From positions 62,001-126,000 of the IMG/VR virus record IMGVR_UViG_3300029922_000015: DNA of 64,000 bases. One strand, written 5' to 3'. The notes beneath the pieces are model-generated. The model was not told the origin of the DNA and searched no databases. It saw only the letters and a program-made list of their open reading frames with translations. This DNA is from a virus. Positions 1-64,000 of the stretch are shown here, piece after piece. How positions within the stretch are numbered: the stretch's first letter is position 1; each line of letters begins with the position of its first letter. The position numbers were made by a program, and so were the translations under genes.

Positions 1-53
1 ATTACTTCTTTAACTTCTCCTGTAATAGGGTTCTGAAAATCGTATGCTGGCAT
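1..53 (-). CDS. N-terminus of a small phage protein, cut by the window edge
   Basis: Only the first 17 codons lie inside the window (MPAYDFQNPITGEV...). The start overlaps the stop of the upstream gene as TAATG, which supports it. The N-terminus resembles short FmdB-like/phage proteins that begin MPxYDF; that is a resemblance only. Confidence 0.6.
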   Translation of the reverse strand, partial: MPAYDFQNPITGEVKEV

Positions 54-331
54 TAGATTTCTCCCTCGCAAGGAACTAAAATATTTAATACGTTGCAATA
101 AGGACAGCGTTCTCCCGTGCCATCCATATATTCCTTTCGAGCCGTCCAATTTAAATGACAATAACCACAATTTAATAAAACTGTAAACTCTCGATTCCAA
201 ATCATTTTTCTAGCCCTCCAACCGTAAGACCAAACTCTTTCTGGCTTACTTGGTTGAATCTCCAATGGATTATATCGAACGGGCTCAGTCTGAACCTCAC
301 AACATCCGCTAATTGGTAACAAATTTTCCAT
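53..331 (-). CDS. Small zinc-ribbon protein
   Basis: 92 aa. Two CxxC knuckles are visible in the C-terminal half (NCGYC and RCPYC), the pattern of a zinc ribbon. An in-frame upstream ATG at 388 exists, but 331 is preferred because a GGAGAAAG ribosome-binding site precedes it and it clears the upstream gene. Function unknown. Confidence 0.7.
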   Translation of the reverse strand: MENLLPISGCCEVQTEPVRYNPLEIQPSKPERVWSYGWRARKMIWNREFTVLLNCGYCHLNWTARKEYMDGTGERCPYCNVLNILVPCEGEI

Positions 332-332
332 G

Positions 333-524
333 CTATTCTTTCTCCATTTCCATCCAATTAGCAAAACGAGACATCCACTCCTCGGCAAATTGTGGCTTTA
401 CCCAAGATGGATAATCGTTCATATTTTTTACAAACCCACGGATACCCTTTTCTACTTCTTCTTGAAATCGTTCTATTGTTATCTTATCTGGATAACACAT
501 TTCTGTCATTTCAACTCTTGCCAT
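333..524 (-). CDS. Hypothetical protein
   Basis: 63 aa, mixed charge, ends in an acidic stretch. The start at 524 overlaps the stop of the GGQ gene as TAATG and has a GGAG site upstream, so translation is probably coupled. No family recognised. Confidence 0.7.
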   Translation of the reverse strand: MARVEMTEMCYPDKITIERFQEEVEKGIRGFVKNMNDYPSWVKPQFAEEWMSRFANWMEMEKE

Positions 525-838
525 TATAAATACTCCACTAATAAATTCTTTTCTTGCATTTGTTCCTCCACCCATTCTTCAACCGTTTGTTTGTTCTCAA
601 TCTCGCTCATTCGAATCCCGCACCAACTTTTGAAGCGAGGATCACTACATAGGGCCGTAAACGCCGCAGAACGGTTCCTGTGCTGTTCTCTATGATCCTG
701 ACAGTATTTACTGACTTTGGACGGCTCGTGCGTTATACGGCACGCAGAAGAGGTTTTCTGCTTTTTCTGTCCGCCGTTGCCGTGACCACGTAAATACTCA
801 ATCTTAAAATCTTTTGCTGTCAGACGAAATCCTGCCAT
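524..838 (-). CDS. GGQ-domain peptidyl-tRNA hydrolase (RF-1/ArfB-like)
   Basis: 104 aa. Residues 19-35 read GHGNGGQKKQKT, the GGQ loop of class I release factors. It is followed by a typical domain continuation (ACRITHEPS) and a basic middle part. There is no codon-recognition domain, and the size matches stand-alone GGQ rescue proteins of the ArfB/YaeJ or mtRF-R type and phage homologues. In that family the GGQ glutamine drives hydrolysis of peptidyl-tRNA on stalled ribosomes. The window also encodes a tmRNA and many tRNAs, so ribosome rescue is the favoured role. It is translationally coupled to the gene downstream. Confidence 0.85.
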   Translation of the reverse strand: MAGFRLTAKDFKIEYLRGHGNGGQKKQKTSSACRITHEPSKVSKYCQDHREQHRNRSAAFTALCSDPRFKSWCGIRMSEIENKQTVEEWVEEQMQEKNLLVEYL

Positions 839-924
839 AAAAGATTATGGTAAAATTACTTGCTTCTTTCAACTAAAAGTTTTTTCAAACGTATAATTTT
901 TTCCTTGCATTGGGGTTTTCTCAA

Positions 925-1392
925 TTATCTCCAATCTATAATGGTGATTTTACGTTTCTTATAAAACGTTTGCATTTTATTAAAAAACCAATGAGAAGCT
1001 TTATCGTGCCCAATGACAATCGGGCGTTGATATCTATTTTCTTTCATTAAGCGATGAAAGACATTAGAAGCAATGCCCATTTTACGATGGGCCGCATCCA
1101 CATAAAGCATAATAAGGATATCGCCCGATTCAAATAGGTCGGTATAACTACAGGATTTGCGACGTTTGGCTAGATTTTCAGTAGCTATGCCCCAAGCCAC
1201 GACGCGCTTTCCGACCATAACTATAATAATATTAAATCGTATCTTATTGGTACTCTTTAACTTACAATATAATTTGGAGTAATCTGCCAATAAAGAATCA
1301 TCACTGAACGCAAAGTGTTGATAGAGAAAGCGAACCAAATCTTTACTTGGCTTTTCGACACGAAGGAAGGTGATTTCGGGGGTAGATTTCAC
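925..1392 (-). CDS. GNAT-type acetyltransferase
   Basis: 155 aa. Residues 95-110 (MLYVDAAHRKMGIASN) match the acetyl-CoA-binding motif A of GNAT proteins (hydrophobic strand, then R-x-x-G-x-A), and the length fits a single GNAT domain. Substrate cannot be read from sequence. It stands alone between two short non-coding gaps, with the terminator of the HNH gene just upstream. Confidence 0.7.
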   Translation of the reverse strand: MKSTPEITFLRVEKPSKDLVRFLYQHFAFSDDSLLADYSKLYCKLKSTNKIRFNIIIVMVGKRVVAWGIATENLAKRRKSCSYTDLFESGDILIMLYVDAAHRKMGIASNVFHRLMKENRYQRPIVIGHDKASHWFFNKMQTFYKKRKITIIDWR

Positions 1393-1433
1393 ATAATCTA
1401 TTCAACTAAAAACACCCCTAAAGGAATAACTTT

Positions 1434-1471
1434 AAATAAAAAAAAGACGCTGGCGGTTAAACCAGCGTCTT
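1434..1471 (-). terminator. Rho-independent terminator of the HNH gene
   Basis: On the minus strand an AGACGCTGG stem pairs with CCAGCGTCT around a short loop and is followed by a run of T. It ends the transcript of the gene that stops at 1508. Confidence 0.85.
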
Positions 1472-1507
1472 CCGAATGGTGTATCCACACACTCTAGGCG
1501 CGACCCT

Positions 1508-2137
1508 TTACTTATGAAGAAAATGACCCCAATCCTTATGGCGAGCTTCTTTAATAAAGAAGGAAATAGGCATCTTAGGAGGAGCTTTCGGCTTGCGAAT
1601 CAATTGCAAGCCCACTTCTTCGTTCGATCTGTTTCCCTTTCTAAAGTTGATTTCTTTATCGGTCAAAACAAGATTTCCCCAACTATTATCGCCGCCCTTG
1701 GATTTAGGTGTGACGTGATCAATAGAGGCTTGATGACGGCTAAGTTTCTTACCTGTATATTGGTCGATTCCGCCGTCTCGCTCGTAAATATTGGATTTAT
1801 TCGGGCTTTTTTCAACCATCGGCATTTTGTGATAGTCTATTGCAATGGTTACGGTTGGCGCTCTAAAGGCTCTGCAAGCGCCTTGAATCACACAATCGTA
1901 GTCTCGGATGGGTAGATTAATCCAATCGCTCCATTTGACGGGATAGATTTCTTTAGGATTATCGAAATCATACTCTCCTGTGATATTATTAATATCATAA
2001 GAAATATTCATAGCCCAAGTGCCAGAATCGCTAGATTCCTCGCACATGGAAATGATAGCTTGTTTGGCATTTTGGAAACCAATCGGCTCCCAATTGCCAT
2101 TTAACTTCAAGACTACGGGTTTAAGTATGTTGCTCAT
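1508..2137 (-). CDS. HNH endonuclease
   Basis: 209 aa. The N-terminus (VVLKLNGNWEPIGF) matches the family whose members start with a VLxLNxxYEPL strand. The HNH core is SIDHVTPKSKGG around residues 139-149 with WGNLV and a following lysine-rich segment. The cysteines that usually brace this fold are not obvious (IYERDGG), so the metal knot may be lost. It overlaps the upstream gene by 17 bp. It may be a homing or host-DNA nuclease. Confidence 0.85.
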   Translation of the reverse strand: MSNILKPVVLKLNGNWEPIGFQNAKQAIISMCEESSDSGTWAMNISYDINNITGEYDFDNPKEIYPVKWSDWINLPIRDYDCVIQGACRAFRAPTVTIAIDYHKMPMVEKSPNKSNIYERDGGIDQYTGKKLSRHQASIDHVTPKSKGGDNSWGNLVLTDKEINFRKGNRSNEEVGLQLIRKPKAPPKMPISFFIKEARHKDWGHFLHK

Positions 2138-2381
2138 CTCTCTTCTTATCTTTCTGAGTATTTGTTCTTTTTTCTGTTAGTTCTTTTGTTATCTCCTCGC
2201 TTGAACGAGAGAACCACTTTAATAAATTTTCTTTTACAGCCGTTTCAACGGCTTGTAATCCAGCTATTTCAAATTGATGAACTTGCTCTGAGGTTGCCCA
2301 TTGATCTTCATCGGGCAACGCTTCAACGACGGCTTTCGTTTTCGCCTTAAAATAAATTTTCCATAGCTCTTCGCCACTCAT
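2121..2381 (-). CDS. Hypothetical helical protein
   Basis: 86 aa, predicted mostly helical with a very charged C-terminus (KRTNTQKDKKRDEQ). The start overlaps the stop of the preceding gene as ATGA, so it belongs to a tightly coupled operon. No family recognised. Confidence 0.7.
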   Translation of the reverse strand: MSGEELWKIYFKAKTKAVVEALPDEDQWATSEQVHQFEIAGLQAVETAVKENLLKWFSRSSEEITKELTEKRTNTQKDKKRDEQHT

Positions 2382-2554
2382 ATATCCTCTTTTCCCGTAT
2401 CATAAAAACTGGCATGTTCTTTGCAATTCCGGCACATGCCTATCCAAATTCCTAAAGTATCATCCCAAAGCACATCGAAATACGATGGCGCGTCGCAGCA
2501 TTCCGATAGTAATTCTTTATAATCGGGTTCTGGCAATGGGACTTTATTTGGCAT
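2378..2554 (-). CDS. Small cysteine-rich protein
   Basis: 58 aa. Four cysteines in the pattern SECCDAP...MCRNCKEH suggest a small zinc finger. It starts inside the end of the upstream gene and its stop overlaps the next start (ATGA). Both overlaps support it as real. Confidence 0.65.
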   Translation of the reverse strand: MPNKVPLPEPDYKELLSECCDAPSYFDVLWDDTLGIWIGMCRNCKEHASFYDTGKEDI

Positions 2555-2723
2555 GTTGATGAATCATATTGTACCCAACATAATAATCCCTAGCAGCAGA
2601 GAGCGGGCTCATTTTTGGATCATAGGTAATTCTTTCAATATTAAAAGAAGACGGAAGTTTGCCATCAAACAATCGTTCAACCTCTGCAAAGAATTCATGC
2701 AACCATTGTTTTTCGTCGGGCAT
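2544..2723 (-). CDS. Hypothetical protein
   Basis: 59 aa, acidic N-terminus (MPDEKQWLHEFFAEVE) then ARDYYVGYNMIHQHAK. It overlaps the genes on both sides by 11-29 bp within the same operon. Function unknown. Confidence 0.6.
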   Translation of the reverse strand: MPDEKQWLHEFFAEVERLFDGKLPSSFNIERITYDPKMSPLSAARDYYVGYNMIHQHAK

Positions 2724-2868
2724 ATTTGCGCTTTCTTTTCTTTTTTGGCTTGTTTATCTTAGCCATTTCTAATATAAAAAATGGTTCTCGTTGTTGAGGG
2801 GGAAGCTTCATAGCTTCTTCCAAAATCTTTTTGAGTTTATCGGCTTTGGTTAAACGTCTCTTTTTCAC
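2695..2868 (-). CDS. Small highly basic protein
   Basis: 57 aa ending in PKKKRKRKYARRK, so probably nucleic-acid binding. The GTG at 2868 is chosen because it overlaps the upstream stop as GTGA; a TTG at 2904 is the alternative and would add 12 residues. Confidence 0.55.
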   Translation of the reverse strand: MKKRRLTKADKLKKILEEAMKLPPQQREPFFILEMAKINKPKKKRKRKYARRKTMVA

Positions 2869-3389
2869 GGAGGAAGCACGGCGGGCGAGCCATTTTGATA
2901 CCAAAGGAAAATGGAAGCGGCGAGATTACTCACTTCGGGCGTGGTTAATGTCGCGGCGGCGTCCTCATAATTAATAGAGTCTTCTAACTTGGTGTGTTCA
3001 CCAATAAATTTGCAAATCTCGATGATGTTTTTATCACGACGGTCATATTCAACCCAATCCCGATAAAACCAATCGTTTCCTTGATTTTCGTATATCTCGT
3101 AAAATATGGCGTCAATTTGTTTAGCCAAATCTTCCGGCGTAATCTCAGGAAAGTTATAAAGAAGATGCAAAAACAAACGCATTAGCCTTTTGAAAGGCGC
3201 TCCATATCTTTTGGCGCGAGCCCCGCAGATTTCTAACATGAGTTTAATATCTTCGAAGTCGGACTTTTTCTTCGAAATGACTCTTACTCCATTAAAAGGC
3301 TTTTCTGTGGTTGTTTCCATAGGTTTACAACTTTTCCATTTCTCGTAAGCCCCATCGGCTGCTTCCGTAAAGGCGGAAATAGGTATCAT
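2865..3389 (-). CDS. Hypothetical protein
   Basis: 174 aa, soluble, no family recognised. It is first in the operon that continues down to 2378. The start at 3389 lies 13 bases from the -10 box; an internal ATG at 3320 is the alternative. Confidence 0.7.
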   Translation of the reverse strand: MIPISAFTEAADGAYEKWKSCKPMETTTEKPFNGVRVISKKKSDFEDIKLMLEICGARAKRYGAPFKRLMRLFLHLLYNFPEITPEDLAKQIDAIFYEIYENQGNDWFYRDWVEYDRRDKNIIEICKFIGEHTKLEDSINYEDAAATLTTPEVSNLAASIFLWYQNGSPAVLPP

Positions 3390-3402
3390 AAGTGTATTGC
3401 TG

Positions 3403-3431
3403 ATAATACCCTAAGATGAGGGTCTAGTCAA
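3403..3431 (-). promoter_or_regulatory. Sigma70-type promoter
   Basis: TTGACT, 17-bp spacer, TATTAT, reading leftwards into the gene at 3389. It separates the tRNA array from the 2.4-3.4 kb operon. Confidence 0.75.
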
Positions 3432-3439
3432 GCTTAAAA

Positions 3440-3531
3440 TGGAAGAGAAAAAGGGATTCGAACCCTTGGAGGACATTTCTGCCCTCGACTCTTTAGCAAA
3501 GAGTTCCGTTAAACCGCTCCGGCATTTCTCC
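3440..3531 (-). tRNA. tRNA-Ser(GCU)
   Basis: Class II tRNA: 7-bp acceptor with a terminal G-U, anticodon loop TTGCTAA, long variable arm, T-arm AAGGGTTCGAATCCCTT, encoded CCA. First of four consecutive serine tRNAs. Confidence 0.9.
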
Positions 3532-3539
3532 ATAAAATT

Positions 3540-3725
3540 TTAATATGAGGTTGGATATTCATCAAATTCCTTTGTGTTTCTCCAAACCATCGTTGTTGAA
3601 TGTACTAACTCTTTTTTGACATCTAAATTAGGCGGAGGGGTTTCGAAATAAGAACCTATATAAGTATCTCCTAACTTATTGTTTCGTATAGAACTTACTA
3701 CCCTATAAGCATAAATATTTGACAT
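3540..3725 (-). CDS. Hypothetical protein between tRNAs
   Basis: 61 aa beginning MSNIYAYRVVSSIRNNK. It fills the gap between two serine tRNA genes almost exactly, which favours a real gene. No clear ribosome-binding site; function unknown. Confidence 0.5.
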   Translation of the reverse strand: MSNIYAYRVVSSIRNNKLGDTYIGSYFETPPPNLDVKKELVHSTTMVWRNTKEFDEYPTSY

Positions 3726-3730
3726 AAAAA

Positions 3731-3823
3731 TGGCGGTAACGGTAGGATTCTAACCCACGATGGTTTTTTGGGCCATACCAAGGTTCAAGCTTGGCGCAAT
3801 CAAACGGGCTCTGCCACGTTACC
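3731..3823 (-). tRNA. tRNA-Ser(UGA)
   Basis: Acceptor GGTAACG/CGTTACC, anticodon stem CCAAG/CTTGG with loop CTTGAAC, long variable arm, G73 and encoded CCA. Confidence 0.9.
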
Positions 3824-3827
3824 AAAG

Positions 3828-3915
3828 AGGATAATTGAGGATTCGAACCTCTACCCCGCTCACGCGCGGTCTGTTGTTTTCGAGGCAACTGTGCGGCCTT
3901 TGCACTTAATTATCC
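3828..3915 (-). tRNA. tRNA-Ser(CGA)
   Basis: Acceptor GGATAAT/ATTATCC, loop CTCGAAA, variable stem CCGC/GCGG, T-arm GAGGTTCGAATCCTC. CCA is not encoded. Confidence 0.85.
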
Positions 3916-3918
3916 GTG

Positions 3919-4006
3919 AGGAGACGACAGGATTTCAACCTGCGAAGGCTGTTTAGACCTTGATCGATTTCCAATCGATTCCATTCGGGCGCTCTGGCAC
4001 GTCTCC
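3919..4006 (-). tRNA. tRNA-Ser(GGA)
   Basis: Acceptor GGAGACG/CGTCTCC, anticodon stem ATCGA/TCGAT with loop TTGGAAA, long variable arm. CCA is not encoded. With its three neighbours this covers all serine codons. Confidence 0.88.
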
Positions 4007-4007
4007 A

Positions 4008-4511
4008 TTAAATTCTATCAGGAAAAGGCATTTCAGTAGCTTTTTCCGTAAACTTACAAATCTTCAAAGTCTTTCGAGACGAACTTTCAAAATTCGCTTT
4101 CAAAATCCCCAAAATCGTATTCCAATCGCCGCCGCCATAACCGCATCCTATTTTATAAGGAATAGTAAAAATTCTTCGGCTAGGCAAATCCTGCAATACT
4201 CGGGTTATACATAGACTAAAAGCCGCGTAATTAGTATAACATTTTCCGCGCCCATAATCAAATTGCGCGTACATATTTGCCACATATTTAATGTGCGAAT
4301 ATCTATCGCTAATTACTTCGGCATAGGAAACGGTTCCCAACTTGCTATCGTCGCCCTTGCGACCGTTACGCGCATCGATTCTATAAGCTTCGGGAATGCG
4401 CCGCTTTATCTCGCGAGCCAACCCCGCGCCCATCGTGCAAAAACAGTTACATTGATGCATCAAACAATCGCTTGGCGTTTTAAAAATGTCAGCTTCGATT
4501 TCTTGAATCAT
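4008..4511 (-). CDS. Macro-domain protein (ADP-ribose binding/hydrolase)
   Basis: 167 aa, a single macro domain. Residues 19-32 (HQCNCFCTMGAGLA) match the N-terminal ADP-ribose loop and residues 117-130 (IPYKIGCGYGGGDW) the phosphate-binding loop. The layout is closest to TARG1/Poa1p-like macro domains, which hydrolyse ADP-ribosyl esters or ADP-ribose phosphate. In a phage it could reverse ADP-ribosylation or process a cyclic or 1''-phosphate left by RNA repair. Substrate is inference only. It sits inside the tRNA array. Confidence 0.9.
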   Translation of the reverse strand: MIQEIEADIFKTPSDCLMHQCNCFCTMGAGLAREIKRRIPEAYRIDARNGRKGDDSKLGTVSYAEVISDRYSHIKYVANMYAQFDYGRGKCYTNYAAFSLCITRVLQDLPSRRIFTIPYKIGCGYGGGDWNTILGILKANFESSSRKTLKICKFTEKATEMPFPDRI

Positions 4512-4520
4512 ATAAAAAAA

Positions 4521-4769
4521 TTAAAAGAAAGTATCGGGAGAAATTAATTCTCCTTTTCTCGGGGTAGTTAAATCTACTAAAATATCATTAGCAATATCTT
4601 CTGGCAATGGCTCTATGTTAAATTTTAGAAGATCATCGCCCTCTCTTTTATGATAAACAATCGGGCCGCTTTTTTTCCACGAAACTCCAGAAAGATCGTG
4701 AAGAGTTGCATGATATAAAGTCATACCGCTTTGTTCTAGGTAAGCTAAAAGTTCTTCTGTTTTTGTCAT
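4521..4769 (-). CDS. Hypothetical protein
   Basis: 82 aa, beginning MTKTEELLAYLEQSGM. It lies between tRNA-Arg(UCU) and the macro-domain gene with short spacers. No family recognised. Confidence 0.65.
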   Translation of the reverse strand: MTKTEELLAYLEQSGMTLYHATLHDLSGVSWKKSGPIVYHKREGDDLLKFNIEPLPEDIANDILVDLTTPRKGELISPDTFF

Positions 4770-4773
4770 AAAG

Positions 4774-4851
4774 TGGTGTCCCGAGAGGGAATCGAACCCC
4801 CAATCTCAACCGTTAGAAGCGGCGCATGTACATCCGTTACACCTTCGGGAC
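4774..4851 (-). tRNA. tRNA-Arg(UCU)
   Basis: Acceptor GTCCCGA/TCGGGAC, loop CTTCTAA, T-arm GGGGGTTCGATTCCCTC, encoded CCA. Confidence 0.9.
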
Positions 4852-4883
4852 TTAAATTATTGTATTATGCAATTTATATTTTG

Positions 4884-5753
4884 TCAAGAACTATGTATAA
4901 AATCAAAAGCTTTTTTTATCCAAATTTTGGGCTCCCGATAACAGTCTTTCCAAGGAATCCTAAGTGTTTCCCACCCTAAATCTTTTAGTATTTTATCTCG
5001 TTGTATATCCGAATCAATTTGTTTTTGAAATCGTTGGTGTTGTTCTCCGTCCATTTCAATACATTTTTTTAAATTAATCCATGCGAAATCTAAGGAAAAA
5101 CGATGTAATATATGCTCTCTTGTATAATTTTTATTTTTAAATTCGTTATAAATTACTTTTTCGAACCATTGTTCGGGATATGAGGACTTACCCTTATTTT
5201 GATTATGCCCTAAAGTATAAGCTAATCCCTTTGAGTGTCTTTCCTTCATTATCAAGGACAGTTTTAATTTAGCGGAATCCGAAAGTTTTGGAAAGTTATT
5301 TTTTGTTTTCTGCCATTGACTTAAACTTTTAATTTTGAAAGTTCCTTTTTTAATAGATTTTCTAATATAGTTTAAGGGAATACCCGTTCTAAAAGATAGG
5401 CTTTTTATATTTATTAATTCGGAATTATATATTTTCTGAGCTTCTTCAAGATTATATTCTTTGGTTTTAGGGCGATGTCTAGAAATTTTCTTTTCCGATA
5501 AAATTTTACTGACCGTCATAAAAGATACGGAGTATTTTTTAGATAGCAATCGCCACGACAATCCTAATAAATAATCTCTAACAATATTGTTTCGGTCTTG
5601 CTCTGAAACCGCTTTCTTTTTTCTATTATTAAATCGGCCACTTCCGATAGCTTTACGAATTGTTCCTATGGGTATATTTAAATCAGATAAATATAAATTA
5701 GGATTGTCATCATAAAATTTTTGAATTTCCGGCCAATTATATTTACATTTCAT
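4884..5753 (-). CDS. PD-(D/E)XK-type homing endonuclease (DUF559/EDxHD-like)
   Basis: 289 aa. The N-terminal 160 residues hold repeated short helix-turn-helix-like modules typical of DNA recognition in homing nucleases. The C-terminal 120 residues show an E in SSYPEQWFEK, then FSLDFAW, IEMDGEQHQ and a RDKILKDLGWETLRI motif. These match Vsr/DUF559-like nucleases and the EDxHD homing group. It has the TGTAAT element upstream seen at other homing genes here. It lies between two tRNA genes, a common insertion target. Confidence 0.85.
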   Translation of the reverse strand: MKCKYNWPEIQKFYDDNPNLYLSDLNIPIGTIRKAIGSGRFNNRKKKAVSEQDRNNIVRDYLLGLSWRLLSKKYSVSFMTVSKILSEKKISRHRPKTKEYNLEEAQKIYNSELINIKSLSFRTGIPLNYIRKSIKKGTFKIKSLSQWQKTKNNFPKLSDSAKLKLSLIMKERHSKGLAYTLGHNQNKGKSSYPEQWFEKVIYNEFKNKNYTREHILHRFSLDFAWINLKKCIEMDGEQHQRFQKQIDSDIQRDKILKDLGWETLRIPWKDCYREPKIWIKKAFDFIHSS

Positions 5754-5763
5754 GGTATAGGTA

Positions 5764-5771
5764 ATTACACC
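5764..5771 (-). promoter_or_regulatory. GGTGTAAT element of a homing nuclease gene
   Basis: ATGGTGTAAT lies 10 bases upstream of the ATG at 5753. It resembles an extended -10 promoter and recurs upstream of other homing nucleases in the window. Confidence 0.55.
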
Positions 5772-5800
5772 ATAATTGCCTTATTGTCTTTTAAAAGAGC

Positions 5801-5886
5801 GGGCGATAGACCCGGCTCGAACGGGCAATGTCTTTCGACGCGAATTTCACAAATTCGAGGGTTTATCCATTTCTCCTACTACCGCC
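5801..5886 (-). tRNA. tRNA-His(GUG) with an unusual long variable arm
   Basis: The histidine identity pair G-1:C73 can be drawn, the acceptor is GCGGTAG/CTATCGC, and the anticodon stem CGAAT/ATTCG holds loop TTGTGAA. The variable region is 14 nt with its own stem (GTC/GAC), a feature of Leu/Ser/Tyr tRNAs and not of histidine. The body looks leucine-like. CCA is not encoded. Confidence 0.75.
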
Positions 5887-5887
5887 A

Positions 5888-6088
5888 TTAAATTGTTCGA
5901 ACGGTTCTAACGTTTCTTTCGTACCATTCTTTCTTAAGATTTTCCATGAGACTTTTATCACCTTTACCGTAAGCGATTAGCGCCTCGCGCGTTCGAGGGG
6001 CCATTTCTGTTTCCTCTAGATCGTCTTCGGTTCGGGGATTGTTTTTAATCGTCTCATCCCAAAGCTGGCTGAATCGTTCGAAAGTCAT
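5888..6088 (-). CDS. Hypothetical protein
   Basis: 66 aa, acidic middle (RTEDDLEETEMAPRTREA). It overlaps the end of the HNH gene by 35 bp and stops just before the histidine tRNA. Function unknown. Confidence 0.55.
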   Translation of the reverse strand: MTFERFSQLWDETIKNNPRTEDDLEETEMAPRTREALIAYGKGDKSLMENLKKEWYERNVRTVRTI

Positions 6089-6695
6089 ATTCTATTTTAC
6101 TACAAGTTTTATCTGAAGTCAAGTTTTTTCTTACTAAAACTATCGAATCAATGAATTGTCTAATTTCCGCATCAGAAAAAATTCCCTTGGCTAAATTAAT
6201 TCCCATGCAAACAAACTGGACATTTCCTTGAATATATCCTAATTGCGAATCAATTCTATCTAAACTAGCGGAGTTAATTTTATTTTTCTGCGTCGGTTTA
6301 AAAGGAACTAGGGATATATAAGTGATAGAACACTTTCCTTGTTGCTTCTCCCATAAATCGAAAAGATATTCTAAGGTTAAATTGGTTTCTCCGTGTTTTT
6401 TTCTTTCTTTTGCTTTTCGTAAAAAATATCTAAAAGGAGAAAACTTATCATTTCTATTCAGTAAGCCTTGTTCCGATAGTTCTTTAATTCTAATTCGGGC
6501 CTTAACAAGATTTTGTTCTCTAAACTCAGGGGTTTGATATTGTTTTAAATGTCTGTAATTATCTTGACCAGAGCACTCGGGGGAACAATACGTTCGTCGT
6601 TTCTTTTTTAAATTTCTTTTATGCTCGCTAGGATTTCTAAAAAAATTATTTCCACAATTTTCACATTTTAATTCTATCAGGCTATTATGTCTCAT
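6054..6695 (-). CDS. HNH homing endonuclease
   Basis: 213 aa. An N-terminal zinc knuckle (CENCGNNF...YCSPECS) is followed by an HNH module with GKCSITYISL, SLDRIDSQLGYIQGNVQFVC and a terminal helix, the pattern of HNH nucleases that sit next to phage tRNA or intron sites. Start 6695 is chosen because TGTAAT stands exactly 7 bases upstream, as at its relatives; an ATG at 6746 is the alternative. It lies beside the tmRNA gene. Confidence 0.85.
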   Translation of the reverse strand: MRHNSLIELKCENCGNNFFRNPSEHKRNLKKKRRTYCSPECSGQDNYRHLKQYQTPEFREQNLVKARIRIKELSEQGLLNRNDKFSPFRYFLRKAKERKKHGETNLTLEYLFDLWEKQQGKCSITYISLVPFKPTQKNKINSASLDRIDSQLGYIQGNVQFVCMGINLAKGIFSDAEIRQFIDSIVLVRKNLTSDKTCSKIEYDFRTIQPALG

Positions 6696-6702
6696 ACGGA
6701 GA

Positions 6703-6710
6703 ATTACACC
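6703..6710 (-). promoter_or_regulatory. GGTGTAAT element of the HNH gene
   Basis: GGTGTAAT, 7 bases before the ATG at 6695; the same element and distance occur at 19432, 24392, 47855 and 55584. Confidence 0.55.
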
Positions 6711-6739
6711 GTGGAGACGAAGGAGAGAAACTAAAAAAG

Positions 6740-7120
6740 TGGACACGAGCGGAGTCGAACCGCTGTCTTAGAAGTATTTAATACACAATGACTTACAAGC
6801 TTTTCCCATTTTGATTCCTTGTGAAGTTAAAAAGGAAAATGACTTCACACATAATCTAATTGTTAATAATAAAATTCAAGTACAATACGATAAAAACTTG
6901 ATTTTATTCAGATTAAACACATCGCAATCCATTATCTGAGTCCTAAACCGCGACGAAAGCTCCCTTTAAGAAGCTAAGGCTATGTCAGCAACGTTTCCGT
7001 TACGTCCATAGCTGGAACGAGTTTTATTGTCGTTTATTTTTTGATTGCTTTCACAACATTCAATCATAGTTGGCTTGCACTATATATCTTCGACTTCCAA
7101 TCGAAGCCTTTTACGTGCCC
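6740..7120 (-). ncRNA. ssrA: tmRNA (transfer-messenger RNA)
   Basis: The ends form a tRNA-like acceptor, GGGCACG with CGTGTCC plus A73. A T-arm (CAGCGGTTCGACTCCGCTC) precedes the 3' end. The 5' part has GGCTTCGATTGG and TGCAAGCC, close to the conserved tmRNA 5' domain. An internal frame at 7034-6966 starts NDNK and ends ADIALAS plus TAA, like a degradation tag (ssrA tags end in ALAA). The resume codon cannot be fixed by eye. CCA is not encoded. The first base is also the last base of the TAG stop of the preceding gene, so it must be cut from a shared transcript. Confidence 0.87.
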
Positions 7121-7326
7121 TAAATTAGTTCTTTCTTTAATCTTTCAACAGAATCATTAATTCCTAACGCCTCAGACATCGTTGAGGGAGTTTTCGAATA
7201 AAAAGTTCGCCCGTTAAAAACAAATTCCGCCGCCGTCCCGTAGCAGCTTTGATAAATATGACCTTTTCCTGTATATTTAACTGGAAACCAGTTAGCCGGA
7301 TTAATGATATGAAGCTCGGCGCTCAT
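7120..7326 (-). CDS. Hypothetical protein
   Basis: 68 aa (MSAELHIINPANWFPVKY...). Start overlaps the previous stop as ATGA. Its TAG stop shares one base with the tmRNA 5' end. Function unknown. Confidence 0.7.
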   Translation of the reverse strand: MSAELHIINPANWFPVKYTGKGHIYQSCYGTAAEFVFNGRTFYSKTPSTMSEALGINDSVERLKKELI

Positions 7327-7586
7327 TTTGTTATTTCTTCCTTCGCCATACTATGAATCTCGGCTAGTTGATCAGCCAACTCGCGCAGAACGCGAGGATT
7401 CAATTGAATTCCATGCAAAGCAATTACCGTAGCATTGAACAATCCTTTAGATTTCAAAAAGATCATTTGATTGCCAATTAGCTTTCCCTCCTTAGATTTC
7501 ATAAAATGCGTGTCGATCATTAGACCTACATTTTTATCCTCTTGAGGGGAAAAAGAGAAAGTGTGTTTTTGAAGGAGTTTGCTCAT
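7323..7586 (-). CDS. Hypothetical protein
   Basis: 87 aa, first gene of the unit that runs into the tmRNA. It has its own promoter. A LRELADQLAEIHSMAKEE helix closes the protein. No family recognised. Confidence 0.7.
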   Translation of the reverse strand: MSKLLQKHTFSFSPQEDKNVGLMIDTHFMKSKEGKLIGNQMIFLKSKGLFNATVIALHGIQLNPRVLRELADQLAEIHSMAKEEITK

Positions 7587-7595
7587 ACTTCTACT

Positions 7596-7624
7596 ACAAT
7601 ACTACAAGATAAGCTCTTTGTCAA
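7596..7624 (-). promoter_or_regulatory. Sigma70-type promoter of the tmRNA unit
   Basis: TTGACA, 17-bp spacer, TATTGT, 9 bases before the ATG at 7586. It can drive 7323-7586, 7120-7326 and the tmRNA. Confidence 0.8.
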
Positions 7625-7636
7625 GAGAAAAGAGAG

Positions 7637-7708
7637 AGGTAGCGGTCGGAGTCGAACCGACGATAATGAATTTTGCAGATTCATGCCTTGCCGCTTGGCG
7701 ACGCTACC
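7637..7708 (-). tRNA. tRNA-Cys(GCA)
   Basis: Acceptor GGTAGCG/CGCTACC, anticodon stem TGAAT/ATTCA with loop CTGCAAA, T-arm GTCGGTTCGACTCCGAC. CCA is not encoded. Confidence 0.9.
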
Positions 7709-7750
7709 AATGATGCAAGTTATCGCCTTTAAAGGTGGTTCGATGCATTA

Positions 7751-7945
7751 TTAAAGAATATCGAAATCACTAAAACTATGCGCAATCGCATTACGCTCAA
7801 ATGAGTAGAAATAAGATTTTCGGTTTGTCATGGGTTGTTTAAGCTTAACCTTGATAAACCTTTTACCGTTGTAAATATGTATCTTACCGACAAAATTAAA
7901 TTGGCCAAAAAACTCAACGGCGTCTCTTGGAGCGTGTACGTTCAC
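7751..7945 (-). CDS. Hypothetical protein
   Basis: 64 aa with a GTG start, basic centre (NGKRFIKVKLKQ). It overlaps the upstream 41-aa gene by 32 bp. Function unknown. Confidence 0.5.
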   Translation of the reverse strand: MNVHAPRDAVEFFGQFNFVGKIHIYNGKRFIKVKLKQPMTNRKSYFYSFERNAIAHSFSDFDIL

Positions 7946-8039
7946 TTTGTTTGATACTTTCTTTGAATTCGGGAGTACAAGGTGTACCTCGCACGATTTC
8001 TACCAATCGAATTTTTTGTTCTGCTGTTAATCTTTTCAT
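7914..8039 (-). CDS. Very small hypothetical protein
   Basis: 41 aa (MKRLTAEQKIRLVEIVRG...). The start overlaps the previous stop as ATGA, which is the main support. Function unknown. Confidence 0.5.
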   Translation of the reverse strand: MKRLTAEQKIRLVEIVRGTPCTPEFKESIKQSERTRSKRRR

Positions 8040-8317
8040 TTTTCTTTTCTGTAAGACTCACATTTGAAATCTATAATTTTAGAGGCTTGGGCGTGTTGGG
8101 CTAACAACAAATAAACCAATTTCGCGCAAGGGGTAACATCGTCTATCTCGGCTAGCTCCATTCTTGATTCGTGTTGAATTTGATTCCAGCAATTTTTAAG
8201 TAACTCCGCAGAAATATCTACTTGCCCCTGAATCGTTCTCAAGCCAGCCGGAAAGAATAAGACGGTATTATGAGAAGAATCTTCTGGCGTAATCGATTTA
8301 AGTATATCAGAGTCCAT
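8036..8317 (-). CDS. Hypothetical protein
   Basis: 93 aa, soluble and helical. It has its own promoter 8 bases before the start codon and begins a three-gene coupled unit. No family recognised. Confidence 0.7.
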   Translation of the reverse strand: MDSDILKSITPEDSSHNTVLFFPAGLRTIQGQVDISAELLKNCWNQIQHESRMELAEIDDVTPCAKLVYLLLAQHAQASKIIDFKCESYRKEK

Positions 8318-8325
8318 GATCTAGA

Positions 8326-8354
8326 ATCATACCACACTTATTCATTTAAGTCAA
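8326..8354 (-). promoter_or_regulatory. Sigma70-type promoter
   Basis: TTGACT, 17-bp spacer, TATGAT, then 8 bases to the ATG at 8317, leaving almost no 5' leader. Confidence 0.8.
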
Positions 8355-8564
8355 GAAAATTTTGTTGTAGCCGTAGCCGCGTTTCTGTTTTATCTCTTCA
8401 TTTATCTATGCCTCAACCCGAATATGATCGCGTAACCGACACGCTAATTCTGTTTGAGTTGCTGGTTCCGTGGTAATCGAAATGAATTTCTCCCACGTTA
8501 GGTTATCCAGACGCGAACTTCCTCCAGATTACTCCAGCGAAGAGTCGCTTGCAACAAAAAATTT

Positions 8565-8825
8565 TTAACCGTTCGTTGACGGCGCGGGCGTTGGTGCGCT
8601 TTTAGGATTCGGAAAAGCCTTACCCTTTTTCTTCTTAGCGGGATAAGGATATTTTCCTACATTATTAGGATCAACATTATTATTGTTTGTGCTCGGGACG
8701 TTGTAACTATAGCCACTAGTAGGCCAAACATAACCCGCTTTACAAATCGGGCAAATCTTTTTGGGATTTTTCTTGTCCGCCTCGGACATCTTATTTTTTG
8801 ATCCGCAAATGCAATAAGTAAACAT
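8565..8825 (-). CDS. Zinc-ribbon protein with low-complexity tail
   Basis: 86 aa. CICGSKN and CPICKAG form a possible zinc ribbon, followed by an Asn/Pro/Lys-rich tail. The 240 bases downstream (8318-8564) hold no gene I can support. Confidence 0.6.
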   Translation of the reverse strand: MFTYCICGSKNKMSEADKKNPKKICPICKAGYVWPTSGYSYNVPSTNNNNVDPNNVGKYPYPAKKKKGKAFPNPKSAPTPAPSTNG

Positions 8826-8844
8826 AATAATATTTACACTAAAA

Positions 8845-8923
8845 TGGTGGGGATAGTCGGGATCAAACCGACGCCGAAGCTTTGAGAGAGCTACATCCTA
8901 ATCAACTATTAGACGATATCCCC
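8845..8923 (-). tRNA. tRNA-Glu(CUC)
   Basis: Acceptor GGGGATA/TATCCCC, loop CTCTCAA, T-arm GTCGGTTTGATCCCGAC, encoded CCA. Confidence 0.87.
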
Positions 8924-8929
8924 GTAAAG

Positions 8930-9004
8930 TGGTAGCCCATGACGGTTACGATCCGTCTTTCGAAGCTTGAAAGGCTTCTGAATTAACCATTATTCGAATG
9001 GGCC
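8930..9004 (-). tRNA. tRNA-Glu(UUC)
   Basis: Acceptor GGCCCAT/ATGGGCT, anticodon stem GAAGC/GCTTC with loop CTTTCAA, encoded CCA. Confidence 0.9.
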
Positions 9005-9011
9005 AATTAAA

Positions 9012-10097
9012 TTATCTACCTAACAAATCTTTCCAATGCTCTAAACCGACTCTAACATAACTACGAAGAGCTTGTCTTCCGTCTTCGACGGCGTTGTCGT
9101 CGTTTAACAAATATAATCCTGTACGAGCTATGCTTGTCGGGTCTTCACAATTACACCACCAGTCTCGCGGCGTCCATTCAATAGAGCTTCCCACTACGGA
9201 AGGAACTCCCATAGAAATTCCATCGGCGGTTACAACATTGAAGGTTTCATCGAAACTTGGTTGAAGAAGTAAATGCATGTGGGCGACAGTATTCTTAAAA
9301 GTCGGCCAAGACTCCCAAGGCACGTCGATTAACTTCGCATCTCTTTCCCCTACAAATAAATCTAATCTAGATTGAAATAAAAGCCTTTCATAATCCCGAC
9401 GAGAGTTAACGTATAACTCTAAATTTACGCCTAATTGTCTAGAAAGTTGATAAGCGCCCATTGCGGCGGTTAATTGATTCTTCCAAGGGCGAGGAGCGCC
9501 GAAGGAGCCAATACGAATCGTATCTCCTATCTTTCTTTTTCGAGGATATGGATTAACAAAAGAATGGGTATCATAAAGATTTGGAAGATACAAGCATTCG
9601 CAACGATATGTCTTTCTTAGCCATTCGACAAAGCGCGTGTTATTGCCACTCACTTTAACATTAGAAGTTGCTTTTTGTAATTCAATTATTTTTTTATTGC
9701 AAAGAATTCCTGATTCATCTCTATTTCTGTCAATAGAAAGATAGGCGCAACCCGTATGATTCTGGAGAATAAACTCAATATGAGGGAAAGCGTAGGCAAG
9801 CTCTGCCATTTGTTTCGCCGTAATCCAGCTAGGGGAATTAATAATAACGTGACTAGGACGGATAGAATTAAATTGAATAGCGTGATCGTTCGCCGCTTTG
9901 ATTTGAGAATAAACTTCTTCAAAATTTTGTCCCGACCAAATTTCAGCGAAATAACCTTCTCGTCTTAAAACGTTAATATTGTTTTGATTAGTTACCCCAA
10001 GTCCAATATTGGAAATCCCCGGCCCACCGAAGTTTTTAGCGAAGAAAATAACGCGGGCTGTTTCTTTCTTCGGATTTAAATGATGAGGACGATGCAT
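9012..10097 (-). CDS. GT-B glycosyltransferase (GT4-like)
   Basis: 361 aa. The C-terminal Rossmann lobe shows the family signature around residues 275-300 (LLQPSFDETFNVVTADGI), where the glutamate contacts the sugar nucleotide, followed by MGVPSVV. The N-terminal lobe begins RVIFFAKNFGGPGISN. It could decorate DNA, virion or host surface; the acceptor is unknown. A second, distant GT-B gene is at 21.7-22.8 kb. Confidence 0.85.
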   Translation of the reverse strand: MHRPHHLNPKKETARVIFFAKNFGGPGISNIGLGVTNQNNINVLRREGYFAEIWSGQNFEEVYSQIKAANDHAIQFNSIRPSHVIINSPSWITAKQMAELAYAFPHIEFILQNHTGCAYLSIDRNRDESGILCNKKIIELQKATSNVKVSGNNTRFVEWLRKTYRCECLYLPNLYDTHSFVNPYPRKRKIGDTIRIGSFGAPRPWKNQLTAAMGAYQLSRQLGVNLELYVNSRRDYERLLFQSRLDLFVGERDAKLIDVPWESWPTFKNTVAHMHLLLQPSFDETFNVVTADGISMGVPSVVGSSIEWTPRDWWCNCEDPTSIARTGLYLLNDDNAVEDGRQALRSYVRVGLEHWKDLLGR

Positions 10098-10181
10098 AGC
10101 GTATAATAGATTCTATAATTTTTACACGCCTTTGTCTACTAATATTTAAATTAGTTATTATTAATATTTTCTTAACAAAAA

Positions 10182-10257
10182 TGGTGGCGCAACACAGAAT
10201 CGAACTGTGAATCTGGCCTTATGAGAGCCGCGTGATAACCTCTTTCACCATAGCGCC
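10182..10257 (-). tRNA. tRNA-Met(CAU)
   Basis: Acceptor GGCGCTA/TTGCGCC with one mismatch, loop CTCATAA, T-arm CACAGTTCGATTCTGTG, encoded CCA. A CAU anticodon could also be a lysidine-type isoleucine tRNA. Confidence 0.85.
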
Positions 10258-10260
10258 GAA

Positions 10261-10334
10261 TGGCAGGACAGCACGGAATCGAGCCGTGACCAAGAGATTT
10301 GGAGTTTCTTGTGCTACCTTTACACTACTGTCCT
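10261..10334 (-). tRNA. tRNA-Trp(CCA)
   Basis: Acceptor AGGACAG/CTGTCCT, G73, loop CTCCAAA, encoded CCA. One A-C mismatch in the anticodon stem. Confidence 0.9.
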
Positions 10335-10340
10335 ATAAAT

Positions 10341-11546
10341 TTATTGCCAAACGTGAACCCAATCAACATTGATTGGCTGATTTGGGCCACCCTGTAGTAA
10401 CAAGAACATTGACTGGATTTCTTGGGCGGTCAACTTGCTTCCCGTTCCGGTTGCAAAACGGGTTACACCACCCGCATGAACAACTAACTTATTATCATAA
10501 TAAAATTCAATATATCCCGTTCCGGTTCCAGTTGAAACCCACAAGCCGCCATAAGTATGCCAAGCCCCATCCGTAGGAGATGGAGATTCGCTCGATCCCT
10601 GCAAGCTCATCATTTGGTTTTCATTATCCGTATTAGCTATATCTGAGTCGTTATAACTATTAGCGGGATAATTCCAAGTATGGATTGTATTGATTGGATC
10701 AAACGTTGTTGAACTTAGGGGATAAGCTTCAAAAAAGTCTAATTCGCTTACCAAAGTAGCAGGGTGAGTTGCGGGATTCGTTGCGAAGAAGTTAGTTCCC
10801 CAAGCCCAAAATCCGGGCCAAGTTGCCGCGCTAGGATCATCAGGAGTTGAATTAAATTGAATACGAGCTTCAAAATAACCATGTTCCCAAGAACCGGCTG
10901 TCGTTCCGGGTGCGGAATTAGGTGGCATTGTTTCTACGTTGCCGCCTACTACGTTTAAAATACCATTCGCGCCCGCTAACGCGCCAGTTCCGGCTCCTGT
11001 ATTAACGGTTGCTTTGGTTGCTGGAGCCCAAAAAGAAGGATACCAATTAAATCCATTCGTAGCAGAACCTAATGTTACAGTGTCGGATGTAAAATCATCA
11101 TTAAAAATTAAATTGTGAAACCCCGCCGCGCTAGCTTGAGAAGGAACGGTAACTCCAGAAGGCGTTACGCCCGTTGGAGATGTTCCGCTAGTACCAGTGG
11201 GTTGAACGTTAACTCCTGATAGTTGAGCTTCGAGCGAAGTAATTTCGCTATTTAATCCAACAATTTGTGTCTTTAAACTAGACACTTGGGAATTAAGTCC
11301 GCTATTAACCGTTGTTAGAGAAGCATTAGAACTTTGTAGCGAGACGATTTGGCCGCTGGCTGTCACTAATTGACCGTTAAGGCTTGAAATTTGTGAGACG
11401 TAATTTCCTGTGGTATTAGCTAATCCACTATAATTAGAAATTACCGTTGAAAGTCCGCCTGTTTGATTGGCTAAAATAGCAATTTCGCCAATGGTTGAAA
11501 GTAATACACTTAAATCGTTTTGTTGTGCCGTAGTCATACTGACCAT
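10341..11546 (-). CDS. Coiled-coil plus GH16-like glycoside hydrolase, probable fibre/virion protein
   Basis: 401 aa. Residues 5-115 are a heptad-rich coiled coil (SQISSLNGQL, SSLKTQIVGLNSEI). A Gly/Thr/Pro/Ser linker follows, then a C-terminal jelly-roll domain from about 145. That domain carries WPGFWAWG and SELDFFEAY, the ExDxxE catalytic motif of glycoside hydrolase family 16 at E268, D270, E273. GH16 enzymes cut beta-1,3/1,4-glucans or related polymers. The fusion suggests a trimeric fibre that degrades a host polysaccharide. Start 11546 has an AGGGG site; an ATG at 11561 is the alternative. Confidence 0.85.
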   Translation of the reverse strand: MVSMTTAQQNDLSVLLSTIGEIAILANQTGGLSTVISNYSGLANTTGNYVSQISSLNGQLVTASGQIVSLQSSNASLTTVNSGLNSQVSSLKTQIVGLNSEITSLEAQLSGVNVQPTGTSGTSPTGVTPSGVTVPSQASAAGFHNLIFNDDFTSDTVTLGSATNGFNWYPSFWAPATKATVNTGAGTGALAGANGILNVVGGNVETMPPNSAPGTTAGSWEHGYFEARIQFNSTPDDPSAATWPGFWAWGTNFFATNPATHPATLVSELDFFEAYPLSSTTFDPINTIHTWNYPANSYNDSDIANTDNENQMMSLQGSSESPSPTDGAWHTYGGLWVSTGTGTGYIEFYYDNKLVVHAGGVTRFATGTGSKLTAQEIQSMFLLLQGGPNQPINVDWVHVWQ

Positions 11547-11581
11547 TACACCCCTTAGCATCTTTGGGAATAACTATAAAT

Positions 11582-11669
11582 TGGTGCGGCTAGCGAGAAT
11601 CGGACTCGCAATCCCTCGCGGGCGACAGATTTTAAGTCTGTTGTGTATACCTAGTTCCACCATAACCGC
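11582..11669 (-). tRNA. tRNA-Leu(UAA)
   Basis: Class II: acceptor GCGGTTA/TAGCCGC, anticodon stem CAGA/TCTG with loop CTTAAAA, long variable arm, A73 and encoded CCA. Confidence 0.92.
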
Positions 11670-11672
11670 AAA

Positions 11673-11858
11673 TTATCTTAAATGTGGATTATAATCCACT
11701 ATCGAAAATCCAAAAACTATTTGAAGAAGCCAAAGAACAACCAAGACAATTACTACAATATTAATTATCTTTTTAATGGTAGCGTCCATCGGAATGTAGG
11801 TATTCGCTAACCAAAGCAAAAATCCGATAAGAATAAGAGTTATTACTATACTAATCAT
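11673..11858 (-). CDS. Small two-span membrane protein
   Basis: 61 aa. Two hydrophobic segments (about 2-20 and 31-50) flank the turn NTYIPMDATIKKI, a layout common in phage Thivi_2564-like small membrane proteins. Upstream in-frame ATGs fall inside tRNA genes and are rejected. Confidence 0.7.
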   Translation of the reverse strand: MISIVITLILIGFLLWLANTYIPMDATIKKIINIVVIVLVVLWLLQIVFGFSIVDYNPHLR

Positions 11859-11886
11859 ATCTATATTTACACTAGAATGACAAAAA

Positions 11887-11960
11887 TGGTATCCCGCCCC
11901 GGAATCGAACCGAGAAATCCGCTTTGGAAGAGCGGCATTATGCCGTTTAACTAGCGAGAT
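11887..11960 (-). tRNA. tRNA-Gly(UCC)
   Basis: Acceptor ATCTCGC/GCGGGAT, anticodon stem CCGCT/AGCGG with loop CTTCCAA, encoded CCA. Confidence 0.9.
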
Positions 11961-11971
11961 ATAAATTAAAT

Positions 11972-12064
11972 CATACAACGGCGCTTCGCCTCTCCAAGCC
12001 ACCCCACTAAGCCCGAATCGAACGGGAATGCTAGAACGCGCGTATGGCTGCTTTTCGTTATATG
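11972..12064 (-). ncRNA. Structured inter-tRNA segment with T-arm-like hairpin
   Basis: Between tRNA-Gly and tRNA-Tyr. The two ends pair over 9 bp (CATATAACG with CGTTGTATG, one G-U). Inside is a T-arm-like hairpin CCCG-TTCGATT-CGGG (12012-12026) and a GGCG/CGCC hairpin. No acceptor stem can be drawn. It may be a tRNA relic or a stable small RNA. Confidence 0.45.
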
Positions 12065-12068
12065 AAAA

Positions 12069-12151
12069 TGGTGCAAGTAACAGGACTCGAACCTGTGAAG
12101 CCGAAGCAGTGAATTTACAGTTCACCGGATTTGCCGCTCTCCAATACTTGC
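12069..12151 (-). tRNA. tRNA-Tyr(GUA)
   Basis: Acceptor GCAAGTA/TACTTGC, stem GTGAA/TTCAC with loop CTGTAAA, class II variable arm, encoded CCA. Confidence 0.92.
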
Positions 12152-12157
12152 ATAAAG

Positions 12158-12246
12158 TGGCTCCTGCCGGATTCGAACCGGCGATTCGCGCCTATCTGGC
12201 GCTTGCAGGATATAAATCTGCTGTTTTGCCGCTAAACTAAGGAGCT
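12158..12246 (-). tRNA. Atypical class II-like tRNA, anticodon UAU (Ile?)
   Basis: D-arm (TAGTTTAGCGGCAAAACA), a GCGCC/GGCGC variable stem and T-arm GCCGGTTCGAATCCGGC are clear. The acceptor pairs at 6 of 7 positions with an A1-C72 mismatch. The anticodon loop is TTTATAT if an A-C pair closes the stem, giving UAU. CCA is not encoded. An isoleucine tRNA with a long arm would be unusual. Confidence 0.55.
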
Positions 12247-12249
12247 AAA

Positions 12250-12326
12250 TGGTTGCGCAGGATGGATTCGAACCACCGATTTCGACCTTATGAGGATCGC
12301 GAGATAGGCCACTTCTCTACCGCACT
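12250..12326 (-). tRNA. tRNA-Met(CAU), mismatched 1-72
   Basis: Acceptor AGTGCGG/CTGCGCA pairs at positions 2-7 but A1-A72 is unpaired, as in initiators. Loop CTCATAA, T-arm GGTGGTTCGAATCCATC, encoded CCA. Confidence 0.75.
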
Positions 12327-12332
12327 ATTAAA

Positions 12333-12394
12333 TGGTTGCAGAGATTGGAGTTTCACCAATTTTCGAGGCTCATGAGACTTCGGTAAACTCTGCA
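12333..12394 (-). tRNA. Short tRNA without a D-arm, anticodon CAU
   Basis: 62 nt. Perfect acceptor TGCAGAG/CTCTGCA, A73, encoded CCA and perfect T-arm ATTGG/CCAAT. The anticodon loop CTCATGA sits on a weak stem (GAAGT/GCCTC). Only six bases (TTTACC) join acceptor and anticodon stem, so no D-arm can form. Could be a decayed tRNA or a truly D-armless one. Confidence 0.6.
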
Positions 12395-12399
12395 TTAAA

Positions 12400-12476
12400 T
12401 GGTAACGGGGAAAGGATTTGAACCTCTGACCTTTTGGTTATGAGCCAAACGAGCTACCAGACTGCTCCACCCCGCA
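12400..12476 (-). tRNA. Initiator tRNA-fMet(CAU)
   Basis: The sequence follows the bacterial initiator closely (TGCGGGGTGGAGCAG). Positions 1-72 are an unpaired U-U, the hallmark that marks initiators. Loop CTCATAA on TTTGG/CCAAA, encoded CCA. Only two G-C pairs close the anticodon stem, where bacterial initiators usually have three. Confidence 0.9.
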
Positions 12477-12487
12477 ATTAAATCAAA

Positions 12488-12545
12488 CGAACTAAGGTAA
12501 GTGCATACTTTTTCAGGTCGGGCTTTACGACTGCTCCCTAGTTCT
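12488..12545 (-). ncRNA. Short inter-tRNA segment with paired ends
   Basis: 57 nt between fMet and the next tRNA. GAACTA and TAGTTC close the segment; GGG/CCC and AAGT/ACTT hairpins lie inside. Not a normal tRNA. Possibly a relic. Confidence 0.35.
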
Positions 12546-12549
12546 CAAA

Positions 12550-12629
12550 TGGTAGCCCAAATAGGATTCGAACCTACATATTATTCCGTTATGCTCCCAT
12601 CGCTTCGAAGGCGCGGTCAATATTGGGCT
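12550..12629 (-). tRNA. Atypical tRNA, probable Arg(UCG)
   Basis: Acceptor AGCCCAA/TTGGGCT, A73, encoded CCA and T-arm TAGGTTCGAATCCTA are excellent. A loop CTTCGAA sits on a short CGC/GCG stem, giving UCG, but no normal D-arm is visible and the variable region would be about 21 nt. Confidence 0.55.
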
Positions 12630-13179
12630 ATAAAATTTTATAAAATCTACACCATTTTCTTACGGCATTATCAGAAACTCCATATTTCTTTCCCGCCGCC
12701 ACAAAACTATGATCTACTAAAAATAATTGTAATTCTTCTTTAGAAGGCCATAAAACTTTTCTTCGTTTTTCATCATAAATTTTAGTAAATTTATTTTTAT
12801 AACGCTTACGAAATTCTATATTATTTTCTCTAAGAATTTTTTTTATCCTATAATAACTATAACTAGATTGATTAATTTCGAGCTTAATCAAAATTTCATT
12901 TATAGAAATTCCGCTATTATATAAATCTAATACTATATTATAATCTATTTTCTTAGAGGACTTTTGATTATTGACATTCGTTGTTGGTTCTTGACTGTGG
13001 CAATTAGGACATAGAAATTCAACATTTTCTATCCTATGATCTTCTGATTGCCCATTTTTATGATGTAATTCTAAAGTTAGTGTTTTACCTTGCCACTCCC
13101 CTTTATTCCCGCATCGGCAAATATACGGAATCAAATTTTCCCGTAATATTTTCTTTTTAAAAGTGCATCTCGAACTCAT
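12628..13179 (-). CDS. HNH homing endonuclease
   Basis: 183 aa. HNH core CRCGNKGEW, LTLELHHKNGQSEDH and VEFLCPNCHSQ in residues 21-63, then a helix-turn-helix-rich C-terminus. TGTAAT stands 7 bases before the ATG. The stop overlaps the 5' end of the next tRNA by 2 bp, so the gene abuts its probable target. Confidence 0.88.
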   Translation of the reverse strand: MSSRCTFKKKILRENLIPYICRCGNKGEWQGKTLTLELHHKNGQSEDHRIENVEFLCPNCHSQEPTTNVNNQKSSKKIDYNIVLDLYNSGISINEILIKLEINQSSYSYYRIKKILRENNIEFRKRYKNKFTKIYDEKRRKVLWPSKEELQLFLVDHSFVAAGKKYGVSDNAVRKWCRFYKIL

Positions 13180-13229
13180 AATATGTATTACATATTATAT
13201 GTTCTAAAGAGAAATTTATCTAATAAAAA

Positions 13230-13306
13230 TGGTGAACCATGCCCGATTTGAACGGGCAATCTCAAATTTCGTAGATTTGTGCTGTATCCAGTTTAGCTAA
13301 TGGTTC
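13230..13306 (-). tRNA. tRNA-Arg(ACG)
   Basis: Acceptor GAACCAT/ATGGTTC, stem CAAAT/ATTTG with loop CTACGAA, encoded CCA. Confidence 0.9.
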
Positions 13307-13364
13307 GTGAAATTGGTGGCCCGATTGCTATTGACATTCTTTCGATAATATAATCAATAACTAA

Positions 13365-13443
13365 CTAATAGACCGCTCCTGAGCCAACACGCCAATCTAG
13401 GTTCCAAGTTATCGACTTAGTTTAACCAGACTTGTCTATTAGT
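13365..13443 (-). ncRNA. tRNA-sized segment with 9-bp closing stem
   Basis: CTAATAGAC and GTCTATTAG pair perfectly 79 nt apart, within a 193-nt gene-free gap (13307-13499). A hairpin CTAAG/CTTGG with loop TCGATAA sits inside, but no T-arm is recognisable. Confidence 0.4.
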
Positions 13444-13499
13444 TTATTAAATATTGTCCCTACAGGTTCTAGACCCTTCAAGACTTTTCAATAATAAAA

Positions 13500-13576
13500 T
13501 GGTGGAGCATATCGGTATTGCGCCGATCTGATTCGAAGGTGCAAGCTTCGCGACCACCCTTGCAGTCCCATGCCCC
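13500..13576 (-). tRNA. tRNA-Ala(UGC)
   Basis: Acceptor GGGGCAT/ATGCTCC, stem CGAAG/CTTCG with loop CTTGCAC, encoded CCA. Confidence 0.9.
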
Positions 13577-13585
13577 ATTTAAAAT

Positions 13586-13659
13586 TGGTACGCCCAAATC
13601 GAATCGAACGATTATCTAAGCTTTCAGAGAGCTTCGTCCTACCATTAGACGACAGGCGT
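13586..13659 (-). tRNA. tRNA-Gln(CUG)
   Basis: Acceptor ACGCCTG/TGGGCGT, stem AAGCT/AGCTT with loop CTCTGAA, encoded CCA. The 3' end of the gene at 13645 runs 15 bp into it. Confidence 0.9.
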
Positions 13660-13860
13660 GTTTACTAAAAAATTGCCTCCCATATGTGGCCCCGAATTAA
13701 TATGGGCCGTGTGCATATCGGAAGAAAAATTATCATTAGTCCCGATACGAGGCCAGAATTGATAATCGTAACTATCTTTTCGCACCGCTAATATCCTAAC
13801 ATCCCAAAAACCTTTAGGATCGGAATCGCGCCAAATTTGATTAGGTTTAAGTTTCTTCAT
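13645..13860 (-). CDS. Hypothetical protein
   Basis: 71 aa beginning MKKLKPNQIWRDSDPKGF. An AGGG site precedes this ATG, and the upstream ATG at 13875 lacks room for one. Its stop lies inside tRNA-Gln, an overlap of coding and tRNA sequence. Confidence 0.6.
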   Translation of the reverse strand: MKKLKPNQIWRDSDPKGFWDVRILAVRKDSYDYQFWPRIGTNDNFSSDMHTAHINSGPHMGGNFLVNTPVV

Positions 13861-14089
13861 AAATTTCCCTAACATCCTTTTCAGGATTCCAGAATACTTT
13901 ATCTGGATTCTTCATATAAAATTCAATCTTGGCCCGCACGGCTTTAGAATCGTGGAACGCGCACAAAGCGCCGAAAAACTGAGGCGGCATATTCGCCGTT
14001 ACCCATTCTCGACACTCCGCTGGAATATTCAGCAAAATATTCGCGCATTCCTTGGAAATCGTTTTTTGATTATCGTTCATTTTTGCCAT
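13847..14089 (-). CDS. Hypothetical protein
   Basis: 80 aa. An AGAGG site lies 6 bases before the ATG at 14089; an ATGA overlap at 14080 offers a second start. No family recognised. Confidence 0.65.
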   Translation of the reverse strand: MAKMNDNQKTISKECANILLNIPAECREWVTANMPPQFFGALCAFHDSKAVRAKIEFYMKNPDKVFWNPEKDVREIYEET

Positions 14090-14409
14090 GTAAAACCTCT
14101 ACCCTTACAAGACGAACAAGTTACTTGACTCCAACCTCTAGAATGATGAACGGTATTCCAACCGCCGTGTTCGCACTTAGTACAAGTAATTTTTTTATAT
14201 CCTCGTTCTTCCATGCTTTTAACATTTTCGGGAAGAACCATCGCTTGAGTATAATGAGAATATGAAATACCTTGAACGCTTCCGTTTTTTATTTGCATCG
14301 GGCCATTGACTTGCCAGCCTTGTTCTAACAAATTTTGAACGGCGTATTCTAAAGTTTGACAACCTTCGCAACTTAATACTCTATAATCTTTAGCTTGCAT
14401 AGAATTCAT
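14077..14409 (-). CDS. DUF1737-like plus zinc-finger protein
   Basis: 110 aa. Residues about 8-60 (TLEYAVQNLLEQGWQVNG...YTQAMV) resemble the DUF1737 fold. The C-terminus has CTKCEHGGW...CSSCKGRGF, two CxxC(x)GxG knuckles like a half DnaJ zinc finger. A neighbour at 14842 carries similar knuckles. Confidence 0.65.
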   Translation of the reverse strand: MNSMQAKDYRVLSCEGCQTLEYAVQNLLEQGWQVNGPMQIKNGSVQGISYSHYTQAMVLPENVKSMEERGYKKITCTKCEHGGWNTVHHSRGWSQVTCSSCKGRGFTWQK

Positions 14410-14866
14410 CCAAAAACTTAAACAATTCTTTATTTTCTGTCATAAATACCCAACCGGACGTTCTATCTAAAGTGTCCGCGTATAAATCAACAAATCCCTG
14501 TCTAGTGCCATGAGGCTGTTCATTCTCTTGCAAATCTCTTCGAATAGCGGGAACAATATCGTCTCCGCGCATCGCCCAACTATCTCCATCTTTATGGGTT
14601 CGTCTGTCCGATAAATTTATATTGTCGGGCAACTGTCCAACTTTTTCTAAAGGAAAAACAGTCCCATAAGGAGCGCCTTGATCGTGATGATATTCAGTGA
14701 ATAAATATCGTTCGTTGAATTTCAATCTGATACCTATAAATCCTTCGTTTCCATCATAGGCACCTAAATCTAAATTTCTGCTACGGAGTTTATAAACGCC
14801 GCCCCTGACGCATTCCTTAAGGGGAATATAAGATTGATTATTCATCGCATTAAGGGGACTTTCCAT
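14390..14866 (-). CDS. Hypothetical protein
   Basis: 158 aa, acidic and soluble (GVYKLRSRNLDLGAYDGNEG). It overlaps both neighbours by about 20 bp. An internal ATG at 14845 could be the start. Function unknown. Confidence 0.65.
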   Translation of the reverse strand: MESPLNAMNNQSYIPLKECVRGGVYKLRSRNLDLGAYDGNEGFIGIRLKFNERYLFTEYHHDQGAPYGTVFPLEKVGQLPDNINLSDRRTHKDGDSWAMRGDDIVPAIRRDLQENEQPHGTRQGFVDLYADTLDRTSGWVFMTENKELFKFLDEFYAS

Positions 14867-15054
14867 TTAAATCCTTTTCCCTCACAAGTCAAACAGGGTA
14901 TTAGAACGGGAAATTTTGGTTGATTCTCTTCGTGAACCCATTTTTCTTGTCTGCCTGTACCCTTACAAGCAAGACACTTATCTCTCGTATATCCACGAGC
15001 AATCAATCCTTCTTGCGCTTGAATTTCTTCTAGGAATTCTTTATCTGATTTCAT
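14842..15054 (-). CDS. DnaJ-type zinc-finger protein
   Basis: 70 aa with CLACKGTGRQE and CLTCEGKGFKW, a pair of CxxCxGxG knuckles as in DnaJ zinc fingers but without a J domain. The start at 15054 is chosen because longer versions would begin inside tRNA-Asp. Confidence 0.7.
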   Translation of the reverse strand: MKSDKEFLEEIQAQEGLIARGYTRDKCLACKGTGRQEKWVHEENQPKFPVLIPCLTCEGKGFKWKVPLMR

Positions 15055-15060
15055 AAAAAG

Positions 15061-15138
15061 TGGCGGAAACAACGGGACTCGAACCCGCAAACCTTCCGCG
15101 TGACAAGCGGACGCTCTAACCAATTGAGCTATGCTTCC
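15061..15138 (-). tRNA. tRNA-Asp(GUC)
   Basis: Acceptor GGAAGCA/TGTTTCC, G73, stem TCCGC/GCGGA with loop TTGTCAC, encoded CCA. Confidence 0.92.
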
Positions 15139-15142
15139 AAAG

Positions 15143-15217
15143 TGGTACGCCGTGAGAATTTTGAAATCCCGGCCTGAGCTGTGTAAAAGCCCTGCTCTGC
15201 CTCTGAGCTAACGGCGC
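15143..15217 (-). tRNA. tRNA-Val(UAC)
   Basis: Acceptor GCGCCGT/ACGGCGT with G1-U72, D-stem GCTC/GAGC, stem GGGCT/AGCTC with loop TTTACAC, encoded CCA. Confidence 0.9.
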
Positions 15218-15222
15218 GTAAA

Positions 15223-15558
15223 TTAATCTAAAAAAGGTTCAATGACAATCGCTCTATAAGTAATAGAGCCCGCATCTCTTCGAACCTCGCTAAAATGTTG
15301 AAGATATGGTTCCATCCCGTTCTTTACGTCGTCAACAAAATTATGAACCATTAATTTAACGTAACGTTTAGCCAAATCTGGCCCAAGGTTTCCACCTATT
15401 ACAATCGTCGTTTTCTCTGGCTTTGTTGAAATATTCTTTCCGGTAAAAGTAATTTCTGACTCATAAACGCCATCGGCGTAAGGACGTGGCTGGCCTTGAC
15501 GAATGTGCTTAACTAACACACAAAAATTGTATTCTGTCTTATTTGGATCGATTTCCAT
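15223..15558 (-). CDS. Hypothetical protein
   Basis: 111 aa from the ATG at 15558 (119 aa from a GTG at 15582). Beta-rich sequence with KHIRQGQPRPYADGVYESEI. No ribosome-binding site decides the start. Function unknown. Confidence 0.6.
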   Translation of the reverse strand: MEIDPNKTEYNFCVLVKHIRQGQPRPYADGVYESEITFTGKNISTKPEKTTIVIGGNLGPDLAKRYVKLMVHNFVDDVKNGMEPYLQHFSEVRRDAGSITYRAIVIEPFLD

Positions 15559-15655
15559 TTTTTTTACCAGTACACTTGACACGAAGATAACAGGCTACGG
15601 CTAATGCGACGTAAACCCACGGCATTGTGATAATGATGACTTCGGATGGAGGCAT
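15539..15655 (-). CDS. Very small membrane protein
   Basis: 38 aa with one hydrophobic segment (VIIITMPWVYVALAVACYL) and a basic tail. It overlaps the start of the next gene. Support is its composition and position only. Confidence 0.45.
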   Translation of the reverse strand: MPPSEVIIITMPWVYVALAVACYLRVKCTGKKNGNRSK

Positions 15656-15736
15656 ATTAATTAAAGTTAACTAAATTGTATTTCATCTTGTTGCGGTTTT
15701 TCATTAAAAGAATGATAATTCTTTTTGATCAAAATG

Positions 15737-15943
15737 TCAAACTAAAAATGTACAAAGACCGCTATCTTGAATATGCCAAGAAACGGGCTCGCCGTGGGAA
15801 GTCTTCTTTCGGCGTTGATATTGGCTCGCGCAAACGCGCTGCTTTTTATCTTCCGAAAACTTCTCGACAGCGTAAGACTGTAAGCAACCACACATAAACT
15901 CATCTTGTTCCGCGTTATATTCGGAATCTTTATTAGGCTTCAT
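15737..15943 (-). CDS. Hypothetical protein
   Basis: 68 aa (MKPNKDSEYNAEQDEFMCGC...), with a CGC pair and a basic middle. It fills the gap before tRNA-Phe. A rightward frame also exists here, but strand and neighbours favour this one. Confidence 0.5.
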   Translation of the reverse strand: MKPNKDSEYNAEQDEFMCGCLQSYAVEKFSEDKKQRVCASQYQRRKKTSHGEPVSWHIQDSGLCTFLV

Positions 15944-15965
15944 GTAAACTATTACACTTCGAAAG

Positions 15966-16044
15966 TGGCCGCTTCCCTCAGAATCGAACTGAGGCTTCAA
16001 GTTTTTCAGACTCGTGTGCAAAGACCAAACTACACTAGGAAGCG
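15966..16044 (-). tRNA. tRNA-Phe(GAA)
   Basis: Acceptor CGCTTCC/GGAAGCG, stem CGAGT/ACTTG with loop CTGAAAA, encoded CCA. Confidence 0.9.
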
Positions 16045-16048
16045 AAAA

Positions 16049-16131
16049 TGGAGCCGAGTGAGAGACTCTAACTCTCGATGTTTGTATGGCACATTACAAG
16101 TATGCTGGAATCGACGCTATCCGAACTCGGC
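16049..16131 (-). tRNA. tRNA-Thr(UGU)
   Basis: Acceptor GCCGAGT/ACTCGGC, stem GCATA/TGTGC with loop CTTGTAA, T-arm GAGAGTTAGAGTCTCTC, encoded CCA. The variable region is 12 nt. The upstream HNH frame covers its first 64 nt. Confidence 0.82.
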
Positions 16132-16841
16132 TTAAAATTTTTTTTAAAATCTTCAAATTGTTTTTTTGTATTATTTCCATATCCATATTTATTATGAAAT
16201 TGTCTATGAACTTTAATAGACAAAGTAATACCATTCTCTTCAATGAAACGTAAATCTGGATTATTATTATAACTTTCTAAATGATGAGCTACTATTTTTG
16301 TATTAACACCACTTATTTGACACGTAAAATTATCTCTTTCCCAAACGGCTTTACGCCATTTTATGTTACGGGGATCATGTCTATTTCTAATACGTTTCTC
16401 GTCTGATATATTCGAATTCTTTTTAAATCTTCCTCTATTAGTATTATTTATACATCCGCAAGACTTAGTGTTTCCGCTTTCCAGATTAAAAGCGGGAACT
16501 TCGATTTCTTTTCCGCAAGAGCACAAACACTTGCAATAACTTCTTCTACTCTGTTTAGTAAAAACTTCTTTCACTAAAAGATTAGAAAAATTTTTACCTA
16601 AAACCCTATTTCGAAGATCGGTTTTTCTCCGTTCTGTAAATAATTTTATTTTATTAAATTGCTTACATTTGCAAGAAGTAGTCAAGCCTCTTAAAACACT
16701 AGAAACTCTAACTTCTACAGCATTACCACAATCACATAAAAATAATCCTAATACATGAATATTTCGACTATCTTTACCTATTATTTTATTCAATGTCAAA
16801 TTACCGAATTTTTTATTAATAAGACGATCATATTTAGTCAT
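16068..16841 (-). CDS. HNH homing endonuclease
   Basis: 257 aa. Two zinc-knuckle repeats (CDCGNAVEVRV...CKC and CSCGKEIEVPA...CGC) precede a C-terminal HNH module with WERDNFTCQISG and VAHHLESYNNNPD. Similar repeat-plus-HNH proteins are common phage homing enzymes. The -10-like TATAAT stands 6 bases before the ATG. The last 21 codons are read from the tRNA-Thr gene. Confidence 0.87.
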   Translation of the reverse strand: MTKYDRLINKKFGNLTLNKIIGKDSRNIHVLGLFLCDCGNAVEVRVSSVLRGLTTSCKCKQFNKIKLFTERRKTDLRNRVLGKNFSNLLVKEVFTKQSRRSYCKCLCSCGKEIEVPAFNLESGNTKSCGCINNTNRGRFKKNSNISDEKRIRNRHDPRNIKWRKAVWERDNFTCQISGVNTKIVAHHLESYNNNPDLRFIEENGITLSIKVHRQFHNKYGYGNNTKKQFEDFKKNFKPSSDSVDSSILVMCHTNIES

Positions 16842-16898
16842 CTATATATTATAGATTTCTAAGTACAAAACGTCTACATTATCTTAAATTACAAAAAA

Positions 16899-16976
16899 TG
16901 GAGGCCCGCATCGGACTCGAACCGATGACCTTCCCCATACCAAGGGGATGTTCTAACCAGACTGAACTAGCAGGCC
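16899..16976 (-). tRNA. tRNA-Thr(GGU)
   Basis: Acceptor GGCCTGC/GCGGGCC, stem TCCCC/GGGGA with loop TTGGTAT, encoded CCA. Confidence 0.92.
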
Positions 16977-16981
16977 AAAAG

Positions 16982-17058
16982 TGGAGGCCCATATCAGATT
17001 TAAACTGATAACCTGAAATGTACGAAATTTCCGCTCTAATCATTGGAGCTAATGGGCC
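16982..17058 (-). tRNA. tRNA-Thr(CGU)
   Basis: Acceptor GGCCCAT/ATGGGCC, stem GAAAT/ATTTC with loop TTCGTAC, encoded CCA. Confidence 0.9.
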
Positions 17059-17062
17059 AAAT

Positions 17063-17136
17063 ATTCGAGTGTGCGTCCGTACACCAAACGGGCAATCGCG
17101 TATTACCCTCGCCTGAATTGAACAGTTCCCTCTCGA
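17063..17136 (-). ncRNA. tRNA-like segment, T-arm before D-arm
   Basis: Closed by TTCGAG/CTCGAA. A T-arm-like hairpin CTG-TTCAATT-CAG lies near the 5' side and a D-arm-like CCGT-TTGGTGT-ACGG near the 3' side, the reverse of normal order. The acceptor is not convincing. Confidence 0.4.
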
Positions 17137-17139
17137 AAG

Positions 17140-17213
17140 TGGTACTCCTACCAAGAGTCGAACTTGGGTAGCGCGCTTATCGGGCGTGTGCTCTACCATT
17201 GAGCTATAGGAGT
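17140..17213 (-). tRNA. tRNA-Ile(GAU)
   Basis: Acceptor ACTCCTA/TAGGAGT, D-stem GCTC/GAGC, stem CACGC/GCGCG with loop CCGATAA, encoded CCA. Position 33 is C, where U is nearly universal. Confidence 0.82.
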
Positions 17214-17220
17214 AATAAAG

Positions 17221-17294
17221 TGGTTCCCTCGTGTCGATTCGGACGACAAATAAACGGGCCAAAACCGTTTGTGATACCATTTCACTACAAGAGA
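17221..17294 (-). tRNA. tRNA-Gln(UUG)
   Basis: Acceptor TCTCTTG/CGAGGGA, stem AACGG/CCGTT with loop TTTTGGC, T-arm TGTCGTCCGAATCGACA, encoded CCA. Confidence 0.88.
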
Positions 17295-17299
17295 GTAAA

Positions 17300-17380
17300 T
17301 CAACAAGAAATATCCTAAACCACTAGAAGACTCTTACTCCATGAGTAAGAGGATGGATTCGAACCACCGTCTTTTCTTTT
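17300..17380 (-). ncRNA. Permuted-looking tRNA element
   Basis: In transcript order: a T-arm (GGTGG-TTCGAAT-CCATC), CTCTTAC, a 7-nt linker, GTAAGAG, then TC and a canonical D-arm (TTCT-AGTGGTTT-AGGA with U8, A14 and GG). The two acceptor strands pair 7 of 7. The outer ends TTTCTT and AAGAAA also pair, where an anticodon stem would be. See findings. Confidence 0.45.
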
Positions 17381-17384
17381 AAAT

Positions 17385-17460
17385 CAAAATCGTCAAGTGT
17401 TTTACTATTAAACTATGGCATCTAACCACCAAGGATTTGCACCTAGAACTCCTGACTTTA
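17385..17460 (-). ncRNA. tRNA-like element, copy 1 of a duplicated segment
   Basis: T-arm-like GG-TGCAAAT-CC comes first, then a D-arm (GTTTAATAGTAAAAC preceded by TA). Outer strands GTCAGG and CTTGAC pair over 6 bp. The implied acceptor is only 4-5 bp. Nearly the same 70 nt recur at 18815-18888. Confidence 0.4.
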
Positions 17461-17462
17461 AA

Positions 17463-17537
17463 TGGCACCCAAGCTTCGATTCGAACGAAGAACAGCCGTG
17501 TTAACAGCACGGAACTCTACCATTGAGCTACTCGGGT
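17463..17537 (-). tRNA. tRNA-Asn(GUU)
   Basis: Acceptor ACCCGAG/CTTGGGT, G73, stem CCGTG/CACGG with loop CTGTTAA, encoded CCA. Confidence 0.92.
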
Positions 17538-17545
17538 ATAAAATT

Positions 17546-17692
17546 TTTCCTTATCCGCGACAATTTAATTGCACCTTGTACCATTAGAATATGATAATAA
17601 CGCAGAACAATGCGTTCAACTTGAATAACTATTTGCAATCCTCGTCAAATGACGCGCCGACGCCAATGACTACTCCACTGTTTCACGGATAA
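17546..17692 (-). ncRNA. Structured RNA between tRNAs
   Basis: About 145 nt closed by CTTATCCG/CGGATAAG (8 bp). Inner hairpins include CGTC/GACG and a perfect AACGCA/TGCGTT. It is larger than a tRNA, has no open frame and no recognised family. Confidence 0.45.
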
Positions 17693-17697
17693 GAAAG

Positions 17698-17774
17698 TGG
17701 TGCGCCTAGCAGGAGTCGAACCTGCAAAACCAAAGCTCTCGACCTTGTATGTATGCCAATTCCATCATAGGCGC
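17698..17774 (-). tRNA. tRNA-Leu(GAG) with a short variable loop
   Basis: Acceptor GCGCCTA/TAGGCGC, stem CAAGG/CTTTG with loop TCGAGAG, encoded CCA. The D-arm is leucine-like, but the variable loop is only 5 nt instead of a class II arm. C33 replaces U33. Confidence 0.8.
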
Positions 17775-17777
17775 GTA

Positions 17778-17897
17778 AAACGATAAGCAAGTCAATATAC
17801 CCTCTCCTTGATCCTATATCTCCATCACAAACGCCTTACCGTTTGTACCGACGTAATAATATAGTCATGTTATGACTTATCAGAGCGATTAGCTTAT
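17778..17897 (-). ncRNA. Structured RNA between two leucine tRNAs
   Basis: About 120 nt closed by GATAAGC/GCTTATC. Inner perfect hairpins AGTCAT/ATGACT and ACAAACG/CGTTTGT. Same overall plan as the RNA at 17546. Confidence 0.45.
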
Positions 17898-17903
17898 CTA
17901 AAA

Positions 17904-17989
17904 TGGTGCACCTAGAGGGAATCGAACCCCCACGCCTTGCGGCATACGATCCTAAGTCGTAAGCGTCTGCCTAGTTCCGCCACAGGTGC
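17904..17989 (-). tRNA. tRNA-Leu(UAG)
   Basis: Class II: acceptor GCACCTG/TAGGTGC, stem TACGA/TCGTA with loop CTTAGGA, variable stem GCC/GGC, encoded CCA. Confidence 0.92.
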
Positions 17990-17997
17990 ATTAAATT

Positions 17998-18075
17998 TGG
18001 TCGGGCTGGTGGGACTCAAACCCACGGTAATACTTGATCCCAAATCAAGCGCCATCGTCACTAGGCGACAGCCCG
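17998..18075 (-). tRNA. tRNA-Pro(UGG)
   Basis: Acceptor CGGGCTG/CAGCCCG, stem CTTGA/TCAAG with loop TTTGGGA, encoded CCA. Confidence 0.92.
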
Positions 18076-18082
18076 ATAAAAT

Positions 18083-18150
18083 TAATCCCGGTAAGACTGG
18101 AACTTACATATTTGGCTTTGTGGGCTTGCCTCTAATTGGGCTACGGGAAA
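18083..18150 (-). tRNA. Degenerate or atypical tRNA
   Basis: A perfect T-arm (GTAAG-TTCCAGT-CTTAC), a D-arm-like GCC/GGC hairpin and a 5-bp acceptor core (CCCG/CGGG plus T-A). The anticodon arm is not clear and CCA is absent. Probably a decayed tRNA. Confidence 0.4.
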
Positions 18151-18151
18151 A

Positions 18152-18277
18152 TTACTTATAAAACAAACTAATCGCAATGTAAATTGCGACGAAATATTCG
18201 AAATTGGTATGACAGGATAACACTATCAAAAACCACAGTCCAATCTTGAACCAATGTAAAAATTTATTTTTGTCCAT
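18152..18277 (-). CDS. Very small membrane protein, leaderless
   Basis: 41 aa, almost entirely hydrophobic after MDKNKFLHWFKIG, one or two spans. A perfect promoter puts the transcription start on the ATG itself. Confidence 0.65.
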   Translation of the reverse strand: MDKNKFLHWFKIGLWFLIVLSCHTNFEYFVAIYIAISLFYK

Positions 18278-18283
18278 TCTCTA

Positions 18284-18312
18284 ATTATACGGTTTCCCCG
18301 ATAAAAAGTCAA
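18284..18312 (-). promoter_or_regulatory. Promoter fused to a start codon
   Basis: TTGACT, 17-bp spacer, TATAAT, 6 bases, ATG at 18277. Confidence 0.85.
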
Positions 18313-18332
18313 CTCGAAGTGTAATAAGAGTT

Positions 18333-18467
18333 ATGAACTCATTCGAACGTTGTGTTATCTATATCTGCTTGACTGTCTTGATGTTATCTATCCTACATAT
18401 CGCCGCCAGCGTTGGGCTTATGTATTTTCTAGCGTCTAATCAAATTCCGATTCCTACCGGACAATAA
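18333..18467 (+). CDS. Very small membrane protein
   Basis: 44 aa on the opposite strand, with a hydrophobic centre (VIYICLTVLMLSILHIAAS). It lies back to back with the gene at 18277. An AAGAG site precedes the ATG. It is the only rightward gene I would support in the tRNA array. Confidence 0.5.
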   Translation: MNSFERCVIYICLTVLMLSILHIAASVGLMYFLASNQIPIPTGQ

Positions 18468-18469
18468 AT

Positions 18470-18544
18470 TGGTGGGCCATGACAATTACGATATGTCAAC
18501 TTACGGGTTAAGAATCCGTTACTCTTCCTTTGAGTTAATGGCCC
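18470..18544 (-). tRNA. tRNA-Lys(CUU)
   Basis: Acceptor GGGCCAT/ATGGCCC, loop TTCTTAA with an A-C closing mismatch, encoded CCA. Confidence 0.87.
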
Positions 18545-18548
18545 AAAA

Positions 18549-18636
18549 TGGAGGACGCGACAGGATTCGAACCTGTGATGGCATTTACGCACGAGGTTAA
18601 AAGTCTCGTCTATTCGACCGCTATAGTAACGCATCC
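18549..18636 (-). tRNA. tRNA-Lys(UUU) with a long variable region
   Basis: Acceptor GGATGCG/CGCGTCC, D-stem CTAT/ATAG, stem CGAGA/CCTCG with loop CTTTTAA, encoded CCA. The variable region is about 15 nt with a possible GCG/TGC stem, unusual for lysine. Confidence 0.82.
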
Positions 18637-18641
18637 AAAAA

Positions 18642-18718
18642 TGGTAGCCGAAAAGGGAGTCGAACCCTTAAAATCGAAGATTTGAATTTCGCACGTATGC
18701 CAATTCCGTCATTCGGCC
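18642..18718 (-). tRNA. tRNA-Leu(CAA) with a short variable loop
   Basis: Acceptor GGCCGAA/TTCGGCT, leucine-like D-arm, loop TTCAAAT on CGAAA/CTTCG (one A-C), encoded CCA. The variable loop is 5 nt only. Confidence 0.8.
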
Positions 18719-18726
18719 AATAAATC

Positions 18727-18811
18727 GGAGCAAGTGTTTTGTTATTAAACTACCTCGGTTCACCATTTAAGGCGCAGGGGTGAGGAATAGATTCGGACTA
18801 TTATTTCTTGC
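18727..18811 (-). ncRNA. Permuted-looking tRNA element
   Basis: GCAAG, T-arm AATAG-TCCGAAT-CTATT, CCTCACC, linker, GGTGA, then TA and a D-arm (GTTTAATAACAAAAC) and CTTGC. GCAAG and CTTGC pair 5 of 5 as an anticodon stem would. The acceptor pairs TCACC/GGTGA with a bulge. Confidence 0.4.
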
Positions 18812-18814
18812 AAA

Positions 18815-18888
18815 ATCATCGTCAAGCATTTTACTATTAAACTATGGCATATAGCCACTAAGGATTTGCACCTAGAACTCCTGACTGA
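18815..18888 (-). ncRNA. tRNA-like element, copy 2 of the duplicated segment
   Basis: Near-identical to 17385-17460: GTCAGG ... GG-TGCAAAT-CC ... GTTTAATAGTAAAAT ... CTTGAC. The 3' end of the HNH gene at 18858 runs into it. Confidence 0.4.
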
Positions 18889-19424
18889 AAATTATTCGCT
18901 ACTAATATACAGAATCTAACAAATTCCTCTTGAGATTGAGCCATCTTCATTTCATTAATCTGTTTATGTACCCACTGGACATTATCTAATGTGTAGCCTT
19001 TGGAAGAATCCTTTCTATCTAAAGAGGCCGTTCTATCAAAAGCGGTACGCTTGGTTCCAAAAATCAAAGGCAATCCTGTTAAAGCACATTTTCCATCTTG
19101 TTTTAAAAATAAATTCCAAACTTGTTCTATAGAAATATCTAATTCTAAATTTCTAGATACTGCACCTCGTTTTAATACTGTCCAAAATGATTGGGATATT
19201 TCTTCGTATCCTTTCCAATCTTTGTGATTCTTACCTGTACGCTTAACTATACATCCACAACTTTTGGTTCTACATAACGAATCACTTCTAATATTTTTTT
19301 CAGACTTGCAAAAATTACATTTGCAGTTCCAAATCAAATGGCCTCTTGGACTTTTTCCGACGCACTCTAAAACAGTAATCGATCCGTACTGTTTACCTAT
19401 CAAATGAGTTTTATAATCTATCAT
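18858..19424 (-). CDS. HNH homing endonuclease
   Basis: 188 aa. A zinc-knuckle module (WNCKCNFCKSEKNI...KSCGC) precedes an HNH core with GKCALTGLPL, SLDRKDSSKGYTLDNVQWVH and an NxxK helix. TGTAAT stands 7 bases before the ATG. The last residues are read from the tRNA-like element at 18815. Confidence 0.87.
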   Translation of the reverse strand: MIDYKTHLIGKQYGSITVLECVGKSPRGHLIWNCKCNFCKSEKNIRSDSLCRTKSCGCIVKRTGKNHKDWKGYEEISQSFWTVLKRGAVSRNLELDISIEQVWNLFLKQDGKCALTGLPLIFGTKRTAFDRTASLDRKDSSKGYTLDNVQWVHKQINEMKMAQSQEEFVRFCILVANNFQSGVLGANP

Positions 19425-19431
19425 AAAAAGG

Positions 19432-19439
19432 ATTACACC
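19432..19439 (-). promoter_or_regulatory. GGTGTAAT element of the HNH gene
   Basis: GGTGTAAT, 7 bases before the ATG at 19424. Confidence 0.55.
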
Positions 19440-19467
19440 TTATTGCCGACTTAGAGAGTTTTAAAAG

Positions 19468-19542
19468 TGGTGCAAGTAGGCAGAAGTCGAACTGCCGATT
19501 CAGCTTTGGCAAAGCCGTAGGATACCATTTCCTCATACTTGC
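19468..19542 (-). tRNA. tRNA-Gly(GCC)
   Basis: Acceptor GCAAGTA/TACTTGC, stem CGGCT/AGCTG with loop TTGCCAA, encoded CCA. It is the promoter-proximal tRNA of the array. Confidence 0.92.
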
Positions 19543-19905
19543 GAAATCATAAGGCTGCTAATCCAATTACGGACGCTTTACTTAGCTTCTCCATAGAAGC
19601 ACCTATAAATTGTGGGAAGCTGCTATAAGTAAACTTCTCTCGAAGTTCGCTGTTGTAACAGCCTCCCTAACTAACATAGGACTATCAGCGTCTCACGATT
19701 TCATTCGATTTTGACACTTTCCTATATAAAAGAACAAATTCTCATGGGGTAAGCCAAAATTTGTTACACTTTCTAGCGAGACTCGCTCGCCTTAACCCAA
19801 GTCCGCCTTACCGCGCTCGGATAGTGCTTTCTCGTTGCATCCCACTCTTTCGAAGTAGTCCGCGTGCGCCATTAAGCCGGGGCACGGAGGCAAATCTGTA
19901 AAACT
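19543..19905 (-). other. Gene-free, structured region upstream of the tRNA array
   Basis: 363 bp with no credible frame. GC-rich hairpin-forming pieces (GCGAGC/GCTCGC, CGAACTTCG) suggest a structured RNA on the minus strand. It contains GCAACGAGA followed by CGGTAAG, which faintly recall RNase P RNA, but the family is not established. Confidence 0.5.
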
Positions 19906-19906
19906 A

Positions 19907-19942
19907 AAAAACCCTTAAAAGCTTTTGCTTCTAAGGGTGTAA
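19907..19942 (-). terminator. Terminator half of an attenuator-like pair
   Basis: ACCCTTAGAAGC pairs with GCTTTTAAGGGT and is followed by TTTTTT on the minus strand. Confidence 0.8.
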
Positions 19943-19972
19943 ATCACTAACTCTAAACACTTTACACCCTTA
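19932..19972 (-). promoter_or_regulatory. Competing hairpin (possible antiterminator)
   Basis: AAGGGTGTAAA pairs perfectly over 11 bp with TTTACACCCTT. The latter strand is also the first strand of the terminator, so the two hairpins exclude each other. Confidence 0.6.
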
Positions 19973-20092
19973 TAGTCTATCTCCGGTATTAAAGGCCCAT
20001 TGATAACTTGGGCGCAATGAGAAGGAGACAGAGGATTCCGTAATCGGGCAACCCTTTTTCGCTTCTGCTTTAATATTTTTCAGTGTCTTCAT
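19970..20092 (-). CDS. Small ORF, possible leader peptide
   Basis: 40 aa (MKTLKNIKAEAKKGCPI...). A GAAGAG site and a promoter lie upstream. Its stop overlaps the antiterminator strand. The peptide uses 19 of the 20 amino acids (no His). Leader-peptide role is inference. Confidence 0.5.
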   Translation of the reverse strand: MKTLKNIKAEAKKGCPITESSVSFSLRPSYQWAFNTGDRL

Positions 20093-20122
20093 CTAAAATC
20101 TTTTCTCTTCTTACTATTCCAC

Positions 20123-20151
20123 CATTATTCACACTTTGGGAAATTTGTCAA
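20123..20151 (-). promoter_or_regulatory. Probable promoter of the leader unit
   Basis: TTGACA, 17-bp spacer, weak -10 ATAATG, reading towards the 40-aa ORF and the attenuator. Confidence 0.5.
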
Positions 20152-20212
20152 CTACTTTTTTCAACTTTCTTTTTCGTGAGCGGCGGAACGTCTGCTTAAA
20201 CCATCTACTATC

Positions 20213-20241
20213 ATCTTATGCTTTTTTGATCGGTTTGTCAA
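20213..20241 (-). promoter_or_regulatory. Promoter ahead of a two-codon minigene
   Basis: TTGACA, 17-bp spacer, TAAGAT, 8 bases, then ATG GTT TAA at 20204-20196. Confidence 0.6.
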
Positions 20242-20459
20242 TTCTTTTTTCGATTTTCTTCAAGACGCTCGAAGGGAACGTTCTCTTCCAGAGCTATTCC
20301 ATCGCGTCCGACTCTCATAATATGACAACGCGGGCGAGAAACCTCTAAGTCAATTTCCAATGGCTTAATTTGTTTAATTAACGTTTTCTCAAAATATTCG
20401 AGTAAACGTTCCGTAATCCTAACTAATTGGATGAGTACAGCAATTTTTAATCGTCTCAT
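20238..20459 (-). CDS. Hypothetical protein
   Basis: 73 aa, basic N-terminal helix (MRRLKIAVLIQLVRITERLLEYF is split here as a description) and charged tail. It directly follows the receiver-like gene. Function unknown. Confidence 0.6.
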   Translation of the reverse strand: MRRLKIAVLIQLVRITERLLEYFEKTLIKQIKPLEIDLEVSRPRCHIMRVGRDGIALEENVPFERLEENRKKN

Positions 20460-20461
20460 GG

Positions 20462-20881
20462 TTATCCGTGGAATGCGTTGAATGTTGTATTGTAACTATC
20501 AAATAAATTCTTGATCTTCTCTGAACCGACAGGATTCATCGAGTGAACGTGAATCTCTGGAAGCTTCAAGCGATGGTGAAGACAATACTCGAAAAGGAAT
20601 TGGGCGCAGTGATAGCCAGTCTTTTCTTTGACCGAATCGTAAAACTTGTCTTCTCCTGTATAAAGAACGCGCCCACTAACATAAGCTTGATAATGCTCGT
20701 CGGCCAAATCGTGATCGAAGGAAACCTTTTCAGGAACTCCCTTATCCATGATCGTTTTACAAAAATCGTGGTAGTTCCGAACCACAAGAATATTCGTAAG
20801 GGGGAAGAACTTGTCTTCAAAGTCTCCCCACTTTACGTTCTTAGGTTCTCTAACGTCGTCAAGAAATAACTTATAAGACAT
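20462..20881 (-). CDS. Cyclic-phosphate-processing receiver-domain protein (cREC-like)
   Basis: 139 aa, one domain. LFLDDVREPKN at the N-terminus, then SFDHDLADEHY, a GYHCAQFLFEYC helix and HVHSMNPVGSEKI near the end. This series (DD, DHDL, HSMNP-G) matches the cREC family, receiver-like domains predicted to act on cyclic phosphates in RNA-repair settings. It lacks the lysine arrangement of a normal response regulator. In this window it may process RNA ends near the tRNA array; that link is inference. Confidence 0.75.
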   Translation of the reverse strand: MSYKLFLDDVREPKNVKWGDFEDKFFPLTNILVVRNYHDFCKTIMDKGVPEKVSFDHDLADEHYQAYVSGRVLYTGEDKFYDSVKEKTGYHCAQFLFEYCLHHRLKLPEIHVHSMNPVGSEKIKNLFDSYNTTFNAFHG

Positions 20882-21035
20882 CGGGTTTTTTTAATCCCTT
20901 TAAATAACTAATTAAACATTCGGCTTGCTCTTGAGATTGTTTATCTAAGTCTTCTTCAAGCATCTTATTAGGAAGCACGCTGTCAATATTCCATTGACGA
21001 TAAGCCTGAATCAGGTCTTTCTTTTTAATTTTCAC
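20871..21035 (-). CDS. Small hypothetical protein, GTG start
   Basis: 54 aa, charged and helical (KKDLIQAYRQWN). AAAGG stands 6 bases before the GTG. It overlaps the receiver gene by 11 bp. Confidence 0.6.
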   Translation of the reverse strand: MKIKKKDLIQAYRQWNIDSVLPNKMLEEDLDKQSQEQAECLISYLKGLKKPDVL

Positions 21036-21036
21036 G

Positions 21037-21348
21037 TTAAGCCTTTGGATTTCGTTTACGTTTCTTAGGAGCTTCTAATAGAGTTTTCTCGTATTGTACT
21101 TTGATATCGGTAAGCGCCGCCACTTGATCTTGAAGTTCTTTATTTTTGACAACTAGAATATCAGCCTCTCTAGATTTAGCGGCCCATTGCGCCTCTTGCC
21201 CTTTAATCCACTCGGAGGTTTTCTTATCGTCTTGAACGTAAGTTTCTATACTAGCTTTTAAATAGTTAGTGTTGCTTTCATAAACCCTACTACTTCTTAA
21301 AATAACAAATAACAAAATACCAATAATAACTAATAATACTATAATCAT
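21037..21348 (-). CDS. Membrane-anchored coiled-coil protein
   Basis: 103 aa. Residues 1-17 form one transmembrane helix (MIIVLLVIIGILLFVIL). A coiled coil follows, and a basic end (KKRKRNPKA). The plan resembles Rz/spanin-like or other anchored phage proteins, but no assignment is possible. Confidence 0.65.
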   Translation of the reverse strand: MIIVLLVIIGILLFVILRSSRVYESNTNYLKASIETYVQDDKKTSEWIKGQEAQWAAKSREADILVVKNKELQDQVAALTDIKVQYEKTLLEAPKKRKRNPKA

Positions 21349-21351
21349 AAT

Positions 21352-21555
21352 TTAAAATCCCTCAAATTCCGGTAGAGCTTCAAGCTCTTCCTCTGTCATT
21401 TCTACAACTTCCATGTTTATTTTAACTTCTCCCTCAACATCAGACAAGAAATCGTCTCGCCCAAGCCCGTCTTGGATAATATCCAACATTTCCTCGTAGC
21501 TAGTTGCTACAACGAATCCCGAACTTTCATCCAAACTAATTTTTAAAACTTTCAT
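21352..21555 (-). CDS. Small acidic protein
   Basis: 67 aa, strongly acidic C-terminus (EMTEEELEALPEFEGF). Start overlaps the previous stop. Function unknown. Confidence 0.65.
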   Translation of the reverse strand: MKVLKISLDESSGFVVATSYEEMLDIIQDGLGRDDFLSDVEGEVKINMEVVEMTEEELEALPEFEGF

Positions 21556-21722
21556 ATCTTCTTTCTTTTTACTAGCTCCATGTATGCCATAAACGCCTCC
21601 GTACAGTTATCGGCATATTCTTTAATTTCTTCTTCAGAACTTTCTTTATTTAACCAATGAATATCATAATCCATAAACCAATTACGATATACTTTTCGCA
21701 CTTCTCTTTTGGTTATATTCAT
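21552..21722 (-). CDS. Hypothetical protein
   Basis: 56 aa. The ATG at 21722 overlaps the glycosyltransferase stop as ATGA, which decides the start. Helical and charged. Function unknown. Confidence 0.65.
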   Translation of the reverse strand: MNITKREVRKVYRNWFMDYDIHWLNKESSEEEIKEYADNCTEAFMAYMELVKRKKI

Positions 21723-22795
21723 AGCTTTGCCAAAATTTGATCTGTAGTTTTCTCCCAAGTAAATTCAGTTTGAAGATTAAGGCCCGCTTCGTTGATCGGA
21801 TTCTTTTTAAATTTTTCTTCCGCTATTTCACAGGCGGTTAGAAAATCATTTTCATTCCAAGTAAAATAAGAGCCTTGATTGAAGGGTTGATTGGGATGAA
21901 AGAACACTCCATCATAAACATTGTCTTTGCCCGTAGGATCGACCAAGACAGCGTTACTTTCGTCGGCCCAAGCCTTATACCCGCTTACATTATGAATGAC
22001 AGCGTGCTTTCCTAAAGCCACGCATTGAAATTCGGGCAAACCGAACCCTTCACTTTTGGACATCCCCAAAATAATATCAATCGCATTCAGAACTTGATTG
22101 TATTCCGAGTTTGTCTTAACGAAAGGTAGGAAATTGATATTATTATAAACCTTGCCTTCTAATGCTTGAGCGATCAGCGCCTTATTTTGTTCTGGATTGA
22201 AGAAGGGGTTATAGACCGCTGCCTGAAGCATGTAATTTGGGTTGTTACCATATTTCTTAGCCCAAAGTTTCAAAACCTCAGTAGTCGATTTGCGCTTCTC
22301 CCACTTGCCAAGTAATCCAAAGGAAATAATGTTTTCAGGTACGAGTCGCTTGTTTAAGCGATGAAAATGCAGGCTATCGAATCCGAGTGGGACGTAAGTA
22401 ACGTTTTTAACACCGCTCGTTTCAAAAACTTCCTTGGCGTATGGACTGGAAACGAAAACGTTCTTTTGATTATTAAGAATGTTTACTTCGGTTTCAGTTA
22501 GGCCATCGCATTCATTGAAGGTAAATAAACTTTGCTCGTCGCTTACCTTATCTTGAGATTGACCAATATGCCAAATGCGAAAACCCTTATCTTTGGAGGA
22601 GTATCGGGCTAACGCGCGGCCAGAATTTTCCTGTAACCAAGTTGCGAATTCGGGCGATACTTTATCAAAAGCGGACAAATCGAATTGGGTGGGAAATAGA
22701 TTTACTTGGACGCCTTTATTAAAAAGGTCAAGCAAAATATTTACGGAAACATTTCCGAATGAAAGCTGATTGATTGGTGCTGAAAAATTAATCAT
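21719..22795 (-). CDS. GT-B glycosyltransferase (GT4-like)
   Basis: 358 aa. The C-terminal lobe has ISFGLLGKWEKRKSTTEVL and MSKSEGFGLPEFQCVALGKHAV, the nucleotide-sugar signature with the key glutamate in SEGFGLPEF. It diverges from the gene at 9012. Acceptor unknown: DNA base, virion or cell surface. Confidence 0.88.
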   Translation of the reverse strand: MINFSAPINQLSFGNVSVNILLDLFNKGVQVNLFPTQFDLSAFDKVSPEFATWLQENSGRALARYSSKDKGFRIWHIGQSQDKVSDEQSLFTFNECDGLTETEVNILNNQKNVFVSSPYAKEVFETSGVKNVTYVPLGFDSLHFHRLNKRLVPENIISFGLLGKWEKRKSTTEVLKLWAKKYGNNPNYMLQAAVYNPFFNPEQNKALIAQALEGKVYNNINFLPFVKTNSEYNQVLNAIDIILGMSKSEGFGLPEFQCVALGKHAVIHNVSGYKAWADESNAVLVDPTGKDNVYDGVFFHPNQPFNQGSYFTWNENDFLTACEIAEEKFKKNPINEAGLNLQTEFTWEKTTDQILAKL

Positions 22796-23045
22796 TCGAT
22801 TTATAAATAAAAATTACTCTTTGAATATCTGCGGTTTTAGCGTCTCTAATTAGAACTTCAATCGCCTTGGTAAGAACGTCTAATCGATTATCGGTATAAT
22901 ATTTGGTAAGATAAGTAACACTACTAACCACATTTCCTTCTAAATCAATTCCAGCAAATCCGATTCTTTCCATTTCAGAAAGTTTTGGCCAAATAAGAGG
23001 GGGTCTTTTAAATTTATTTTCGTTTAAAAATTGAGAGATGAGCAT
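22788..23045 (-). CDS. Hypothetical protein
   Basis: 85 aa, alpha/beta (GIDLEGNVVSSVTYLTKYY). It overlaps the glycosyltransferase start by 8 bp. No family recognised. Confidence 0.65.
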   Translation of the reverse strand: MLISQFLNENKFKRPPLIWPKLSEMERIGFAGIDLEGNVVSSVTYLTKYYTDNRLDVLTKAIEVLIRDAKTADIQRVIFIYKSND

Positions 23046-23064
23046 ATTCTATTATAGCAAAAAG

Positions 23065-23667
23065 TTACTCTTTTATCCACTGATTAAGAGTGTGATGTTT
23101 TTGTAAATAACGTTTTCCCTTGTTATACAAATTAATACATCCTTGAACCGACAAACCTAAACTCTTTGCAATATTATTAAAGGAATTCTGTGGTTTCGGC
23201 AAAAAGAATTTCATGTAAAAAATCTTAGCTAATCTTTTATCGGAATGCTTATTAAGAACGTCAAACACCAAATTAATTTCTTCGGTATAAGAAGGGTCGG
23301 GCTCGTAATAAACAACCGTGTCTAAAAAAGACTCCAAAGATTCCGACTTCATTGGCTCGAACTTTCTTAGTTTATTCGTGATGTTGAGAACGTTCTTGCA
23401 ATAAAAATCTACCTTATTCCCAAACCAAGTATTGAATTGGGATTTTTCTTTATCGTAATCCAGCACGGCTTGATACAAAAGATCGGACTTTCGCTCCATC
23501 ACGTCTTGAAAACACACGCCCGAAACCTGCAAAAGATTAGGCGCGTATTTCTTTACTATCGTGGCAAATAATCCGTTGTGTCTATTTTCCAATTCCATAA
23601 AAGCATCGGAATCGCAATCCTTTCGGATTTTTTCTATTAGGATTTCGTCGGTAAGTTCTTGAGCCAT
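23065..23667 (-). CDS. Sigma-70-like RNA polymerase sigma factor
   Basis: 200 aa. Region 2 is seen at residues 25-90 (FMELENRHNGLFATIVKKYAP ... QAVLDYDKEKSQFNTWFG), where LDYDKEKSQFNTW is typical of region 2.2-2.4. Region 4-like helix-turn-helix follows near 165-190 (NNIAKSLGLSVQGCINLYNKG). Phage sigma factors redirect host polymerase to phage promoters; the TGTAAT-N7-ATG elements here are a candidate target (inference). Confidence 0.82.
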   Translation of the reverse strand: MAQELTDEILIEKIRKDCDSDAFMELENRHNGLFATIVKKYAPNLLQVSGVCFQDVMERKSDLLYQAVLDYDKEKSQFNTWFGNKVDFYCKNVLNITNKLRKFEPMKSESLESFLDTVVYYEPDPSYTEEINLVFDVLNKHSDKRLAKIFYMKFFLPKPQNSFNNIAKSLGLSVQGCINLYNKGKRYLQKHHTLNQWIKE

Positions 23668-23673
23668 ACAATT

Positions 23674-24384
23674 TTAATGTTCTTCGTATTCTATTATTTT
23701 ATCTCTAAACTTTATTAAAGTCTTTTCTTTCGGTTTAACAGTTCTAATTCTATATTTTGCAACACTTTCAACATAAGCAGGTGTTAAATTATAAAATATA
23801 GCGATATCTACTATTCTCTTTTTTTTCTGTTCATATAAAACTCTAATTTCGTCTATAGTTTTCCAAGAAACGGTGTTTTTTTTATTTGAAGGAATTTCTT
23901 TTTCACATTCCTTTAAATGTTTTTTATAATTTTTGACATGTTCTTCTGAATGGCAATTTCTACACAATAAAATACATTTTTCCGCTTCTTCGATAACTTC
24001 TTCCCAAGGGGTATATAAATTACTCATCAATTGACTAATATTTTTATATTTATTATCTGGATTAACGTGATGAAAATCTAAAGCTTGAACGCATTTATTA
24101 TATCCACATTTACAACATTTATCTCCAAATAACTTAATTAAAAAACTTTTCCTTCTTTCTCTTTCTAGATGCGTTTTAATTTTAGTTTTGGGCGCTTTAC
24201 TTCTTTGATACTCTTGTCGTTTTTTTCTATCGCTAAAATTTTTGTCTAAATGATAAGCTACAAAATAACGAGGAAAATTTAATTCTTCGGATATTTCATT
24301 TATGGATTGATTAGGATGTTTTTTAACATAATTATCTATTATATCTTTTCTTTTATTAGCTTCTTCTATTGAAATTCTTTTCAT
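23674..24384 (-). CDS. HNH homing endonuclease
   Basis: 236 aa. HNH core at about 87-150: CCKCGYNKCVQALDFHHVNP ... CILLCRNCHSEEH. Helix-turn-helix-like ends on both sides. TGTAAT stands 7 bases upstream of the start. Inserted between the sigma gene and 24435. Confidence 0.87.
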   Translation of the reverse strand: MKRISIEEANKRKDIIDNYVKKHPNQSINEISEELNFPRYFVAYHLDKNFSDRKKRQEYQRSKAPKTKIKTHLERERRKSFLIKLFGDKCCKCGYNKCVQALDFHHVNPDNKYKNISQLMSNLYTPWEEVIEEAEKCILLCRNCHSEEHVKNYKKHLKECEKEIPSNKKNTVSWKTIDEIRVLYEQKKKRIVDIAIFYNLTPAYVESVAKYRIRTVKPKEKTLIKFRDKIIEYEEH

Positions 24385-24391
24385 AAATACT

Positions 24392-24399
24392 ATTACACC
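24392..24399 (-). promoter_or_regulatory. GGTGTAAT element of the HNH gene
   Basis: ATGGTGTAAT, 7 bases before the ATG at 24384. Confidence 0.55.
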
Positions 24400-24434
24400 A
24401 TAATTTTAAAAAAATATGGAAATTGTTATGGTAT

Positions 24435-24809
24435 TTATTGTATTTTATCAAGGTTCTTTAGCCAAAGGCTCCTTAATTCTAAAAATTGTGTGTGTTCCAT
24501 GATATCTCCGTCCGAAAACCAGAGGAAATACCAATCTTTATCCGCAAATAAACCAATCGTTCTGTTTATAAATCCAATCATCTCTCTTTTATCTTCCAAC
24601 ATAAAAGGCTCGGTTTTAATTACCGGCTGAAACTTCGGTCTTTGTGTTAAAACCGTTGTCCAATAAATGTTATGATGAAAAATCGCGCTGATATGAATAA
24701 AATACTTTGTGTCCTCTACTGTCATTCCTTTATTTTCATATACCTCCGGCTTAAACTTAGATGCTAAATTTACAGCTTCAAATAAGGGAATAACTTGGTC
24801 ATCGGTCAT
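24435..24809 (-). CDS. Hypothetical protein
   Basis: 124 aa, soluble, with aromatic-rich C-terminus (DKDWYFLWFSDGDIM). It directly follows the diphosphohydrolase-like gene. Function unknown. Confidence 0.65.
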   Translation of the reverse strand: MTDDQVIPLFEAVNLASKFKPEVYENKGMTVEDTKYFIHISAIFHHNIYWTTVLTQRPKFQPVIKTEPFMLEDKREMIGFINRTIGLFADKDWYFLWFSDGDIMEHTQFLELRSLWLKNLDKIQ

Positions 24810-25253
24810 TTAGCCTTTAAGACGATCTTCTCTATCTTTTTTAACTTCGTCCTTTACTTTTTCGTATGGTAGTTTTTGGTCATTACTATAGCCGGTTCTA
24901 ATTTCTCTTAAATCGTCTAAAGAGGAAGGAAGTTTTCCTTCATTTATCATTTCTTGAGTTTCTAATAAACAAAGAAAATTCCAGACACAGGAAATGTCAT
25001 GCCTTTCGTCTGTATCTCCGTTCAAATGTTTAAAAGCATGTCTCAATCCCGAATCTAAATAACGAGATAGCGGAATTCCTTTACGCCAATTTGCTTTAGA
25101 ATATTTTTTGGCTCCAAGTTGGAAATGTTTCGCTACTAGAGCTAGGGCTCTAGGAGGCAATAAACTATAGTCACCTTTTTCGGTATTTACATCGCGAACG
25201 GCTCCGGTTTCGAATTTTTGACGCTCTCCGCTATCTTTAATAGAATATTCCAT
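24810..25253 (-). CDS. dATP/dGTP diphosphohydrolase-like protein (MazZ/DUF5664-type)
   Basis: 147 aa. The sequence FETGAVRDV, KGDYSLLPPRAL, FQLGAKKYSKANWRKG, IPLSRYLDSGLRHAFKH and DERHDISCVWNFLCLLET matches the phage family of MazG-like dNTP diphosphohydrolases. These cut (d)NTPs to monophosphates. Relatives assist Z-genome (2-aminoadenine) phages; no PurZ is seen in this window, so a nucleotide-pool role is the safer reading. Confidence 0.82.
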   Translation of the reverse strand: MEYSIKDSGERQKFETGAVRDVNTEKGDYSLLPPRALALVAKHFQLGAKKYSKANWRKGIPLSRYLDSGLRHAFKHLNGDTDERHDISCVWNFLCLLETQEMINEGKLPSSLDDLREIRTGYSNDQKLPYEKVKDEVKKDREDRLKG

Positions 25254-25257
25254 ATTT

Positions 25258-25503
25258 TTATTTCCCGGTCGGTCTATTATTCAATCCTTTTTCGGTAAGA
25301 ATTGCGGCTAAATCATCTACGTGTAAACAATCACATATACAGGCCGCTTGGTTCTGTGCGGGAATAGCAATTGCTCCATTACAATAATCGTTTCCCGGGA
25401 TAGCATCATGCAATACTCCAAATGAAGTAATTTTTCCGTTAGAAAAATCTAACTGTACGATCTTATCCCCATTCTTAGCTTCCCGTCCATTTCTATAATG
25501 CAT
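25258..25503 (-). CDS. Hypothetical protein
   Basis: 81 aa with AACICDCLHVDDLAAIL near the end. Short proteins of this type recur in phages, but I cannot name the family. Confidence 0.65.
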   Translation of the reverse strand: MHYRNGREAKNGDKIVQLDFSNGKITSFGVLHDAIPGNDYCNGAIAIPAQNQAACICDCLHVDDLAAILTEKGLNNRPTGK

Positions 25504-25531
25504 ATTTTCCTTTGGTTTAATTATCTTTCCT

Positions 25532-26176
25532 TTAATTTTTTGCCCCCGCTAGTCTTTGGGCTTCACGATCCGCGTCTCTAAATTTCAATCCTTGTTCGTC
25601 TCCTGCGCGATAAGAAGTCAAAGAATCATTTATAGCATTATAAGAGCAAGAAACTCCACTAGCATTTGCAGCAAATGTCATGGCATTAGCTGTATTGATA
25701 TTTAAGCTTCTAGCAACCAAGAAGGAATCTTGATTTGCGCCCAAGAATACAAATTGCCAATTATATTTTTCTTGTTGAAGCTTGATCATCTCGGCTATTT
25801 GTTCTCTTCGGAATTCCTTAGAAGAATTCTCACCACCATCGGTAATAACCAAAATAAGAACTCGCGCGGGGCGTTTATTCTCTGGAAGCTTGGACAAACG
25901 TTCTCCAACGTTATTGATGGTCTTACCAAGGGCGTCGTACAAAGCCGTCCAACCACGAGGAACAAGATTTAAATTAGGAACTAACGCTAAAGGTCTATTC
26001 TCATATTCAACATCATAACGATCATCAAATTGATAAAGATTTACCAAAACTTCGTCTGTTTTTACTTTGCGTTGTTCGGAAATAAAAGTATTAAATCCTC
26101 CCTCCATATCCGTTCTAATACTAGACATAGAACCAGAACGATCCAAGACTACACTGACTAATGTTTCATTTTTCAT
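25532..26176 (-). CDS. von Willebrand factor A domain protein
   Basis: 214 aa. The metal-binding MIDAS motif DRSGSMSS is at 12-19, with a later T (GWTALYDALG) and ITDGGENSS. Phage vWA proteins of this length are usually annotated as tellurium-resistance-like or vWA-type; the partner is unknown. Confidence 0.85.
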   Translation of the reverse strand: MKNETLVSVVLDRSGSMSSIRTDMEGGFNTFISEQRKVKTDEVLVNLYQFDDRYDVEYENRPLALVPNLNLVPRGWTALYDALGKTINNVGERLSKLPENKRPARVLILVITDGGENSSKEFRREQIAEMIKLQQEKYNWQFVFLGANQDSFLVARSLNINTANAMTFAANASGVSCSYNAINDSLTSYRAGDEQGLKFRDADREAQRLAGAKN

Positions 26177-26177
26177 A

Positions 26178-26456
26178 TTAAAACTCGCAAGGTTGATTTT
26201 TATCTTTATTCTGCCATCTTAAAACACATCCATTTTGTCCAACTGTAGGGACGCAATGAACAACGTTATTTTTATCTAAAATTCTATGGGTGGTTCCCGA
26301 TCCACGGCGAATAAATAATTTTAAAGGATTATCAATTCTATAAGTTCTACCTCCAAAATCATATTCACGCCATGCCTCTGTTCTTAGGTCAAATTCATCC
26401 AAAGAAGTCTCGGGACGAACGACTACTAATTTATTATTTTCTGTTTTGGTGCTCAT
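26178..26456 (-). CDS. Hypothetical protein
   Basis: 92 aa, beta-rich (GRTYRIDNPLKLFIRRGSGTTH). Start overlaps the previous stop as ATGA. Function unknown. Confidence 0.65.
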   Translation of the reverse strand: MSTKTENNKLVVVRPETSLDEFDLRTEAWREYDFGGRTYRIDNPLKLFIRRGSGTTHRILDKNNVVHCVPTVGQNGCVLRWQNKDKNQPCEF

Positions 26457-27181
26457 TTCTTTGCTTTCTTGTCTATTCTTCCAATTAAATCCAAAGCTTT
26501 AGCTAATGGAATGTCTATCAAAGATTCCCATTCTTCCGCGCTTTTATCACTTTTAACACAGGTTTTTTTTACCGTCTCAAAATCAAGATCAGCCGCTTGC
26601 ATTGATCTTTGAAGTTGGGCGTGAACTGAAACATTGCCCGCATCGACGGGTTTTTCTTCTTGGGGAATGGGCTTACTAGAAATTTCATCGCTACCAACGA
26701 TATTAATTCCCAAGAAATTTCTGACCGCACGAACGAAGGCGCGGTTGATTGCTATGGTAGTTAAAAAGGATTTACCGAATCCGGTTGTGTTTTCGATTGT
26801 GGCATCCGCACCGTCACCAAAAATAATGGATCGATTTTCTGTCTCGAAATTAGGAATCCATTCGATATGACAGGTAGCTGAGACGGCTCGTTCGCTCGCA
26901 GGAATTACCTTGTATTCGACAGAATGGAATCCGCGCAATCGGGCTAGCTCTTTGATTCCGCCCAACAAAATAAGAAGATATTTGTCATCTACTTCGGTTA
27001 TAGATAACTCGGTTAATGGCTTTCCGTAAGTTTTTTCAATTTGCTCTTGATTTCCAACGTTAAAAACTAAAAATTCCGGTCGAATCATTTTTCGCCAGTT
27101 AATTCGGCCAAACTCATCGTAAATATATTGAACTCCATCTAGGAGTCCTAAACCGTCTCTAATGATTTCTTTTGCGGCCAT
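26453..27181 (-). CDS. Conserved phage protein, possible single-strand annealing type
   Basis: 242 aa. A pattern of LLILLGGIKELARLRGF, CHIEWIPNFETE and FLTTIAINRAFVRAVRNFLGI is common to a phage family placed near recombination genes. The A-x-N-RA-x-x-RAVR helix recalls Rad52/Sak-like annealing proteins. That link is a weak resemblance. Confidence 0.55.
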   Translation of the reverse strand: MAAKEIIRDGLGLLDGVQYIYDEFGRINWRKMIRPEFLVFNVGNQEQIEKTYGKPLTELSITEVDDKYLLILLGGIKELARLRGFHSVEYKVIPASERAVSATCHIEWIPNFETENRSIIFGDGADATIENTTGFGKSFLTTIAINRAFVRAVRNFLGINIVGSDEISSKPIPQEEKPVDAGNVSVHAQLQRSMQAADLDFETVKKTCVKSDKSAEEWESLIDIPLAKALDLIGRIDKKAKK

Positions 27182-27226
27182 ATAAACATCATACGAGTTT
27201 TTGATCGCAAAGTCAAATATAAATAA

Positions 27227-27610
27227 TTACTTTTTTAAAGTGTTCTGAACAATAATAATTAAATTTTGAATGTCTCGTTCTTTCAAATTTAAAGGATCAA
27301 CTAAAAGTTCATCGTTTTTGTATTGAGTGGCTAGTTCATTCATTATTTCGCAAATTGCCTCAACAGTAGGTTTCGATACAAGAACGTTTTGAGTATAATT
27401 ACCGAGAGGTTGGACAAGGATAAACCAATCGCCGGATTGTCTAACGATATCCTGCTTAATTAAATCCTCCAAAGCAAGGAGGATGATGGATTGGTCTAGT
27501 TCGGGATTCGAGGACACTAAAACAATGTTCTTAAAATTATCTTTGATATTGAAAGCGTTATTCCTTACAAAAAAAAGAAATAGCAGACCTTTAGCTTCAA
27601 GAATAGTCAT
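27227..27610 (-). CDS. Hypothetical protein, winged-helix-like
   Basis: 127 aa. ALEDLIKQDIVRQSGDWFIL reads like a winged-helix turn and strand, but no regulator family is recognised. Confidence 0.6.
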   Translation of the reverse strand: MTILEAKGLLFLFFVRNNAFNIKDNFKNIVLVSSNPELDQSIILLALEDLIKQDIVRQSGDWFILVQPLGNYTQNVLVSKPTVEAICEIMNELATQYKNDELLVDPLNLKERDIQNLIIIVQNTLKK

Positions 27611-27649
27611 CTATAGATTATATGAAATCTATAGGATATTGTCTACTAT

Positions 27650-28555
27650 TTAAGGATTTACCGCATTAACGAGATTGCCCCAATTTATAGGCTGATTAAT
27701 AACATACGAACCTATCGGGTTTATCGTATTAGCAACGGTATTAGGAATAACCGATTGCGGATCAATAGAAGTACCCTGACCGCCAAAGACGGCGGTATAG
27801 GGGCAAGCCACGTTATCGGCTGGTTCTGATTGAAATTCTTGCTCGAATTCCATTTCAGGAGGGGAATTGTCGTCTTCGTCGCGCAAAGCGGATAAACGAT
27901 TTTCGAAAGCCGTTCGAGATAGCAATAAGGCTTGATAGCGCAACGAACCTCTCGGTTCATTATCCATGAAACAGCTAATATGATCAATAATTGTCTCTAG
28001 GTAAGAAGGAATTCTGTCTGACGTAGGGCAATTATCCATAGCTATTACCGTATTCGCAATTAAACGATTTTGATCGCCATCAAATCCGGTTGAAGAATCC
28101 CATTGCACTTCTTCGCGAATAGGCGCGGGAACATAGGTTGGAAGCGCATCTATAGAACCCAAAATACTCCTAACTCGGGGACTGCGAAGCCGTGGAGTTT
28201 CCATAGGAGGCGACAAATTTTTATTTTCAAGGGAATCCAAGGCTATACGTTGTCTCTTAAGAGATTCCTCGATATTTTTAGGCTCAAATTTTTTTCGGAG
28301 CATGGAGAGAAAAATTTCGTTCTCTTTAACAAAAATGGAACTAACAAAATAAACGTAATTGTTACGAGTATGTTTGATAATCTGATTGAGGATAACCGCA
28401 TTGCCATCGATTAATCCAATAATGTCATCTTTTCTAGACTTCTTTATACAAAGAAATTGATGATCGGAAACTAACTTAAACAGAAAACTATCGGGCTTCT
28501 TTTCGAGCAATTGAAATCGAAAAGGTTCAATTACAAAATCTTTCATTGTCTGCAT
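27650..28555 (-). CDS. Hypothetical protein
   Basis: 301 aa, second start at 28546. N-terminal alpha/beta half, then a disordered Pro/Asn/Asp-rich C-terminus. The size suggests a structural or internal protein; unproven. Confidence 0.65.
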   Translation of the reverse strand: MQTMKDFVIEPFRFQLLEKKPDSFLFKLVSDHQFLCIKKSRKDDIIGLIDGNAVILNQIIKHTRNNYVYFVSSIFVKENEIFLSMLRKKFEPKNIEESLKRQRIALDSLENKNLSPPMETPRLRSPRVRSILGSIDALPTYVPAPIREEVQWDSSTGFDGDQNRLIANTVIAMDNCPTSDRIPSYLETIIDHISCFMDNEPRGSLRYQALLLSRTAFENRLSALRDEDDNSPPEMEFEQEFQSEPADNVACPYTAVFGGQGTSIDPQSVIPNTVANTINPIGSYVINQPINWGNLVNAVNP

Positions 28556-28583
28556 TTATACCACAGGATTAGGGATTTGTCAA

Positions 28584-28796
28584 TCATTTTCTAAGTCTGA
28601 CCATCGTGCCATTACTGATTGTGTAGTTGAGGGATAACAGTTTCCACGTTTCCCCACGATCTTCGCTCCATTCACCTTTAATGCCCGTGCCTGATTCAGA
28701 AACGCGGACTACTTCTAAATTGCGCATGAATAAAAGCTCGGGAATCTCGAATTTATCTCCGATACTCAAACAACAAAGAGGAAAAATTTTAGACAT
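28584..28796 (-). CDS. Hypothetical small beta protein
   Basis: 70 aa (GDKFEIPELLFMRNLEVV...NGTMVRLRK), compatible with an SH3-like fold. Its ATG directly abuts the T-run of the upstream terminator, leaving little room for its own promoter. Confidence 0.6.
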   Translation of the reverse strand: MSKIFPLCCLSIGDKFEIPELLFMRNLEVVRVSESGTGIKGEWSEDRGETWKLLSLNYTISNGTMVRLRK

Positions 28797-28797
28797 A

Positions 28798-28842
28798 AAA
28801 AAATAAGGGCAACGTATTTCTCGTTACCCTTATCATTTGATA
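28798..28842 (-). terminator. Terminator after the AT-hook-like gene
   Basis: ATAAGGGTAACG pairs with CGTTGCCCTTAT and runs into a T tract on the minus strand. Confidence 0.85.
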
Positions 28843-28852
28843 ATCCTAAGCT

Positions 28853-29074
28853 TTAGATTGTGCTAAAAAGCTTGGATGGTCTACCTTTATCGTTCTTGCG
28901 TAAACCGCTAACTCGCAAAGTATTTTGCTCTAGTTTTTGATTTACCTTGAATTGTAAGGTGACGCGACTGACATTTGGATTGAGTAGTTCCAGTTCAGTG
29001 ATGCCAAATTCTCCGCTAACCGGGAATGAGACATCCTTTGATGGGCGACCTACTCTTTTAATTGAGTCTGACAT
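28853..29074 (-). CDS. AT-hook-like small DNA-binding protein
   Basis: 73 aa with two copies of GRPSK (residues about 9-13 and 65-69), the core of an AT-hook, flanking a beta-rich centre. It has its own strong promoter, an AAAGG site and a terminator, so it is probably abundant. A second protein with GRGRPLKY is at 42008. Confidence 0.65.
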   Translation of the reverse strand: MSDSIKRVGRPSKDVSFPVSGEFGITELELLNPNVSRVTLQFKVNQKLEQNTLRVSGLRKNDKGRPSKLFSTI

Positions 29075-29108
29075 ATTTTTGACCTTTCTGGTTATTTAAC
29101 GAATAGCA

Positions 29109-29137
29109 AGTGTATTCGTTTTTGATCGAAAAGTCAA
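29109..29137 (-). promoter_or_regulatory. Promoter of the AT-hook-like gene
   Basis: TTGACT, 17-bp spacer, TACACT; the transcript has a normal leader with AAAGG. Confidence 0.8.
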
Positions 29138-29169
29138 TAACTTTTTACAGTATTTGTGTATTAGGTGTT

Positions 29170-29406
29170 TTAAGCATAAGGATTATTATTTACATCCACT
29201 AACCTTGTCCGCTTGATATGCGGCCCAAAAGGAGAAAGGGCCGGAATACGAATTCGTGCAATTTTACCTTCTGCTTCTAGCCGTTTGACAATACGAGTCA
29301 CATCTTCTCCGAAGATATAAATACGTTTTCCCGAAATACGCATTCGCTCTAAACTGGCAAGAACCGAAAGACGGTGTGTATGAAATCTGTTTTTACGCTG
29401 GCTCAT
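29170..29406 (-). CDS. Hypothetical basic protein
   Basis: 78 aa, very basic N-terminus (MSQRKNRFHTHRL), then VTRIVKRLEAEGKIARIRI, winged-helix-like. Possible DNA binding. Confidence 0.6.
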   Translation of the reverse strand: MSQRKNRFHTHRLSVLASLERMRISGKRIYIFGEDVTRIVKRLEAEGKIARIRIPALSPFGPHIKRTRLVDVNNNPYA

Positions 29407-29410
29407 ATTT

Positions 29411-29677
29411 TTAAACGCCCTGCAAAAAATCCTCCCCTGTTAGAAATCCCATAGGAGCGATAACCTGCATAACGTCTTTAGAATCCATTCCGTAAAATAA
29501 GATGATATCCTTATAATCGCCGACATATTCCCGCGCGTCTTTTTTTGCCGCTTCAAGAGTTTTAAATCTATCTTTTCCAAAACAACCGACTTCATCGACG
29601 GTGACGTTTTCGGGCGCGTGTGAATCAAAAGTGATATAATAACCAAAATGGAGTATCTTAAGAGTAATGGGAGTCAT
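29411..29677 (-). CDS. Hypothetical protein
   Basis: 88 aa from the ATG at 29677 (MTPITLKILHFGYY). Longer frames would begin upstream of the promoter and are rejected. Last leftward gene before the divergent region. Confidence 0.65.
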   Translation of the reverse strand: MTPITLKILHFGYYITFDSHAPENVTVDEVGCFGKDRFKTLEAAKKDAREYVGDYKDIILFYGMDSKDVMQVIAPMGFLTGEDFLQGV

Positions 29678-29687
29678 ACTTTCTTTC

Positions 29688-29716
29688 ATCATAAGGGATA
29701 TTATCTTTATTGTCAA
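29688..29716 (-). promoter_or_regulatory. Leftward promoter of the divergent region
   Basis: TTGACA, 17-bp spacer, TATGAT, 10 bases before the ATG at 29677. Confidence 0.85.
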
Positions 29717-30047
29717 GAAAAACTTAATCACCTCAATTATCCTCAACCTCTTTCTCCGCAAAACCCCCACCCCTTAAAACCTTGTAACATACTGAACAAG
29801 AAGGCTTTATGGTTTAATGTGGAGGCAACCTTAGACATTTAGTATTTATCCTCGCTGCCTAATTTAACCCAAACGAGTTGCGATGTTCTCAGCGTCGCTT
29901 ACGGCTTCTCAGTTCCGGTTTAATCGCTGTTTCGGGGCTCGCGCCTCACCGATACCCTTTGTTGGTCTGAGGAGGGTAGAAATCAGTATCTAATTGTATG
30001 TTTCCGAAGTCATTTCATCTACTTTTTTAAATCCGCGAACGATTTAG
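29717..30047. other. Divergent intergenic region
   Basis: About 330 bp between divergent transcription units with no credible gene. The middle (29850-29990) is GC-richer and hairpin-prone; a small RNA cannot be excluded. Confidence 0.5.
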
Positions 30048-30076
30048 TGGACTTTTTACCCCTTTAAATGTATCAT
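30048..30076 (+). promoter_or_regulatory. Rightward promoter of the divergent region
   Basis: TGGACT, 17-bp spacer, TATCAT, then 5 bases to the ATG at 30082. Confidence 0.7.
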
Positions 30077-30081
30077 GTAAT

Positions 30082-30366
30082 ATGACACCAAGCTTACACG
30101 ACATAGTTCGAGATATTGTTCACTCTATCGCCATGATGGCCGTTCTGGCGCTCGTGTGCTCCCCTTTCTTGTGGACTCTTTGGAATAACATCCTTGTTTC
30201 CAAATTTCCGATTGGCTCAATTCAACCCATTTCTTTCCTCGACGGCTTCTCGATTAACTTTTTAGTTAATATACTTTGGTATCTAAAACTACAAAAACGG
30301 GATGTTATTATCGCGAATTCTGCGATACCAGAGGGAGAAGATGACAAAGAGCGAGAAAATTCATAA
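30082..30366 (+). CDS. Small membrane protein
   Basis: 94 aa. Two hydrophobic segments (about 15-35 and 55-73) and an acidic tail (EGEDDKERENS). First gene of the rightward arm, near-leaderless. Confidence 0.65.
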   Translation: MTPSLHDIVRDIVHSIAMMAVLALVCSPFLWTLWNNILVSKFPIGSIQPISFLDGFSINFLVNILWYLKLQKRDVIIANSAIPEGEDDKERENS

Positions 30367-30374
30367 AAATCTCC

Positions 30375-30403
30375 TTGACTTTCGCCTCATCTTCTGTTAA
30401 GCT
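30375..30403 (+). promoter_or_regulatory. Promoter
   Basis: TTGACT, 17-bp spacer, TAAGCT, 8 bases (GGGAGAAG) to the ATG at 30412. Confidence 0.65.
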
Positions 30404-30411
30404 GGGAGAAG

Positions 30412-30927
30412 ATGAACATTTTCGCCGTAGCCGATCAACCCGAAATTGCGGCTAACCAGCTATGTCTTAAGCATGTTTGCAAAATGGTTGTGGAAAGCAC
30501 CCAAATGCTTTGCTCGGCTTTTCCTGAAAATACGCCAAACCTTCCTTATGCAAGGACACATTATAATCATCCTTGCGCGGTTTGGACACGTCAAACCTTG
30601 GGTAATTTTAATTGGTTAATGATTCATGCCATGCATTTAGCTGATCGATTCGCTCGTGTTTATAATCACCAGCATAAATGTAAAGAAATGCTTTTTTCTT
30701 TGTCGAGCATCGCGAACAATCTAGATCGGAGTATTCTTGTTAATAGGGAGAAAACGCCCTTTCCATTAGTTATGCCAGATAGATATAAAATTCCCCTTAA
30801 TAGAATCGCTTCTTATAGGAATTATTATATTCACGAGAAAGCGTCTTTTGCGAAGTGGGAATCCCTAGAGAGAATTCCTCCGTGGTGGCCGTTCAGAACT
30901 AACGCTTTTGTAAGGATTTCCAGATAA
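30412..30927 (+). CDS. Conserved phage protein (KHVxKMxxE family)
   Basis: 171 aa. LCLKHVCKMVVESTQML, NHPCAVWTRQ, FNWLMIHAMHLADRF and FASFAKW-type ends match a widespread phage family with conserved His/Lys residues. Its function is not established to my knowledge. Conserved charged residues suggest an enzyme. Confidence 0.7.
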   Translation: MNIFAVADQPEIAANQLCLKHVCKMVVESTQMLCSAFPENTPNLPYARTHYNHPCAVWTRQTLGNFNWLMIHAMHLADRFARVYNHQHKCKEMLFSLSSIANNLDRSILVNREKTPFPLVMPDRYKIPLNRIASYRNYYIHEKASFAKWESLERIPPWWPFRTNAFVRISR

Positions 30928-31284
30928 AGTATTAACGAATAAATGAAGTCCGTAAAACTTCGGCTCTGCGGAGCTAGTTAGTTTATTATTTGGGAAATAA
31001 ATAGAGAGAAAATAAATGCACAAAAATGGAGTTCTTTAAAGGAAAAACCGTATTGCCTCTCTTCCTGAAAGGTAAGAAACCGCGCCATTAAAGCATTCAG
31101 TTAAGCTTGTGTGACCTTAACAGGAAACAAAAAAGATAATCTGTCGGATCGTTTCTCCGATATTTTGTTACAAGCGAAACTGTAAAAGTATTTCTACGCG
31201 CCCCATGCGTTAATTGAGGGATTTAGCTCGCGTAGCTATGGTCTGATAGTTGATTGAACCCTCCTATCAGACCAATCAATTTTC
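30928..31284 (+). other. Gene-free region with alternative hairpins
   Basis: About 350 bp without a credible gene. At 31240-31273 GGTCTGATAG pairs with CTATCAGACC. GAGGG (31216) can instead pair with CCCTC (31259), so the two structures exclude each other. Confidence 0.5.
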
Positions 31285-31313
31285 TTGACAGGAGATAAAT
31301 CAGATGGTAATAT
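31285..31313 (+). promoter_or_regulatory. Promoter fused to a start codon
   Basis: TTGACA, 17-bp spacer containing ATAAATC, TAATAT, 6 bases, ATG at 31320. Confidence 0.8.
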
Positions 31314-31319
31314 TAAAAT

Positions 31320-31820
31320 ATGAAGAATTTTGTCGATATACGTCGTAGCTTTGGAGAGGTGATAGTTACGGCTTGTCTTCCTAGCTTGGAAGATTTTGTC
31401 AAACAAGTAAGCAAAGATGATGTTGAGAATGTATTAGATCATTGCGATACGGCGGCTCGCGCTAAGTTTTATTCGCCCGCTTTGAATTATAGTTATCGTT
31501 TTGATTATAATCGAATTTTTGGAGATTTAGGTCAACGTATAGAAAGAGAGGGATGGTTGCGCCCTCGCTATCAATGGGGCGATGTGACTCTGTGTAACGA
31601 AGAGACGTTTAATGTTGTGCCTTTTGTTAGTCGCGGCATTGGAAAGGAACAAAAACTTAAGTTTCTAGGAGTATATTCCGAAGAGGATTTAACTCGACTG
31701 TCGAAATCTTTAAAAGCTGTTATTGAATTTGCTCGCGACTATCGCCGGGAAATAACAATTCGTTGCGAAGTTGGAGATGAAAAAGAAGAAGACAGCAAGG
31801 CGATAGAAATTCAGATTTAG
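31320..31820 (+). CDS. Cassette protein A (unknown), first copy
   Basis: 166 aa. First gene of the three-gene cassette A-amidoligase-GATase. FVSRGIGKEQKLKFLGVYS followed by a helical K-A-rich part resembles LMSRGISEKKQFLIPGMFS in the gene at 36892, so they are probably paralogues. Function unknown. Confidence 0.7.
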   Translation: MKNFVDIRRSFGEVIVTACLPSLEDFVKQVSKDDVENVLDHCDTAARAKFYSPALNYSYRFDYNRIFGDLGQRIEREGWLRPRYQWGDVTLCNEETFNVVPFVSRGIGKEQKLKFLGVYSEEDLTRLSKSLKAVIEFARDYRREITIRCEVGDEKEEDSKAIEIQI

Positions 31821-31821
31821 C

Positions 31822-32493
31822 ATGAAATATATTTCTAAAATTGGCCTTGAAATCGAGGGAGGATGGTTTTCGACTGAAGACAAGCCGGAAAGTCTTACAA
31901 GCTGGCATCACGACGATAGCGTTCGTAACATCCGCAAAACCCAAAACGGAGTTCCTATTCGTTTTATTGGCGAGGCGGTTTCTATACCCCTCGCGAATTT
32001 GAGCGCAGTCCACGAATGGATTAACATTTATTGGCCCGACCGTAAAAATAAGAGTTGTGGTTTTCACATTCATACTTCGTTCGTTGATCCTAAATTTTAT
32101 TGGTATCTTGTTAATGAGGATTTTTATATTCAATTTTATAAGAAAATGAAAGCGGTAGGCAATAAGCTTCACCTGTCCGCTCATTTCTTTGATAGATTAA
32201 TGGGCAAGAATGTTCACTGTCAGAAATTATTCAAGGGCCGCGAACAACTTTACGCTCTAACCAAAACAAATAATCGGTATTCTCAGCTTAATTATTGCTA
32301 CTCCTTGCACGGCACACTCGAAAATCGTTTGCCTTGCGCCATTCTTCCCATAAGGAAGGCTCAGCAATACGTTGATGAGTATATTCAATTTATCGAAAAT
32401 TATTTAGAGGCTCATCCTAAACCCGAGATTACCGAGTTTAATTGGGAAACAAAAGTTGAAGTCGAAGATGAAAATGAGAAAATTTTGTCTTGA
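31822..32493 (+). CDS. Amidoligase_2-type COOH-NH2 ligase (paralogue 1)
   Basis: 223 aa. Hallmarks: IGLEIEGGW at 7-15, CGFHIHTSF at 79-87, and YSQLNYC...TLENRLP around 153-171. These are the metal/ATP-binding and catalytic strands of the glutamine-synthetase-like Amidoligase_2 family (PF12224), predicted to join carboxyl and amine groups using ATP. Two bases separate it from gene A and a class II amidotransferase follows at 32531; the latter could supply ammonia. Substrate unknown. Confidence 0.85.
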   Translation: MKYISKIGLEIEGGWFSTEDKPESLTSWHHDDSVRNIRKTQNGVPIRFIGEAVSIPLANLSAVHEWINIYWPDRKNKSCGFHIHTSFVDPKFYWYLVNEDFYIQFYKKMKAVGNKLHLSAHFFDRLMGKNVHCQKLFKGREQLYALTKTNNRYSQLNYCYSLHGTLENRLPCAILPIRKAQQYVDEYIQFIENYLEAHPKPEITEFNWETKVEVEDENEKILS

Positions 32494-32518
32494 CAATTAA
32501 CGAAACAAGTGATATAAT
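32490..32518 (+). promoter_or_regulatory. Promoter of the first GATase gene
   Basis: TTGACA, 17-bp spacer, TATAAT, 12 bases to ATG. The -35 box begins in the end of the amidoligase gene. Confidence 0.8.
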
Positions 32519-32530
32519 CTTAAAAAATCT

Positions 32531-33235
32531 ATGTGCCTCATTATTTATTCAAAAAGCGGTCGTCCTAAGCAAGAGTATATCGAAAATGGAGAAGCCTCCA
32601 ATGACGATGGAACGGGTATCGCGTGGATTGAAAATGGTTACTTGCGATATATCAAAGGAATCGATTTGAAGGAAACGATTAAGCTTTCTCAAGAATTGCC
32701 GCTAGGATATATTATACATTTTCGGATGGCCTCCATTGGTGGAGTAGACCCACAACTTATTCATCCCTTTCCTGTGAATGTACACGTTCCTTTGCAACAA
32801 AAGGGCAAAGCTAACAAACTATTGTTTCATAACGGACATTGGCATTCGTGGAAACAACATTTGATGGATCATCTCAGCCCTAAAGTTATTCTTCCAGAGG
32901 GTAAATGGAGCGATACGCGGGCGATTGCTCTTTTGACGGCGATTCACGGAAAGAACTTTTTGCGGACTATTGCCGACGGACAAGCCGGATGGGCGGGTAA
33001 ATTCGCTTTGATGACGCCTAGCAAAACTACTTTAATCGGTCGTTGGGAAGAAGAAGAAGGAGTATTTTATTCCAATGCTAATTATAAATGGAGCTATCAT
33101 CGCTCTAATTATAATTATTCTGGATCGGCTAGCGATCATAGTTATCACAACGGACTTCGCACGACCCACCAAGATCGTAGTTTATCGCCTCACTCTCAAA
33201 GAGAGGCGGAATATTTGCAAGGATATGATCATTAA
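32531..33235 (+). CDS. Class II glutamine amidotransferase-like protein, first copy
   Basis: 234 aa. Cys2 directly follows the initiator Met (MCLIIYSKSGRP), as in N-terminal-nucleophile glutaminases. DGTGIAWIE, IIHFRMASIGG, IHPFPV, LLFHNGHW and GKWSDTRAIA continue the fold. Met removal would expose the catalytic Cys. No synthetase domain is fused; the amidoligase upstream is the natural partner. Tyr/Ser/His-rich tail. Confidence 0.85.
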   Translation: MCLIIYSKSGRPKQEYIENGEASNDDGTGIAWIENGYLRYIKGIDLKETIKLSQELPLGYIIHFRMASIGGVDPQLIHPFPVNVHVPLQQKGKANKLLFHNGHWHSWKQHLMDHLSPKVILPEGKWSDTRAIALLTAIHGKNFLRTIADGQAGWAGKFALMTPSKTTLIGRWEEEEGVFYSNANYKWSYHRSNYNYSGSASDHSYHNGLRTTHQDRSLSPHSQREAEYLQGYDH

Positions 33236-33252
33236 AAAAGATCAAAAAGTTC

Positions 33253-33281
33253 TTGACAAAATGAGCAATAAGTAGTATTAT
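33253..33281 (+). promoter_or_regulatory. Promoter
   Basis: TTGACA, 17-bp spacer, TATTAT; 43-base distance to the ATG at 33325 with an AAGAAAGG site. Confidence 0.85.
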
Positions 33282-33324
33282 TGTTCAAGTCAGAAAACCA
33301 AACAAACAAAAAAGAAAGGCCAAA

Positions 33325-33567
33325 ATGGCACGTATTGTTAAACTCGCAGTTCACGACACCGATTCTTACCCTTCTCAGAAGGTTAAGTCGAAGATCGGTA
33401 AGACCCTCCTTAAGGGAGCGCAGACCGTCTTTGTTACCCGCAAAGACCTCGCTACCGTCTTGAAGAGCGGTGCCTTCAAGAAGGCTCCTAAGACCGAAGC
33501 GTTCCTTAAGGAACTCAAGGCTTCTGCAAAGAAGAACGGTGCTTACCACATCAAGCTTTCTGTCTAA
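33325..33567 (+). CDS. Small basic, probably abundant protein
   Basis: 80 aa, 25% Lys/Arg. Codons are biased (AAG, CTC/CTT, ACC, TCT), unlike neighbours. It has its own promoter, strong ribosome-binding site and terminator, so it is likely a highly expressed nucleoid-type or early protein. Confidence 0.75.
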   Translation: MARIVKLAVHDTDSYPSQKVKSKIGKTLLKGAQTVFVTRKDLATVLKSGAFKKAPKTEAFLKELKASAKKNGAYHIKLSV

Positions 33568-33599
33568 TTGACAGATTGTTTGTAAGGTGAACCTTAAAA

Positions 33600-33642
33600 G
33601 AGAGTCAACTGATAAAACGGTTGGCTCTCTTTTTCCTTTAGT
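33600..33642 (+). terminator. Rho-independent terminator
   Basis: GAGAGTCAAC pairs with GTTGGCTCTC and is followed by TTTTTCC. Confidence 0.88.
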
Positions 33643-33650
33643 AGAAGGCT

Positions 33651-34319
33651 ATGAATAAAAGCTCTAAAATAGATCGGGTGGGGGTTGAATTAGAAGGAGG
33701 CTGGAAGCAAAACCGCCCTCAACAAAAGCACATGCATGGCGATAGTTCGGTGGAAATACCGAATTATGAGGAATTTTGTTACGATGAGGATGGGGATTTT
33801 GATATGTGCGGCGAAATAGCTAGCTCCCCATTTGCTAGTTTGCATCATCTTTCTAGATGGATTCGCGAATCTTATCCCGATACAACAAACGCTTCATGCG
33901 GTTTGCATATTCATATTAGTACCAAAAAGCAAGAAGACTATGCGCTGCTTATGCATAAGAAATTTTATAATATATTCCTTGTCGCAATGGAAAAATGGGG
34001 ACAACGGCATTGTTCCTCTAGATCGAGCGAGGATCGTTCCTTTTGGGCTCGTTTTAAAGGAAATAATGATTTTTGCGTAAGAGAACATTATCCTATCAGC
34101 CAAATTAAAGGTCAAGATGATAAATATACCCAATTAAATTTTTGCTCATGGCGAGAACATCGGACATTAGAATGTCGTTTGTTTCCAGCTTTTAAAACGG
34201 TGGATAAGAGTATTTCGGGCACGGCTTTCTTTATAAGACTTGTCGATAATTATCTTCGGACAATGAAACCTAACGATTACACAAAAAAATACTTGCAAAT
34301 TATTAATCCTAGAGTATAA
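33651..34319 (+). CDS. Amidoligase_2-type ligase (paralogue 2)
   Basis: 222 aa. VGVELEGGW near 10-18, ASCGLHIHIS near 80-90, YTQLNFCS and TLECRLFPA near 160-185. No amidotransferase beside it. It overlaps the next gene by one base (TAATG). Confidence 0.85.
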   Translation: MNKSSKIDRVGVELEGGWKQNRPQQKHMHGDSSVEIPNYEEFCYDEDGDFDMCGEIASSPFASLHHLSRWIRESYPDTTNASCGLHIHISTKKQEDYALLMHKKFYNIFLVAMEKWGQRHCSSRSSEDRSFWARFKGNNDFCVREHYPISQIKGQDDKYTQLNFCSWREHRTLECRLFPAFKTVDKSISGTAFFIRLVDNYLRTMKPNDYTKKYLQIINPRV

Positions 34320-34714
34320 TGAGTTGGATGAAATATCTAAACGAGAACGAAGACGAGATGATCGCCCGTTTATTGGACGAATCTATAGATAACGGATTCG
34401 AACATCCTCAGTATGCTTTTGAAGTAGAAGACGAAACGGATTTTCAAACAATTTTTCAAAATGCGTCCGATGAGACAATTATCGATGGGGAATATACTGT
34501 CATTGAAGATTCGGATGAAATAGAAATTTCGCCCGATATGGATTTAAGGCCGGAAAGAGAACGGCATCGTTGTAAACTTAAACTAGGGAAGATACCTTAT
34601 AATGTGGCTTGGACTAACGGGTTCTATCATAAAAGAGGAGGGAAAATCCTTTACAAAAAGGGCTCCCGTATGCGAAAAGCTTTCGAAGCGGGTAGAAGCG
34701 CGGGGAGCCAATAG
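34319..34714 (+). CDS. Hypothetical protein, acidic then basic
   Basis: 131 aa. Residues 1-85 very acidic, the rest very basic (KRGGKILYKKGSRMRKAF). Coupled to the amidoligase. Possible substrate or adaptor, unproven. Confidence 0.7.
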   Translation: MSWMKYLNENEDEMIARLLDESIDNGFEHPQYAFEVEDETDFQTIFQNASDETIIDGEYTVIEDSDEIEISPDMDLRPERERHRCKLKLGKIPYNVAWTNGFYHKRGGKILYKKGSRMRKAFEAGRSAGSQ

Positions 34715-34794
34715 ATATCGTATTCATTACGATAATAAGAAGAAAAAGAAGGAAGATCGTTTTCTTGAAATGAATTTTCTACTAAAAAATCCCC

Positions 34795-35037
34795 ATGTCG
34801 CCAAAAATTTTATTTGATAATACTAAAGACGTGGAAGCTATTTCCACCAAACTTTTAGAGCCAAGTTCTGATGATTTAAAATTCATGGCTTCGAGATTTT
34901 CTAAAGAACAATGGGAAATCCTTTGCGCTTCTTCTAATTTCATGGATATGCTTTATAATGATTTTAATCGTTCTCGGTTTTTGGCTGAAAAAATCCTAGC
35001 GGGAAGAGGAGACACGATAAACGCGCAAAATAAATGA
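34795..35037 (+). CDS. Hypothetical protein
   Basis: 80 aa, helical (SSDDLKFMASRFSKEQWEIL). Stop overlaps the next start as ATGA. Confidence 0.65.
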   Translation: MSPKILFDNTKDVEAISTKLLEPSSDDLKFMASRFSKEQWEILCASSNFMDMLYNDFNRSRFLAEKILAGRGDTINAQNK

Positions 35038-35471
35038 AGTCTTTTAATATTATTCCCGTTTCTCTATTTTCCCTCTATTGTGATTATCTTTGCAATTGGA
35101 GTGAGGGCCATTTATGTCGGGCGACGATAGAATATATTAACTTGACTTGTTCTGATTATGCAATCGGCTATGCGGCTCACGACGAAACGGGGCCAGTTTC
35201 GATTTCTATAGCCTCCAAAACCTTTCCTTTCGCCGCCATCGCTACCAGACCGGATAAAAGAGGCCAAGGGCTTGCTAAAAAGGTTCTAAAACAAACGATT
35301 AATCACTTTCGTTTAGCTGGTTTGGTTTATGAAACTTGGGTAGCGGCGGATAATCCTAGTTCTATTGTCTTGTTAGAAAGCGTGGGCTTGAGAAAAGTAA
35401 GAGAAGAGACGAAAAACCGGAGAAGTACCGGAGAATATTTAGCTTTTAAATATTCTTCAAAAAACACTTGA
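35034..35471 (+). CDS. GNAT-type acetyltransferase
   Basis: 145 aa. IATRPDKRGQGLAKKVL is the acetyl-CoA motif A, and WVAADNPSSIVLLESVGLRKV the following motif B. Complete single-domain GNAT. Substrate unknown. Confidence 0.82.
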   Translation: MKSFNIIPVSLFSLYCDYLCNWSEGHLCRATIEYINLTCSDYAIGYAAHDETGPVSISIASKTFPFAAIATRPDKRGQGLAKKVLKQTINHFRLAGLVYETWVAADNPSSIVLLESVGLRKVREETKNRRSTGEYLAFKYSSKNT

Positions 35472-35496
35472 CTTTTGGTTAAAGATGAGTTATTAT
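35468..35496 (+). promoter_or_regulatory. Promoter
   Basis: TTGACT, 17-bp spacer, TATTAT, 33 bases to the ATG at 35530. Confidence 0.8.
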
Positions 35497-35529
35497 GTAT
35501 TCGAACAATAAAGGCGTAAATAAAATATT

Positions 35530-35730
35530 ATGAGAAGTCGCGAAATTAAAATGAATGCTCTCTATGATTGCGAGGGGGTTATCTGCCGAGCTAAGAAGCA
35601 ATTGAAGAATGGGCGTTTTTTGGTGACTCACCATAAGTCGTTTCATTCTATTGTTGAGCCTGTCAAGCTAAAGCGTATAGGTGCAAAACGTATCCAGTCT
35701 TATTTGAGAGAAGTCGGAGTAGATATTTAA
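35530..35730 (+). CDS. Small basic protein
   Basis: 66 aa, basic throughout (CRAKKQLKNGRFLVTHHK). No family recognised. Confidence 0.65.
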   Translation: MRSREIKMNALYDCEGVICRAKKQLKNGRFLVTHHKSFHSIVEPVKLKRIGAKRIQSYLREVGVDI

Positions 35731-35807
35731 TTTGTTAGTTAGCAAACTAACTGGTGGAGGCGGCGGGTTGACTCGCTCCTAGATGGGCTGCGCATATCTA
35801 AAACGCA

Positions 35808-36077
35808 ATGGAACGAATAATTAAACCTTCTCATGGAACTTACAGGGGATGTCCTATGTATCGGTTCTACGGAGACTATGTAAAAGGTCGTTGGATAGGC
35901 AGATATACTCGTCTTTATCCACAAGCTCTTGAGTCAATGCCTAACATTTATTTTCTTCCCGAAGTCGTTATTAAAGGTATTGCTATTTGTTGGCCGTTTA
36001 TAAAAGAAAACGGGGACAACTATACTCCCCTTAGATATGTAGAACCAAAAAATTCTATTTCTCTGTCTCCTAAATGA
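35808..36077 (+). CDS. Tandem family B, copy 1
   Basis: 89 aa. YRFYGDYVKGRWIGRYTRLY and ICWPFIKENGDNYTPLRYVE align with the gene directly downstream, so these are a tandem pair. Function unknown. Confidence 0.65.
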   Translation: MERIIKPSHGTYRGCPMYRFYGDYVKGRWIGRYTRLYPQALESMPNIYFLPEVVIKGIAICWPFIKENGDNYTPLRYVEPKNSISLSPK

Positions 36078-36361
36078 CTTTAACAAAGCTATTTATTAAA
36101 CCCCGGCGGATACCTTTACAAATGCATATCCATAATTTCTATGGAGATTTGGATAAGGGTTATTTTAAGCTTTATGAACGATATTTTTGCAAATCGTTTG
36201 CTTTAGAAAGAGAAGCGGAAGGATTTCGTTCGATTGTTTGGAAAATAGTTCCAATGGAGTTTAGAAATAATCCTAATTTAATTTTAGCGTGGCCTTATCA
36301 CAGAGATAAGCGAGGTAATTTTATTCCTTTACAATATTGCGAAACGATAATTAGTGCTTGA
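36074..36361 (+). CDS. Tandem family B, copy 2
   Basis: 95 aa. HNFYGDLDKGYFKLYERYF and LAWPYHRDKRGNFIPLQYCE parallel copy 1. Starts in an ATGA overlap. Confidence 0.65.
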   Translation: MTLTKLFIKPRRIPLQMHIHNFYGDLDKGYFKLYERYFCKSFALEREAEGFRSIVWKIVPMEFRNNPNLILAWPYHRDKRGNFIPLQYCETIISA

Positions 36362-36386
36362 CACGCGACGAATCCTTTGATAACAT
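36358..36386 (+). promoter_or_regulatory. Promoter fused to a start codon
   Basis: TTGACA, 17-bp spacer, TAACAT, 6 bases, ATG at 36393. Confidence 0.8.
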
Positions 36387-36392
36387 ATTTTT

Positions 36393-36869
36393 ATGCGATA
36401 TATTGCCGACGTTCAGTATAAGTATGATCCGATTACTAATAAGGCGTCACTTTATCTTTATTCTCCGACAATAGCGGCGATGTATGAAGAAATCGGTTTC
36501 GACACTCGCAACTACGAGTCGGAAAGATATGAGCTTTTAGAATCTCTTTCTGCTTATTTAGTTAGAGGAATTTCAATTGAAAATGAACATCGATTCGAGC
36601 GGCGCGGCACGAAATACACAGTTTTTACGCAAAAATGCGCTAATTGTAATCTTTTGATTGAGTGTGATGGGGGATGGGGAGTAAATATTTCCCATATTCG
36701 AGGAGTTCTTATTGGTAAGGGTTTCAGTTATAAAATAAAGCCATTGCCCGTTGCGAAAACGGAAGCGGTTTTGATAGCTTATAGCGAAGGGGTTCGCGAG
36801 TATTATCGCGCTCTTAAAAGCCATTTAGATTTAAAAAGAAAATACGATAAAGTTCTTGACAAAGAATAA
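36393..36869 (+). CDS. Hypothetical protein
   Basis: 158 aa. A YLVRGISIENEHRF stretch recalls the SRGI segment of cassette protein A. CANCNLLIECDGGW could be a metal site. Function unknown. Confidence 0.65.
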   Translation: MRYIADVQYKYDPITNKASLYLYSPTIAAMYEEIGFDTRNYESERYELLESLSAYLVRGISIENEHRFERRGTKYTVFTQKCANCNLLIECDGGWGVNISHIRGVLIGKGFSYKIKPLPVAKTEAVLIAYSEGVREYYRALKSHLDLKRKYDKVLDKE

Positions 36870-36884
36870 AACATAGAATAAGAT
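36856..36884 (+). promoter_or_regulatory. Promoter
   Basis: TTGACA, 17-bp spacer, TAAGAT, 7 bases, ATG at 36892. Confidence 0.8.
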
Positions 36885-36891
36885 CATAACA

Positions 36892-37410
36892 ATGAGTAAT
36901 AGCACTTTCGAGATTAAACGGACTCCCGATGGAACGTTGATTACGATTCAAGCCCCATCCGTGGAAAGAATTTTTCGATCCCTCGCTCGCGAAGCCCGAA
37001 ATCCTCTGGCCCTAAGCGGAATCAATGTCGATTGCTGGTGGGGCGATCAAACCGACCGATTCGTTCGTAACATGAGCGAAATTTTTGTTCACGAAGCGAC
37101 CGTTTTGAATAAAAGTAAAACGGGGGTGAAAGAGGAAGATTTGGTAGTTCCTACTTGTCGTTCTGATTATCTTTTTCAAAATAATAATGTCGGGGTTCGT
37201 TTACTAATGAGCCGAGGCATCTCTGAGAAAAAGCAATTTTTGATTCCCGGCATGTTTTCTACCGATACCATTCAAAAGGTGGCGTTGGGTTATAAAAAGG
37301 CCATGAGCTATCTTATTAAGGAAGCGGGTAAAGAAGTTGTTTATAAGTTTCAAATTGCTGAGCCCGATGACGCCGAAAAGACTCAGGTTCTTGAATTCAC
37401 TAATATCTAA
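36892..37410 (+). CDS. Cassette protein A, second copy
   Basis: 172 aa, same position in the second cassette as the gene at 31320. RLLMSRGISEKKQFLIPGMF and the helical end match it loosely. It overlaps the amidoligase start by one base. Confidence 0.7.
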   Translation: MSNSTFEIKRTPDGTLITIQAPSVERIFRSLAREARNPLALSGINVDCWWGDQTDRFVRNMSEIFVHEATVLNKSKTGVKEEDLVVPTCRSDYLFQNNNVGVRLLMSRGISEKKQFLIPGMFSTDTIQKVALGYKKAMSYLIKEAGKEVVYKFQIAEPDDAEKTQVLEFTNI

Positions 37411-38120
37411 TGTTTCGTCATATCTCTAAAATTGGCCTTGAAATAGAAGGCGGATGGTTTACGGATAAGCGTCCCGTTGATTTTAAGCACGATAGTAGTG
37501 TGCGTTTTCATCGCCGAGACTTTAAAGTAAGAGGAAAAGAACAAACGCGCCGAATTGATTTGGGCGAAGTAGCTTCCCGTCCTTTGGAATCAATCGCGGA
37601 GTGTGCTAATTGGATTAAGACTTATTGGCCCGACAAGAAAAATGGAACGTGTGGCTTTCACATTCATATTTCGTTGAAGAATAAACTTCTTTATTCGTAT
37701 TTGATGGACAAAGAATTCAATGAAGCTTTTTTGCATTCCGCGCTTATGTTTGGACGAGCCCATAGGATGTCTCGCGATTTTTTCCATCGTTTAGAGGGTA
37801 AGAATCGTTATTGTAAGAAAATGTTTAAGCCGGAAGAACAATTGTACTTTCAGCATAATCACCAATATACCGAAAACAATCCTCGCTACGCTCAATTAAA
37901 TTATTGTTTTTCGACTCATGGAACGGTTGAAAATCGTCTTCCTACAGGAGCAATGCCGAAGGGAAAAGCTATTCGCACAGTAGAATGGTATGTAGATTTG
38001 GTAGAATCTTACCTTGATAAAAAAGAAGATAAGCCTATTTTGGTTCAAGTCGAAGGGTCTGACGAAGAAACCGAAGAAATAGACTTGACAAACTATGAAT
38101 TTGGAGTAAATAAATCTTGA
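37410..38120 (+). CDS. Amidoligase_2-type ligase (paralogue 3)
   Basis: 236 aa. ISKIGLEIEGGWF at 4-16, GTCGFHIHISL near 70-80, YAQLNYCF and GTVENRLPTGAMP near 155-175. Closest to paralogue 1, in the same cassette position. Tail is acidic. Confidence 0.87.
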   Translation: MFRHISKIGLEIEGGWFTDKRPVDFKHDSSVRFHRRDFKVRGKEQTRRIDLGEVASRPLESIAECANWIKTYWPDKKNGTCGFHIHISLKNKLLYSYLMDKEFNEAFLHSALMFGRAHRMSRDFFHRLEGKNRYCKKMFKPEEQLYFQHNHQYTENNPRYAQLNYCFSTHGTVENRLPTGAMPKGKAIRTVEWYVDLVESYLDKKEDKPILVQVEGSDEETEEIDLTNYEFGVNKS

Positions 38121-38145
38121 CAAATTTTGGATTTTGGCTTATACT
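38117..38145 (+). promoter_or_regulatory. Promoter of the second GATase gene
   Basis: TTGACA, 17-bp spacer, TATACT, then a leader with AGGAG to ATG 38166. Confidence 0.8.
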
Positions 38146-38165
38146 GTAGGAGAACTAAAAAATAT

Positions 38166-38981
38166 ATGTGTTTGATAATTGCAAGTAGAACTGGTCGTCC
38201 GAAAGAGGAATATATCCGAAACGGATTCGCGAATCATCCCGATGGAACTGGTATCGCGTGGTTCGAAAAAGACGGCGTTCATTATAAAAAGGGCTTGACC
38301 GTCGAAGAAACGATTACAATGTCCAAGGAATTGCCCGTTGGATACGTCATTCATTTTAGATGGGCGTCCGTAGGCGGAAAGGATAAGTCTTTGATCCACC
38401 CCTTTCCGATTTCAAAAGATGTTATTTTGCGTCCCGAAGGAACAGCGAAGTCTGTTTTGTTTCATAACGGTCATTGGGATAGTTGGAATAATGTTTTAGT
38501 TAATCACCTTTCATCCCGTTTGGTTTTGCCCACTGGAAAATGGAGCGATACGCGGGCGATTGCCTTTCTTGTATCTATTCACGGTACTCCATTCCTAAAT
38601 TTGCTAGACGTTGGCAAGTTTATTGTGATGGCGAATGGGAAGCAGTACGCTTTCGGAGATTTTCAGGAAGAAGATGGGGTTTATTACTCTAACAGTTCTC
38701 ACAAAAATTTTATCCGAGGGGGTTGCGGAACTGGATTGAACAATGGAACTTCGCGAGTCGGTACGGCATACGAGCCGATTACGCCTCGATCAACCAGACC
38801 GCCAATTTCTCAGCCGTCTCAACCTTTGTTAGGTGATACCCAAAGAATTACTCCACAAAGTAAGGTGGGCGCGGAAGAGCGCCGCGTTCTATCGGCGGAA
38901 GAGTTTCAAGAGCTTCGCGAATATTTTGAAAAGGATTTAAATAGTAATCCTATTTCCGTTTCCGCGACAGGGGGAGCTTAA
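38166..38981 (+). CDS. Class II glutamine amidotransferase-like protein, second copy
   Basis: 271 aa. Cys2 after Met (MCLIIASRTGRP), DGTGIAWFE, VIHFRWASVGG, LIHPFPI, VLFHNGHW, GKWSDTRAIA, clearly paralogous to 32531. It has a longer Pro/Thr/Ser-rich linker and a helical C-terminus. Upstream in-frame starts precede the promoter and are rejected. Confidence 0.85.
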   Translation: MCLIIASRTGRPKEEYIRNGFANHPDGTGIAWFEKDGVHYKKGLTVEETITMSKELPVGYVIHFRWASVGGKDKSLIHPFPISKDVILRPEGTAKSVLFHNGHWDSWNNVLVNHLSSRLVLPTGKWSDTRAIAFLVSIHGTPFLNLLDVGKFIVMANGKQYAFGDFQEEDGVYYSNSSHKNFIRGGCGTGLNNGTSRVGTAYEPITPRSTRPPISQPSQPLLGDTQRITPQSKVGAEERRVLSAEEFQELREYFEKDLNSNPISVSATGGA

Positions 38982-39166
38982 TGGATAAGGACACGATTCA
39001 ATATATAGAGGGCAAGCACGAATCATTTAAAGATATGTTTAGCATACTTAAGTTTATTCATAATTTGCAGGATAACGATATCAAGATTATTAATAGTGAC
39101 GCCGAGGAACTTAATAAAGAGCGGCTGGAAAAAGTTCTAGATCGAGCGCAGGAATTTATGCCTTAA
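38981..39166 (+). CDS. Small hypothetical protein
   Basis: 61 aa, acidic and helical. Starts at the TAATG overlap with the GATase gene, so it may belong to the cassette. Confidence 0.65.
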   Translation: MDKDTIQYIEGKHESFKDMFSILKFIHNLQDNDIKIINSDAEELNKERLEKVLDRAQEFMP

Positions 39167-39475
39167 TGTGTTTATCATATATAAGGTTTAAAACAGGAGA
39201 CAACAAAGGAGTTTATTCTAATAGAAGGGCAAAGCGAGACTTTAAAACAAGTCAATGAAGATGAGGACGTGGGAGCGAAACTCCATCGTATAAAAAATCC
39301 GTCTCTGGATACTCGTTTAGACCTTTGAAGGATTGAATGCCCTAGTGGGGCGCGAGCTTGCAACATAGTTCGGGCTTTTTAATACACGGAAAAGTAAAGA
39401 ATTTTCGAAAGGAAAAACTGACAAATTGTTTCGCTTGTAGTGATACAAGAAAGCGTAGCAACGCGAAAAAAATTT
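39167..39475 (+). other. Gene-free structured region
   Basis: About 310 bp without a credible gene. Hairpins such as GCCC-TAGT-GGGGC and TTGTTTCGCTTG... are visible near the 3' end. A small RNA is possible. Confidence 0.45.
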
Positions 39476-39865
39476 ATGTCTAGAAGACCAACGAGAAGAA
39501 TCGCGGCTAGACCGATTAAACGAAGAAAAAAGATTGTGGCAAATACAAGCGATCCCTATGGATTTGGTTTTGATCCCTTTAAAGCGGGAATTATAGAACA
39601 TATTCCTATTAAACCAGTCGAGAGAAAGGTAAAACAAGAGGACTTATTTGAATCTGATGGATTTAGATTTTATCTGGAGATTGTAATAACATCTCCCTTT
39701 AATGATCCTTTTAGTTCGCCCCCGCATGAATATTATGTTGAAGAAATCGCTACGAAAAATCGAGTCGCGCTACCGATAGCTCTTAAAATCGGAGAGATTG
39801 AAGGAGTGGATATTCCAGTTAGAATGTTTGACTGGATTCACGAGTACGATGAAAGCTTGGATTAA
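39476..39865 (+). CDS. Hypothetical protein, basic N-terminus
   Basis: 129 aa. First 25 residues very basic (MSRRPTRRIAARPIKRRKK), then an acidic alpha/beta part. Start 39476 preferred over 39440 because the basic tail begins there. Confidence 0.65.
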   Translation: MSRRPTRRIAARPIKRRKKIVANTSDPYGFGFDPFKAGIIEHIPIKPVERKVKQEDLFESDGFRFYLEIVITSPFNDPFSSPPHEYYVEEIATKNRVALPIALKIGEIEGVDIPVRMFDWIHEYDESLD

Positions 39866-39868
39866 TTT

Positions 39869-40198
39869 ATGATCATAGAAAAACTATTGCCTATTACCCA
39901 CGTTGGCTGGGATTACTTGAACAAAGCTAAGGATTTTATTTTTTATAGGGTTCATTTTACCAGAGAATTCGGCCCTTGGCACGATAAAGAATTCTGTGCT
40001 GAAATTCACTTTTTGCTATCCGAAGGGCGAATTGAAGAATACAACGCTCAAGGCGGTCTAATTAAGAAATGTAATATTGGCATTCATCCTATTGTAGAGC
40101 AACCGAAAGTAGTTAGTCCTCCGGTGATAATTGATAATCACGCTAATGCGATGGAGGGAATTTCCGAAAGCGAAATGCAAGCTCAAATGGGAGTATAA
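39869..40198 (+). CDS. Hypothetical protein
   Basis: 109 aa, aromatic N-terminal half (GWDYLNKAKDFIFYRVHF), Pro/Val-rich end. Function unknown. Confidence 0.65.
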   Translation: MIIEKLLPITHVGWDYLNKAKDFIFYRVHFTREFGPWHDKEFCAEIHFLLSEGRIEEYNAQGGLIKKCNIGIHPIVEQPKVVSPPVIIDNHANAMEGISESEMQAQMGV

Positions 40199-40225
40199 AG
40201 ATTTTAGGCTAGGCTCGAAACTAAT

Positions 40226-40465
40226 TTGTTTCTTTACGGAAAAAGAAGGCGATTTAGAACTAGAGCCTCTACCTATGGAAAGAGAGTGACAAAGATTATT
40301 GCCTTGGAAACAAGGATAGGAGTATTCTGGATCATATTCTTCATTATGAAGATACCAGATATGCCGAAAGTAAGCACAAATCACTCTGCGGCGTTGGCCG
40401 AAATGCGCGCCAGAACCTCGCGCGAAAAGTTAACTGATAATGAAGAAAATCCAAGATATAATTGA
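40226..40465 (+). CDS. Small protein, uncertain start
   Basis: 79 aa from a TTG, or 39 aa from the ATG at 40346. Basic N-terminus then a hydrophobic segment (IGVFWIIFFI). Overlaps the next gene. Confidence 0.4.
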   Translation: MFLYGKRRRFRTRASTYGKRVTKIIALETRIGVFWIIFFIMKIPDMPKVSTNHSAALAEMRARTSREKLTDNEENPRYN

Positions 40466-40634
40466 TCTTTTCGATTTGTATGGAATATCAGAGGAAGAAC
40501 TAGAACATTATGTTTATAAAATGTGCCGAACGGCGTTGCACGCTCTTCCTCCTAATGGGGTGGATTATATTTATAAGCGATCCGATCATATTTTGAGGTA
40601 TTTGATTTACGACAGGATACGATATTTAAAATGA
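40440..40634 (+). CDS. Hypothetical protein
   Basis: 64 aa, helical (DLYGISEEELEHYVYKM). ATGA overlap with the next gene. Confidence 0.6.
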   Translation: MKKIQDIIDLFDLYGISEEELEHYVYKMCRTALHALPPNGVDYIYKRSDHILRYLIYDRIRYLK

Positions 40635-40993
40635 AACTAAAGTTATATATTCAAAAATATGGAAACGGAGTCGCGATTGGAATGCAAGGTCATAAGCCGG
40701 ATATCGAAAGACAATGTAATTCTTACTTTAACCACAAAGTAACGAACTGCGATCCTATTTGGATGAGTGATAAATTCGCCTACATCATTACAACCGAAGA
40801 TTTGTTGATGCGCGGATTGATATCTTGTGCTATGCTATCTTTACAAGGAACGAGGGCGGCGCTTCGAGTTATTCGGGGCGGCGAGCGAATCTCGCTACTT
40901 CCATTGTTGGCCGAACAAAAAGCCCTTAACCAACTTAAGAGAAATTTCACAAACGAAACGTTTCTAAACGAATTAGAACTATGCCACAATTAG
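40631..40993 (+). CDS. Hypothetical protein
   Basis: 120 aa, alpha/beta. Overlaps both neighbours. Function unknown. Confidence 0.6.
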   Translation: MKLKLYIQKYGNGVAIGMQGHKPDIERQCNSYFNHKVTNCDPIWMSDKFAYIITTEDLLMRGLISCAMLSLQGTRAALRVIRGGERISLLPLLAEQKALNQLKRNFTNETFLNELELCHN

Positions 40994-41304
40994 AAGAATA
41001 TCAAGCGACCTTGCAGGATTATTTGGGAACTCCCGAAGAGATTCAGCAACTTGATCTTCGCGCGGGTTCTCCTTACGTTCGTAATGGCAAATTTTACGGA
41101 GTCTATCGTGGGGGCGTTTGGGGTTATTGCGATCCAAAGGATGAGCTAGCGCCGTGGAAGTTCCTTGGCGGCGCTCCTCATTTGTTTCGCTTAGAGAAGA
41201 CGAGTATTATCGTTTGGTATCGGTTTGTTTTCAAATCTTCCAATCGATATCTTTATCTGCCTAAGTTTGACGGGCATAAACTTACTTTTATTTTTGATGT
41301 CTAA
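40981..41304 (+). CDS. Tandem family C, copy 1
   Basis: 107 aa. YGVYRGGVWGYCDP and WYRFVFKSSNRYLYLPKFDGHKL share a pattern with the next two genes. Function unknown. Confidence 0.65.
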   Translation: MPQLEEYQATLQDYLGTPEEIQQLDLRAGSPYVRNGKFYGVYRGGVWGYCDPKDELAPWKFLGGAPHLFRLEKTSIIVWYRFVFKSSNRYLYLPKFDGHKLTFIFDV

Positions 41305-41521
41305 TGAATTGCCAAAATGGTATGGATCGTCTAGGGGAAAATGGTATTTCCCTTCAGAAACCGGCATGATTGTTCCTTTTGATTTTCCCGAAGGCTTAAT
41401 GAAAGAAGACGAGTCGGGCGTAATTGATTGGTATCATTTTATATTCAATTGTACGAAGGAGGGAATTCTTTTGCCAATATACGGAGGGCGCAAATTAATT
41501 TGGAAGGGTTGGGATAATTAA
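41297..41521 (+). CDS. Tandem family C, copy 2
   Basis: 74 aa. WYGSSRGKWYFP and WYHFIFNCTKEGILLPIYGG repeat copy 1. ATG at 41297 overlaps the previous gene by 8 bp. Confidence 0.65.
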   Translation: MSNELPKWYGSSRGKWYFPSETGMIVPFDFPEGLMKEDESGVIDWYHFIFNCTKEGILLPIYGGRKLIWKGWDN

Positions 41522-41791
41522 ATGAGGGATTTCGCTTTTACTATTAAAGACGATAAGGATCGTTTTAAGTTTTACGGGGTCGATGAACGGCGCGGTTCAA
41601 CTCATGCTTGGTTCGAGTGGTATCCCGAAACAAACACTTATAATTATTTTGGAACTTATTGGACGCTTCGAAAAGCTGACGAAGTTAACGAAATACTTTG
41701 GACTCCTCTTCTTTTGTCCTCGGGGCGTTCGATACACATTCCTATGACCCCTTATTGTGAATTGAAGTGGTGGAAGCTTAGTCAACCTTAA
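41522..41791 (+). CDS. Tandem family C, copy 3
   Basis: 89 aa. KFYGVDERRGSTHAWFEWYP and LLLSSGRSIHIPMTPYCELKW follow the same layout. Confidence 0.65.
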   Translation: MRDFAFTIKDDKDRFKFYGVDERRGSTHAWFEWYPETNTYNYFGTYWTLRKADEVNEILWTPLLLSSGRSIHIPMTPYCELKWWKLSQP

Positions 41792-41797
41792 ATATTT

Positions 41798-41953
41798 ATG
41801 GCAAATAGAAATAGTATGGCGATGGCACAAATTCATCGCAAACGAACAAAGGGCCAACGAGTTGATTCTCGCTTTGGTTCTAAAACAAACAAAAACAAAC
41901 GCGCAAAAGACTATAATGCGGTCTTTCGTAAGTCTCAAAGTGGAGGCGGTTAA
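41798..41953 (+). CDS. Small very basic protein
   Basis: 51 aa, about one third Lys/Arg (IHRKRTKGQRVDSRFGSKTNK). Possible nucleic-acid binding. Confidence 0.6.
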   Translation: MANRNSMAMAQIHRKRTKGQRVDSRFGSKTNKNKRAKDYNAVFRKSQSGGG

Positions 41954-41972
41954 AATATTTTACAAAAATAGC

Positions 41973-42001
41973 TTGACGGGCCGCGAATCTAATGTTATCT
42001 T
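41973..42001 (+). promoter_or_regulatory. Promoter fused to a start codon
   Basis: TTGACG, 17-bp spacer, TATCTT, 6 bases, ATG at 42008. Confidence 0.75.
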
Positions 42002-42007
42002 TGTTGT

Positions 42008-42244
42008 ATGAAGAATACATCACAGTCAGTTCAATCGGGTAAGGGTCAGTCGTCTAAGCCGGGTCGGGGTCGTCCTTTGAAGTACAAGGTGTTCGCGACT
42101 CTCGGCATCGGCCAATTTCGTCTCTTCCCTATGAAGGTGCGAAATAACGTTGTCACGAGCGCTTACCTTTTTGCCAAGCGCCACGGTCTGACGTTCAAGG
42201 CTAATAACCTCGAAAAGACGGTTAAGATCACCCGCATGGCTTAA
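42008..42244 (+). CDS. AT-hook-like small basic protein
   Basis: 78 aa. Ser/Gly/Gln-rich start, then PGRGRPLKYK, an AT-hook core, and a basic C-terminus. Codon choice is biased as in 33325. Private promoter and downstream hairpin suggest high expression. Confidence 0.68.
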   Translation: MKNTSQSVQSGKGQSSKPGRGRPLKYKVFATLGIGQFRLFPMKVRNNVVTSAYLFAKRHGLTFKANNLEKTVKITRMA

Positions 42245-42258
42245 TAAGCCAAATTGAA

Positions 42259-42293
42259 TGGGATAGGGAGACAGAAAAACCTCCCTATCCTAA
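42259..42293 (+). terminator. Hairpin terminator
   Basis: GGATAGGGAG pairs with CTCCCTATCC, followed by a weak T-rich stretch. Confidence 0.65.
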
Positions 42294-42299
42294 TTTGTT

Positions 42300-42473
42300 A
42301 TGGATCAAGATTTATATCAAGAATTGTTAGAGAAAACAAAGCGTGGGCTAGATTACGGCAAAATTAAGTCTCTTAAGATGTCTTTGCGGAATCCTTTGCC
42401 TAAAGGAGTTGAGGCGGTTCGTATTAACTATTATACTGAATATGATTCTCCTTATATGAGCGGCTCGGAATAA
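42300..42473 (+). CDS. Small hypothetical protein
   Basis: 57 aa (MDQDLYQELLEKTKRGLDYG). Compact spacing to neighbours. Function unknown. Confidence 0.6.
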   Translation: MDQDLYQELLEKTKRGLDYGKIKSLKMSLRNPLPKGVEAVRINYYTEYDSPYMSGSE

Positions 42474-42484
42474 GAAAACAAACA

Positions 42485-42697
42485 ATGAAAACAATCAAAG
42501 AATCGGCTATGGATTTGGCCGAGCATCTACATTTTATTAATTCGGCGACTACGTTCTCCGTTGGCGCGTCCGATAATTCGTTGCACGTTTATATTCACGC
42601 CGATGAAGGAACTCCCTTTTATTGTACTACTGTTTATGACAAGTATCCTGTTTTGACTCATTTTATCGGCGCGGTTAATCCTGTAAAAAGTTCTTGA
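42485..42697 (+). CDS. Hypothetical protein
   Basis: 70 aa, one alpha/beta domain (LHVYIHADEGTPFYC). Function unknown. Confidence 0.62.
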   Translation: MKTIKESAMDLAEHLHFINSATTFSVGASDNSLHVYIHADEGTPFYCTTVYDKYPVLTHFIGAVNPVKSS

Positions 42698-42722
42698 CTT
42701 TTATGTGAACTCGTACTATACT
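42694..42722 (+). promoter_or_regulatory. Promoter
   Basis: TTGACT, 17-bp spacer, TATACT, 7 bases, ATG at 42730. The -35 overlaps the previous stop. Confidence 0.8.
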
Positions 42723-42729
42723 CGTAATT

Positions 42730-42912
42730 ATGAAAGATTCTTGGAAACAGTCCACGGTAATTGAACCCGATCCCGGCTTTAAAGAGCTTTGTAACGATCC
42801 TTCACACAATCCGCCTAATATGATTGTGATTCCTCGCGGGCATCGTATGGTTCATACTTGTCCATCTTGCGGACAAAAATCGATTTTTTATCCTACTTGC
42901 GTAACACTTTAA
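42730..42912 (+). CDS. Zinc-binding small protein
   Basis: 60 aa with CNDPSHN, HTCPSCGQKS and PTC, enough ligands for one zinc. Confidence 0.62.
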   Translation: MKDSWKQSTVIEPDPGFKELCNDPSHNPPNMIVIPRGHRMVHTCPSCGQKSIFYPTCVTL

Positions 42913-42916
42913 TTTT

Positions 42917-43111
42917 ATGACTAGATCACAAAGTAGACAGCACTCTAAGAATGCGGGGCGTTATAAGATCGCATTCGAAACCACCGAAAAAAACAAGCGT
43001 CGTCGCGCAGCAACTCGTGAGCGCCGAATGAGGGTTCGCGCTAGCCTTCCTTCTCACGATACGCGCCATACGGCACGCAAGACGCGCCGAGCCGGAATTA
43101 AGAAAGCGTGA
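42917..43111 (+). CDS. Small very basic protein
   Basis: 64 aa, Arg/Lys-rich throughout (RRRAATRERRMRVRAS). Probably nucleic-acid binding. About 190 bp downstream (43112-43305) hold no gene I can support. Confidence 0.6.
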   Translation: MTRSQSRQHSKNAGRYKIAFETTEKNKRRRAATRERRMRVRASLPSHDTRHTARKTRRAGIKKA

Positions 43112-43305
43112 GTTGGGGTCTTTTTGTTCTTTTACTATTGGTCTGTGTAATGCACATTCGACCAAGATGATTTGCTAGTAGTTCGATATAAGTCTAACGT
43201 AGTTAGTCTTTACGGGATGGGTTTTGAATTCATCTTAACGAATATCGGCTGCAAAGTGAAACGAGGGGTGCGTCTCGTAGGCTACGTCAACGCGCACAAT
43301 TTTTT

Positions 43306-43914
43306 ATGGAAAATCATTTCTTTTGTTTAATTGACAAAATTATCTACAGTCATTCGCACGGAACTGACTTTCTCGATTTTTATACGAATCTGGAAATTCC
43401 TAACAATAAATTTAATGAACATTTCCATTTCATACTTCCGTTTCCGAAGTCGTCTGGAAGGGAATGGGTAAAAGAAAACTATCCTCATTTAGTTGATTTG
43501 ATAGAGGAGAGGAAGAAAGACGAAGCGCGGACAGAATCATCCTTTTCCTATGATGCCCCCGCTTATGTCCCTTCTTGGCGTCGCGAAACGGCGGAGATTT
43601 CTCCCCCTCCTCCTCGTCGTAATAGAGGCGGAATTTCTGCGGAGGTAATTTTAGATGAGCTAAGTAATGATGTTCCTAGACCCGCTCCCGCGCCAGTACA
43701 AGCTAATCAGGTTGAGGCGCAAATAGATTTACAATCTATCGGTCGGGAAATACAGGCAATGGCTAATAATCTTCAATTCTCTGTTCCGCTACCTACTCAA
43801 CCAATAGCGGAAGCGGCGGCAGAGGCGATACAGCCAGTCCGTCGAAGAATTGCCCGTCGCCCCCCTTCTTACTATAGTAATCACGCAGAAGATGGTCAAG
43901 ATTGCGATTTTTAA
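43306..43914 (+). CDS. Hypothetical protein with disordered C-terminus
   Basis: 202 aa. N-terminal 60 residues look folded; the rest is Pro/Arg/Ala-rich (SPPPPRRNRGG, VRRRIARRPPS). Function unknown. Confidence 0.65.
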   Translation: MENHFFCLIDKIIYSHSHGTDFLDFYTNLEIPNNKFNEHFHFILPFPKSSGREWVKENYPHLVDLIEERKKDEARTESSFSYDAPAYVPSWRRETAEISPPPPRRNRGGISAEVILDELSNDVPRPAPAPVQANQVEAQIDLQSIGREIQAMANNLQFSVPLPTQPIAEAAAEAIQPVRRRIARRPPSYYSNHAEDGQDCDF

Positions 43915-43915
43915 C

Positions 43916-43944
43916 TTGACACGATAAGGATTGTTTATTACAAT
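43916..43944 (+). promoter_or_regulatory. Promoter fused to a GTG start
   Basis: TTGACA, 17-bp spacer, TACAAT, 6 bases, GTG at 43951. Confidence 0.8.
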
Positions 43945-43950
43945 TCTTTA

Positions 43951-44466
43951 GTGAACATTGTAGCTCGTCTATCCAGAATTAAGAAATGCCGTCTTGTTTC
44001 TTTAGTCTATCGTACTAAGAAAAGCGATGAACTGTCAGTTTACCTGATAGCGTTAGGCGTTGACCTTCGCAGAGCTTACGCTCGCGATGAAAAAGTAATC
44101 CGCCTAATAAAAACGCGCGGGCGCGTTCAAACCCAAGCCAAACAGGAAATCCTCGATTCCTTGCGCGAAAGTCTTCGATACGGCTTGGGCAATAACTCTC
44201 GTTATACTTGCCGGGGCGTCTATAAAACGCTTTTCAATGGCTGCAAAATTCATAGGCGCGACAAGACCATTCATTTTTATGGTTTTATAATTCGTAAAAA
44301 GATTCTTGAAGAGGGAAGCTATCCCCTTGTTCGCCATAGTGCTTTGACTCTCGCCAAAATGAAAATTCGTAAGCACATGAAAATTAATCGTTTTCGTCAA
44401 TTTGAATTGAGTCATGTAAAAAAGATAGCTTTCGAAGGAAAAGTCTTGACTTTCTCTCAATTTTAG
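43951..44466 (+). CDS. Conserved basic phage protein
   Basis: 171 aa, GTG start. RLVSLVYRTKKSDELSVYLIALG, a helical centre and LTLAKMKIRKHMKINRFRQF are a pattern seen in other phage proteins of unknown role. Confidence 0.65.
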   Translation: MNIVARLSRIKKCRLVSLVYRTKKSDELSVYLIALGVDLRRAYARDEKVIRLIKTRGRVQTQAKQEILDSLRESLRYGLGNNSRYTCRGVYKTLFNGCKIHRRDKTIHFYGFIIRKKILEEGSYPLVRHSALTLAKMKIRKHMKINRFRQFELSHVKKIAFEGKVLTFSQF

Positions 44467-44474
44467 GGTATTAT
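44446..44474 (+). promoter_or_regulatory. Promoter fused to a start codon
   Basis: TTGACT, 17-bp spacer, TATTAT, 6 bases, ATG at 44481. Confidence 0.82.
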
Positions 44475-44480
44475 CGCTTT

Positions 44481-45131
44481 ATGCTTAGCAATTTTAAATA
44501 CATTGATAAGGTCGGGTGCGAGCTTGAAGGGGCTTTTTTAAATATTCCCGATCCCGATAACAAATTCCTCGACCACGTAAAAGGAGAAGGAATGTCAATT
44601 TCTCCCGAGGAAAGGGCTATTATCAACGAAAAGAAACTTGTTGTTGGTGAGCGAAATAGCGAACCCTATAAAGCCCTTCTTCCCTTGCGCAAATGGGTGC
44701 GAAAGTTCTGGCCGGAAGTTGTAAATAATTCCAACGGCTTTCACGTTCACGTTTCGTTTAAAGACCCTTCCGTTCGCTCAACAATCGTTGCGTCCGCCGA
44801 CTTCCATCGAACCTTTATCGAAGAATGCAAGAAATTTGTTCTTTCGCCAAAGTATCGTTTTAGTAAGAGCGTAATTGATAGGGCGGCTCATAATATTTAT
44901 GGTCATCATTATCATTCCACCGGAGACAGGCGTTCGGGCGTGACTCCTTTTGCGGATTATGATACCAGTGAATTTCGTATTTTCTCCGGCGATATGACAG
45001 CGAAGCAAGCAAACCTTTGTTTGACTTGGCTTGTATCGTTTATTGAGAATTACTTTGAGGAACATGAACAAGCAACTGTTTGTGATAAGGCGCGGGTTGT
45101 TTATCACTCCTTCTCGGGACAACAAATCTAA
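44481..45131 (+). CDS. Amidoligase_2-type ligase (paralogue 4, variant)
   Basis: 216 aa. VGCELEGAF at 11-19, SNGFHVHVSF near 92-101 (the usual Cys is Asn), TSEFRIFSG near 175. Leaderless promoter. A divergent but complete family member. Confidence 0.8.
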   Translation: MLSNFKYIDKVGCELEGAFLNIPDPDNKFLDHVKGEGMSISPEERAIINEKKLVVGERNSEPYKALLPLRKWVRKFWPEVVNNSNGFHVHVSFKDPSVRSTIVASADFHRTFIEECKKFVLSPKYRFSKSVIDRAAHNIYGHHYHSTGDRRSGVTPFADYDTSEFRIFSGDMTAKQANLCLTWLVSFIENYFEEHEQATVCDKARVVYHSFSGQQI

Positions 45132-45134
45132 TGC

Positions 45135-45163
45135 TTGACAAGCTCTAAATCTCGTGTCAAAAT
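45135..45163 (+). promoter_or_regulatory. Promoter
   Basis: TTGACA, 17-bp spacer with CTAAATC, weak -10 CAAAAT, 5 bases, ATG at 45169. Confidence 0.65.
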
Positions 45164-45168
45164 GAATT

Positions 45169-45417
45169 ATGGACAGACCTTTTAAAGTTGGCGATTACGT
45201 TCGAATCATCGCGCCGCATTCTGCGATCCAGAAGCACTATAATAAATTGAAGTTTACCGAGAAGGGCAAGATGCTCCTTTCTAAAGACGAAATAGCGGCA
45301 CAGATTGGTATCATCAAGAACAACGAGAGCGGCGAGCTAAGAATCGCGCCCATCATTCATGGCGTTTTGGCCGATTGGACTATCGGTTGTTATGATAATG
45401 AAATTACTTTGGTATGA
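45169..45417 (+). CDS. SH3/KOW-like small protein
   Basis: 82 aa (FKVGDYVRIIAPHSA, SGELRIAPIIHG). Beta-rich, KOW-like opening. ATGA overlap with the amidoligase that follows. Confidence 0.6.
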   Translation: MDRPFKVGDYVRIIAPHSAIQKHYNKLKFTEKGKMLLSKDEIAAQIGIIKNNESGELRIAPIIHGVLADWTIGCYDNEITLV

Positions 45418-45998
45418 GCAAATCTAGAAAAAGATACATTAATGCAATGGGCTGCGAAATGGAGGGTGGATTTCGTTATCCTCTAGGCTATCCTATTTAC
45501 GGGGAAGGCGTTGATGTACCCGAAGGAGAGATGTGCATTAATGGCGAAGAACTAGAAGTTAGAGTCGGAGAGGTTCAATCCAAGCCGTTCTTTCGTAAAG
45601 ATTTACTTAAGCATTGGGTAAAGAGATATTTCCCTGTTATAACTAACGATGATTGTGGATTTCACATTCACGTTTCCTTCAAACAGGATAATTGGCATGA
45701 CGCTTTAGCTAACGAAAAGTTTAATAACGATTTTCTTCGCGATTTGAAGCGTTGGCTTAAGAATAAAAAGGTCAGTAAAGCCTTTCAAGCGCGTCTAGAC
45801 GATGAAAACGATTATTGCCGACACGAATTTGAAGGTTTTGAGCGCGGCGCGGTGCATTGTCATTCGGAACACGGAACAATTGAATTTCGTATCTTTTCAA
45901 TGGTAATTACTCCCAAGCTCGCGCAACAATGCGTCGATTGGACTTTTAATTACGTTGAACGTTACTTGCATAAACTACTGAAAAATGGAAACTCCTAA
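45414..45998 (+). CDS. Amidoligase_2-type ligase (paralogue 5)
   Basis: 194 aa. MGCEMEGGF at 11-19, DDCGFHIHVSF near 80-90, TIEFRIFSM near 160. Shortest of the set. Coupled to the KOW-like gene. Confidence 0.82.
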   Translation: MSKSRKRYINAMGCEMEGGFRYPLGYPIYGEGVDVPEGEMCINGEELEVRVGEVQSKPFFRKDLLKHWVKRYFPVITNDDCGFHIHVSFKQDNWHDALANEKFNNDFLRDLKRWLKNKKVSKAFQARLDDENDYCRHEFEGFERGAVHCHSEHGTIEFRIFSMVITPKLAQQCVDWTFNYVERYLHKLLKNGNS

Positions 45999-46233
45999 AT
46001 ATCGTTTTCGTTCGCGTATCCAAAGAACGAATTTGAGTTTTCGCGAACCAGAGGAAACAGTTTACGAGATTGATGAGAAGCGTGGTGTTTTGGGCGTGCA
46101 TTATTGGAAGAGAATTTTTTACTCAGGACAACAAGCCAAGTCCTTACTTAGGTTTTATGAGTTGACCGAGCACGAGAAAGATAAAGAAATCGAAGAAGAT
46201 AGCGTCGGTATCCCTTATACTCCTATAAAATAA
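45985..46233 (+). CDS. Hypothetical protein
   Basis: 82 aa, basic start and acidic end. Overlaps the amidoligase by 14 bp. Confidence 0.6.
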   Translation: METPKYRFRSRIQRTNLSFREPEETVYEIDEKRGVLGVHYWKRIFYSGQQAKSLLRFYELTEHEKDKEIEEDSVGIPYTPIK

Positions 46234-46376
46234 TGTCCCGGCGACACAGAAAAAGAATGGCGCGACAAATAAAGGAACAAGCTCGTTTGGCGGCGATGAA
46301 ACCCAAAGAGGTTGAATTCATTCAATGCGTTCCGAAAGGGCCAAGAATTTTATTTGATAGTTCTAACAATCCCTAA
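46233..46376 (+). CDS. Small basic protein
   Basis: 47 aa (MSRRHRKRMARQIKEQ). TAATG overlap with the previous gene supports it. Confidence 0.55.
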   Translation: MSRRHRKRMARQIKEQARLAAMKPKEVEFIQCVPKGPRILFDSSNNP

Positions 46377-46377
46377 T

Positions 46378-46656
46378 ATGCCTAAAAATCGTTTAAAGCC
46401 GTATATTTCTCGACATGAATACTCCTATGTTCTATATCGGGACATCGAAGAATTTCACGGAGAGGAATGGTATAAAAAATTCACCGCTCAGATGAGAGGA
46501 TCGACCTGTCCTTGCGTTGACAAGGCGGACGCGGAAGAAAACGAACATGAGTTTGTGCCCGTTGAAGGATATCCGTGGATGAGCGCGGTTTATTCTTGGG
46601 ATTACGAACGATTTGCGGACGCGATTGATTATAATAGACCCACCTATTTCGATTAA
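46378..46656 (+). CDS. Hypothetical protein
   Basis: 92 aa from the ATG at 46378. CPCVDKADAEENEHEFV in the centre. Function unknown. Confidence 0.6.
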   Translation: MPKNRLKPYISRHEYSYVLYRDIEEFHGEEWYKKFTAQMRGSTCPCVDKADAEENEHEFVPVEGYPWMSAVYSWDYERFADAIDYNRPTYFD

Positions 46657-46661
46657 ATTAT

Positions 46662-46871
46662 ATGGCTCGCAAACAAATCGATCCCGACAAGAAAGTCCCC
46701 TTCGTTTCAATGACGCTTTCCTCTTTATCTCCGAAGCGAATTGTAATGCCGCTTGACGAGTTAAGGTTGCGCCGAAAGATAAAGAATCTTCTACTTAGCG
46801 GTGAAAAGATTAAATTAGAGCGGGTGGATTTTTCTCCTAACGAATATGAAAATTTGGAAAGTCTGAGTTGA
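46662..46871 (+). CDS. Hypothetical basic protein
   Basis: 69 aa (SLSPKRIVMPLDELRLRRKI). Function unknown. Confidence 0.6.
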   Translation: MARKQIDPDKKVPFVSMTLSSLSPKRIVMPLDELRLRRKIKNLLLSGEKIKLERVDFSPNEYENLESLS

Positions 46872-46873
46872 TT

Positions 46874-47113
46874 ATGGCAAATAAAAAGAAAATAACTAAT
46901 TCGGATTTGGCTGAGCGCGTGTCCGAATTGCAAAAGGAAGAAAGTTATACGGTCAAAATTCCTGCTTATGTTATGGCTTACATTCAAAGAGGATGGAGCG
47001 CGGAACTAAAGAAATATAAAGCCGCCTTTTCTCCCGAAGTAGCAATTCAGGCAATCGTGCGCGTGGAAGCTAATCGAATTTTGCAAGAAGAATTAAAATT
47101 GGAAAATGTTTAA
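46874..47113 (+). CDS. Hypothetical protein
   Basis: 79 aa (MANKKKITNSDLAERVSEL). Its stop overlaps that of the opposing GIY-YIG gene by 4 bp. Confidence 0.6.
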   Translation: MANKKKITNSDLAERVSELQKEESYTVKIPAYVMAYIQRGWSAELKKYKAAFSPEVAIQAIVRVEANRILQEELKLENV

Positions 47114-47847
47114 TTATATTGCCATTTAAATCCCATCGCGCTTCTAAGAATATAAGCACCTTGAGCGTTTTTACATATATAGCCTTTGCAGACTTTAGTA
47201 ATCGCGCTACATTGATTGAACTTTCCAAACGAATAAGCTGCTTCTTTAGCAGAGGGCCAGATTTTAATTATTTTCCCTGTTTTTTTATCAATTTGTTGGA
47301 CAGCCTTAGCCCCAATACCTTTATGAAGTTCGGATAATTTTTTCCTTGTTGCTTTAGTATGATGTCTACCGAACATTGGATTATTTTTTCCTGAAAATCT
47401 TTGTCGATTTAAATTTCCTATTAATATTTTTGTCTCCTCGGTGTGTGCTTTACCATAAAAGGGATTTTTTATTCCTTTCATACTTTCGGACATTCTTTGG
47501 CGTTCTTTTTTAGAGGCTTTTCTTCCGGTCGTATCGTTTGAGAAAGTACATATATTATATCCTATTTTTTGATTAGTAGAATTTAATTTCTTGATCCATT
47601 CGGTTTCTATTTTCAATAATTTTTCATTCTCAATTTGATCAAAGCTTTCCAAAATGGAAACCTCAAAATTTTCCCAACCATATTTATAAATAGCATAAGA
47701 TACTGGATGATTTTTTGTAGGAGTTTTTTCATAATGTCGATAGCAACGCATTCTTTCACGAATGCGAACCGACTTTCCAACATAAACTTTCCCATTAATT
47801 TTGTTAGTTAAAAGGTAGATTCCCGGTTTTGAAGTTATTTCGCTCAT
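47110..47847 (-). CDS. GIY-YIG homing endonuclease
   Basis: 245 aa. GIYLLTNKINGKVYVGKS at 8-25 is the GIY-YIG motif, with catalytic Arg in RIRERM and Glu near 80. NUMOD3-like repeats (MKGIKNPFYGKAHTEET, NNPMFGRHHTKATR) and a NUMOD1-like end (WPSAKEAAYSFGKFNQCS ... GFKW) bind DNA. It faces against its neighbours, so it is a recent insertion. TGTAAT-N7-ATG is present. Confidence 0.92.
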   Translation of the reverse strand: MSEITSKPGIYLLTNKINGKVYVGKSVRIRERMRCYRHYEKTPTKNHPVSYAIYKYGWENFEVSILESFDQIENEKLLKIETEWIKKLNSTNQKIGYNICTFSNDTTGRKASKKERQRMSESMKGIKNPFYGKAHTEETKILIGNLNRQRFSGKNNPMFGRHHTKATRKKLSELHKGIGAKAVQQIDKKTGKIIKIWPSAKEAAYSFGKFNQCSAITKVCKGYICKNAQGAYILRSAMGFKWQYN

Positions 47848-47854
47848 GTTAATG

Positions 47855-47861
47855 ATTACAC
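47855..47861 (-). promoter_or_regulatory. GTGTAAT element of the GIY-YIG gene
   Basis: GTGTAAT, 7 bases before the ATG at 47847. Confidence 0.55.
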
Positions 47862-47889
47862 TCTTATTCTTGAATTAGAAGGATTTTTC

Positions 47890-47918
47890 TTGACTTAACA
47901 CAGATTTTAGGTTACTAT
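47890..47918 (+). promoter_or_regulatory. Promoter
   Basis: TTGACT, 17-bp spacer, TACTAT, 9 bases with AAGGA, ATG at 47928. Confidence 0.75.
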
Positions 47919-47927
47919 AAGAAGGAT

Positions 47928-48584
47928 ATGATTGGGAATAATGTCGATAAAATCGGAGTCGAATTAGAGGGCTATTGGAAGCATAATCCAAGCGGTTTTC
48001 GCATTCATGGCGATAGCAGTATAGAGCTAAGCTCTATTCGCGAGCGCCGTCTTAGGCGAGACAATACCAATCCTCATCCTCGCGGCACCGTTGGCGAAAA
48101 ATCCAGTCCTGTTTTTGCAACTTTAAACGATCTTAAGGTTTGGCTATTTCGAGAATATCCTCATCGGCGCAATTTCTCTTGTGGGTTTCATATCAACATT
48201 TCACTGTCTAATCCCACTTTGTTGCAGGAGTGCAACGTTAGGTATATCCATGATGCAATGATTAAGGCTATTTTGCGTTATGGAAAGATCAAGCGTTTGG
48301 GCCGTGCCTTTAAACAACGGGCTACGCCAAGCGCAGAGTATTCTGATATTCGATACGATAGCCAAGATAAATATCGCGCTATTAATTGGTCTAAAACGTA
48401 TAATGATACTCCTTATTTGGAATTTAGGATTTTTTCTCAATCGATGCCGAAAGAAAAGGCGATGAACGCCGTATGTTTTTTGTGCGAGCTTATGAATTTG
48501 GTTGCGGAGTTAGTTAAAGATGTTAATATGTCTCGGGAAGATAGATCAAAGAAGATAATGTTATTTGGTAAGAATTTGCGCTAA
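47928..48584 (+). CDS. Amidoligase_2-type ligase (paralogue 6, variant)
   Basis: 218 aa. IGVELEGYW at 9-17, FSCGFHINISL near 83-93 (second motif His is Asn), YLEFRIFSQSMP near 163. Complete length; the His-to-Asn change may alter metal binding. Confidence 0.8.
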   Translation: MIGNNVDKIGVELEGYWKHNPSGFRIHGDSSIELSSIRERRLRRDNTNPHPRGTVGEKSSPVFATLNDLKVWLFREYPHRRNFSCGFHINISLSNPTLLQECNVRYIHDAMIKAILRYGKIKRLGRAFKQRATPSAEYSDIRYDSQDKYRAINWSKTYNDTPYLEFRIFSQSMPKEKAMNAVCFLCELMNLVAELVKDVNMSREDRSKKIMLFGKNLR

Positions 48585-48789
48585 TTAGAACGGAATCGTT
48601 ATAAACTAAAAGTAGAGAAGGTGCAAATCCTTCATAGCGTATAGAATAAAGACTAAGACGACAAAGCTGGCGGGCCAAAAAGCTCTCATCTATGGGTGAG
48701 ATGTCTTTCCGCTAAACAAATCGTCGGGCGGCGCAAGCTGCAAAGCGCATTCAGCGCGGAGCCGCAAGGCTTTCAATGATATTAATTAT
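48585..48789 (+). ncRNA. Structured gene-free region with T-arm-like hairpin
   Basis: About 205 bp. GAAGG-TGCAAAT-CCTTC looks exactly like a tRNA T-arm. Further on TCTCATC-TATG-GGTGAGA, CGG/CCG and GACGA/TCGTC nest into a long hairpin. No tRNA can be folded. A small RNA or relic. Confidence 0.4.
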
Positions 48790-48792
48790 ATG

Positions 48793-48978
48793 ATGAATAA
48801 AATTAAAAGACAAATTGGATTTATTTTGGCGGATTTGGGTTTTCGTTCTTATCGCATGTATAGCTCTAAGTGGATTATTTATACCTTCTATGTGGCTCCT
48901 TTTGGGCTGTTTAAGCTTCCAGTATTCTTTTATCGAACTGAGTTTACCCCATATCAGTTTAATAAAATTATTGTATGA
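48793..48978 (+). CDS. Small hydrophobic protein
   Basis: 61 aa with an aromatic hydrophobic centre (WIIYTFYVAPFGLF). ATG at 48790 is equally possible. Confidence 0.55.
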   Translation: MNKIKRQIGFILADLGFRSYRMYSSKWIIYTFYVAPFGLFKLPVFFYRTEFTPYQFNKIIV

Positions 48979-49289
48979 AGTCACGCCGCTTTGATATTGT
49001 ACGCGGCGCGGTACATTTTTATGTTTTTCTTCTTTTTTGGCTTTGTTTAATCGCAATTATTGATTTGTTGTTTCATCGTTTAACGAGGGAGGGAGCGTTG
49101 GAATCGCTTGCGCTTCTCGTGCCCATGTTCCTTTCTGCGGTTGTTGTTGATGTAATTTTTTGGGAATATTATCGGATATATGCGGGTATTTCTTGTTATG
49201 CGGTTGAATTAAAAAGCGAATGTGAATTATTTGGTAATGAAAGAGATTCTAGGATTGGGAATAAACTAATTCGCATAATTGATAAATAA
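48975..49289 (+). CDS. Two-span membrane protein
   Basis: 104 aa. Spans near 13-31 and 43-63, cytoplasmic tail. ATGA overlap with the preceding gene. Confidence 0.65.
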   Translation: MKSRRFDIVRGAVHFYVFLLFWLCLIAIIDLLFHRLTREGALESLALLVPMFLSAVVVDVIFWEYYRIYAGISCYAVELKSECELFGNERDSRIGNKLIRIIDK

Positions 49290-49292
49290 TTC

Positions 49293-49321
49293 TTGACACG
49301 CCATAAATTCAATCATATCAT
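49293..49321 (+). promoter_or_regulatory. Promoter fused to a start codon
   Basis: TTGACA, 17-bp spacer with CATAAATT, TATCAT, 6 bases, ATG at 49328. Confidence 0.82.
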
Positions 49322-49327
49322 TAATTT

Positions 49328-49591
49328 ATGAAGACGGTTTCTTTTCAAGTTACAATGGACGAAGATACAGATCGCCCATATATTCTTGATGTCATTGCCG
49401 AATATCAAAAAGGGAGAGATGGATTCTATTTTGATCCGGCTTATGGAAATTATGTGGGCGGCGCGGATTCCGAATTTAATATCCTGTCTACCAAACGGCA
49501 TGGCAAGGAAATTGAATCAGAGGGGCGAGTAGACGCCGAAATCGAAGATCAATTTTGGAAGATGCTTGAGGAAGGATTGATTTACGCATGA
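49328..49591 (+). CDS. Hypothetical acidic protein
   Basis: 87 aa (SFQVTMDEDTDRPYILDVIA). Leaderless. ATGA overlap with next gene. Confidence 0.65.
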   Translation: MKTVSFQVTMDEDTDRPYILDVIAEYQKGRDGFYFDPAYGNYVGGADSEFNILSTKRHGKEIESEGRVDAEIEDQFWKMLEEGLIYA

Positions 49592-49992
49592 GGGCTAATA
49601 AAATTATTGATAGCGTCAGGAATAAACACAAAAGTCCCGAACTTCCTTTGACACTAAGCCAAATCATAATTAAAGGAAAACCCTTTCGTTGGGTTACTCT
49701 TGCGCATGATTTCTGTGGTGTGTCCGCTTATCCGCCCTTTTCCGCTGATCTTTATCGGGCCGAGGATGGATCGCAAATTTTAGATTTAGTAGGAGATTGG
49801 GAGTTCTACCTTACTCACGATGAAGATTTGCCAATTGATATAGCTATTCCTTATTACGTTGTCGGTAATAAATTAGTCGAGAGGCTTGTTCAGATGTTTA
49901 AGAATAACGAAATTGCCATTTTTATTGATTTGGTTAGGGATTATACTTTGAAGTTTAACGAACTTTCTAAAGGGGAAGCGGAAATCAAATGA
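49588..49992 (+). CDS. Hypothetical protein
   Basis: 134 aa, alpha/beta. Coupled to both neighbours. Function unknown. Confidence 0.65.
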   Translation: MRANKIIDSVRNKHKSPELPLTLSQIIIKGKPFRWVTLAHDFCGVSAYPPFSADLYRAEDGSQILDLVGDWEFYLTHDEDLPIDIAIPYYVVGNKLVERLVQMFKNNEIAIFIDLVRDYTLKFNELSKGEAEIK

Positions 49993-50126
49993 AACACGGA
50001 AGACCTATGGACGGCGGCGCGATGTTTCTTTTTATTCTCTGTGTCATTCTTGGATTACTTTGTGGATATCTATTGGTTACGCGCCCGATTCCGCAATCAA
50101 TCGATAGGGAAATAATTCAGTTTTAA
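49989..50126 (+). CDS. Very small membrane protein
   Basis: 45 aa, one span (MFLFILCVILGLLCGYLLV). ATGA overlap supports it. Confidence 0.6.
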   Translation: MKHGRPMDGGAMFLFILCVILGLLCGYLLVTRPIPQSIDREIIQF

Positions 50127-50129
50127 ATC

Positions 50130-50158
50130 TTGACTCGGAAGCAATCCTTTGTTATGAT
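50130..50158 (+). promoter_or_regulatory. Promoter
   Basis: TTGACT, 17-bp spacer, TATGAT, leader with AGGAGGGG, GTG start at 50176. Confidence 0.82.
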
Positions 50159-50175
50159 GATTAAAAGGAGGGGAA

Positions 50176-50490
50176 GTGGCACTTCATAAGCATGTAAAAA
50201 CCGTAAAAACTCGTTTGTTAAAGCACAAGCCCGCGTTGATCATCTTCGCCGATTGGACTTTGCACAATGGATTGGACGAAATTCGCGACCTTGGCCGAGA
50301 TGTATGGAAAGAGGGCTCCGTTGTGCTTTTTCACTCGTTAGCTGTTCCCTCTATTATTTTTGGTTTGGTAGTTGGTACGGAAATGTTTCATTGGCTTAAG
50401 AAGGATATTGAGGGGGAATTTCGAGACGATTGTAAACCCGTTGAAGAAGAAAAGCCCAAGTTTAAGAGAAAACCCGATTACGATATTTAA
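50176..50490 (+). CDS. Small membrane protein, GTG start
   Basis: 104 aa. Basic N-terminus, one span (LAVPSIIFGLVVGTEMF), acidic/basic tail. One of few genes here with a full-strength ribosome-binding site. Confidence 0.68.
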   Translation: MALHKHVKTVKTRLLKHKPALIIFADWTLHNGLDEIRDLGRDVWKEGSVVLFHSLAVPSIIFGLVVGTEMFHWLKKDIEGEFRDDCKPVEEEKPKFKRKPDYDI

Positions 50491-50494
50491 TTTT

Positions 50495-50674
50495 ATGTTT
50501 TATATTCAACGACTCGATAGAGTTTTTATTGGAATGCAGCGTATCCAAGACAAAATCGTTTATACCTCTTGCGATTACATTTGTAATGCCCATAAGTTTG
50601 ATATAGGTGAAGCGTTTGCTTTTCTAACCAGAAAAGGCGTAAATGTTGATGATTTTGAGCTAATAGAAACTTGA
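50495..50674 (+). CDS. Hypothetical protein
   Basis: 59 aa (MFYIQRLDRVFIGMQRIQDK). Short spacing to the preceding gene. Confidence 0.58.
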   Translation: MFYIQRLDRVFIGMQRIQDKIVYTSCDYICNAHKFDIGEAFAFLTRKGVNVDDFELIET

Positions 50675-50699
50675 CAAAAGTTGAATCTTCAAATATAAT
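50671..50699 (+). promoter_or_regulatory. Promoter fused to a start codon
   Basis: TTGACA, 17-bp spacer, TATAAT, 6 bases, ATG at 50706. Overlaps the previous stop. Confidence 0.87.
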
Positions 50700-50705
50700 A
50701 CTTGC

Positions 50706-50939
50706 ATGATTATTCTTAATACTCTTATTGTAATTCTTTGGTGGGCTTGCGGTGTGGCTTTTGTCCTCGCCGACCTACGGAACGATGGAATTTTAGAAGT
50801 TCGTGGCAATCATATATTTTTCGCTATGTTTTATGGTGCTGTGTATGGGGCTCTTTATCTATTCTGTCACGTTTTTTTGCGAAAGCCTATCATGGCTTTC
50901 ATGGATAGGGTTTTTATCAAATATGAACAAGGAGTATAA
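50706..50939 (+). CDS. Small membrane protein
   Basis: 77 aa, two spans (IILNTLIVILWWACGVAFVL and FAMFYGAVYGALYLF). Leaderless. Confidence 0.65.
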   Translation: MIILNTLIVILWWACGVAFVLADLRNDGILEVRGNHIFFAMFYGAVYGALYLFCHVFLRKPIMAFMDRVFIKYEQGV

Positions 50940-51201
50940 AGTAACAAGCAAGGGATGGTTTTATTTTTGTCCGATTTATCTAGAACAAGGGTGGGCTGAA
51001 AATCTCGCGCCGACTATTATTCCAAGGTTCCAAGGAACTGATTGGCTTTTGAATCTGGCTACGGAGTTTCAACAAGCCATGAATTTAGTTTTAAGTGTTT
51101 TTAATCCAGATGCGGGCGGATTCCTTATTCTAGAAACCGAACGATTTGACAAACCTAAGATTATCACAATATCCATAGACGATGAAAGCAACGATATCTG
51201 A
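50923..51201 (+). CDS. Hypothetical protein
   Basis: 92 aa from ATG 50923 (MNKEYKVTSKGWFYFCPI). Longer frames lie inside the membrane gene and are rejected. Confidence 0.6.
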   Translation: MNKEYKVTSKGWFYFCPIYLEQGWAENLAPTIIPRFQGTDWLLNLATEFQQAMNLVLSVFNPDAGGFLILETERFDKPKIITISIDDESNDI

Positions 51202-51379
51202 AGATAAACGAGTTTCTTTGATTCTAGAATCTCAATCGGAAGTGGATCAACTTTATGCCTTTTTCAATTCTCCTCGTATTACTCGCGTTCTTAAATTAGA
51301 CAGTCGGGCATATCAAACATTAGAAACATATACCAAATTAGACCTTTATAATTATTTATCGAGGATTTTAATAGCATGA
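51182..51379 (+). CDS. Tandem family D, copy 1
   Basis: 65 aa. VSLILESQSEVDQLYAFFNS is the family signature, repeated in the next three genes. Confidence 0.68.
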   Translation: MKATISEDKRVSLILESQSEVDQLYAFFNSPRITRVLKLDSRAYQTLETYTKLDLYNYLSRILIA

Positions 51380-51600
51380 AATCGATACAAGAAATTACAA
51401 TTAATCCGTTTAAGAGGGTGGCGCTTGTTTTTGAAAGCCCTGAAGAAGTTGATAAAATTTACGCGCTTCTCAATCACGAGAAAATGACGAAAGCGGTTGG
51501 CATGGACTTTTCTAAAGTAAAAGATGCCCTTGCTCCCTATGCGAATCCAACAGAAGCGGCGGCTTGGCACCAACGCTTAAACGTTTTGATAAAAAAATGA
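51376..51600 (+). CDS. Tandem family D, copy 2
   Basis: 74 aa. VALVFESPEEVDKIYALLNH. ATGA overlaps on both sides. Confidence 0.68.
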   Translation: MKSIQEITINPFKRVALVFESPEEVDKIYALLNHEKMTKAVGMDFSKVKDALAPYANPTEAAAWHQRLNVLIKK

Positions 51601-51854
51601 TTGGCGCGAAACAAAAGATAGCGGGCTCCGACTCTCCTCTTGTCGCTTTGATTCTGGAAACGCCAGAAGAAATCGAACAAATAGGCGCGTTGATTAGCCG
51701 TAAGGTGATTGTCGAAGCTCTCGATTTAAGAAAGCACGTTCGTTGCAAGGGCGACAATGGGAAATATTTGCCATATCTTTTGTTAGAGCCCTTTTTGCCC
51801 AAAGCTGATCTTTTTAATAAAGTTCAAAATAGACTCGAACCTTTATTTCAATAA
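51597..51854 (+). CDS. Tandem family D, copy 3
   Basis: 85 aa. VALILETPEEIEQIGALISR. Start at 51597 set by the ATGA overlap. Confidence 0.68.
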   Translation: MIGAKQKIAGSDSPLVALILETPEEIEQIGALISRKVIVEALDLRKHVRCKGDNGKYLPYLLLEPFLPKADLFNKVQNRLEPLFQ

Positions 51855-52090
51855 TGTTCGCAACTCAAGATTCTAAAACTAAACTTGTTTCTTTGATTTT
51901 AGAAAGTCAATCGGAAGTAGACACGATGGGGATGTTTTTTAATAATCTAAGAATAGCTCAAACACTCGGATTGCGAACAAGTGATGGCGTTTGGCTTTAC
52001 GGTAAATTATTTCATGCTTTTTGTACGGGGCGAGCTTATACTATAGCGGGGGATAGTCCAAGTTCAAGATTAAATAAACTTATTTACTAA
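51854..52090 (+). CDS. Tandem family D, copy 4
   Basis: 78 aa. VSLILESQSEVDTMGMFFNN, closest to copy 1. The four copies share an N-terminal half and diverge afterwards. Confidence 0.68.
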   Translation: MFATQDSKTKLVSLILESQSEVDTMGMFFNNLRIAQTLGLRTSDGVWLYGKLFHAFCTGRAYTIAGDSPSSRLNKLIY

Positions 52091-52095
52091 TTCTA

Positions 52096-52284
52096 ATGAA
52101 TCTAAAAACTAAATTGAAATTAGGAATATTAGCACAAACCCTGTTAGACGCTCAGTATAATATTACTGACGCCGTACAAGAAGATATACCACAAGAATTA
52201 TTTAAGCCTCTATGCCAGATAGATGAGCATATACATAAATTTCGATCTTTAATCAAAGATTATACAGAAAAAGTCTTGACTTAA
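52096..52284 (+). CDS. Small helical protein
   Basis: 62 aa. Its last codons contain the -35 box of the next gene. Function unknown. Confidence 0.6.
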   Translation: MNLKTKLKLGILAQTLLDAQYNITDAVQEDIPQELFKPLCQIDEHIHKFRSLIKDYTEKVLT

Positions 52285-52304
52285 GACGAATATTAAGTTA
52301 CAAT
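52276..52304 (+). promoter_or_regulatory. Promoter fused to a start codon
   Basis: TTGACT, 17-bp spacer, TACAAT, 6 bases, ATG at 52311. Confidence 0.85.
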
Positions 52305-52310
52305 AAGCTC

Positions 52311-52799
52311 ATGAAGCTCACCCATCTTAGCTCTACTCAGCCGAGAGAGAAGATAGTTCGAATTGCTGAAAGTATCATTCAGGATTTGGAAATTAAGATT
52401 CCGGTTCACTTGATTTACCAAGATTGCTGGAGCGAGTTTGACAGTGATACGGGCGAGATTATTCCCAATACTGAGCGACATGATATCTCGCACGACGGTA
52501 TTGCGCAAGACGATGGAATAGTTAGGGTTTGTATTAATCCGTCTTTGATGGTTTTCCCGGCGTGGTGGGATATTAATTCGGAACTTAAGAATTTCTATTT
52601 GCGTCGTATTGGTACTTTTTACGATATTGACGAAATGATCCTTTATTATATTTCGCACGAGTTTCATCATCTCTTTGGGTATGAGCATCCGCGCGAAATT
52701 AAAACCATGTCCCGAATTGCTAAATGCGACGAGGAAACGTTGGCCGATTTTTATGCGCTTCGAAATCTGAGCAAGAAAAGGACAAATGACTCAAATTAA
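52311..52799 (+). CDS. Zinc metalloprotease-like protein
   Basis: 162 aa. H116-E117-x-x-H120-x-x-G123-x-x-H126 gives the HExxHxxGxxH motif, followed by DEETLADFYALR with acidic residues as in secondary ligands. Small soluble domain without signal peptide, so a cytoplasmic protease acting on host or phage protein is likely. Substrate unknown. Confidence 0.8.
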   Translation: MKLTHLSSTQPREKIVRIAESIIQDLEIKIPVHLIYQDCWSEFDSDTGEIIPNTERHDISHDGIAQDDGIVRVCINPSLMVFPAWWDINSELKNFYLRRIGTFYDIDEMILYYISHEFHHLFGYEHPREIKTMSRIAKCDEETLADFYALRNLSKKRTNDSN

Positions 52800-53055
52800 T
52801 TATACCGCCGCCGTTGAAACGGCCATTAAAGATAGGCTGACTCATCTCGTAATGCTTATTACGAGTTATAGTTGCAATAGAAATTTTGATCCCGAATCTA
52901 AATATTTTGTTAGGTTGATCTTGGATTATAATGAATTGGCCGAAATTCTTAATATGAGCAAGGTTGACATCGCCTCTTTTGTTAAGATGAAAGAGTTGGC
53001 GCGTCCGAAAGAATCGGGCTTGGCGCAAGTGCGAGTTTTTTCTAATAAACAATGA
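52786..53055 (+). CDS. Hypothetical protein
   Basis: 89 aa, helical. Overlaps the protease gene by 14 bp. Function unknown. Confidence 0.6.
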   Translation: MTQINYTAAVETAIKDRLTHLVMLITSYSCNRNFDPESKYFVRLILDYNELAEILNMSKVDIASFVKMKELARPKESGLAQVRVFSNKQ

Positions 53056-53294
53056 ATACATCACTCGATTTTTTTGCTGTAATTTGGCCTAATATGACCG
53101 ATAATAGCATTCGGCATTTTCATGAAGATTGTCATGGGTGGACTACCGATATTCTTGCCGCGCGACGTTATAATACAGCCGAAGAAGCGGAAGCAATGAT
53201 GGCTGGTCTATACGGCGGCACATTTCGCCGCAAAGGTATGGAAATTCACAAAGTAACAATTAAAGTCGAATACGAATTGCAAAAGACACTATGA
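53052..53294 (+). CDS. Hypothetical protein
   Basis: 80 aa (FAVIWPNMTDNSIRHFHEDC). ATGA overlaps with both neighbours. Confidence 0.62.
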   Translation: MNTSLDFFAVIWPNMTDNSIRHFHEDCHGWTTDILAARRYNTAEEAEAMMAGLYGGTFRRKGMEIHKVTIKVEYELQKTL

Positions 53295-53470
53295 GATTTC
53301 GGGTTGAGTTCAATTCTCTTTGTTTTAGTTGGATTCCGATGAAGATCGCGCGTCCGTTTGGATGGGATTTGTGGTTCGCGTGGTTTGAAGTGCAATATCG
53401 CAACGAAAGAAAAAGGCGCTTGCAAAGAGATGTTGATGATGTATATTCGGGAGATGCGGGTTATTATTAA
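53291..53470 (+). CDS. Small hypothetical protein
   Basis: 59 aa, Trp-rich centre and basic/acidic tail. Start in ATGA overlap. Confidence 0.58.
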   Translation: MRFRVEFNSLCFSWIPMKIARPFGWDLWFAWFEVQYRNERKRRLQRDVDDVYSGDAGYY

Positions 53471-53473
53471 ATT

Positions 53474-53698
53474 ATGATTCATTCTTTAATTAAGAAGATG
53501 GTTATGTCTAAATGGTATTCGCCACGATTAATGACTATGGCGAACATTGACCCTTTTCATTTTACTCCAAAGGAAGTCGCCTATCCCCTTTTTATTCCCG
53601 TTTGGTTTGGAAAATTGATTTGTTGGATTGGAGTTCGGGAAGGTAAATTTCTAAAGAATAAAGACCATACCTATTCAATAGCAAAACATGAACTTTGA
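53474..53698 (+). CDS. Hypothetical protein
   Basis: 74 aa (FTPKEVAYPLFIPVWFGKLI). Function unknown. Confidence 0.6.
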   Translation: MIHSLIKKMVMSKWYSPRLMTMANIDPFHFTPKEVAYPLFIPVWFGKLICWIGVREGKFLKNKDHTYSIAKHEL

Positions 53699-53840
53699 TA
53701 TTATTAGAGTTAAAATTCAAGAACTTTCCGTAGAAATAAAGAAAGCGCGGCTTCCCTTTTGTTCTATTTTGATTGATTATTTATTGGAGGTTTTGGAAAT
53801 GGAAATTCAAGATAAGGAACTTAAATGCCCGACCAAATAG
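53688..53840 (+). CDS. Small helical protein
   Basis: 50 aa (MNFDIIRVKIQELSVEIKKA). Overlaps both neighbours. Confidence 0.5.
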   Translation: MNFDIIRVKIQELSVEIKKARLPFCSILIDYLLEVLEMEIQDKELKCPTK

Positions 53841-54073
53841 AAGAACGTTATATCATTCTGTATCACAAGTTCGAGATAGAAGGATGGTTTGCTATTAAAC
53901 AGTTTGGCGATTTTTCTAATCGGGTTTCGGCCCAGCAAGTAGCTAATCTTCTTATCGATGGAAAGGTTCCTTGTTATGATCGCGACGGTAAAACTTTGCC
54001 AAAAGGCTCGGAAATAAAAGTTGTTTTAAAACGATCTGAAATAACCTATCATTGGTTGGATGAAACGACTTGA
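53825..54073 (+). CDS. Hypothetical protein
   Basis: 82 aa. Overlaps both neighbours within the same run. Function unknown. Confidence 0.62.
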   Translation: MPDQIEERYIILYHKFEIEGWFAIKQFGDFSNRVSAQQVANLLIDGKVPCYDRDGKTLPKGSEIKVVLKRSEITYHWLDETT

Positions 54074-54242
54074 TAAAATTATGTTCGCTCTTGAGAAGGG
54101 CGATAGAATTTTTCCCGGCGATTACGTCAAGATATCAGAAAATCTCTTGATGCGTTCAAGCGATATAGGCGAGATTTATAATGGGAAAAGGCCAATGTTT
54201 AGATTCGCGGATAAAATTAAGACCGATTCCGCTGTTATTTAG
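54060..54242 (+). CDS. Small KOW-like protein
   Basis: 60 aa (KGDRIFPGDYVKISENLLM). Beta-rich. Function unknown. Confidence 0.58.
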   Translation: MKRLDKIMFALEKGDRIFPGDYVKISENLLMRSSDIGEIYNGKRPMFRFADKIKTDSAVI

Positions 54243-54245
54243 TTC

Positions 54246-54274
54246 TTGACAAAAGATAAATCGCCGTATAAGCT
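54246..54274 (+). promoter_or_regulatory. Promoter fused to a start codon
   Basis: TTGACA, 17-bp spacer with ATAAATCG, TAAGCT, 6 bases, ATG at 54281. Confidence 0.82.
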
Positions 54275-54280
54275 TCGATT

Positions 54281-54631
54281 ATGAACTTCTCGAAGGCAAT
54301 CCATATCAGCGAAATTCCGCGCGAATGCGTCATCGCTTGTAGCAACGGCGGAGGCGACTTTACCATGCTGCAATTCTGGCGCGATAAGATCGATTTTCGT
54401 GTTGATCGTGAATCGGCGGTTGAATACCTCAAAAGCGAGCTTTGTTGGTACGATGAGGTAATGAAGGACGAAACCGACGAAACGCTTTCCTGCCGAATTC
54501 TTTGTGCAGCCGTGGGCGAGTTTCGTGAGTATATCAATGCTTGCGAGACAAAGGGCTTGAATCCCTATGATCCGCAAATTCATTATGAGCCCGCAACAGG
54601 TTCGAATATGTTTGTTTTTGCCAAGGGGTAA
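54281..54631 (+). CDS. Hypothetical protein
   Basis: 116 aa, mixed alpha/beta, Cys-containing helices (LSCRILCAAVGEFREYINAC). Leaderless. Confidence 0.65.
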   Translation: MNFSKAIHISEIPRECVIACSNGGGDFTMLQFWRDKIDFRVDRESAVEYLKSELCWYDEVMKDETDETLSCRILCAAVGEFREYINACETKGLNPYDPQIHYEPATGSNMFVFAKG

Positions 54632-54633
54632 AC

Positions 54634-54750
54634 ATGAATCGTAAAACCGTGGAGCGGGCGGTTTGTTTAATCGCCTGTTTATTCCTTAGTTTCGAGCATC
54701 ATTATATCGCGGCAACTATTTGTTTGATTTGTGCCATTTTTCCTATATGA
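54634..54750 (+). CDS. Very small membrane protein
   Basis: 38 aa, hydrophobic (AVCLIACLFLSF, AATICLICAIF). Stop overlaps the next start as ATGA. Confidence 0.52.
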   Translation: MNRKTVERAVCLIACLFLSFEHHYIAATICLICAIFPI

Positions 54751-54830
54751 AAATCTTTTTTGCAATTATTGATTTAATTACTGTGGGTTTGATTCGTTTT
54801 TGCTTATACCTTGACGGAGGGGAAGTTTAA
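54747..54830 (+). CDS. Very small hydrophobic protein
   Basis: 27 aa. Supported only by the ATGA overlap and hydrophobic composition. Confidence 0.4.
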   Translation: MKIFFAIIDLITVGLIRFCLYLDGGEV

Positions 54831-54838
54831 GTAAAAAT

Positions 54839-55576
54839 TTAAAGATCATTCAAATCACTCAAAAGAGTCTGAGCGTCAAATCCGCTAGGAGATAGATTGT
54901 TCTTTTCAATCCAATCGGGAGAAAGTACGGCATAAGCTTCGTCCATATATACTTTTAGAAAAGTCCACGTAAGACGTAAAAGATTTCCCCACGAAACGCA
55001 AGTAAGACCGCTCGCATCGTAATCAATAATATTCACGCAATGTCCTCCTAACGATCCAATTGCACCATCTCCATGAGTTCCTTGAGAAGTAATATGCCAT
55101 TCTTCTTGATTCTCACAATTTTTAGGAAGCGCGAATCCAGCATAAACGCCTCCTAATAATGCAATACTTTGTTTAATTTGATTAATATTAGCAGGCTCAA
55201 TTTCCACAAAAGCAGAAATTTTATGAGCACCTATACCGTTATTTTTCCAGTATTTTAAAACCGTCAACAAATCGCATCCATCATCATTTTCGTGTGTTTG
55301 AGGATTATATCCGCTTACCGCTTCATAAGCAACTAAAGCATCATTATTTGTAGGAACAAAGATATTACCAGCGTTATCTGACCAAGTTTGGGTTTGATGC
55401 AACGCTCCCGCGATAGTACAATCCCCAATTTGATCGTTTAATAACATAGGAAAATTAGAAACAGAACCATCCCATTTACAAGATTTAGGAGGCTCAGGAA
55501 GTGCTTTTGCATATTTGCCGAAATAAAGAGTTCGATAATCGTGACGGGGCGGCTTTTTTCCTAAACATTTATGCAT
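54839..55576 (-). CDS. Papain-like (C1/C39-type) cysteine protease
   Basis: 245 aa from the ATG at 55576. LNDQIGDCTIAGALHQ carries the nucleophile Cys53, IGSLGGHCVNIIDYD the catalytic His179, and CVSWG a C1-like closing strand. No signal peptide. It is the only leftward gene nearby and shares TGTAAT-N7-ATG with homing nucleases. The end of a nuclease remnant overlaps its promoter, so it probably arrived with that element. Confidence 0.8.
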   Translation of the reverse strand: MHKCLGKKPPRHDYRTLYFGKYAKALPEPPKSCKWDGSVSNFPMLLNDQIGDCTIAGALHQTQTWSDNAGNIFVPTNNDALVAYEAVSGYNPQTHENDDGCDLLTVLKYWKNNGIGAHKISAFVEIEPANINQIKQSIALLGGVYAGFALPKNCENQEEWHITSQGTHGDGAIGSLGGHCVNIIDYDASGLTCVSWGNLLRLTWTFLKVYMDEAYAVLSPDWIEKNNLSPSGFDAQTLLSDLNDL

Positions 55577-55583
55577 ACTAATA

Positions 55584-55590
55584 ATTACAC
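55584..55590 (-). promoter_or_regulatory. GTGTAAT element of the protease gene
   Basis: GTGTAAT, 7 bases before the ATG at 55576; its TAA is also the stop of the nuclease remnant. Confidence 0.5.
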
Positions 55591-55735
55591 ATATTCCCAT
55601 TTAAATCCGTGTGATTTATATTTAGGTTTGTCTAATCCCGCTTTTCTTCGATTACAGAATTCCGAAATACAACTTCTATCGAAACCTAAATTCCTACTTG
55701 CTTCGTGAGCCGAAGACCAAATTTACTATCAAATT
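55585..55735 (-). pseudogene. C-terminal remnant of a NUMOD-type homing endonuclease
   Basis: An open stretch without a start reads WSSAHEASRNLGFDRSCISE ... KSHGFKWEYV, the NUMOD1-type DNA-binding end also present in the GIY-YIG gene at 47110. The catalytic part is missing; a TAA precedes it. Confidence 0.75.
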
Positions 55736-55747
55736 TCAAAAAATTTC

Positions 55748-55776
55748 TTGACAATATGTAAACTTTCCTTAATAAT
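55748..55776 (+). promoter_or_regulatory. Promoter fused to a start codon
   Basis: TTGACA, 17-bp spacer, AATAAT, 6 bases, ATG at 55783. Confidence 0.78.
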
Positions 55777-55782
55777 TACACT

Positions 55783-56034
55783 ATGCGTCCAGAATTAGTT
55801 TATCCTTCCGAAGAAAATCCGGTTTATTGTCATGATTGCAAGGAACATATCAGGGAAAATGATTTGTTTGGACGTTTTCGCGGCCAATGGACTATTTTGT
55901 ATTGCGCTAAGTGTTTCGGTACTTATTGCGACAAAGAAATGGATTATAATCATCCAGAGATTGTTAAATTGATGGAAATGAAACTAAACTCTAATCGGCG
56001 TTACACAGAGGAAGATTTAATAAAGAAATATTAA
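55783..56034 (+). CDS. Zinc-finger-like protein
   Basis: 83 aa with CHDCKEHI and CAKCFGTYC, a likely zinc ribbon, and a charged tail. Leaderless. Confidence 0.68.
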   Translation: MRPELVYPSEENPVYCHDCKEHIRENDLFGRFRGQWTILYCAKCFGTYCDKEMDYNHPEIVKLMEMKLNSNRRYTEEDLIKKY

Positions 56035-56042
56035 AAAAAGAT

Positions 56043-56071
56043 TTGACAAGGCGCGTATCCTGTGAGATCAT
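56043..56071 (+). promoter_or_regulatory. Promoter fused to a start codon
   Basis: TTGACA, 17-bp spacer, GATCAT, 6 bases, ATG at 56078. Confidence 0.72.
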
Positions 56072-56077
56072 TAACTC

Positions 56078-56830
56078 ATGAACTCGAAAATCCGCTTTGG
56101 AGTTGAAATTGAAGGGGGATGGAAAAACGCCTCTAAAATTACTTCTCTCATCAAAGATGACGGATCGGTTATTATACCGGAATACTCTTCCCTCTATTCC
56201 ATTTTCACGGGGCGCGGACATCTTACTCCAAGAGAAAAAGCCCAAATTATTAAAGCAAAACCTAGCAATCTTTGTGGTGAGGTAGCGAGTCCGGTTTTCA
56301 ATACGTTGCCTCAATTCAAACGGTGGACTCGGCGCGTTTATCCCGACGCCACAAACGCTACTTGTGGTTTGCATATCCATGTTTCTTTCCCCCGTCTTAT
56401 AGATTATGCGACATTAATGACACGCAGTTTTAATAGTCGCTTTTTGTCAGAAATAAATCGGTTTGGAGAGAATTTTGTTGATAAAGACGAAGCGATGGCC
56501 AAAATTTATTGGGATCGTTTCTTTAACAAAAATAGTTATTCTTTAAAAAAGTTCTGCCCTCTTGGAACTTTGCAAAACGATGCGGGACATAAATATCGTT
56601 TCATTAATTACGGAGCTTTTACTTATACTGATAGAAAGCGAACGTTCGAATGTCGGTCTTTTCCGGCTTTTAATCAGCGAGGATTGGCGGAAAAGGCCGT
56701 TGAATTGTTTTTGAAATTGTGTGAGGATTATATCGCGGAATTTGCTAATCCCGAAGACCCGGAAATCGTGTTGAATATGCAAGTCCTCAAAAGGTATCTT
56801 TCACCCGATGAGTCTTTAAATAAGGAATAA
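56078..56830 (+). CDS. Amidoligase_2-type ligase (paralogue 7)
   Basis: 250 aa, the longest. FGVEIEGGW at 7-15, ATCGLHIHVSF near 103-113, YRFINYGAF and TFECRSFPAF near 178-200. An extra loop follows the first motif. Closest in wording to paralogue 2 (CGLHIH, ECR-FPAF). Confidence 0.85.
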   Translation: MNSKIRFGVEIEGGWKNASKITSLIKDDGSVIIPEYSSLYSIFTGRGHLTPREKAQIIKAKPSNLCGEVASPVFNTLPQFKRWTRRVYPDATNATCGLHIHVSFPRLIDYATLMTRSFNSRFLSEINRFGENFVDKDEAMAKIYWDRFFNKNSYSLKKFCPLGTLQNDAGHKYRFINYGAFTYTDRKRTFECRSFPAFNQRGLAEKAVELFLKLCEDYIAEFANPEDPEIVLNMQVLKRYLSPDESLNKE

Positions 56831-56834
56831 ACAA

Positions 56835-57026
56835 ATGAAATTTAAGGTAAACGATATCGTTGTAATCAAAGCTTATCAAAACGACGAAATGAATGGTGAG
56901 GGGCGCGTTACTCAAATCCATTCCGATAAGCATGTTACGCATAGCATTCACGTATCTAACATGAATATGCCTTATTGCGGGGGCGTTTGTCAGTGGTTTA
57001 AACCGGACGAACTTATAAAGAAATAA
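56835..57026 (+). CDS. KOW/SH3-like small protein
   Basis: 63 aa (KFKVNDIVVIKAYQNDEMNG). Follows an amidoligase, as the KOW-like gene at 45169 precedes one. Confidence 0.62.
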   Translation: MKFKVNDIVVIKAYQNDEMNGEGRVTQIHSDKHVTHSIHVSNMNMPYCGGVCQWFKPDELIKK

Positions 57027-57031
57027 ACGTA

Positions 57032-57295
57032 ATGGAAAACTCTTTTGTTATTCAATATCTTCCAATAGGAGAAAAGGAATGGTGCAATTTCGAAAGTGCG
57101 TTTGGAGCGGATGGTTTTTATTCCTACGAACGAGCCTGCCAACTTTTAGACGAATGGAACGCGCTATATGTTAATAAGCTAGTCCATGTTTATAAAAATA
57201 AAGAACTAAGAGCCTTAAAAGGTGTGTCGGGCTGGCGCGTTGTCGAAAAGATCGGAAATGAATATTTCCCTTTGAAAAAGAACTTGGAAGTATGA
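57032..57295 (+). CDS. Hypothetical protein
   Basis: 87 aa, alpha/beta (SFVIQYLPIGEKEWCNFESA). ATGA overlap with next. Confidence 0.62.
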   Translation: MENSFVIQYLPIGEKEWCNFESAFGADGFYSYERACQLLDEWNALYVNKLVHVYKNKELRALKGVSGWRVVEKIGNEYFPLKKNLEV

Positions 57296-57501
57296 TTGCG
57301 CAACTCACTCAAAACATTGTTGATATCGATGGCGAGCGATTTAATTTGCCGATTGATAATTTTGGATTGTCCGAATACTTCAAAAAGCCTAATAATCCCG
57401 ACAAAATTAAATTTAAAGATAGACTAACGGCGCGGGAACGATTGGCCGTCATTCAACGAAACAAACGAAATGGCACGTTTGGACTGCTTTATAATTTGTA
57501 A
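57292..57501 (+). CDS. Hypothetical protein
   Basis: 69 aa, basic C-terminus. Function unknown. Confidence 0.6.
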   Translation: MIAQLTQNIVDIDGERFNLPIDNFGLSEYFKKPNNPDKIKFKDRLTARERLAVIQRNKRNGTFGLLYNL

Positions 57502-57509
57502 AATTTTTC

Positions 57510-57538
57510 TTGACATCGCGTAAATAGCGCGATATAAT
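57510..57538 (+). promoter_or_regulatory. Promoter fused to a GTG leader ORF
   Basis: TTGACA, 17-bp spacer, TATAAT, 6 bases, GTG at 57545. Confidence 0.85.
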
Positions 57539-57544
57539 TATCTT

Positions 57545-57580
57545 GTGAGCCTTATCTGCAATCCCCTTCTCGCGAACTAA
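57545..57580 (+). CDS. Possible 11-residue leader peptide
   Basis: GTG start placed exactly where other leaderless starts lie, 11 codons (VSLICNPLLAN), stop 2 bases before the ATG of the next gene. Confidence 0.4.
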   Translation: MSLICNPLLAN

Positions 57581-57582
57581 AC

Positions 57583-57996
57583 ATGAAAATCGAATCTAAT
57601 GTCTCGGATGAGATTATAAACAATGCGCTTATCGGCGCGCGGGAAGGGGCGACGTGCTATTGGGCTCAAAGTCGATTATTCGATCCGAATAAACGAAAGG
57701 ATATTAAACTCCATCTCAATCCCTTGGAAGGAAGATATTTTGTTGGCGAAGGTAAATATGATGGCGAGGAACTTTGGCTAAACTCCGAGTGCGGAAATAA
57801 AGCACTATCATTTTTTGAAGAGGAAAATCCTGAAATTGAACTTTTTGTGACTCATTGTAGGATTAGTCGCGGATTGCTTTTAATGTCCGAAAAGTATCCC
57901 AAGCATTTTGCGGATTTGATTGGCGAGAACGACGATGCAACGACCCACGATGTTTTCCTCCAATGCTGTCTTCTTAATAATGTAATTTATGGTTAA
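57583..57996 (+). CDS. Hypothetical protein
   Basis: 137 aa, acidic alpha/beta with several Cys. Follows the possible leader peptide. Confidence 0.65.
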   Translation: MKIESNVSDEIINNALIGAREGATCYWAQSRLFDPNKRKDIKLHLNPLEGRYFVGEGKYDGEELWLNSECGNKALSFFEEENPEIELFVTHCRISRGLLLMSEKYPKHFADLIGENDDATTHDVFLQCCLLNNVIYG

Positions 57997-58258
57997 ATAT
58001 AAAATTCGTCGTTCGGATGGTTTGTTTTATAATCCCGGCAAACCGGGAGTTAGATATCATCGTTTCGGCAAGGAATTTATCGAAAAGAATTTTGATAAAA
58101 CGGGCAAACTTTATTCTAAAATTGGCATGGCGCGTCGAGCGATTGAAGATATAGCGTTACCTGTAAATAAAAGTTGGGCCGGAGAATTTTGTCAAACTCC
58201 TTATAACTGTGATTTGATTGAAGTGACTTTTATTCAACATTGCCGAGTAATTAAATGA
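57989..58258 (+). CDS. Hypothetical basic protein
   Basis: 89 aa (VKYKIRRSDGLFYNPG). Overlaps both neighbours. Function unknown. Confidence 0.62.
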   Translation: MVKYKIRRSDGLFYNPGKPGVRYHRFGKEFIEKNFDKTGKLYSKIGMARRAIEDIALPVNKSWAGEFCQTPYNCDLIEVTFIQHCRVIK

Positions 58259-58437
58259 GCAAATCTAAAGTAAAATGTAAGACGCCATCAAAGGCTCAAG
58301 TCAATTTCAAGCACGAACAACGAAAGAAGATGAATCGCGAGATTCGTCATTCGGATCGACAACAAGAGGAATTTTTAGCGTATCGGCGCGAGGCTCAAGA
58401 TAGATGTGTTAGCGAGTCTTGCGGGCCAGAAATTTAA
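58255..58437 (+). CDS. Small basic protein
   Basis: 60 aa, basic helical (KHEQRKKMNREIRHSDRQQ). Start in ATGA overlap. Confidence 0.58.
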   Translation: MSKSKVKCKTPSKAQVNFKHEQRKKMNREIRHSDRQQEEFLAYRREAQDRCVSESCGPEI

Positions 58438-58714
58438 AACAATTTTTAACTCACTATCTATTAATTAGATAGCTATATAATCGAGTGAGAAGTACGGTAG
58501 CTCCCAAAAATCCAGTGATTATTTGAAGTTAAGAAGCAAAATGGATTAACAAAGATTCTAAAAGATAACAATTTTCCGAAACGACGGTTGCAAACGTTGT
58601 CACGTAAAGAGATTGTTATCGAGGTTGTAATCACTCTCAATTTTAGTTTACAAATTAATCGCCTCGCACGAGGAAAGCGCCGCCAGCGCGAAGACAGTGA
58701 AACTTAATTAATTT
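58438..58714 (+). ncRNA. Structured gene-free region
   Basis: 277 bp. GATAACAA and TTGTTATC pair across 56 nt around a perfect ACGACG/CGTTGT hairpin; AGATAGC and CTATCT stretches add more. No gene or known RNA recognised. Confidence 0.4.
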
Positions 58715-59011
58715 ATGATCATATTTTTATCCAAGGAACAAAAGGCTAAGTATAAAACTTGGCGGAAAACCATTCAAATCGATACGGAAGAAACCTGTGA
58801 TATTGGTTATGATGTTATAACGGTTACTCGCGGAAGTATCGGAGATTCGATTGTCGCTTCTTACGGAGACGATCAATGCAATCTTACAATTGACGACGAC
58901 GGTTTTCTAATTAATTATGGCGATACTTTTGTTTATCCAGAAATCGAGGTAGACATTCAAGAATATCATAAAAAACTAAAAGAATTCGAGAATTTGCTTG
59001 ACAGCCAATAA
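58715..59011 (+). CDS. Hypothetical acidic protein
   Basis: 98 aa, beta-rich (TVTRGSIGDSIVASYGDDQ). Its end contains the next promoter. Function unknown. Confidence 0.65.
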   Translation: MIIFLSKEQKAKYKTWRKTIQIDTEETCDIGYDVITVTRGSIGDSIVASYGDDQCNLTIDDDGFLINYGDTFVYPEIEVDIQEYHKKLKEFENLLDSQ

Positions 59012-59026
59012 ATCGCCGTTTATAAT
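58998..59026 (+). promoter_or_regulatory. Promoter fused to a start codon
   Basis: TTGACA, 17-bp spacer with ATAAATCG, TATAAT, 6 bases, ATG at 59033. Confidence 0.88.
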
Positions 59027-59032
59027 ATTAGT

Positions 59033-59371
59033 ATGAACACTACTACCTTCACCGCCTCCTCAATGCGCAGTCCTCTCGCTTCCCTCGGCATGTTTAAGCG
59101 CACTAAGCGCAAGTCATGGGAGTTCGACGGACGCGCCGCTCGCCGGAAGCAGACTGGCGAGATTTACAACGGGCCTGAAATTGATATCTCTGAGTATCTT
59201 GTGCAGCAAAACGCAAAAACCGTTAAGATTAAGTTTATCGCTAAGAGCGGAGTTTACCTTTTCCCCGATCGTCGCGAATTCCCGAATAAGGATATCTCGG
59301 GCGCGAAGGAATATGCTCGACTTAAGGGCTTCTCGATTCTCAAGCTCGGAGGAATCAAGATTCGACTTTAA
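59033..59371 (+). CDS. Basic, probably abundant protein
   Basis: 112 aa, basic N-terminal half (FKRTKRKSWEFDGRAARRKQ). Codon use is C/G-ending as in 33325 and 42008. Consensus promoter. Likely early and highly expressed; function unknown. Confidence 0.68.
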   Translation: MNTTTFTASSMRSPLASLGMFKRTKRKSWEFDGRAARRKQTGEIYNGPEIDISEYLVQQNAKTVKIKFIAKSGVYLFPDRREFPNKDISGAKEYARLKGFSILKLGGIKIRL

Positions 59372-59456
59372 TTTATAGGGTTAAAAACTGTCGAAATCCG
59401 CCATTGATTAAAGGGAATACGAACAGACATTAACCTTATAAAAATTTATAAACACT

Positions 59457-59657
59457 ATGGAAACAAACAAAGACAAGCACGCATCGGTACAATACGTGAA
59501 CGCTCCTAATCTCGGGGCGCTCCAAACGCAAGTTAATCAACTTCTCCATGATTCGGCCACGAAGGCTGGATTGCAGGGTCGATTGGTTGGCTCGCCCGCC
59601 TCGATTACGGTTGATAATCAGCCCGCGCTGGTTCAGGCTATCGAATTTGCAGCGTAA
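59457..59657 (+). CDS. Small protein with biased codons
   Basis: 66 aa (LGALQTQVNQLLHDSATKAG). Followed by a terminator. Function unknown. Confidence 0.62.
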   Translation: METNKDKHASVQYVNAPNLGALQTQVNQLLHDSATKAGLQGRLVGSPASITVDNQPALVQAIEFAA

Positions 59658-59676
59658 GTTGGGATTGCTGTTCATG

Positions 59677-59714
59677 GGATATAGGCGGGAGTAACTAACG
59701 CCTATATTTTCCGT
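59677..59714 (+). terminator. Rho-independent terminator
   Basis: ATATAGGCG pairs with CGCCTATAT, then TTTTCC. Confidence 0.82.
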
Positions 59715-59722
59715 AAAATTAC

Positions 59723-59751
59723 TTGATTTTTCGCTCAAGTAGTGCTATAAT
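59723..59751 (+). promoter_or_regulatory. Promoter fused to a start codon
   Basis: TTGATT, 17-bp spacer, TATAAT, 6 bases, ATG at 59758. Confidence 0.82.
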
Positions 59752-59757
59752 CTCTTC

Positions 59758-59928
59758 ATGCGTAAAACTAAAAGTTTAGGCCGAATTACCGATTTGGGTT
59801 ATTCGGTTTACCAGAGCGATGATAGATGGTCGCTCGAAAAGAATGGTAAAGCCTGTGATGTCGCGCCTTGTGGCGCTACGCAATCCCAAGCCGTCAAACA
59901 GTTTATGGATTACCTTAGAATAAAATAA
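59758..59928 (+). CDS. Small hypothetical protein
   Basis: 56 aa (MRKTKSLGRITDLGYSVYQ). Leaderless. Function unknown. Confidence 0.62.
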   Translation: MRKTKSLGRITDLGYSVYQSDDRWSLEKNGKACDVAPCGATQSQAVKQFMDYLRIK

Positions 59929-59930
59929 TT

Positions 59931-60254
59931 ATGAAAGTTGAAATTGCAAATCGAGAGTTTTTTATTGATGCGTTGCGTAAGGCTCGGACAAAGGCTGTCG
60001 CGAAAGCTAAAAGTGATCTGAAATTCTATCAAGATAATCTAGCCGATAAAAAAGCTAAGGCGAAGAAATGGTTTTCGGGCGTTGGCGATTGGGAAGTTAG
60101 GTTTGGCGAGTCATACGTTCAAGACGCGGTTAATGCCGTTACGGACTCAGAAAAGCTTTTGTCGCATCTCGAAACCGTTTTGCTCAGCAAGAATACGGGA
60201 ACGGTTTACTTGGAAAACGAAGAAATTACCCTGCTAGCTCCATTTATTAAGTAA
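59931..60254 (+). CDS. Hypothetical protein
   Basis: 107 aa, charged helical N-terminal half. Function unknown. Confidence 0.65.
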   Translation: MKVEIANREFFIDALRKARTKAVAKAKSDLKFYQDNLADKKAKAKKWFSGVGDWEVRFGESYVQDAVNAVTDSEKLLSHLETVLLSKNTGTVYLENEEITLLAPFIK

Positions 60255-60257
60255 CCT

Positions 60258-60590
60258 ATGGAGATTACAGGACGATATGCTCCCAATGAAAATAGTTTGC
60301 GCAATCAATCTATTTTCTATCTAAACAATGGGGTTAAAGCTACTGTCGAAGAAACGGCGGTGTTAGGTCGCATAATCGTTCAACTTGAAGACGGTTTGGG
60401 GTATTGGACTAATCTGAATGGGTTGAAAAATCTGCCCTTACGCTTTCAATTCGCTAGGGCTTGGGAAGATAAAGATAAGAATGTTTTGCGTCCATTGTTT
60501 TCAAGAATCTATCCTAATCCCGGTTGCGAAGGACTTATGCTCGCGGGCGAAGTGCGCGATTTGTATCGGGGTCGAGAATGGATTGAATAA
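60258..60590 (+). CDS. Hypothetical protein
   Basis: 110 aa, mixed. TAATG overlap with the next gene. Confidence 0.63.
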   Translation: MEITGRYAPNENSLRNQSIFYLNNGVKATVEETAVLGRIIVQLEDGLGYWTNLNGLKNLPLRFQFARAWEDKDKNVLRPLFSRIYPNPGCEGLMLAGEVRDLYRGREWIE

Positions 60591-60823
60591 TGAATGTCGA
60601 ACCTCCTATAACAAAATCTATTTCCAAAAAACAGTTACTTAAGGAATCAATCGATAAAAGAGATTCCATTGCGCGTTTTAAGATCGGGCTGACTGTTATG
60701 TCTTTTCAAGAATTAGATGAATCGGAGATGAGTTTTCTGAAAATTCCTTTAATAATGAAAAGCTTGGACGATTGGCTGGATTTTTTGAACGAACAAGTCG
60801 AAAAAGGTATTGACAAGTCATAA
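60590..60823 (+). CDS. Hypothetical protein
   Basis: 77 aa, charged helical. Its last codons hold the next -35 box. Confidence 0.63.
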   Translation: MNVEPPITKSISKKQLLKESIDKRDSIARFKIGLTVMSFQELDESEMSFLKIPLIMKSLDDWLDFLNEQVEKGIDKS

Positions 60824-60838
60824 ACCGTATAATACAAT
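60810..60838 (+). promoter_or_regulatory. Promoter fused to a start codon
   Basis: TTGACA, 17-bp spacer with CATAAACC, TACAAT, 6 bases, ATG at 60845. Confidence 0.85.
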
Positions 60839-60844
60839 TATCGC

Positions 60845-60973
60845 ATGGCTAGAATTATAGTTTATATTATGATGACCGCCTCTTGGATTATGATCGTCGG
60901 CGGCGCGATTATAATGCTTGTCAGTTGTGGTTTTTGTATCAAAGATATTCTATATGTGCTCACCAGACTCTAA
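60845..60973 (+). CDS. Very small membrane protein
   Basis: 42 aa, one long hydrophobic span (SWIMIVGGAIIMLVS). Leaderless. Confidence 0.6.
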   Translation: MARIIVYIMMTASWIMIVGGAIIMLVSCGFCIKDILYVLTRL

Positions 60974-61193
60974 ACAATTCTATCTGAATTATTGCGCGGG
61001 ATTGGTTGTTTTAGACCCGATTGGCGAAGATATTTACTTTTTTGAGCCTTGCATTAAGCATAAGAACGCAACAATCTTTAGTATCAATATGATTTTGGGA
61101 TTTTATGAGCGATGGAAAGGCGTGCCCGAGATAATCAATTCTCTTCGCGTTTTTAATATGCCAATTGAATTGTTTATTCAGCAATTAAAATAA
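60954..61193 (+). CDS. Hypothetical protein
   Basis: 79 aa from the ATG at 60954 (MCSPDSKQFYLNYCAG). Overlaps the membrane gene by 20 bp. Confidence 0.6.
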   Translation: MCSPDSKQFYLNYCAGLVVLDPIGEDIYFFEPCIKHKNATIFSINMILGFYERWKGVPEIINSLRVFNMPIELFIQQLK

Positions 61194-61410
61194 ATTTGAC
61201 AAACAAGAGTTGGTTTCCGATTAACGCTCGCAAAATCGTCTGTGATCAAGGAACATAGAGCAATCTATTAATCATTAAAAAGTGGCGTGGGAGAAAATTC
61301 GTAGCATTTTCGTTTGTACCACTAAACTCTGTAGATAAAGAATTCCTTTCATCCAAGAAAATAACAGGAATCGATATCAAAATGTCCAAAGTTGAGATGG
61401 AGATTCAATA
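61194..61410 (+). other. Gene-free stretch with promoter-like start
   Basis: 217 bp with no credible gene. TTGACA at 61198 with a weak -10 (GATTAA) after 17 bp could start a small RNA. Confidence 0.4.
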
Positions 61411-61569
61411 ATGACCGCGAGCCTTGTTTGTTCAGATTGCCAAGAAAAGGTTATTGAAACGATGGTCGGCAAGCCCGCATCTAAAGCTTTCTATTGTCCG
61501 TTTTGTGATGATTTTGTCAGACCTAAAAAGAGCTTGACATCGAACGAAACCGAACCTATAAAGGAATAA
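61411..61569 (+). CDS. Zinc-ribbon protein
   Basis: 52 aa with CSDCQEK and CPFCDDF. Its 3' part contains the complete promoter of the next gene. Confidence 0.65.
   Translation: MTASLVCSDCQEKVIETMVGKPASKAFYCPFCDDFVRPKKSLTSNETEPIKE
61534..61562 (+). promoter_or_regulatory. Promoter inside the previous gene, fused to a start codon
   Basis: TTGACA, 17-bp spacer, TATAAA, 6 bases, ATG at 61569. Confidence 0.75.
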
Positions 61570-61895
61570 TGGCTGATAATTATTTTATGGTTTACCGAGC
61601 GAAACCTCCCTTTGAGGTATTTAAAGGGGTGCGGTTTGGGCGCGTTGATTACGCTGGTGCTTCGCACAATCAACAAGATTGCGAGCGATTAGTTACGGCT
61701 TTGAACGGCGGCAAACCTAGGGGTTTTAAAGCCAACGTCACTAGCGCGGCGCTCAAGATTCTCCAAAAGAACTTGGAGAACGTTTTGTTTGAGCCCGCGA
61801 AGGTATTTCCGCCCGATGGCATCGCAAAGATTCCCGATGTTTTTACCGTGACTTACGATTCGCTTATTGATGAATTGCAGGAGGTTTACACATGA
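61569..61895 (+). CDS. Hypothetical protein
   Basis: 108 aa (MADNYFMVYRAKPPFEVFKG). TAATG overlap with the zinc-ribbon gene. Function unknown. Confidence 0.65.
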   Translation: MADNYFMVYRAKPPFEVFKGVRFGRVDYAGASHNQQDCERLVTALNGGKPRGFKANVTSAALKILQKNLENVLFEPAKVFPPDGIAKIPDVFTVTYDSLIDELQEVYT

Positions 61896-62125
61896 TTATT
61901 GTTATAGTAATGTTGGTTATTATTAACATCGCATTCGTTTTGTTGGTAAGTGAAAGCCAGAGCGAGGTAAAGCATTTGAAGGCATTGAACGAATCTTATA
62001 AAGATTATAATCAAATTTGGCGCGATTTAGCTGAGCAACGATTAGATACCATCGCGAAAAGAAACTTTGAAATTGTTAAATTAATTAGAAAGTTGCAAAA
62101 ATATGGATTGGATAAAGAAAAGTGA
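61892..62125 (+). CDS. Membrane-anchored coiled-coil protein
   Basis: 77 aa: one N-terminal span (IIVIVMLVIINIAFVLLV), then a charged helix. Same plan as the gene at 21037. Confidence 0.65.
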   Translation: MIIVIVMLVIINIAFVLLVSESQSEVKHLKALNESYKDYNQIWRDLAEQRLDTIAKRNFEIVKLIRKLQKYGLDKEK

Positions 62126-62134
62126 AAATTTCTC

Positions 62135-62163
62135 TTGACACGACATAAATCGTATGCGATGAT
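62135..62163 (+). promoter_or_regulatory. Promoter
   Basis: TTGACA, 17-bp spacer with CATAAATCG, GATGAT; reads into a two-codon minigene and a gene-free stretch (62170-62410). Confidence 0.65.
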
Positions 62164-62197
62164 GTTATCCACACGCTAGACAAAAGGAGAATCCATC

Positions 62198-62206
62198 ATG
62201 AAGTAA
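62198..62206 (+). other. Two-codon minigene ATG AAG TAA
   Basis: An AAGGAG site stands 8 bases before the ATG, and the frame closes after one more codon. About 240 bp around it hold no longer gene. Confidence 0.4.
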
Positions 62207-62361
62207 ACTAACATCATTATAAGCAACGGTTAAGAGATTATGAGATTGTAGGCAGTAACTTAAAGAACTAGATAAGGATACAATGAAGCCTCCGTAGCTA
62301 TAAAACAAATTTAAGATTAAAGATAGAGTATAATGAAAAGTTAGTTGGTTAGTTGTTGAGA

Positions 62362-62405
62362 CGCGCTGTTGGAATTCCGAGCCAATGGCGCGTCTCTTGT
62401 TAAAG
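62362..62405 (+). terminator. Perfect hairpin, probable terminator
   Basis: GAGACGCGC pairs with GCGCGTCTC with an inner TTGG/CCAA pair; T-rich bases follow. Confidence 0.6.
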
Positions 62406-62411
62406 AAATTT

Positions 62412-62603
62412 ATGGATAGTGTTTATCAAATTTTAGACGTGGAATTTAATCGCAAGAATGGATTTCGCAAGGGGATAGGCCAATATTTTCGAGTCGCGCC
62501 TCAATATGCTCACGTTCTAGTGGTTCAAGCGCAATCGGCGCACGGTCGCATCTATAATGATTGGGCCGAATTTAAGGCGGATAACGAAAGTAGTTTTAAT
62601 TAA
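62412..62603 (+). CDS. Hypothetical protein
   Basis: 63 aa from ATG 62412 (MDSVYQILDVEFNRKNG). Upstream start lies in the hairpin and is rejected. Confidence 0.6.
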   Translation: MDSVYQILDVEFNRKNGFRKGIGQYFRVAPQYAHVLVVQAQSAHGRIYNDWAEFKADNESSFN

Positions 62604-62609
62604 AATTTT

Positions 62610-62678
62610 ATGCCCAAAACTTCGCTGTCCCTAATTAAAAGGATTGGCGAGTTTCGGGCTCTCTTTAGAAAACAATAA
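62610..62678 (+). CDS. Very small basic peptide
   Basis: 22 aa (MPKTSLSLIKRIGEFRALFR). Supported by TAATG overlap with the next gene. Confidence 0.42.
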   Translation: MPKTSLSLIKRIGEFRALFRKQ

Positions 62679-62860
62679 TGAATAATCCAAACCCTCAATA
62701 TTATGTGGCTGTTGCTCAAGCGGATATCGGATTTACGTTGAAGATCATTGTAAATCTAACAACGAGAACTGCGAGGATTTTTTCTTTAGAACAAGCTGTC
62801 AAAGAATGTCGGGCGCAACAACGGTCGGGCGTTGTCGCAACTTATCTTCCGGTTGTATAA
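62678..62860 (+). CDS. Hypothetical protein
   Basis: 60 aa (YYVAVAQADIGFTLKIIVNL). Function unknown. Confidence 0.6.
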   Translation: MNNPNPQYYVAVAQADIGFTLKIIVNLTTRTARIFSLEQAVKECRAQQRSGVVATYLPVV

Positions 62861-62861
62861 T

Positions 62862-63041
62862 ATGAATGATCTTGCTAAATCATTAGAGAAGCTAATCAAG
62901 ATGATAGGCGAAAAGACTTGGGTTGATGGATATGAACTTAGATCGGGAATTCACGGAGATGAAGTTTGGGCTAATAAACAAGAAGCCAGCGATTTCTTTG
63001 AAGCCGAAAAGAATTTAAAAGATTATCTTGACAATCAATAG
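62862..63041 (+). CDS. Hypothetical protein
   Basis: 59 aa from ATG 62862, charged. Its end contains the next -35 box. Confidence 0.6.
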   Translation: MNDLAKSLEKLIKMIGEKTWVDGYELRSGIHGDEVWANKQEASDFFEAEKNLKDYLDNQ

Positions 63042-63056
63042 ATCGTATATTATTAT
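63028..63056 (+). promoter_or_regulatory. Promoter fused to a start codon
   Basis: TTGACA, 17-bp spacer with AATAGATCG, TATTAT, 6 bases, ATG at 63063. Confidence 0.85.
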
Positions 63057-63062
63057 AACGAT

Positions 63063-63386
63063 ATGGAAAATGCTTCCCTTCTTAATGCCAGCGATAAGAG
63101 ATGGCTTCCGTCTTTTCAAGAAACGGCTGAGCGTTTGGGCGTCGAATATCAAATCTCAATCGAGCCTTACGAGGATAATTATAATCTAACTATTCGTTTT
63201 GAGTTGAATGGTATGAAGCACACAGAAGTTAATTTCAAGCAGGCTACCGAAGAACTGGAAGATTGGGCCGATGGATATCATTCGCGTAAGATTGAAGCAG
63301 AAGCCTATCGGCGAGATGAGCTAGAAGCGTTTGGCGATATGGCAAGCGAATTCGCTGAGCCCGAACCAGAACATCCCGAATTTTAA
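63063..63386 (+). CDS. Hypothetical acidic protein
   Basis: 107 aa, alpha/beta, very acidic end (EFAEPEPEHPEF). Leaderless. Confidence 0.65.
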   Translation: MENASLLNASDKRWLPSFQETAERLGVEYQISIEPYEDNYNLTIRFELNGMKHTEVNFKQATEELEDWADGYHSRKIEAEAYRRDELEAFGDMASEFAEPEPEHPEF

Positions 63387-63389
63387 TTT

Positions 63390-63521
63390 ATGAGCTTAAA
63401 AAGAGACATAAAAAAAGTTTATCGCAAGGTAAAACGCGCAATAAAAAAGGTAGATAATCAAAACTCTTTGGAGTTTGCTTTGCTGAAACTTCAATTGCGT
63501 AATTTGGAAAGGATGATGTAA
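63390..63521 (+). CDS. Small basic helical protein
   Basis: 43 aa (MSLKRDIKKVYRKVKRAIKK). TAATG overlap with next gene. Confidence 0.52.
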   Translation: MSLKRDIKKVYRKVKRAIKKVDNQNSLEFALLKLQLRNLERMM

Positions 63522-63691
63522 TGCGAAACATTCCCCGATTTGTTTGTAGTTTGCTTAATCACGATTATATACGGATAGACTACAATTCTAAACATCATCG
63601 TCATATCGAGCTTTGTAAATGTTGCGGCGATAGGCGCATCTCCATGAATTTCAGCGAGTTAATTAAAATGGATTTGACGCCAAAGAATTAG
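63521..63691 (+). CDS. Small zinc-binding-like protein
   Basis: 56 aa with HHRHIELCKCCGDRR, possible metal site. Function unknown. Confidence 0.58.
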   Translation: MRNIPRFVCSLLNHDYIRIDYNSKHHRHIELCKCCGDRRISMNFSELIKMDLTPKN

Positions 63692-63692
63692 C

Positions 63693-63721
63693 TTGACATC
63701 TTCTTAATTTAAGGTTATTCT
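63693..63721 (+). promoter_or_regulatory. Promoter
   Basis: TTGACA, 17-bp spacer, TATTCT, 9 bases, ATG at 63731. Confidence 0.78.
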
Positions 63722-63730
63722 AATTTTAAC

Positions 63731-63916
63731 ATGAATCTTATTGTTTGGCTTTGTCTGTTTCCGATTTGTTGGTCGCTTTGTAATTTTATTGACGCTCTTC
63801 GTTATACAATTATAGGCGTCGAAGTGGATAATAAAAGCACCTATGCTATAGCGGTCGGAATTGACGTGTTGATTTTTTTCGTAATTTATTTCACTGTGGC
63901 TTTTCATCTAGCATGA
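63731..63916 (+). CDS. Small two-span membrane protein
   Basis: 61 aa, spans near 2-18 and 41-58. ATGA overlap with the next gene. Confidence 0.63.
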   Translation: MNLIVWLCLFPICWSLCNFIDALRYTIIGVEVDNKSTYAIAVGIDVLIFFVIYFTVAFHLA

Positions 63917-64000
63917 AACAATTTCTAGTCATTCAAAACAAGGAAAAGTATCCTTGGCTCAAGGGACATAAATCGCCGCCGGACGAATACCAAACGCCTT
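63913..64000 (+). CDS. N-terminus of a hypothetical protein, cut by the window edge
   Basis: 29 codons visible (MKQFLVIQNKEKYPWLKGHK...). ATGA overlap supports the start. Confidence 0.55.
   Translation, partial: MKQFLVIQNKEKYPWLKGHKSPPDEYQTP

Follow-up and report, generated by a model that had tools for sequence, protein, structure and literature searches.

Promoters placed six bases before start codons in a large uncultured phage, and the leaderless gene set that they suggest

The phage record and its genes

The DNA analysed here, called the window, is a stretch of 64,000 nucleotides that corresponds to bases 62001-126000 of a 149,934-bp IMG/VR virus record, belonging to an uncultured phage of ~150 kb. 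The GC content of the whole record is 38.6%, and all counts given below were run on the whole 149,934 bp and not on the window alone. Among the genes of the record are those for a DNA polymerase, a DnaB-like helicase, a UvsX-like recombinase, a ribonucleotide reductase and sugar-nucleotide enzymes. As regards translation, the phage has tRNAs, a tmRNA and a small RF-1-domain protein. The tRNA array and the tmRNA, which is of the one-piece type, are read leftward at 3.4-19.5 kb of the window, and the RF-1-domain protein (104 aa, with GGQ) is encoded at 524-838. The tRNA-Met of the phage has what read as initiator-like features, namely a mismatched first pair and a GAGC/GCTC D-stem, together with two G-C pairs, not three, closing the anticodon stem on its loop side; its nearest matches are tRNA-Met genes of Caulobacter phages (~90%). 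From 30 kb of the window to about 142 kb of the record extends a rightward region made up mostly of small genes with few Pfam matches. Genes are tightly packed, with 125 of 243 same-strand neighbours lying within -20 to +10 nt of each other and 51 of the 243 overlapping by 1 or 4 bases.

The affiliations of this phage are scattered. A megablast search of a 24-kb stretch of the record against named phages gave no match. Relatives of the ribonucleotide reductase are dispersed in genomes of Opitutales, Paenibacillus, Lysinibacillus, Rhodobacteraceae and Flavobacteriales, and tRNA and protein matches are distributed among Caulobacter phages, Komagataeibacter phages, and Stenotrophomonas and Tunturiibacter phages. 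Another IMG/VR contig (L039) is identical across the 7.6 kb compared and has four of the same promoters described below. Two of the putative leaderless genes had no relatives when searched in IMG/VR, and the sole match of a third was to a further contig of this virus; the genes tested are orphans.

Promoters at a fixed distance from start codons

A first-pass annotation of the window had listed 17 rightward genes and one leftward gene preceded by a TTGACN box, a 17-bp spacer, a -10 box and exactly six bases. All of these sites exist where listed, each with a -35-like box, the 17-bp spacer, a -10-like box, six bases and an ATG or GTG (Table 1), although several details had to be amended. The TTGACN box is present at most of the sites, the exception being 59758, which has TTGATT. 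Sixteen of the rightward starts stand as gene starts; the GTG at 57545 does not, because its ORF has only 11 codons. In the leftward direction 18277 was correct and the 242-codon gene at 27181 had been overlooked, and the further genes with gaps of 5, 7 or 8 bases, said to be five, amount to seven in the window. About 30 genes genome-wide are thus accepted as predicted leaderless genes, 18 of them in the window (the 16 rightward starts, 18277 and 27181). Further instances lie beyond the window, rightward ones at record positions 127822-138322 and leftward ones at 53191, 146971 and 147590.

Table 1. Promoter sites in the window, with the -35 box, spacer length, -10 box, number of bases to the start codon, and the gene that follows.
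Promoter and start codon	Start position	Gene	Span in window	Strand	Remark
TTGACA-17-TAATAT-6-ATG	31320	166-aa gene	31285..31820	+	
TTGACA-17-TAACAT-6-ATG	36393	158-aa gene	36358..36869	+	
TTGACG-17-TATCTT-6-ATG	42008	78-aa gene	41973..42244	+	
TTGACA-17-TACAAT-6-GTG	43951	171-aa gene	43916..44466	+	
TTGACT-17-TATTAT-6-ATG	44481	216-aa gene	44446..45131	+	
TTGACA-17-TATCAT-6-ATG	49328	87-aa gene	49293..49591	+	
TTGACA-17-TATAAT-6-ATG	50706	77-aa gene	50671..50939	+	
TTGACT-17-TACAAT-6-ATG	52311	162-aa gene	52276..52799	+	
TTGACA-17-TAAGCT-6-ATG	54281	116-aa gene	54246..54631	+	weak -10
TTGACA-17-AATAAT-6-ATG	55783	83-aa gene	55748..56034	+	weak -10
TTGACA-17-GATCAT-6-ATG	56078	250-aa gene	56043..56830	+	weak -10
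TTGACA-17-TATAAT-6-GTG	57545	11 codons only; 137-aa gene from 57583	57510..57996	+	57545 not accepted as gene start
TTGACA-17-TATAAT-6-ATG	59033	112-aa gene	58998..59371	+	
TTGATT-17-TATAAT-6-ATG	59758	56-aa ORF	59723..59928	+	
TTGACA-17-TACAAT-6-ATG	60845	42-aa ORF	60810..60973	+	
TTGACA-17-TATAAA-6-ATG	61569	108-aa gene	61534..61895	+	
TTGACA-17-TATTAT-6-ATG	63063	107-aa gene	63028..63386	+	
TTGACT-17-TATAAT-6-ATG	18277	41-aa ORF	18152..18312	-	
TTGACT-17-TATGAT-6-ATG	27181	242-aa gene	26453..27216	-	not in earlier list
Gap of 5, 7 or 8	6088, 8317, 28546			-	
Gap of 5, 7 or 8	30412, 36892, 42730, 45169			+	

The gap of six bases is real and very strong when compared with chance. In the whole record, TTGAC-17-TANNNT followed by an ATG occurs 24 times at gap 6 and 0-4 times at each other gap between 0 and 30, and the reversed sequence, used as a control, has none. 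With the looser pattern TTGAC-N30-ATG, 32 sites were counted, against about 5 at other distances. When 54 strict promoters were collected blind to start codons, the first ATG lay at gap 6 in 23 of them, compared with a mean of 0.63 for other gaps (Poisson P ~6e-28). These ATGs open at least 40 codons in 22 of the 23 cases (96%), in comparison with 25% of random ATGs and 58% of ATGs at other gaps. Similar results were obtained with a position weight matrix (PWM) that was trained on the sites, iterated, and used to score the whole record and the reversed genome. About 50 promoters scored above 20 bits, whereas the maximum in the reversed genome was 11.8; 29 matches were at gap 6, and 2, 2, 3 and 3 were at gaps 5, 7, 8 and 9, respectively. 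From the PWM list, 31 gap-6 sites (57545 included) were hand-picked for the tests on Shine-Dalgarno (SD) sequences and on the -1 base.

These promoters form a family with additional features. In 72% of them a C at position -36 extends the box to CTTGAC, and an A/T-rich stretch lies upstream. A spacer element that the first-pass annotation had overlooked is an A at -21, often within AATC (positions -22 to -19), with a conservation close to that of the strongest -10 bases. It is found in 49 of 51 promoters (30/31 with gap 6 and 19/20 of the others), a list drawn from the PWM, which included the -21 A; the strict promoter search made no use of this base. Since promoters that have a leader and promoters that lack one share the element, its role lies in transcription and not in translation; this near-invariant base may reflect either a preference of the host polymerase or an operator. 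Some leftward promoters share TTGACTTTGCGATCAAAAA-like spacers instead. A scan of the sequence collection for the spacer motif revealed, among the matches listed, no second virus demonstrably using the same promoter family, and in the 117 stretches listed gap 6 was not enriched (3 of ~58 sites with an ORF start). With respect to sigma appropriation, matches to the PHROG families 'Srd anti-sigma' and 'sigma70 decoy' co-occur with HNH-endonuclease families and have not been counted as evidence.

Probable leaderless transcription and its alternatives

Promoters of the sigma70 type usually begin RNA synthesis about seven bases past the -10 box, so that with a gap of six the +1 position would coincide with the start codon's first base. 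Leaderless genes are characterised by a -10 box that precedes the start codon by 6 (±1) bases, an arrangement that is commoner here than by chance and recurs at many genes (~30) of the same phage. A second characteristic of such genes, the absence of an SD sequence serving the start codon, is also observed. The mean pairing energy with the anti-SD is -0.5 kcal/mol at the gap-6 starts, in comparison with -2.3 kcal/mol for operon-internal genes and -1.8 kcal/mol for random ATGs. The use of SD sequences is weak throughout this phage, with values of -5 kcal/mol or lower in 24% of operon-internal genes versus 12% of random ATGs, and their absence at gap-6 starts therefore carries less weight than in a genome rich in SD sequences. 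On the other hand, two promoters with leaders have clear SD sequences, at record positions 100117 (AGGAG, gap 20) and 112130 (AAGGAGG, gap 17), so the host ribosome apparently uses SD sequences too. A pyrimidine mostly stands immediately before the start codon, at 26 of the 31 gap-6 sites versus 136 of 233 starts elsewhere (P 0.006), which agrees with transcription beginning at these codons. Given the spacing, the missing SD sequences, the reading frames beginning at the predicted +1 and the -1 pyrimidine, leaderless transcription of the whole gene set is the best reading and, as far as sequence can tell, a well-supported one. The identical gap-6 peak of the leaderless phage phiYS40 and the sharing of the arrangement by the related virus G002, both described below, speak for it as well. 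The regulon suggested by the first-pass annotation holds in this sense, although neither its novelty as a kind nor the altered ribosomes proposed with it are sustained, as discussed below.

The explanation favoured here, with a probability of roughly 85% as a whole, is that a host RNA polymerase of the sigma70/sigmaA type reads a dispersed, genome-wide family of strong promoters, characterised by an A/T-rich upstream stretch, CTTGACA, 17 bp with an A at -21 usually in AATC, and TATAAT. The scanned proteins showed no RNA polymerase of the phage's own. At ~30 of these promoters the start codon lies six bases past the -10, and the RNA would begin on the first base of the ATG or GTG, the first gene of each unit thus being translated from a leaderless mRNA. 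Host ribosomes carrying the initiator tRNA would bind the 5'-terminal AUG directly, independently of an SD sequence, and the host would tolerate leaderless mRNAs. The later genes of a unit would probably be translated by re-initiation or coupling, in keeping with the 1- or 4-base overlaps noted above. A minority of promoters would retain a short leader, in some cases with an SD sequence. The predicted leaderless genes lie where small orphan genes are grouped, which may point to early expression.

Not every gap-6 site need be read in this manner. RNA could start at the ATG merely because this sequence favours initiation of transcription, translation beginning downstream at an SD-led codon. The site at 57545 fits such a situation, since its GTG opens only 11 codons ahead of the real gene, with the stop ending two bases before the ATG at 57583; this ORF may be a leaderless coupling peptide, or the promoter may simply have a 38-nt leader. 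Moreover, in the uncultured virus G017 some gap-6 ATGs are followed a few codons later by an apparent SD and a second ATG (judged by eye), and there, too, not every gap-6 site may be leaderless. As a general account this is quite improbable, however, since 22 of the 23 gap-6 ATGs of the phage open at least 40 codons, far from the 25% of random ATGs, and an SD sequence with a start codon occurs within the next 60 nt in none of the 31 sites. Compaction has also been considered: in a compact, AT-rich genome the short intergenic spaces would press promoters onto ORFs, and the tight packing of same-strand neighbours agrees with this. Such pressure predicts a broad distribution of gaps, whereas the observed peak is a single base wide with almost nothing at gaps 0-5, and another large relative of similar size and GC (G001) lacks the peak; a by-product of this kind is very improbable.

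Two other proposals concern what the phage might do to its host. A translational takeover, in which host initiation (factors, initiator tRNA or ribosomes) is altered in favour of leaderless phage mRNAs, would be compatible with the favoured explanation and has a precedent in the Thermus phage phiYS40, reported to raise IF2 and lower IF3 (PMC3594737). In the present phage, the initiator-like tRNA-Met, the tmRNA and the small RF-1-domain protein point in that direction; the tRNA-Met and the RF-1-domain protein could aid translation, but they prove nothing about a preference for leaderless mRNAs. Large phages commonly carry tRNAs and tmRNA, and these alone do not favour leaderless mRNA. Pfam scans of 168 phage proteins, covering recognised families and proteins of about 70 aa or more, and further single scans revealed no ribosomal protein, initiation factor or rRNA modifier. 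Takeover is for this reason rather unlikely, and the idea of altered ribosomes during infection, put forward in the first-pass annotation, is unsupported. A more elaborate and unlikely proposal is that the leaderless units constitute one coordinated regulon, which would have the A-21/AATC element as its mark and would be read by a polymerase or regulator under phage control, and that initiation is shifted to 5'-terminal AUGs by the initiator-like tRNA, the tmRNA and the RF-1-domain protein, coupling transcription class and translation mode.

Under the favoured explanation, host polymerase and leaderless first genes, this phage represents a statistically strong and clear case of a large phage with leaderless expression as a main mode. 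This is of practical significance because gene callers that depend on SD sequences could misplace the starts of leaderless genes, and a histogram of -10-to-ATG gaps provides a simple, genome-only test for any phage collection.

Recurrence in other viruses and known leaderless systems

The same genome-only signature appears to recur among large phages. In a related virus (G002), whose DNA polymerase is 46% identical, 12 genes lie at TTGAC-N30 and 5 at N31; in G001 there is no gap-6 peak above background. Five further uncultured viruses (G011, G015, G016, G017 and G020) have 16, 11, 10, 12 and 8 instances of TTGAC-17-TANNNT-6-ATG, each count being inflated by one because the viruses were selected through one matching locus, versus 0, 2, 2, 1 and 0 at gap 11, respectively. 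These five have spacer sequences of their own, and G002 is the only demonstrated relative in the set. In IMG/VR stretches picked by TTGAC-17-TATAAT-6-ATG, 72% of the ATGs among the matches listed open at least 40 codons, whereas random ATGs from these stretches do so in 25% of cases, and four bacterial genomes (1.3-4.9 Mb) gave 1-7 matches versus 0-5 in controls. Since this single-base signature is found in several large uncultured viruses, leaderless transcription is perhaps a common design in large phages.

Leaderless expression at the scale of a regulon had been regarded as new in the first-pass annotation, but prior art exists. In phiYS40 most of the middle and late mRNAs are reported to be leaderless (reviewed in PMC3594737), and in the first 150 kb of its genome TTGAC-17-TANNNT-gap-ATG occurs 8 times at gap 6, 0-2 times at other gaps between 0 and 18, and 5 times at gap 19, whereas TANNNT alone gives 32 instances at gap 6 versus ~15. 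Novelty as a kind thus fails, because phiYS40 was already known and related as well as unrelated uncultured viruses share the peak. This large (152 kb), AT-rich phage resembles the present one in its leaderless class and gap-6 peak; the difference is that its 5' ends and the IF2/IF3 shift are experimental, while the phage described here has been read from its sequence. A paper on AR9 also notes that the transcripts of phages often lack leaders (PMC5312081). Another example is that of Corndog and the cluster O mycobacteriophages, where the predicted SigA promoters PL1, PR2 and PL2 place +1 on the start codon's first base (PMC4351075); these are GC-rich actinobacterial phages with two or three such promoters, in contrast to ~30 here. 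Finally, in bacteria of the Deinococcus-Thermus group, TANNNT precedes the ORF by a short, constant distance and leaderless mRNAs have been experimentally demonstrated (PMC12340547); these are bacterial genes that usually have no -35 box, whereas the promoters of this phage have a near-consensus one.

Promoter families of the phage and of a larger virus

Across the whole record, the 51 promoters listed with a matrix that included the spacer element frequently have AATC at -22 to -19 of the spacer, and the A at -21 (49 of the 51 promoters) is about as conserved as the -10 box. Several leftward promoters have in common a TTGACTTT(G)CGATCAAAAA-like core that replaces the AATC spacer, and, as judged from sequence, they are a second promoter subfamily. 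Another family of promoters with exactly six bases between the -10 box and the start codon is found in IMGVR_UViG_3300046092_000062 (G011), a much larger uncultured virus of 320,767 bp. This family is its own, often with TATAATACACACATG and an AATGGTTTT-like spacer.

Features discussed in the text (window positions unless marked)
Feature	Position	Strand	Source
Spacer-element promoter, example	36358-36386	+	
Spacer-element promoter, example	49293-49321	+	
Spacer-element promoter, example	63028-63056	+	
Leftward promoters with the alternative core	15740, 20241, 29137; record 53191	-	
11-codon GTG ORF	57545-57583	+	
GIY-YIG homing endonuclease	47110-47847	-	PHROGs
tRNA array, 33 tRNAs and one-piece tmRNA	3440-19542	-	ARAGORN (tRNA count)
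tRNA-Met, initiator-like features, weakened anticodon stem	12400-12476	-	
RF-1-domain protein, 104 aa, GGQ motif	524-838	-	

The rightward small-gene region

The 11-codon GTG ORF is possibly leaderless; it terminates two bases ahead of the ATG of the next gene (137 aa), an arrangement that would resemble that of a coupling peptide. The homing endonuclease lies antisense within this region. Amidoligase_2, matched by 4 of 63 proteins of the rightward region (window 30-64 kb), is a repeated family among genes that are otherwise orphans.

tRNAs and ribosome rescue

Small genes are scattered among the tRNAs and the tmRNA (tag DNKTRSSYGRNGNVADIALAS) of the array, and the closest phage matches of the tRNA-Met are from Caulobacter phages (~90%). 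Because the phage has a tmRNA as well as the RF-1-domain protein, it may have two ribosome-rescue functions, the latter protein being built like small peptidyl-tRNA hydrolases, e.g., ArfB.
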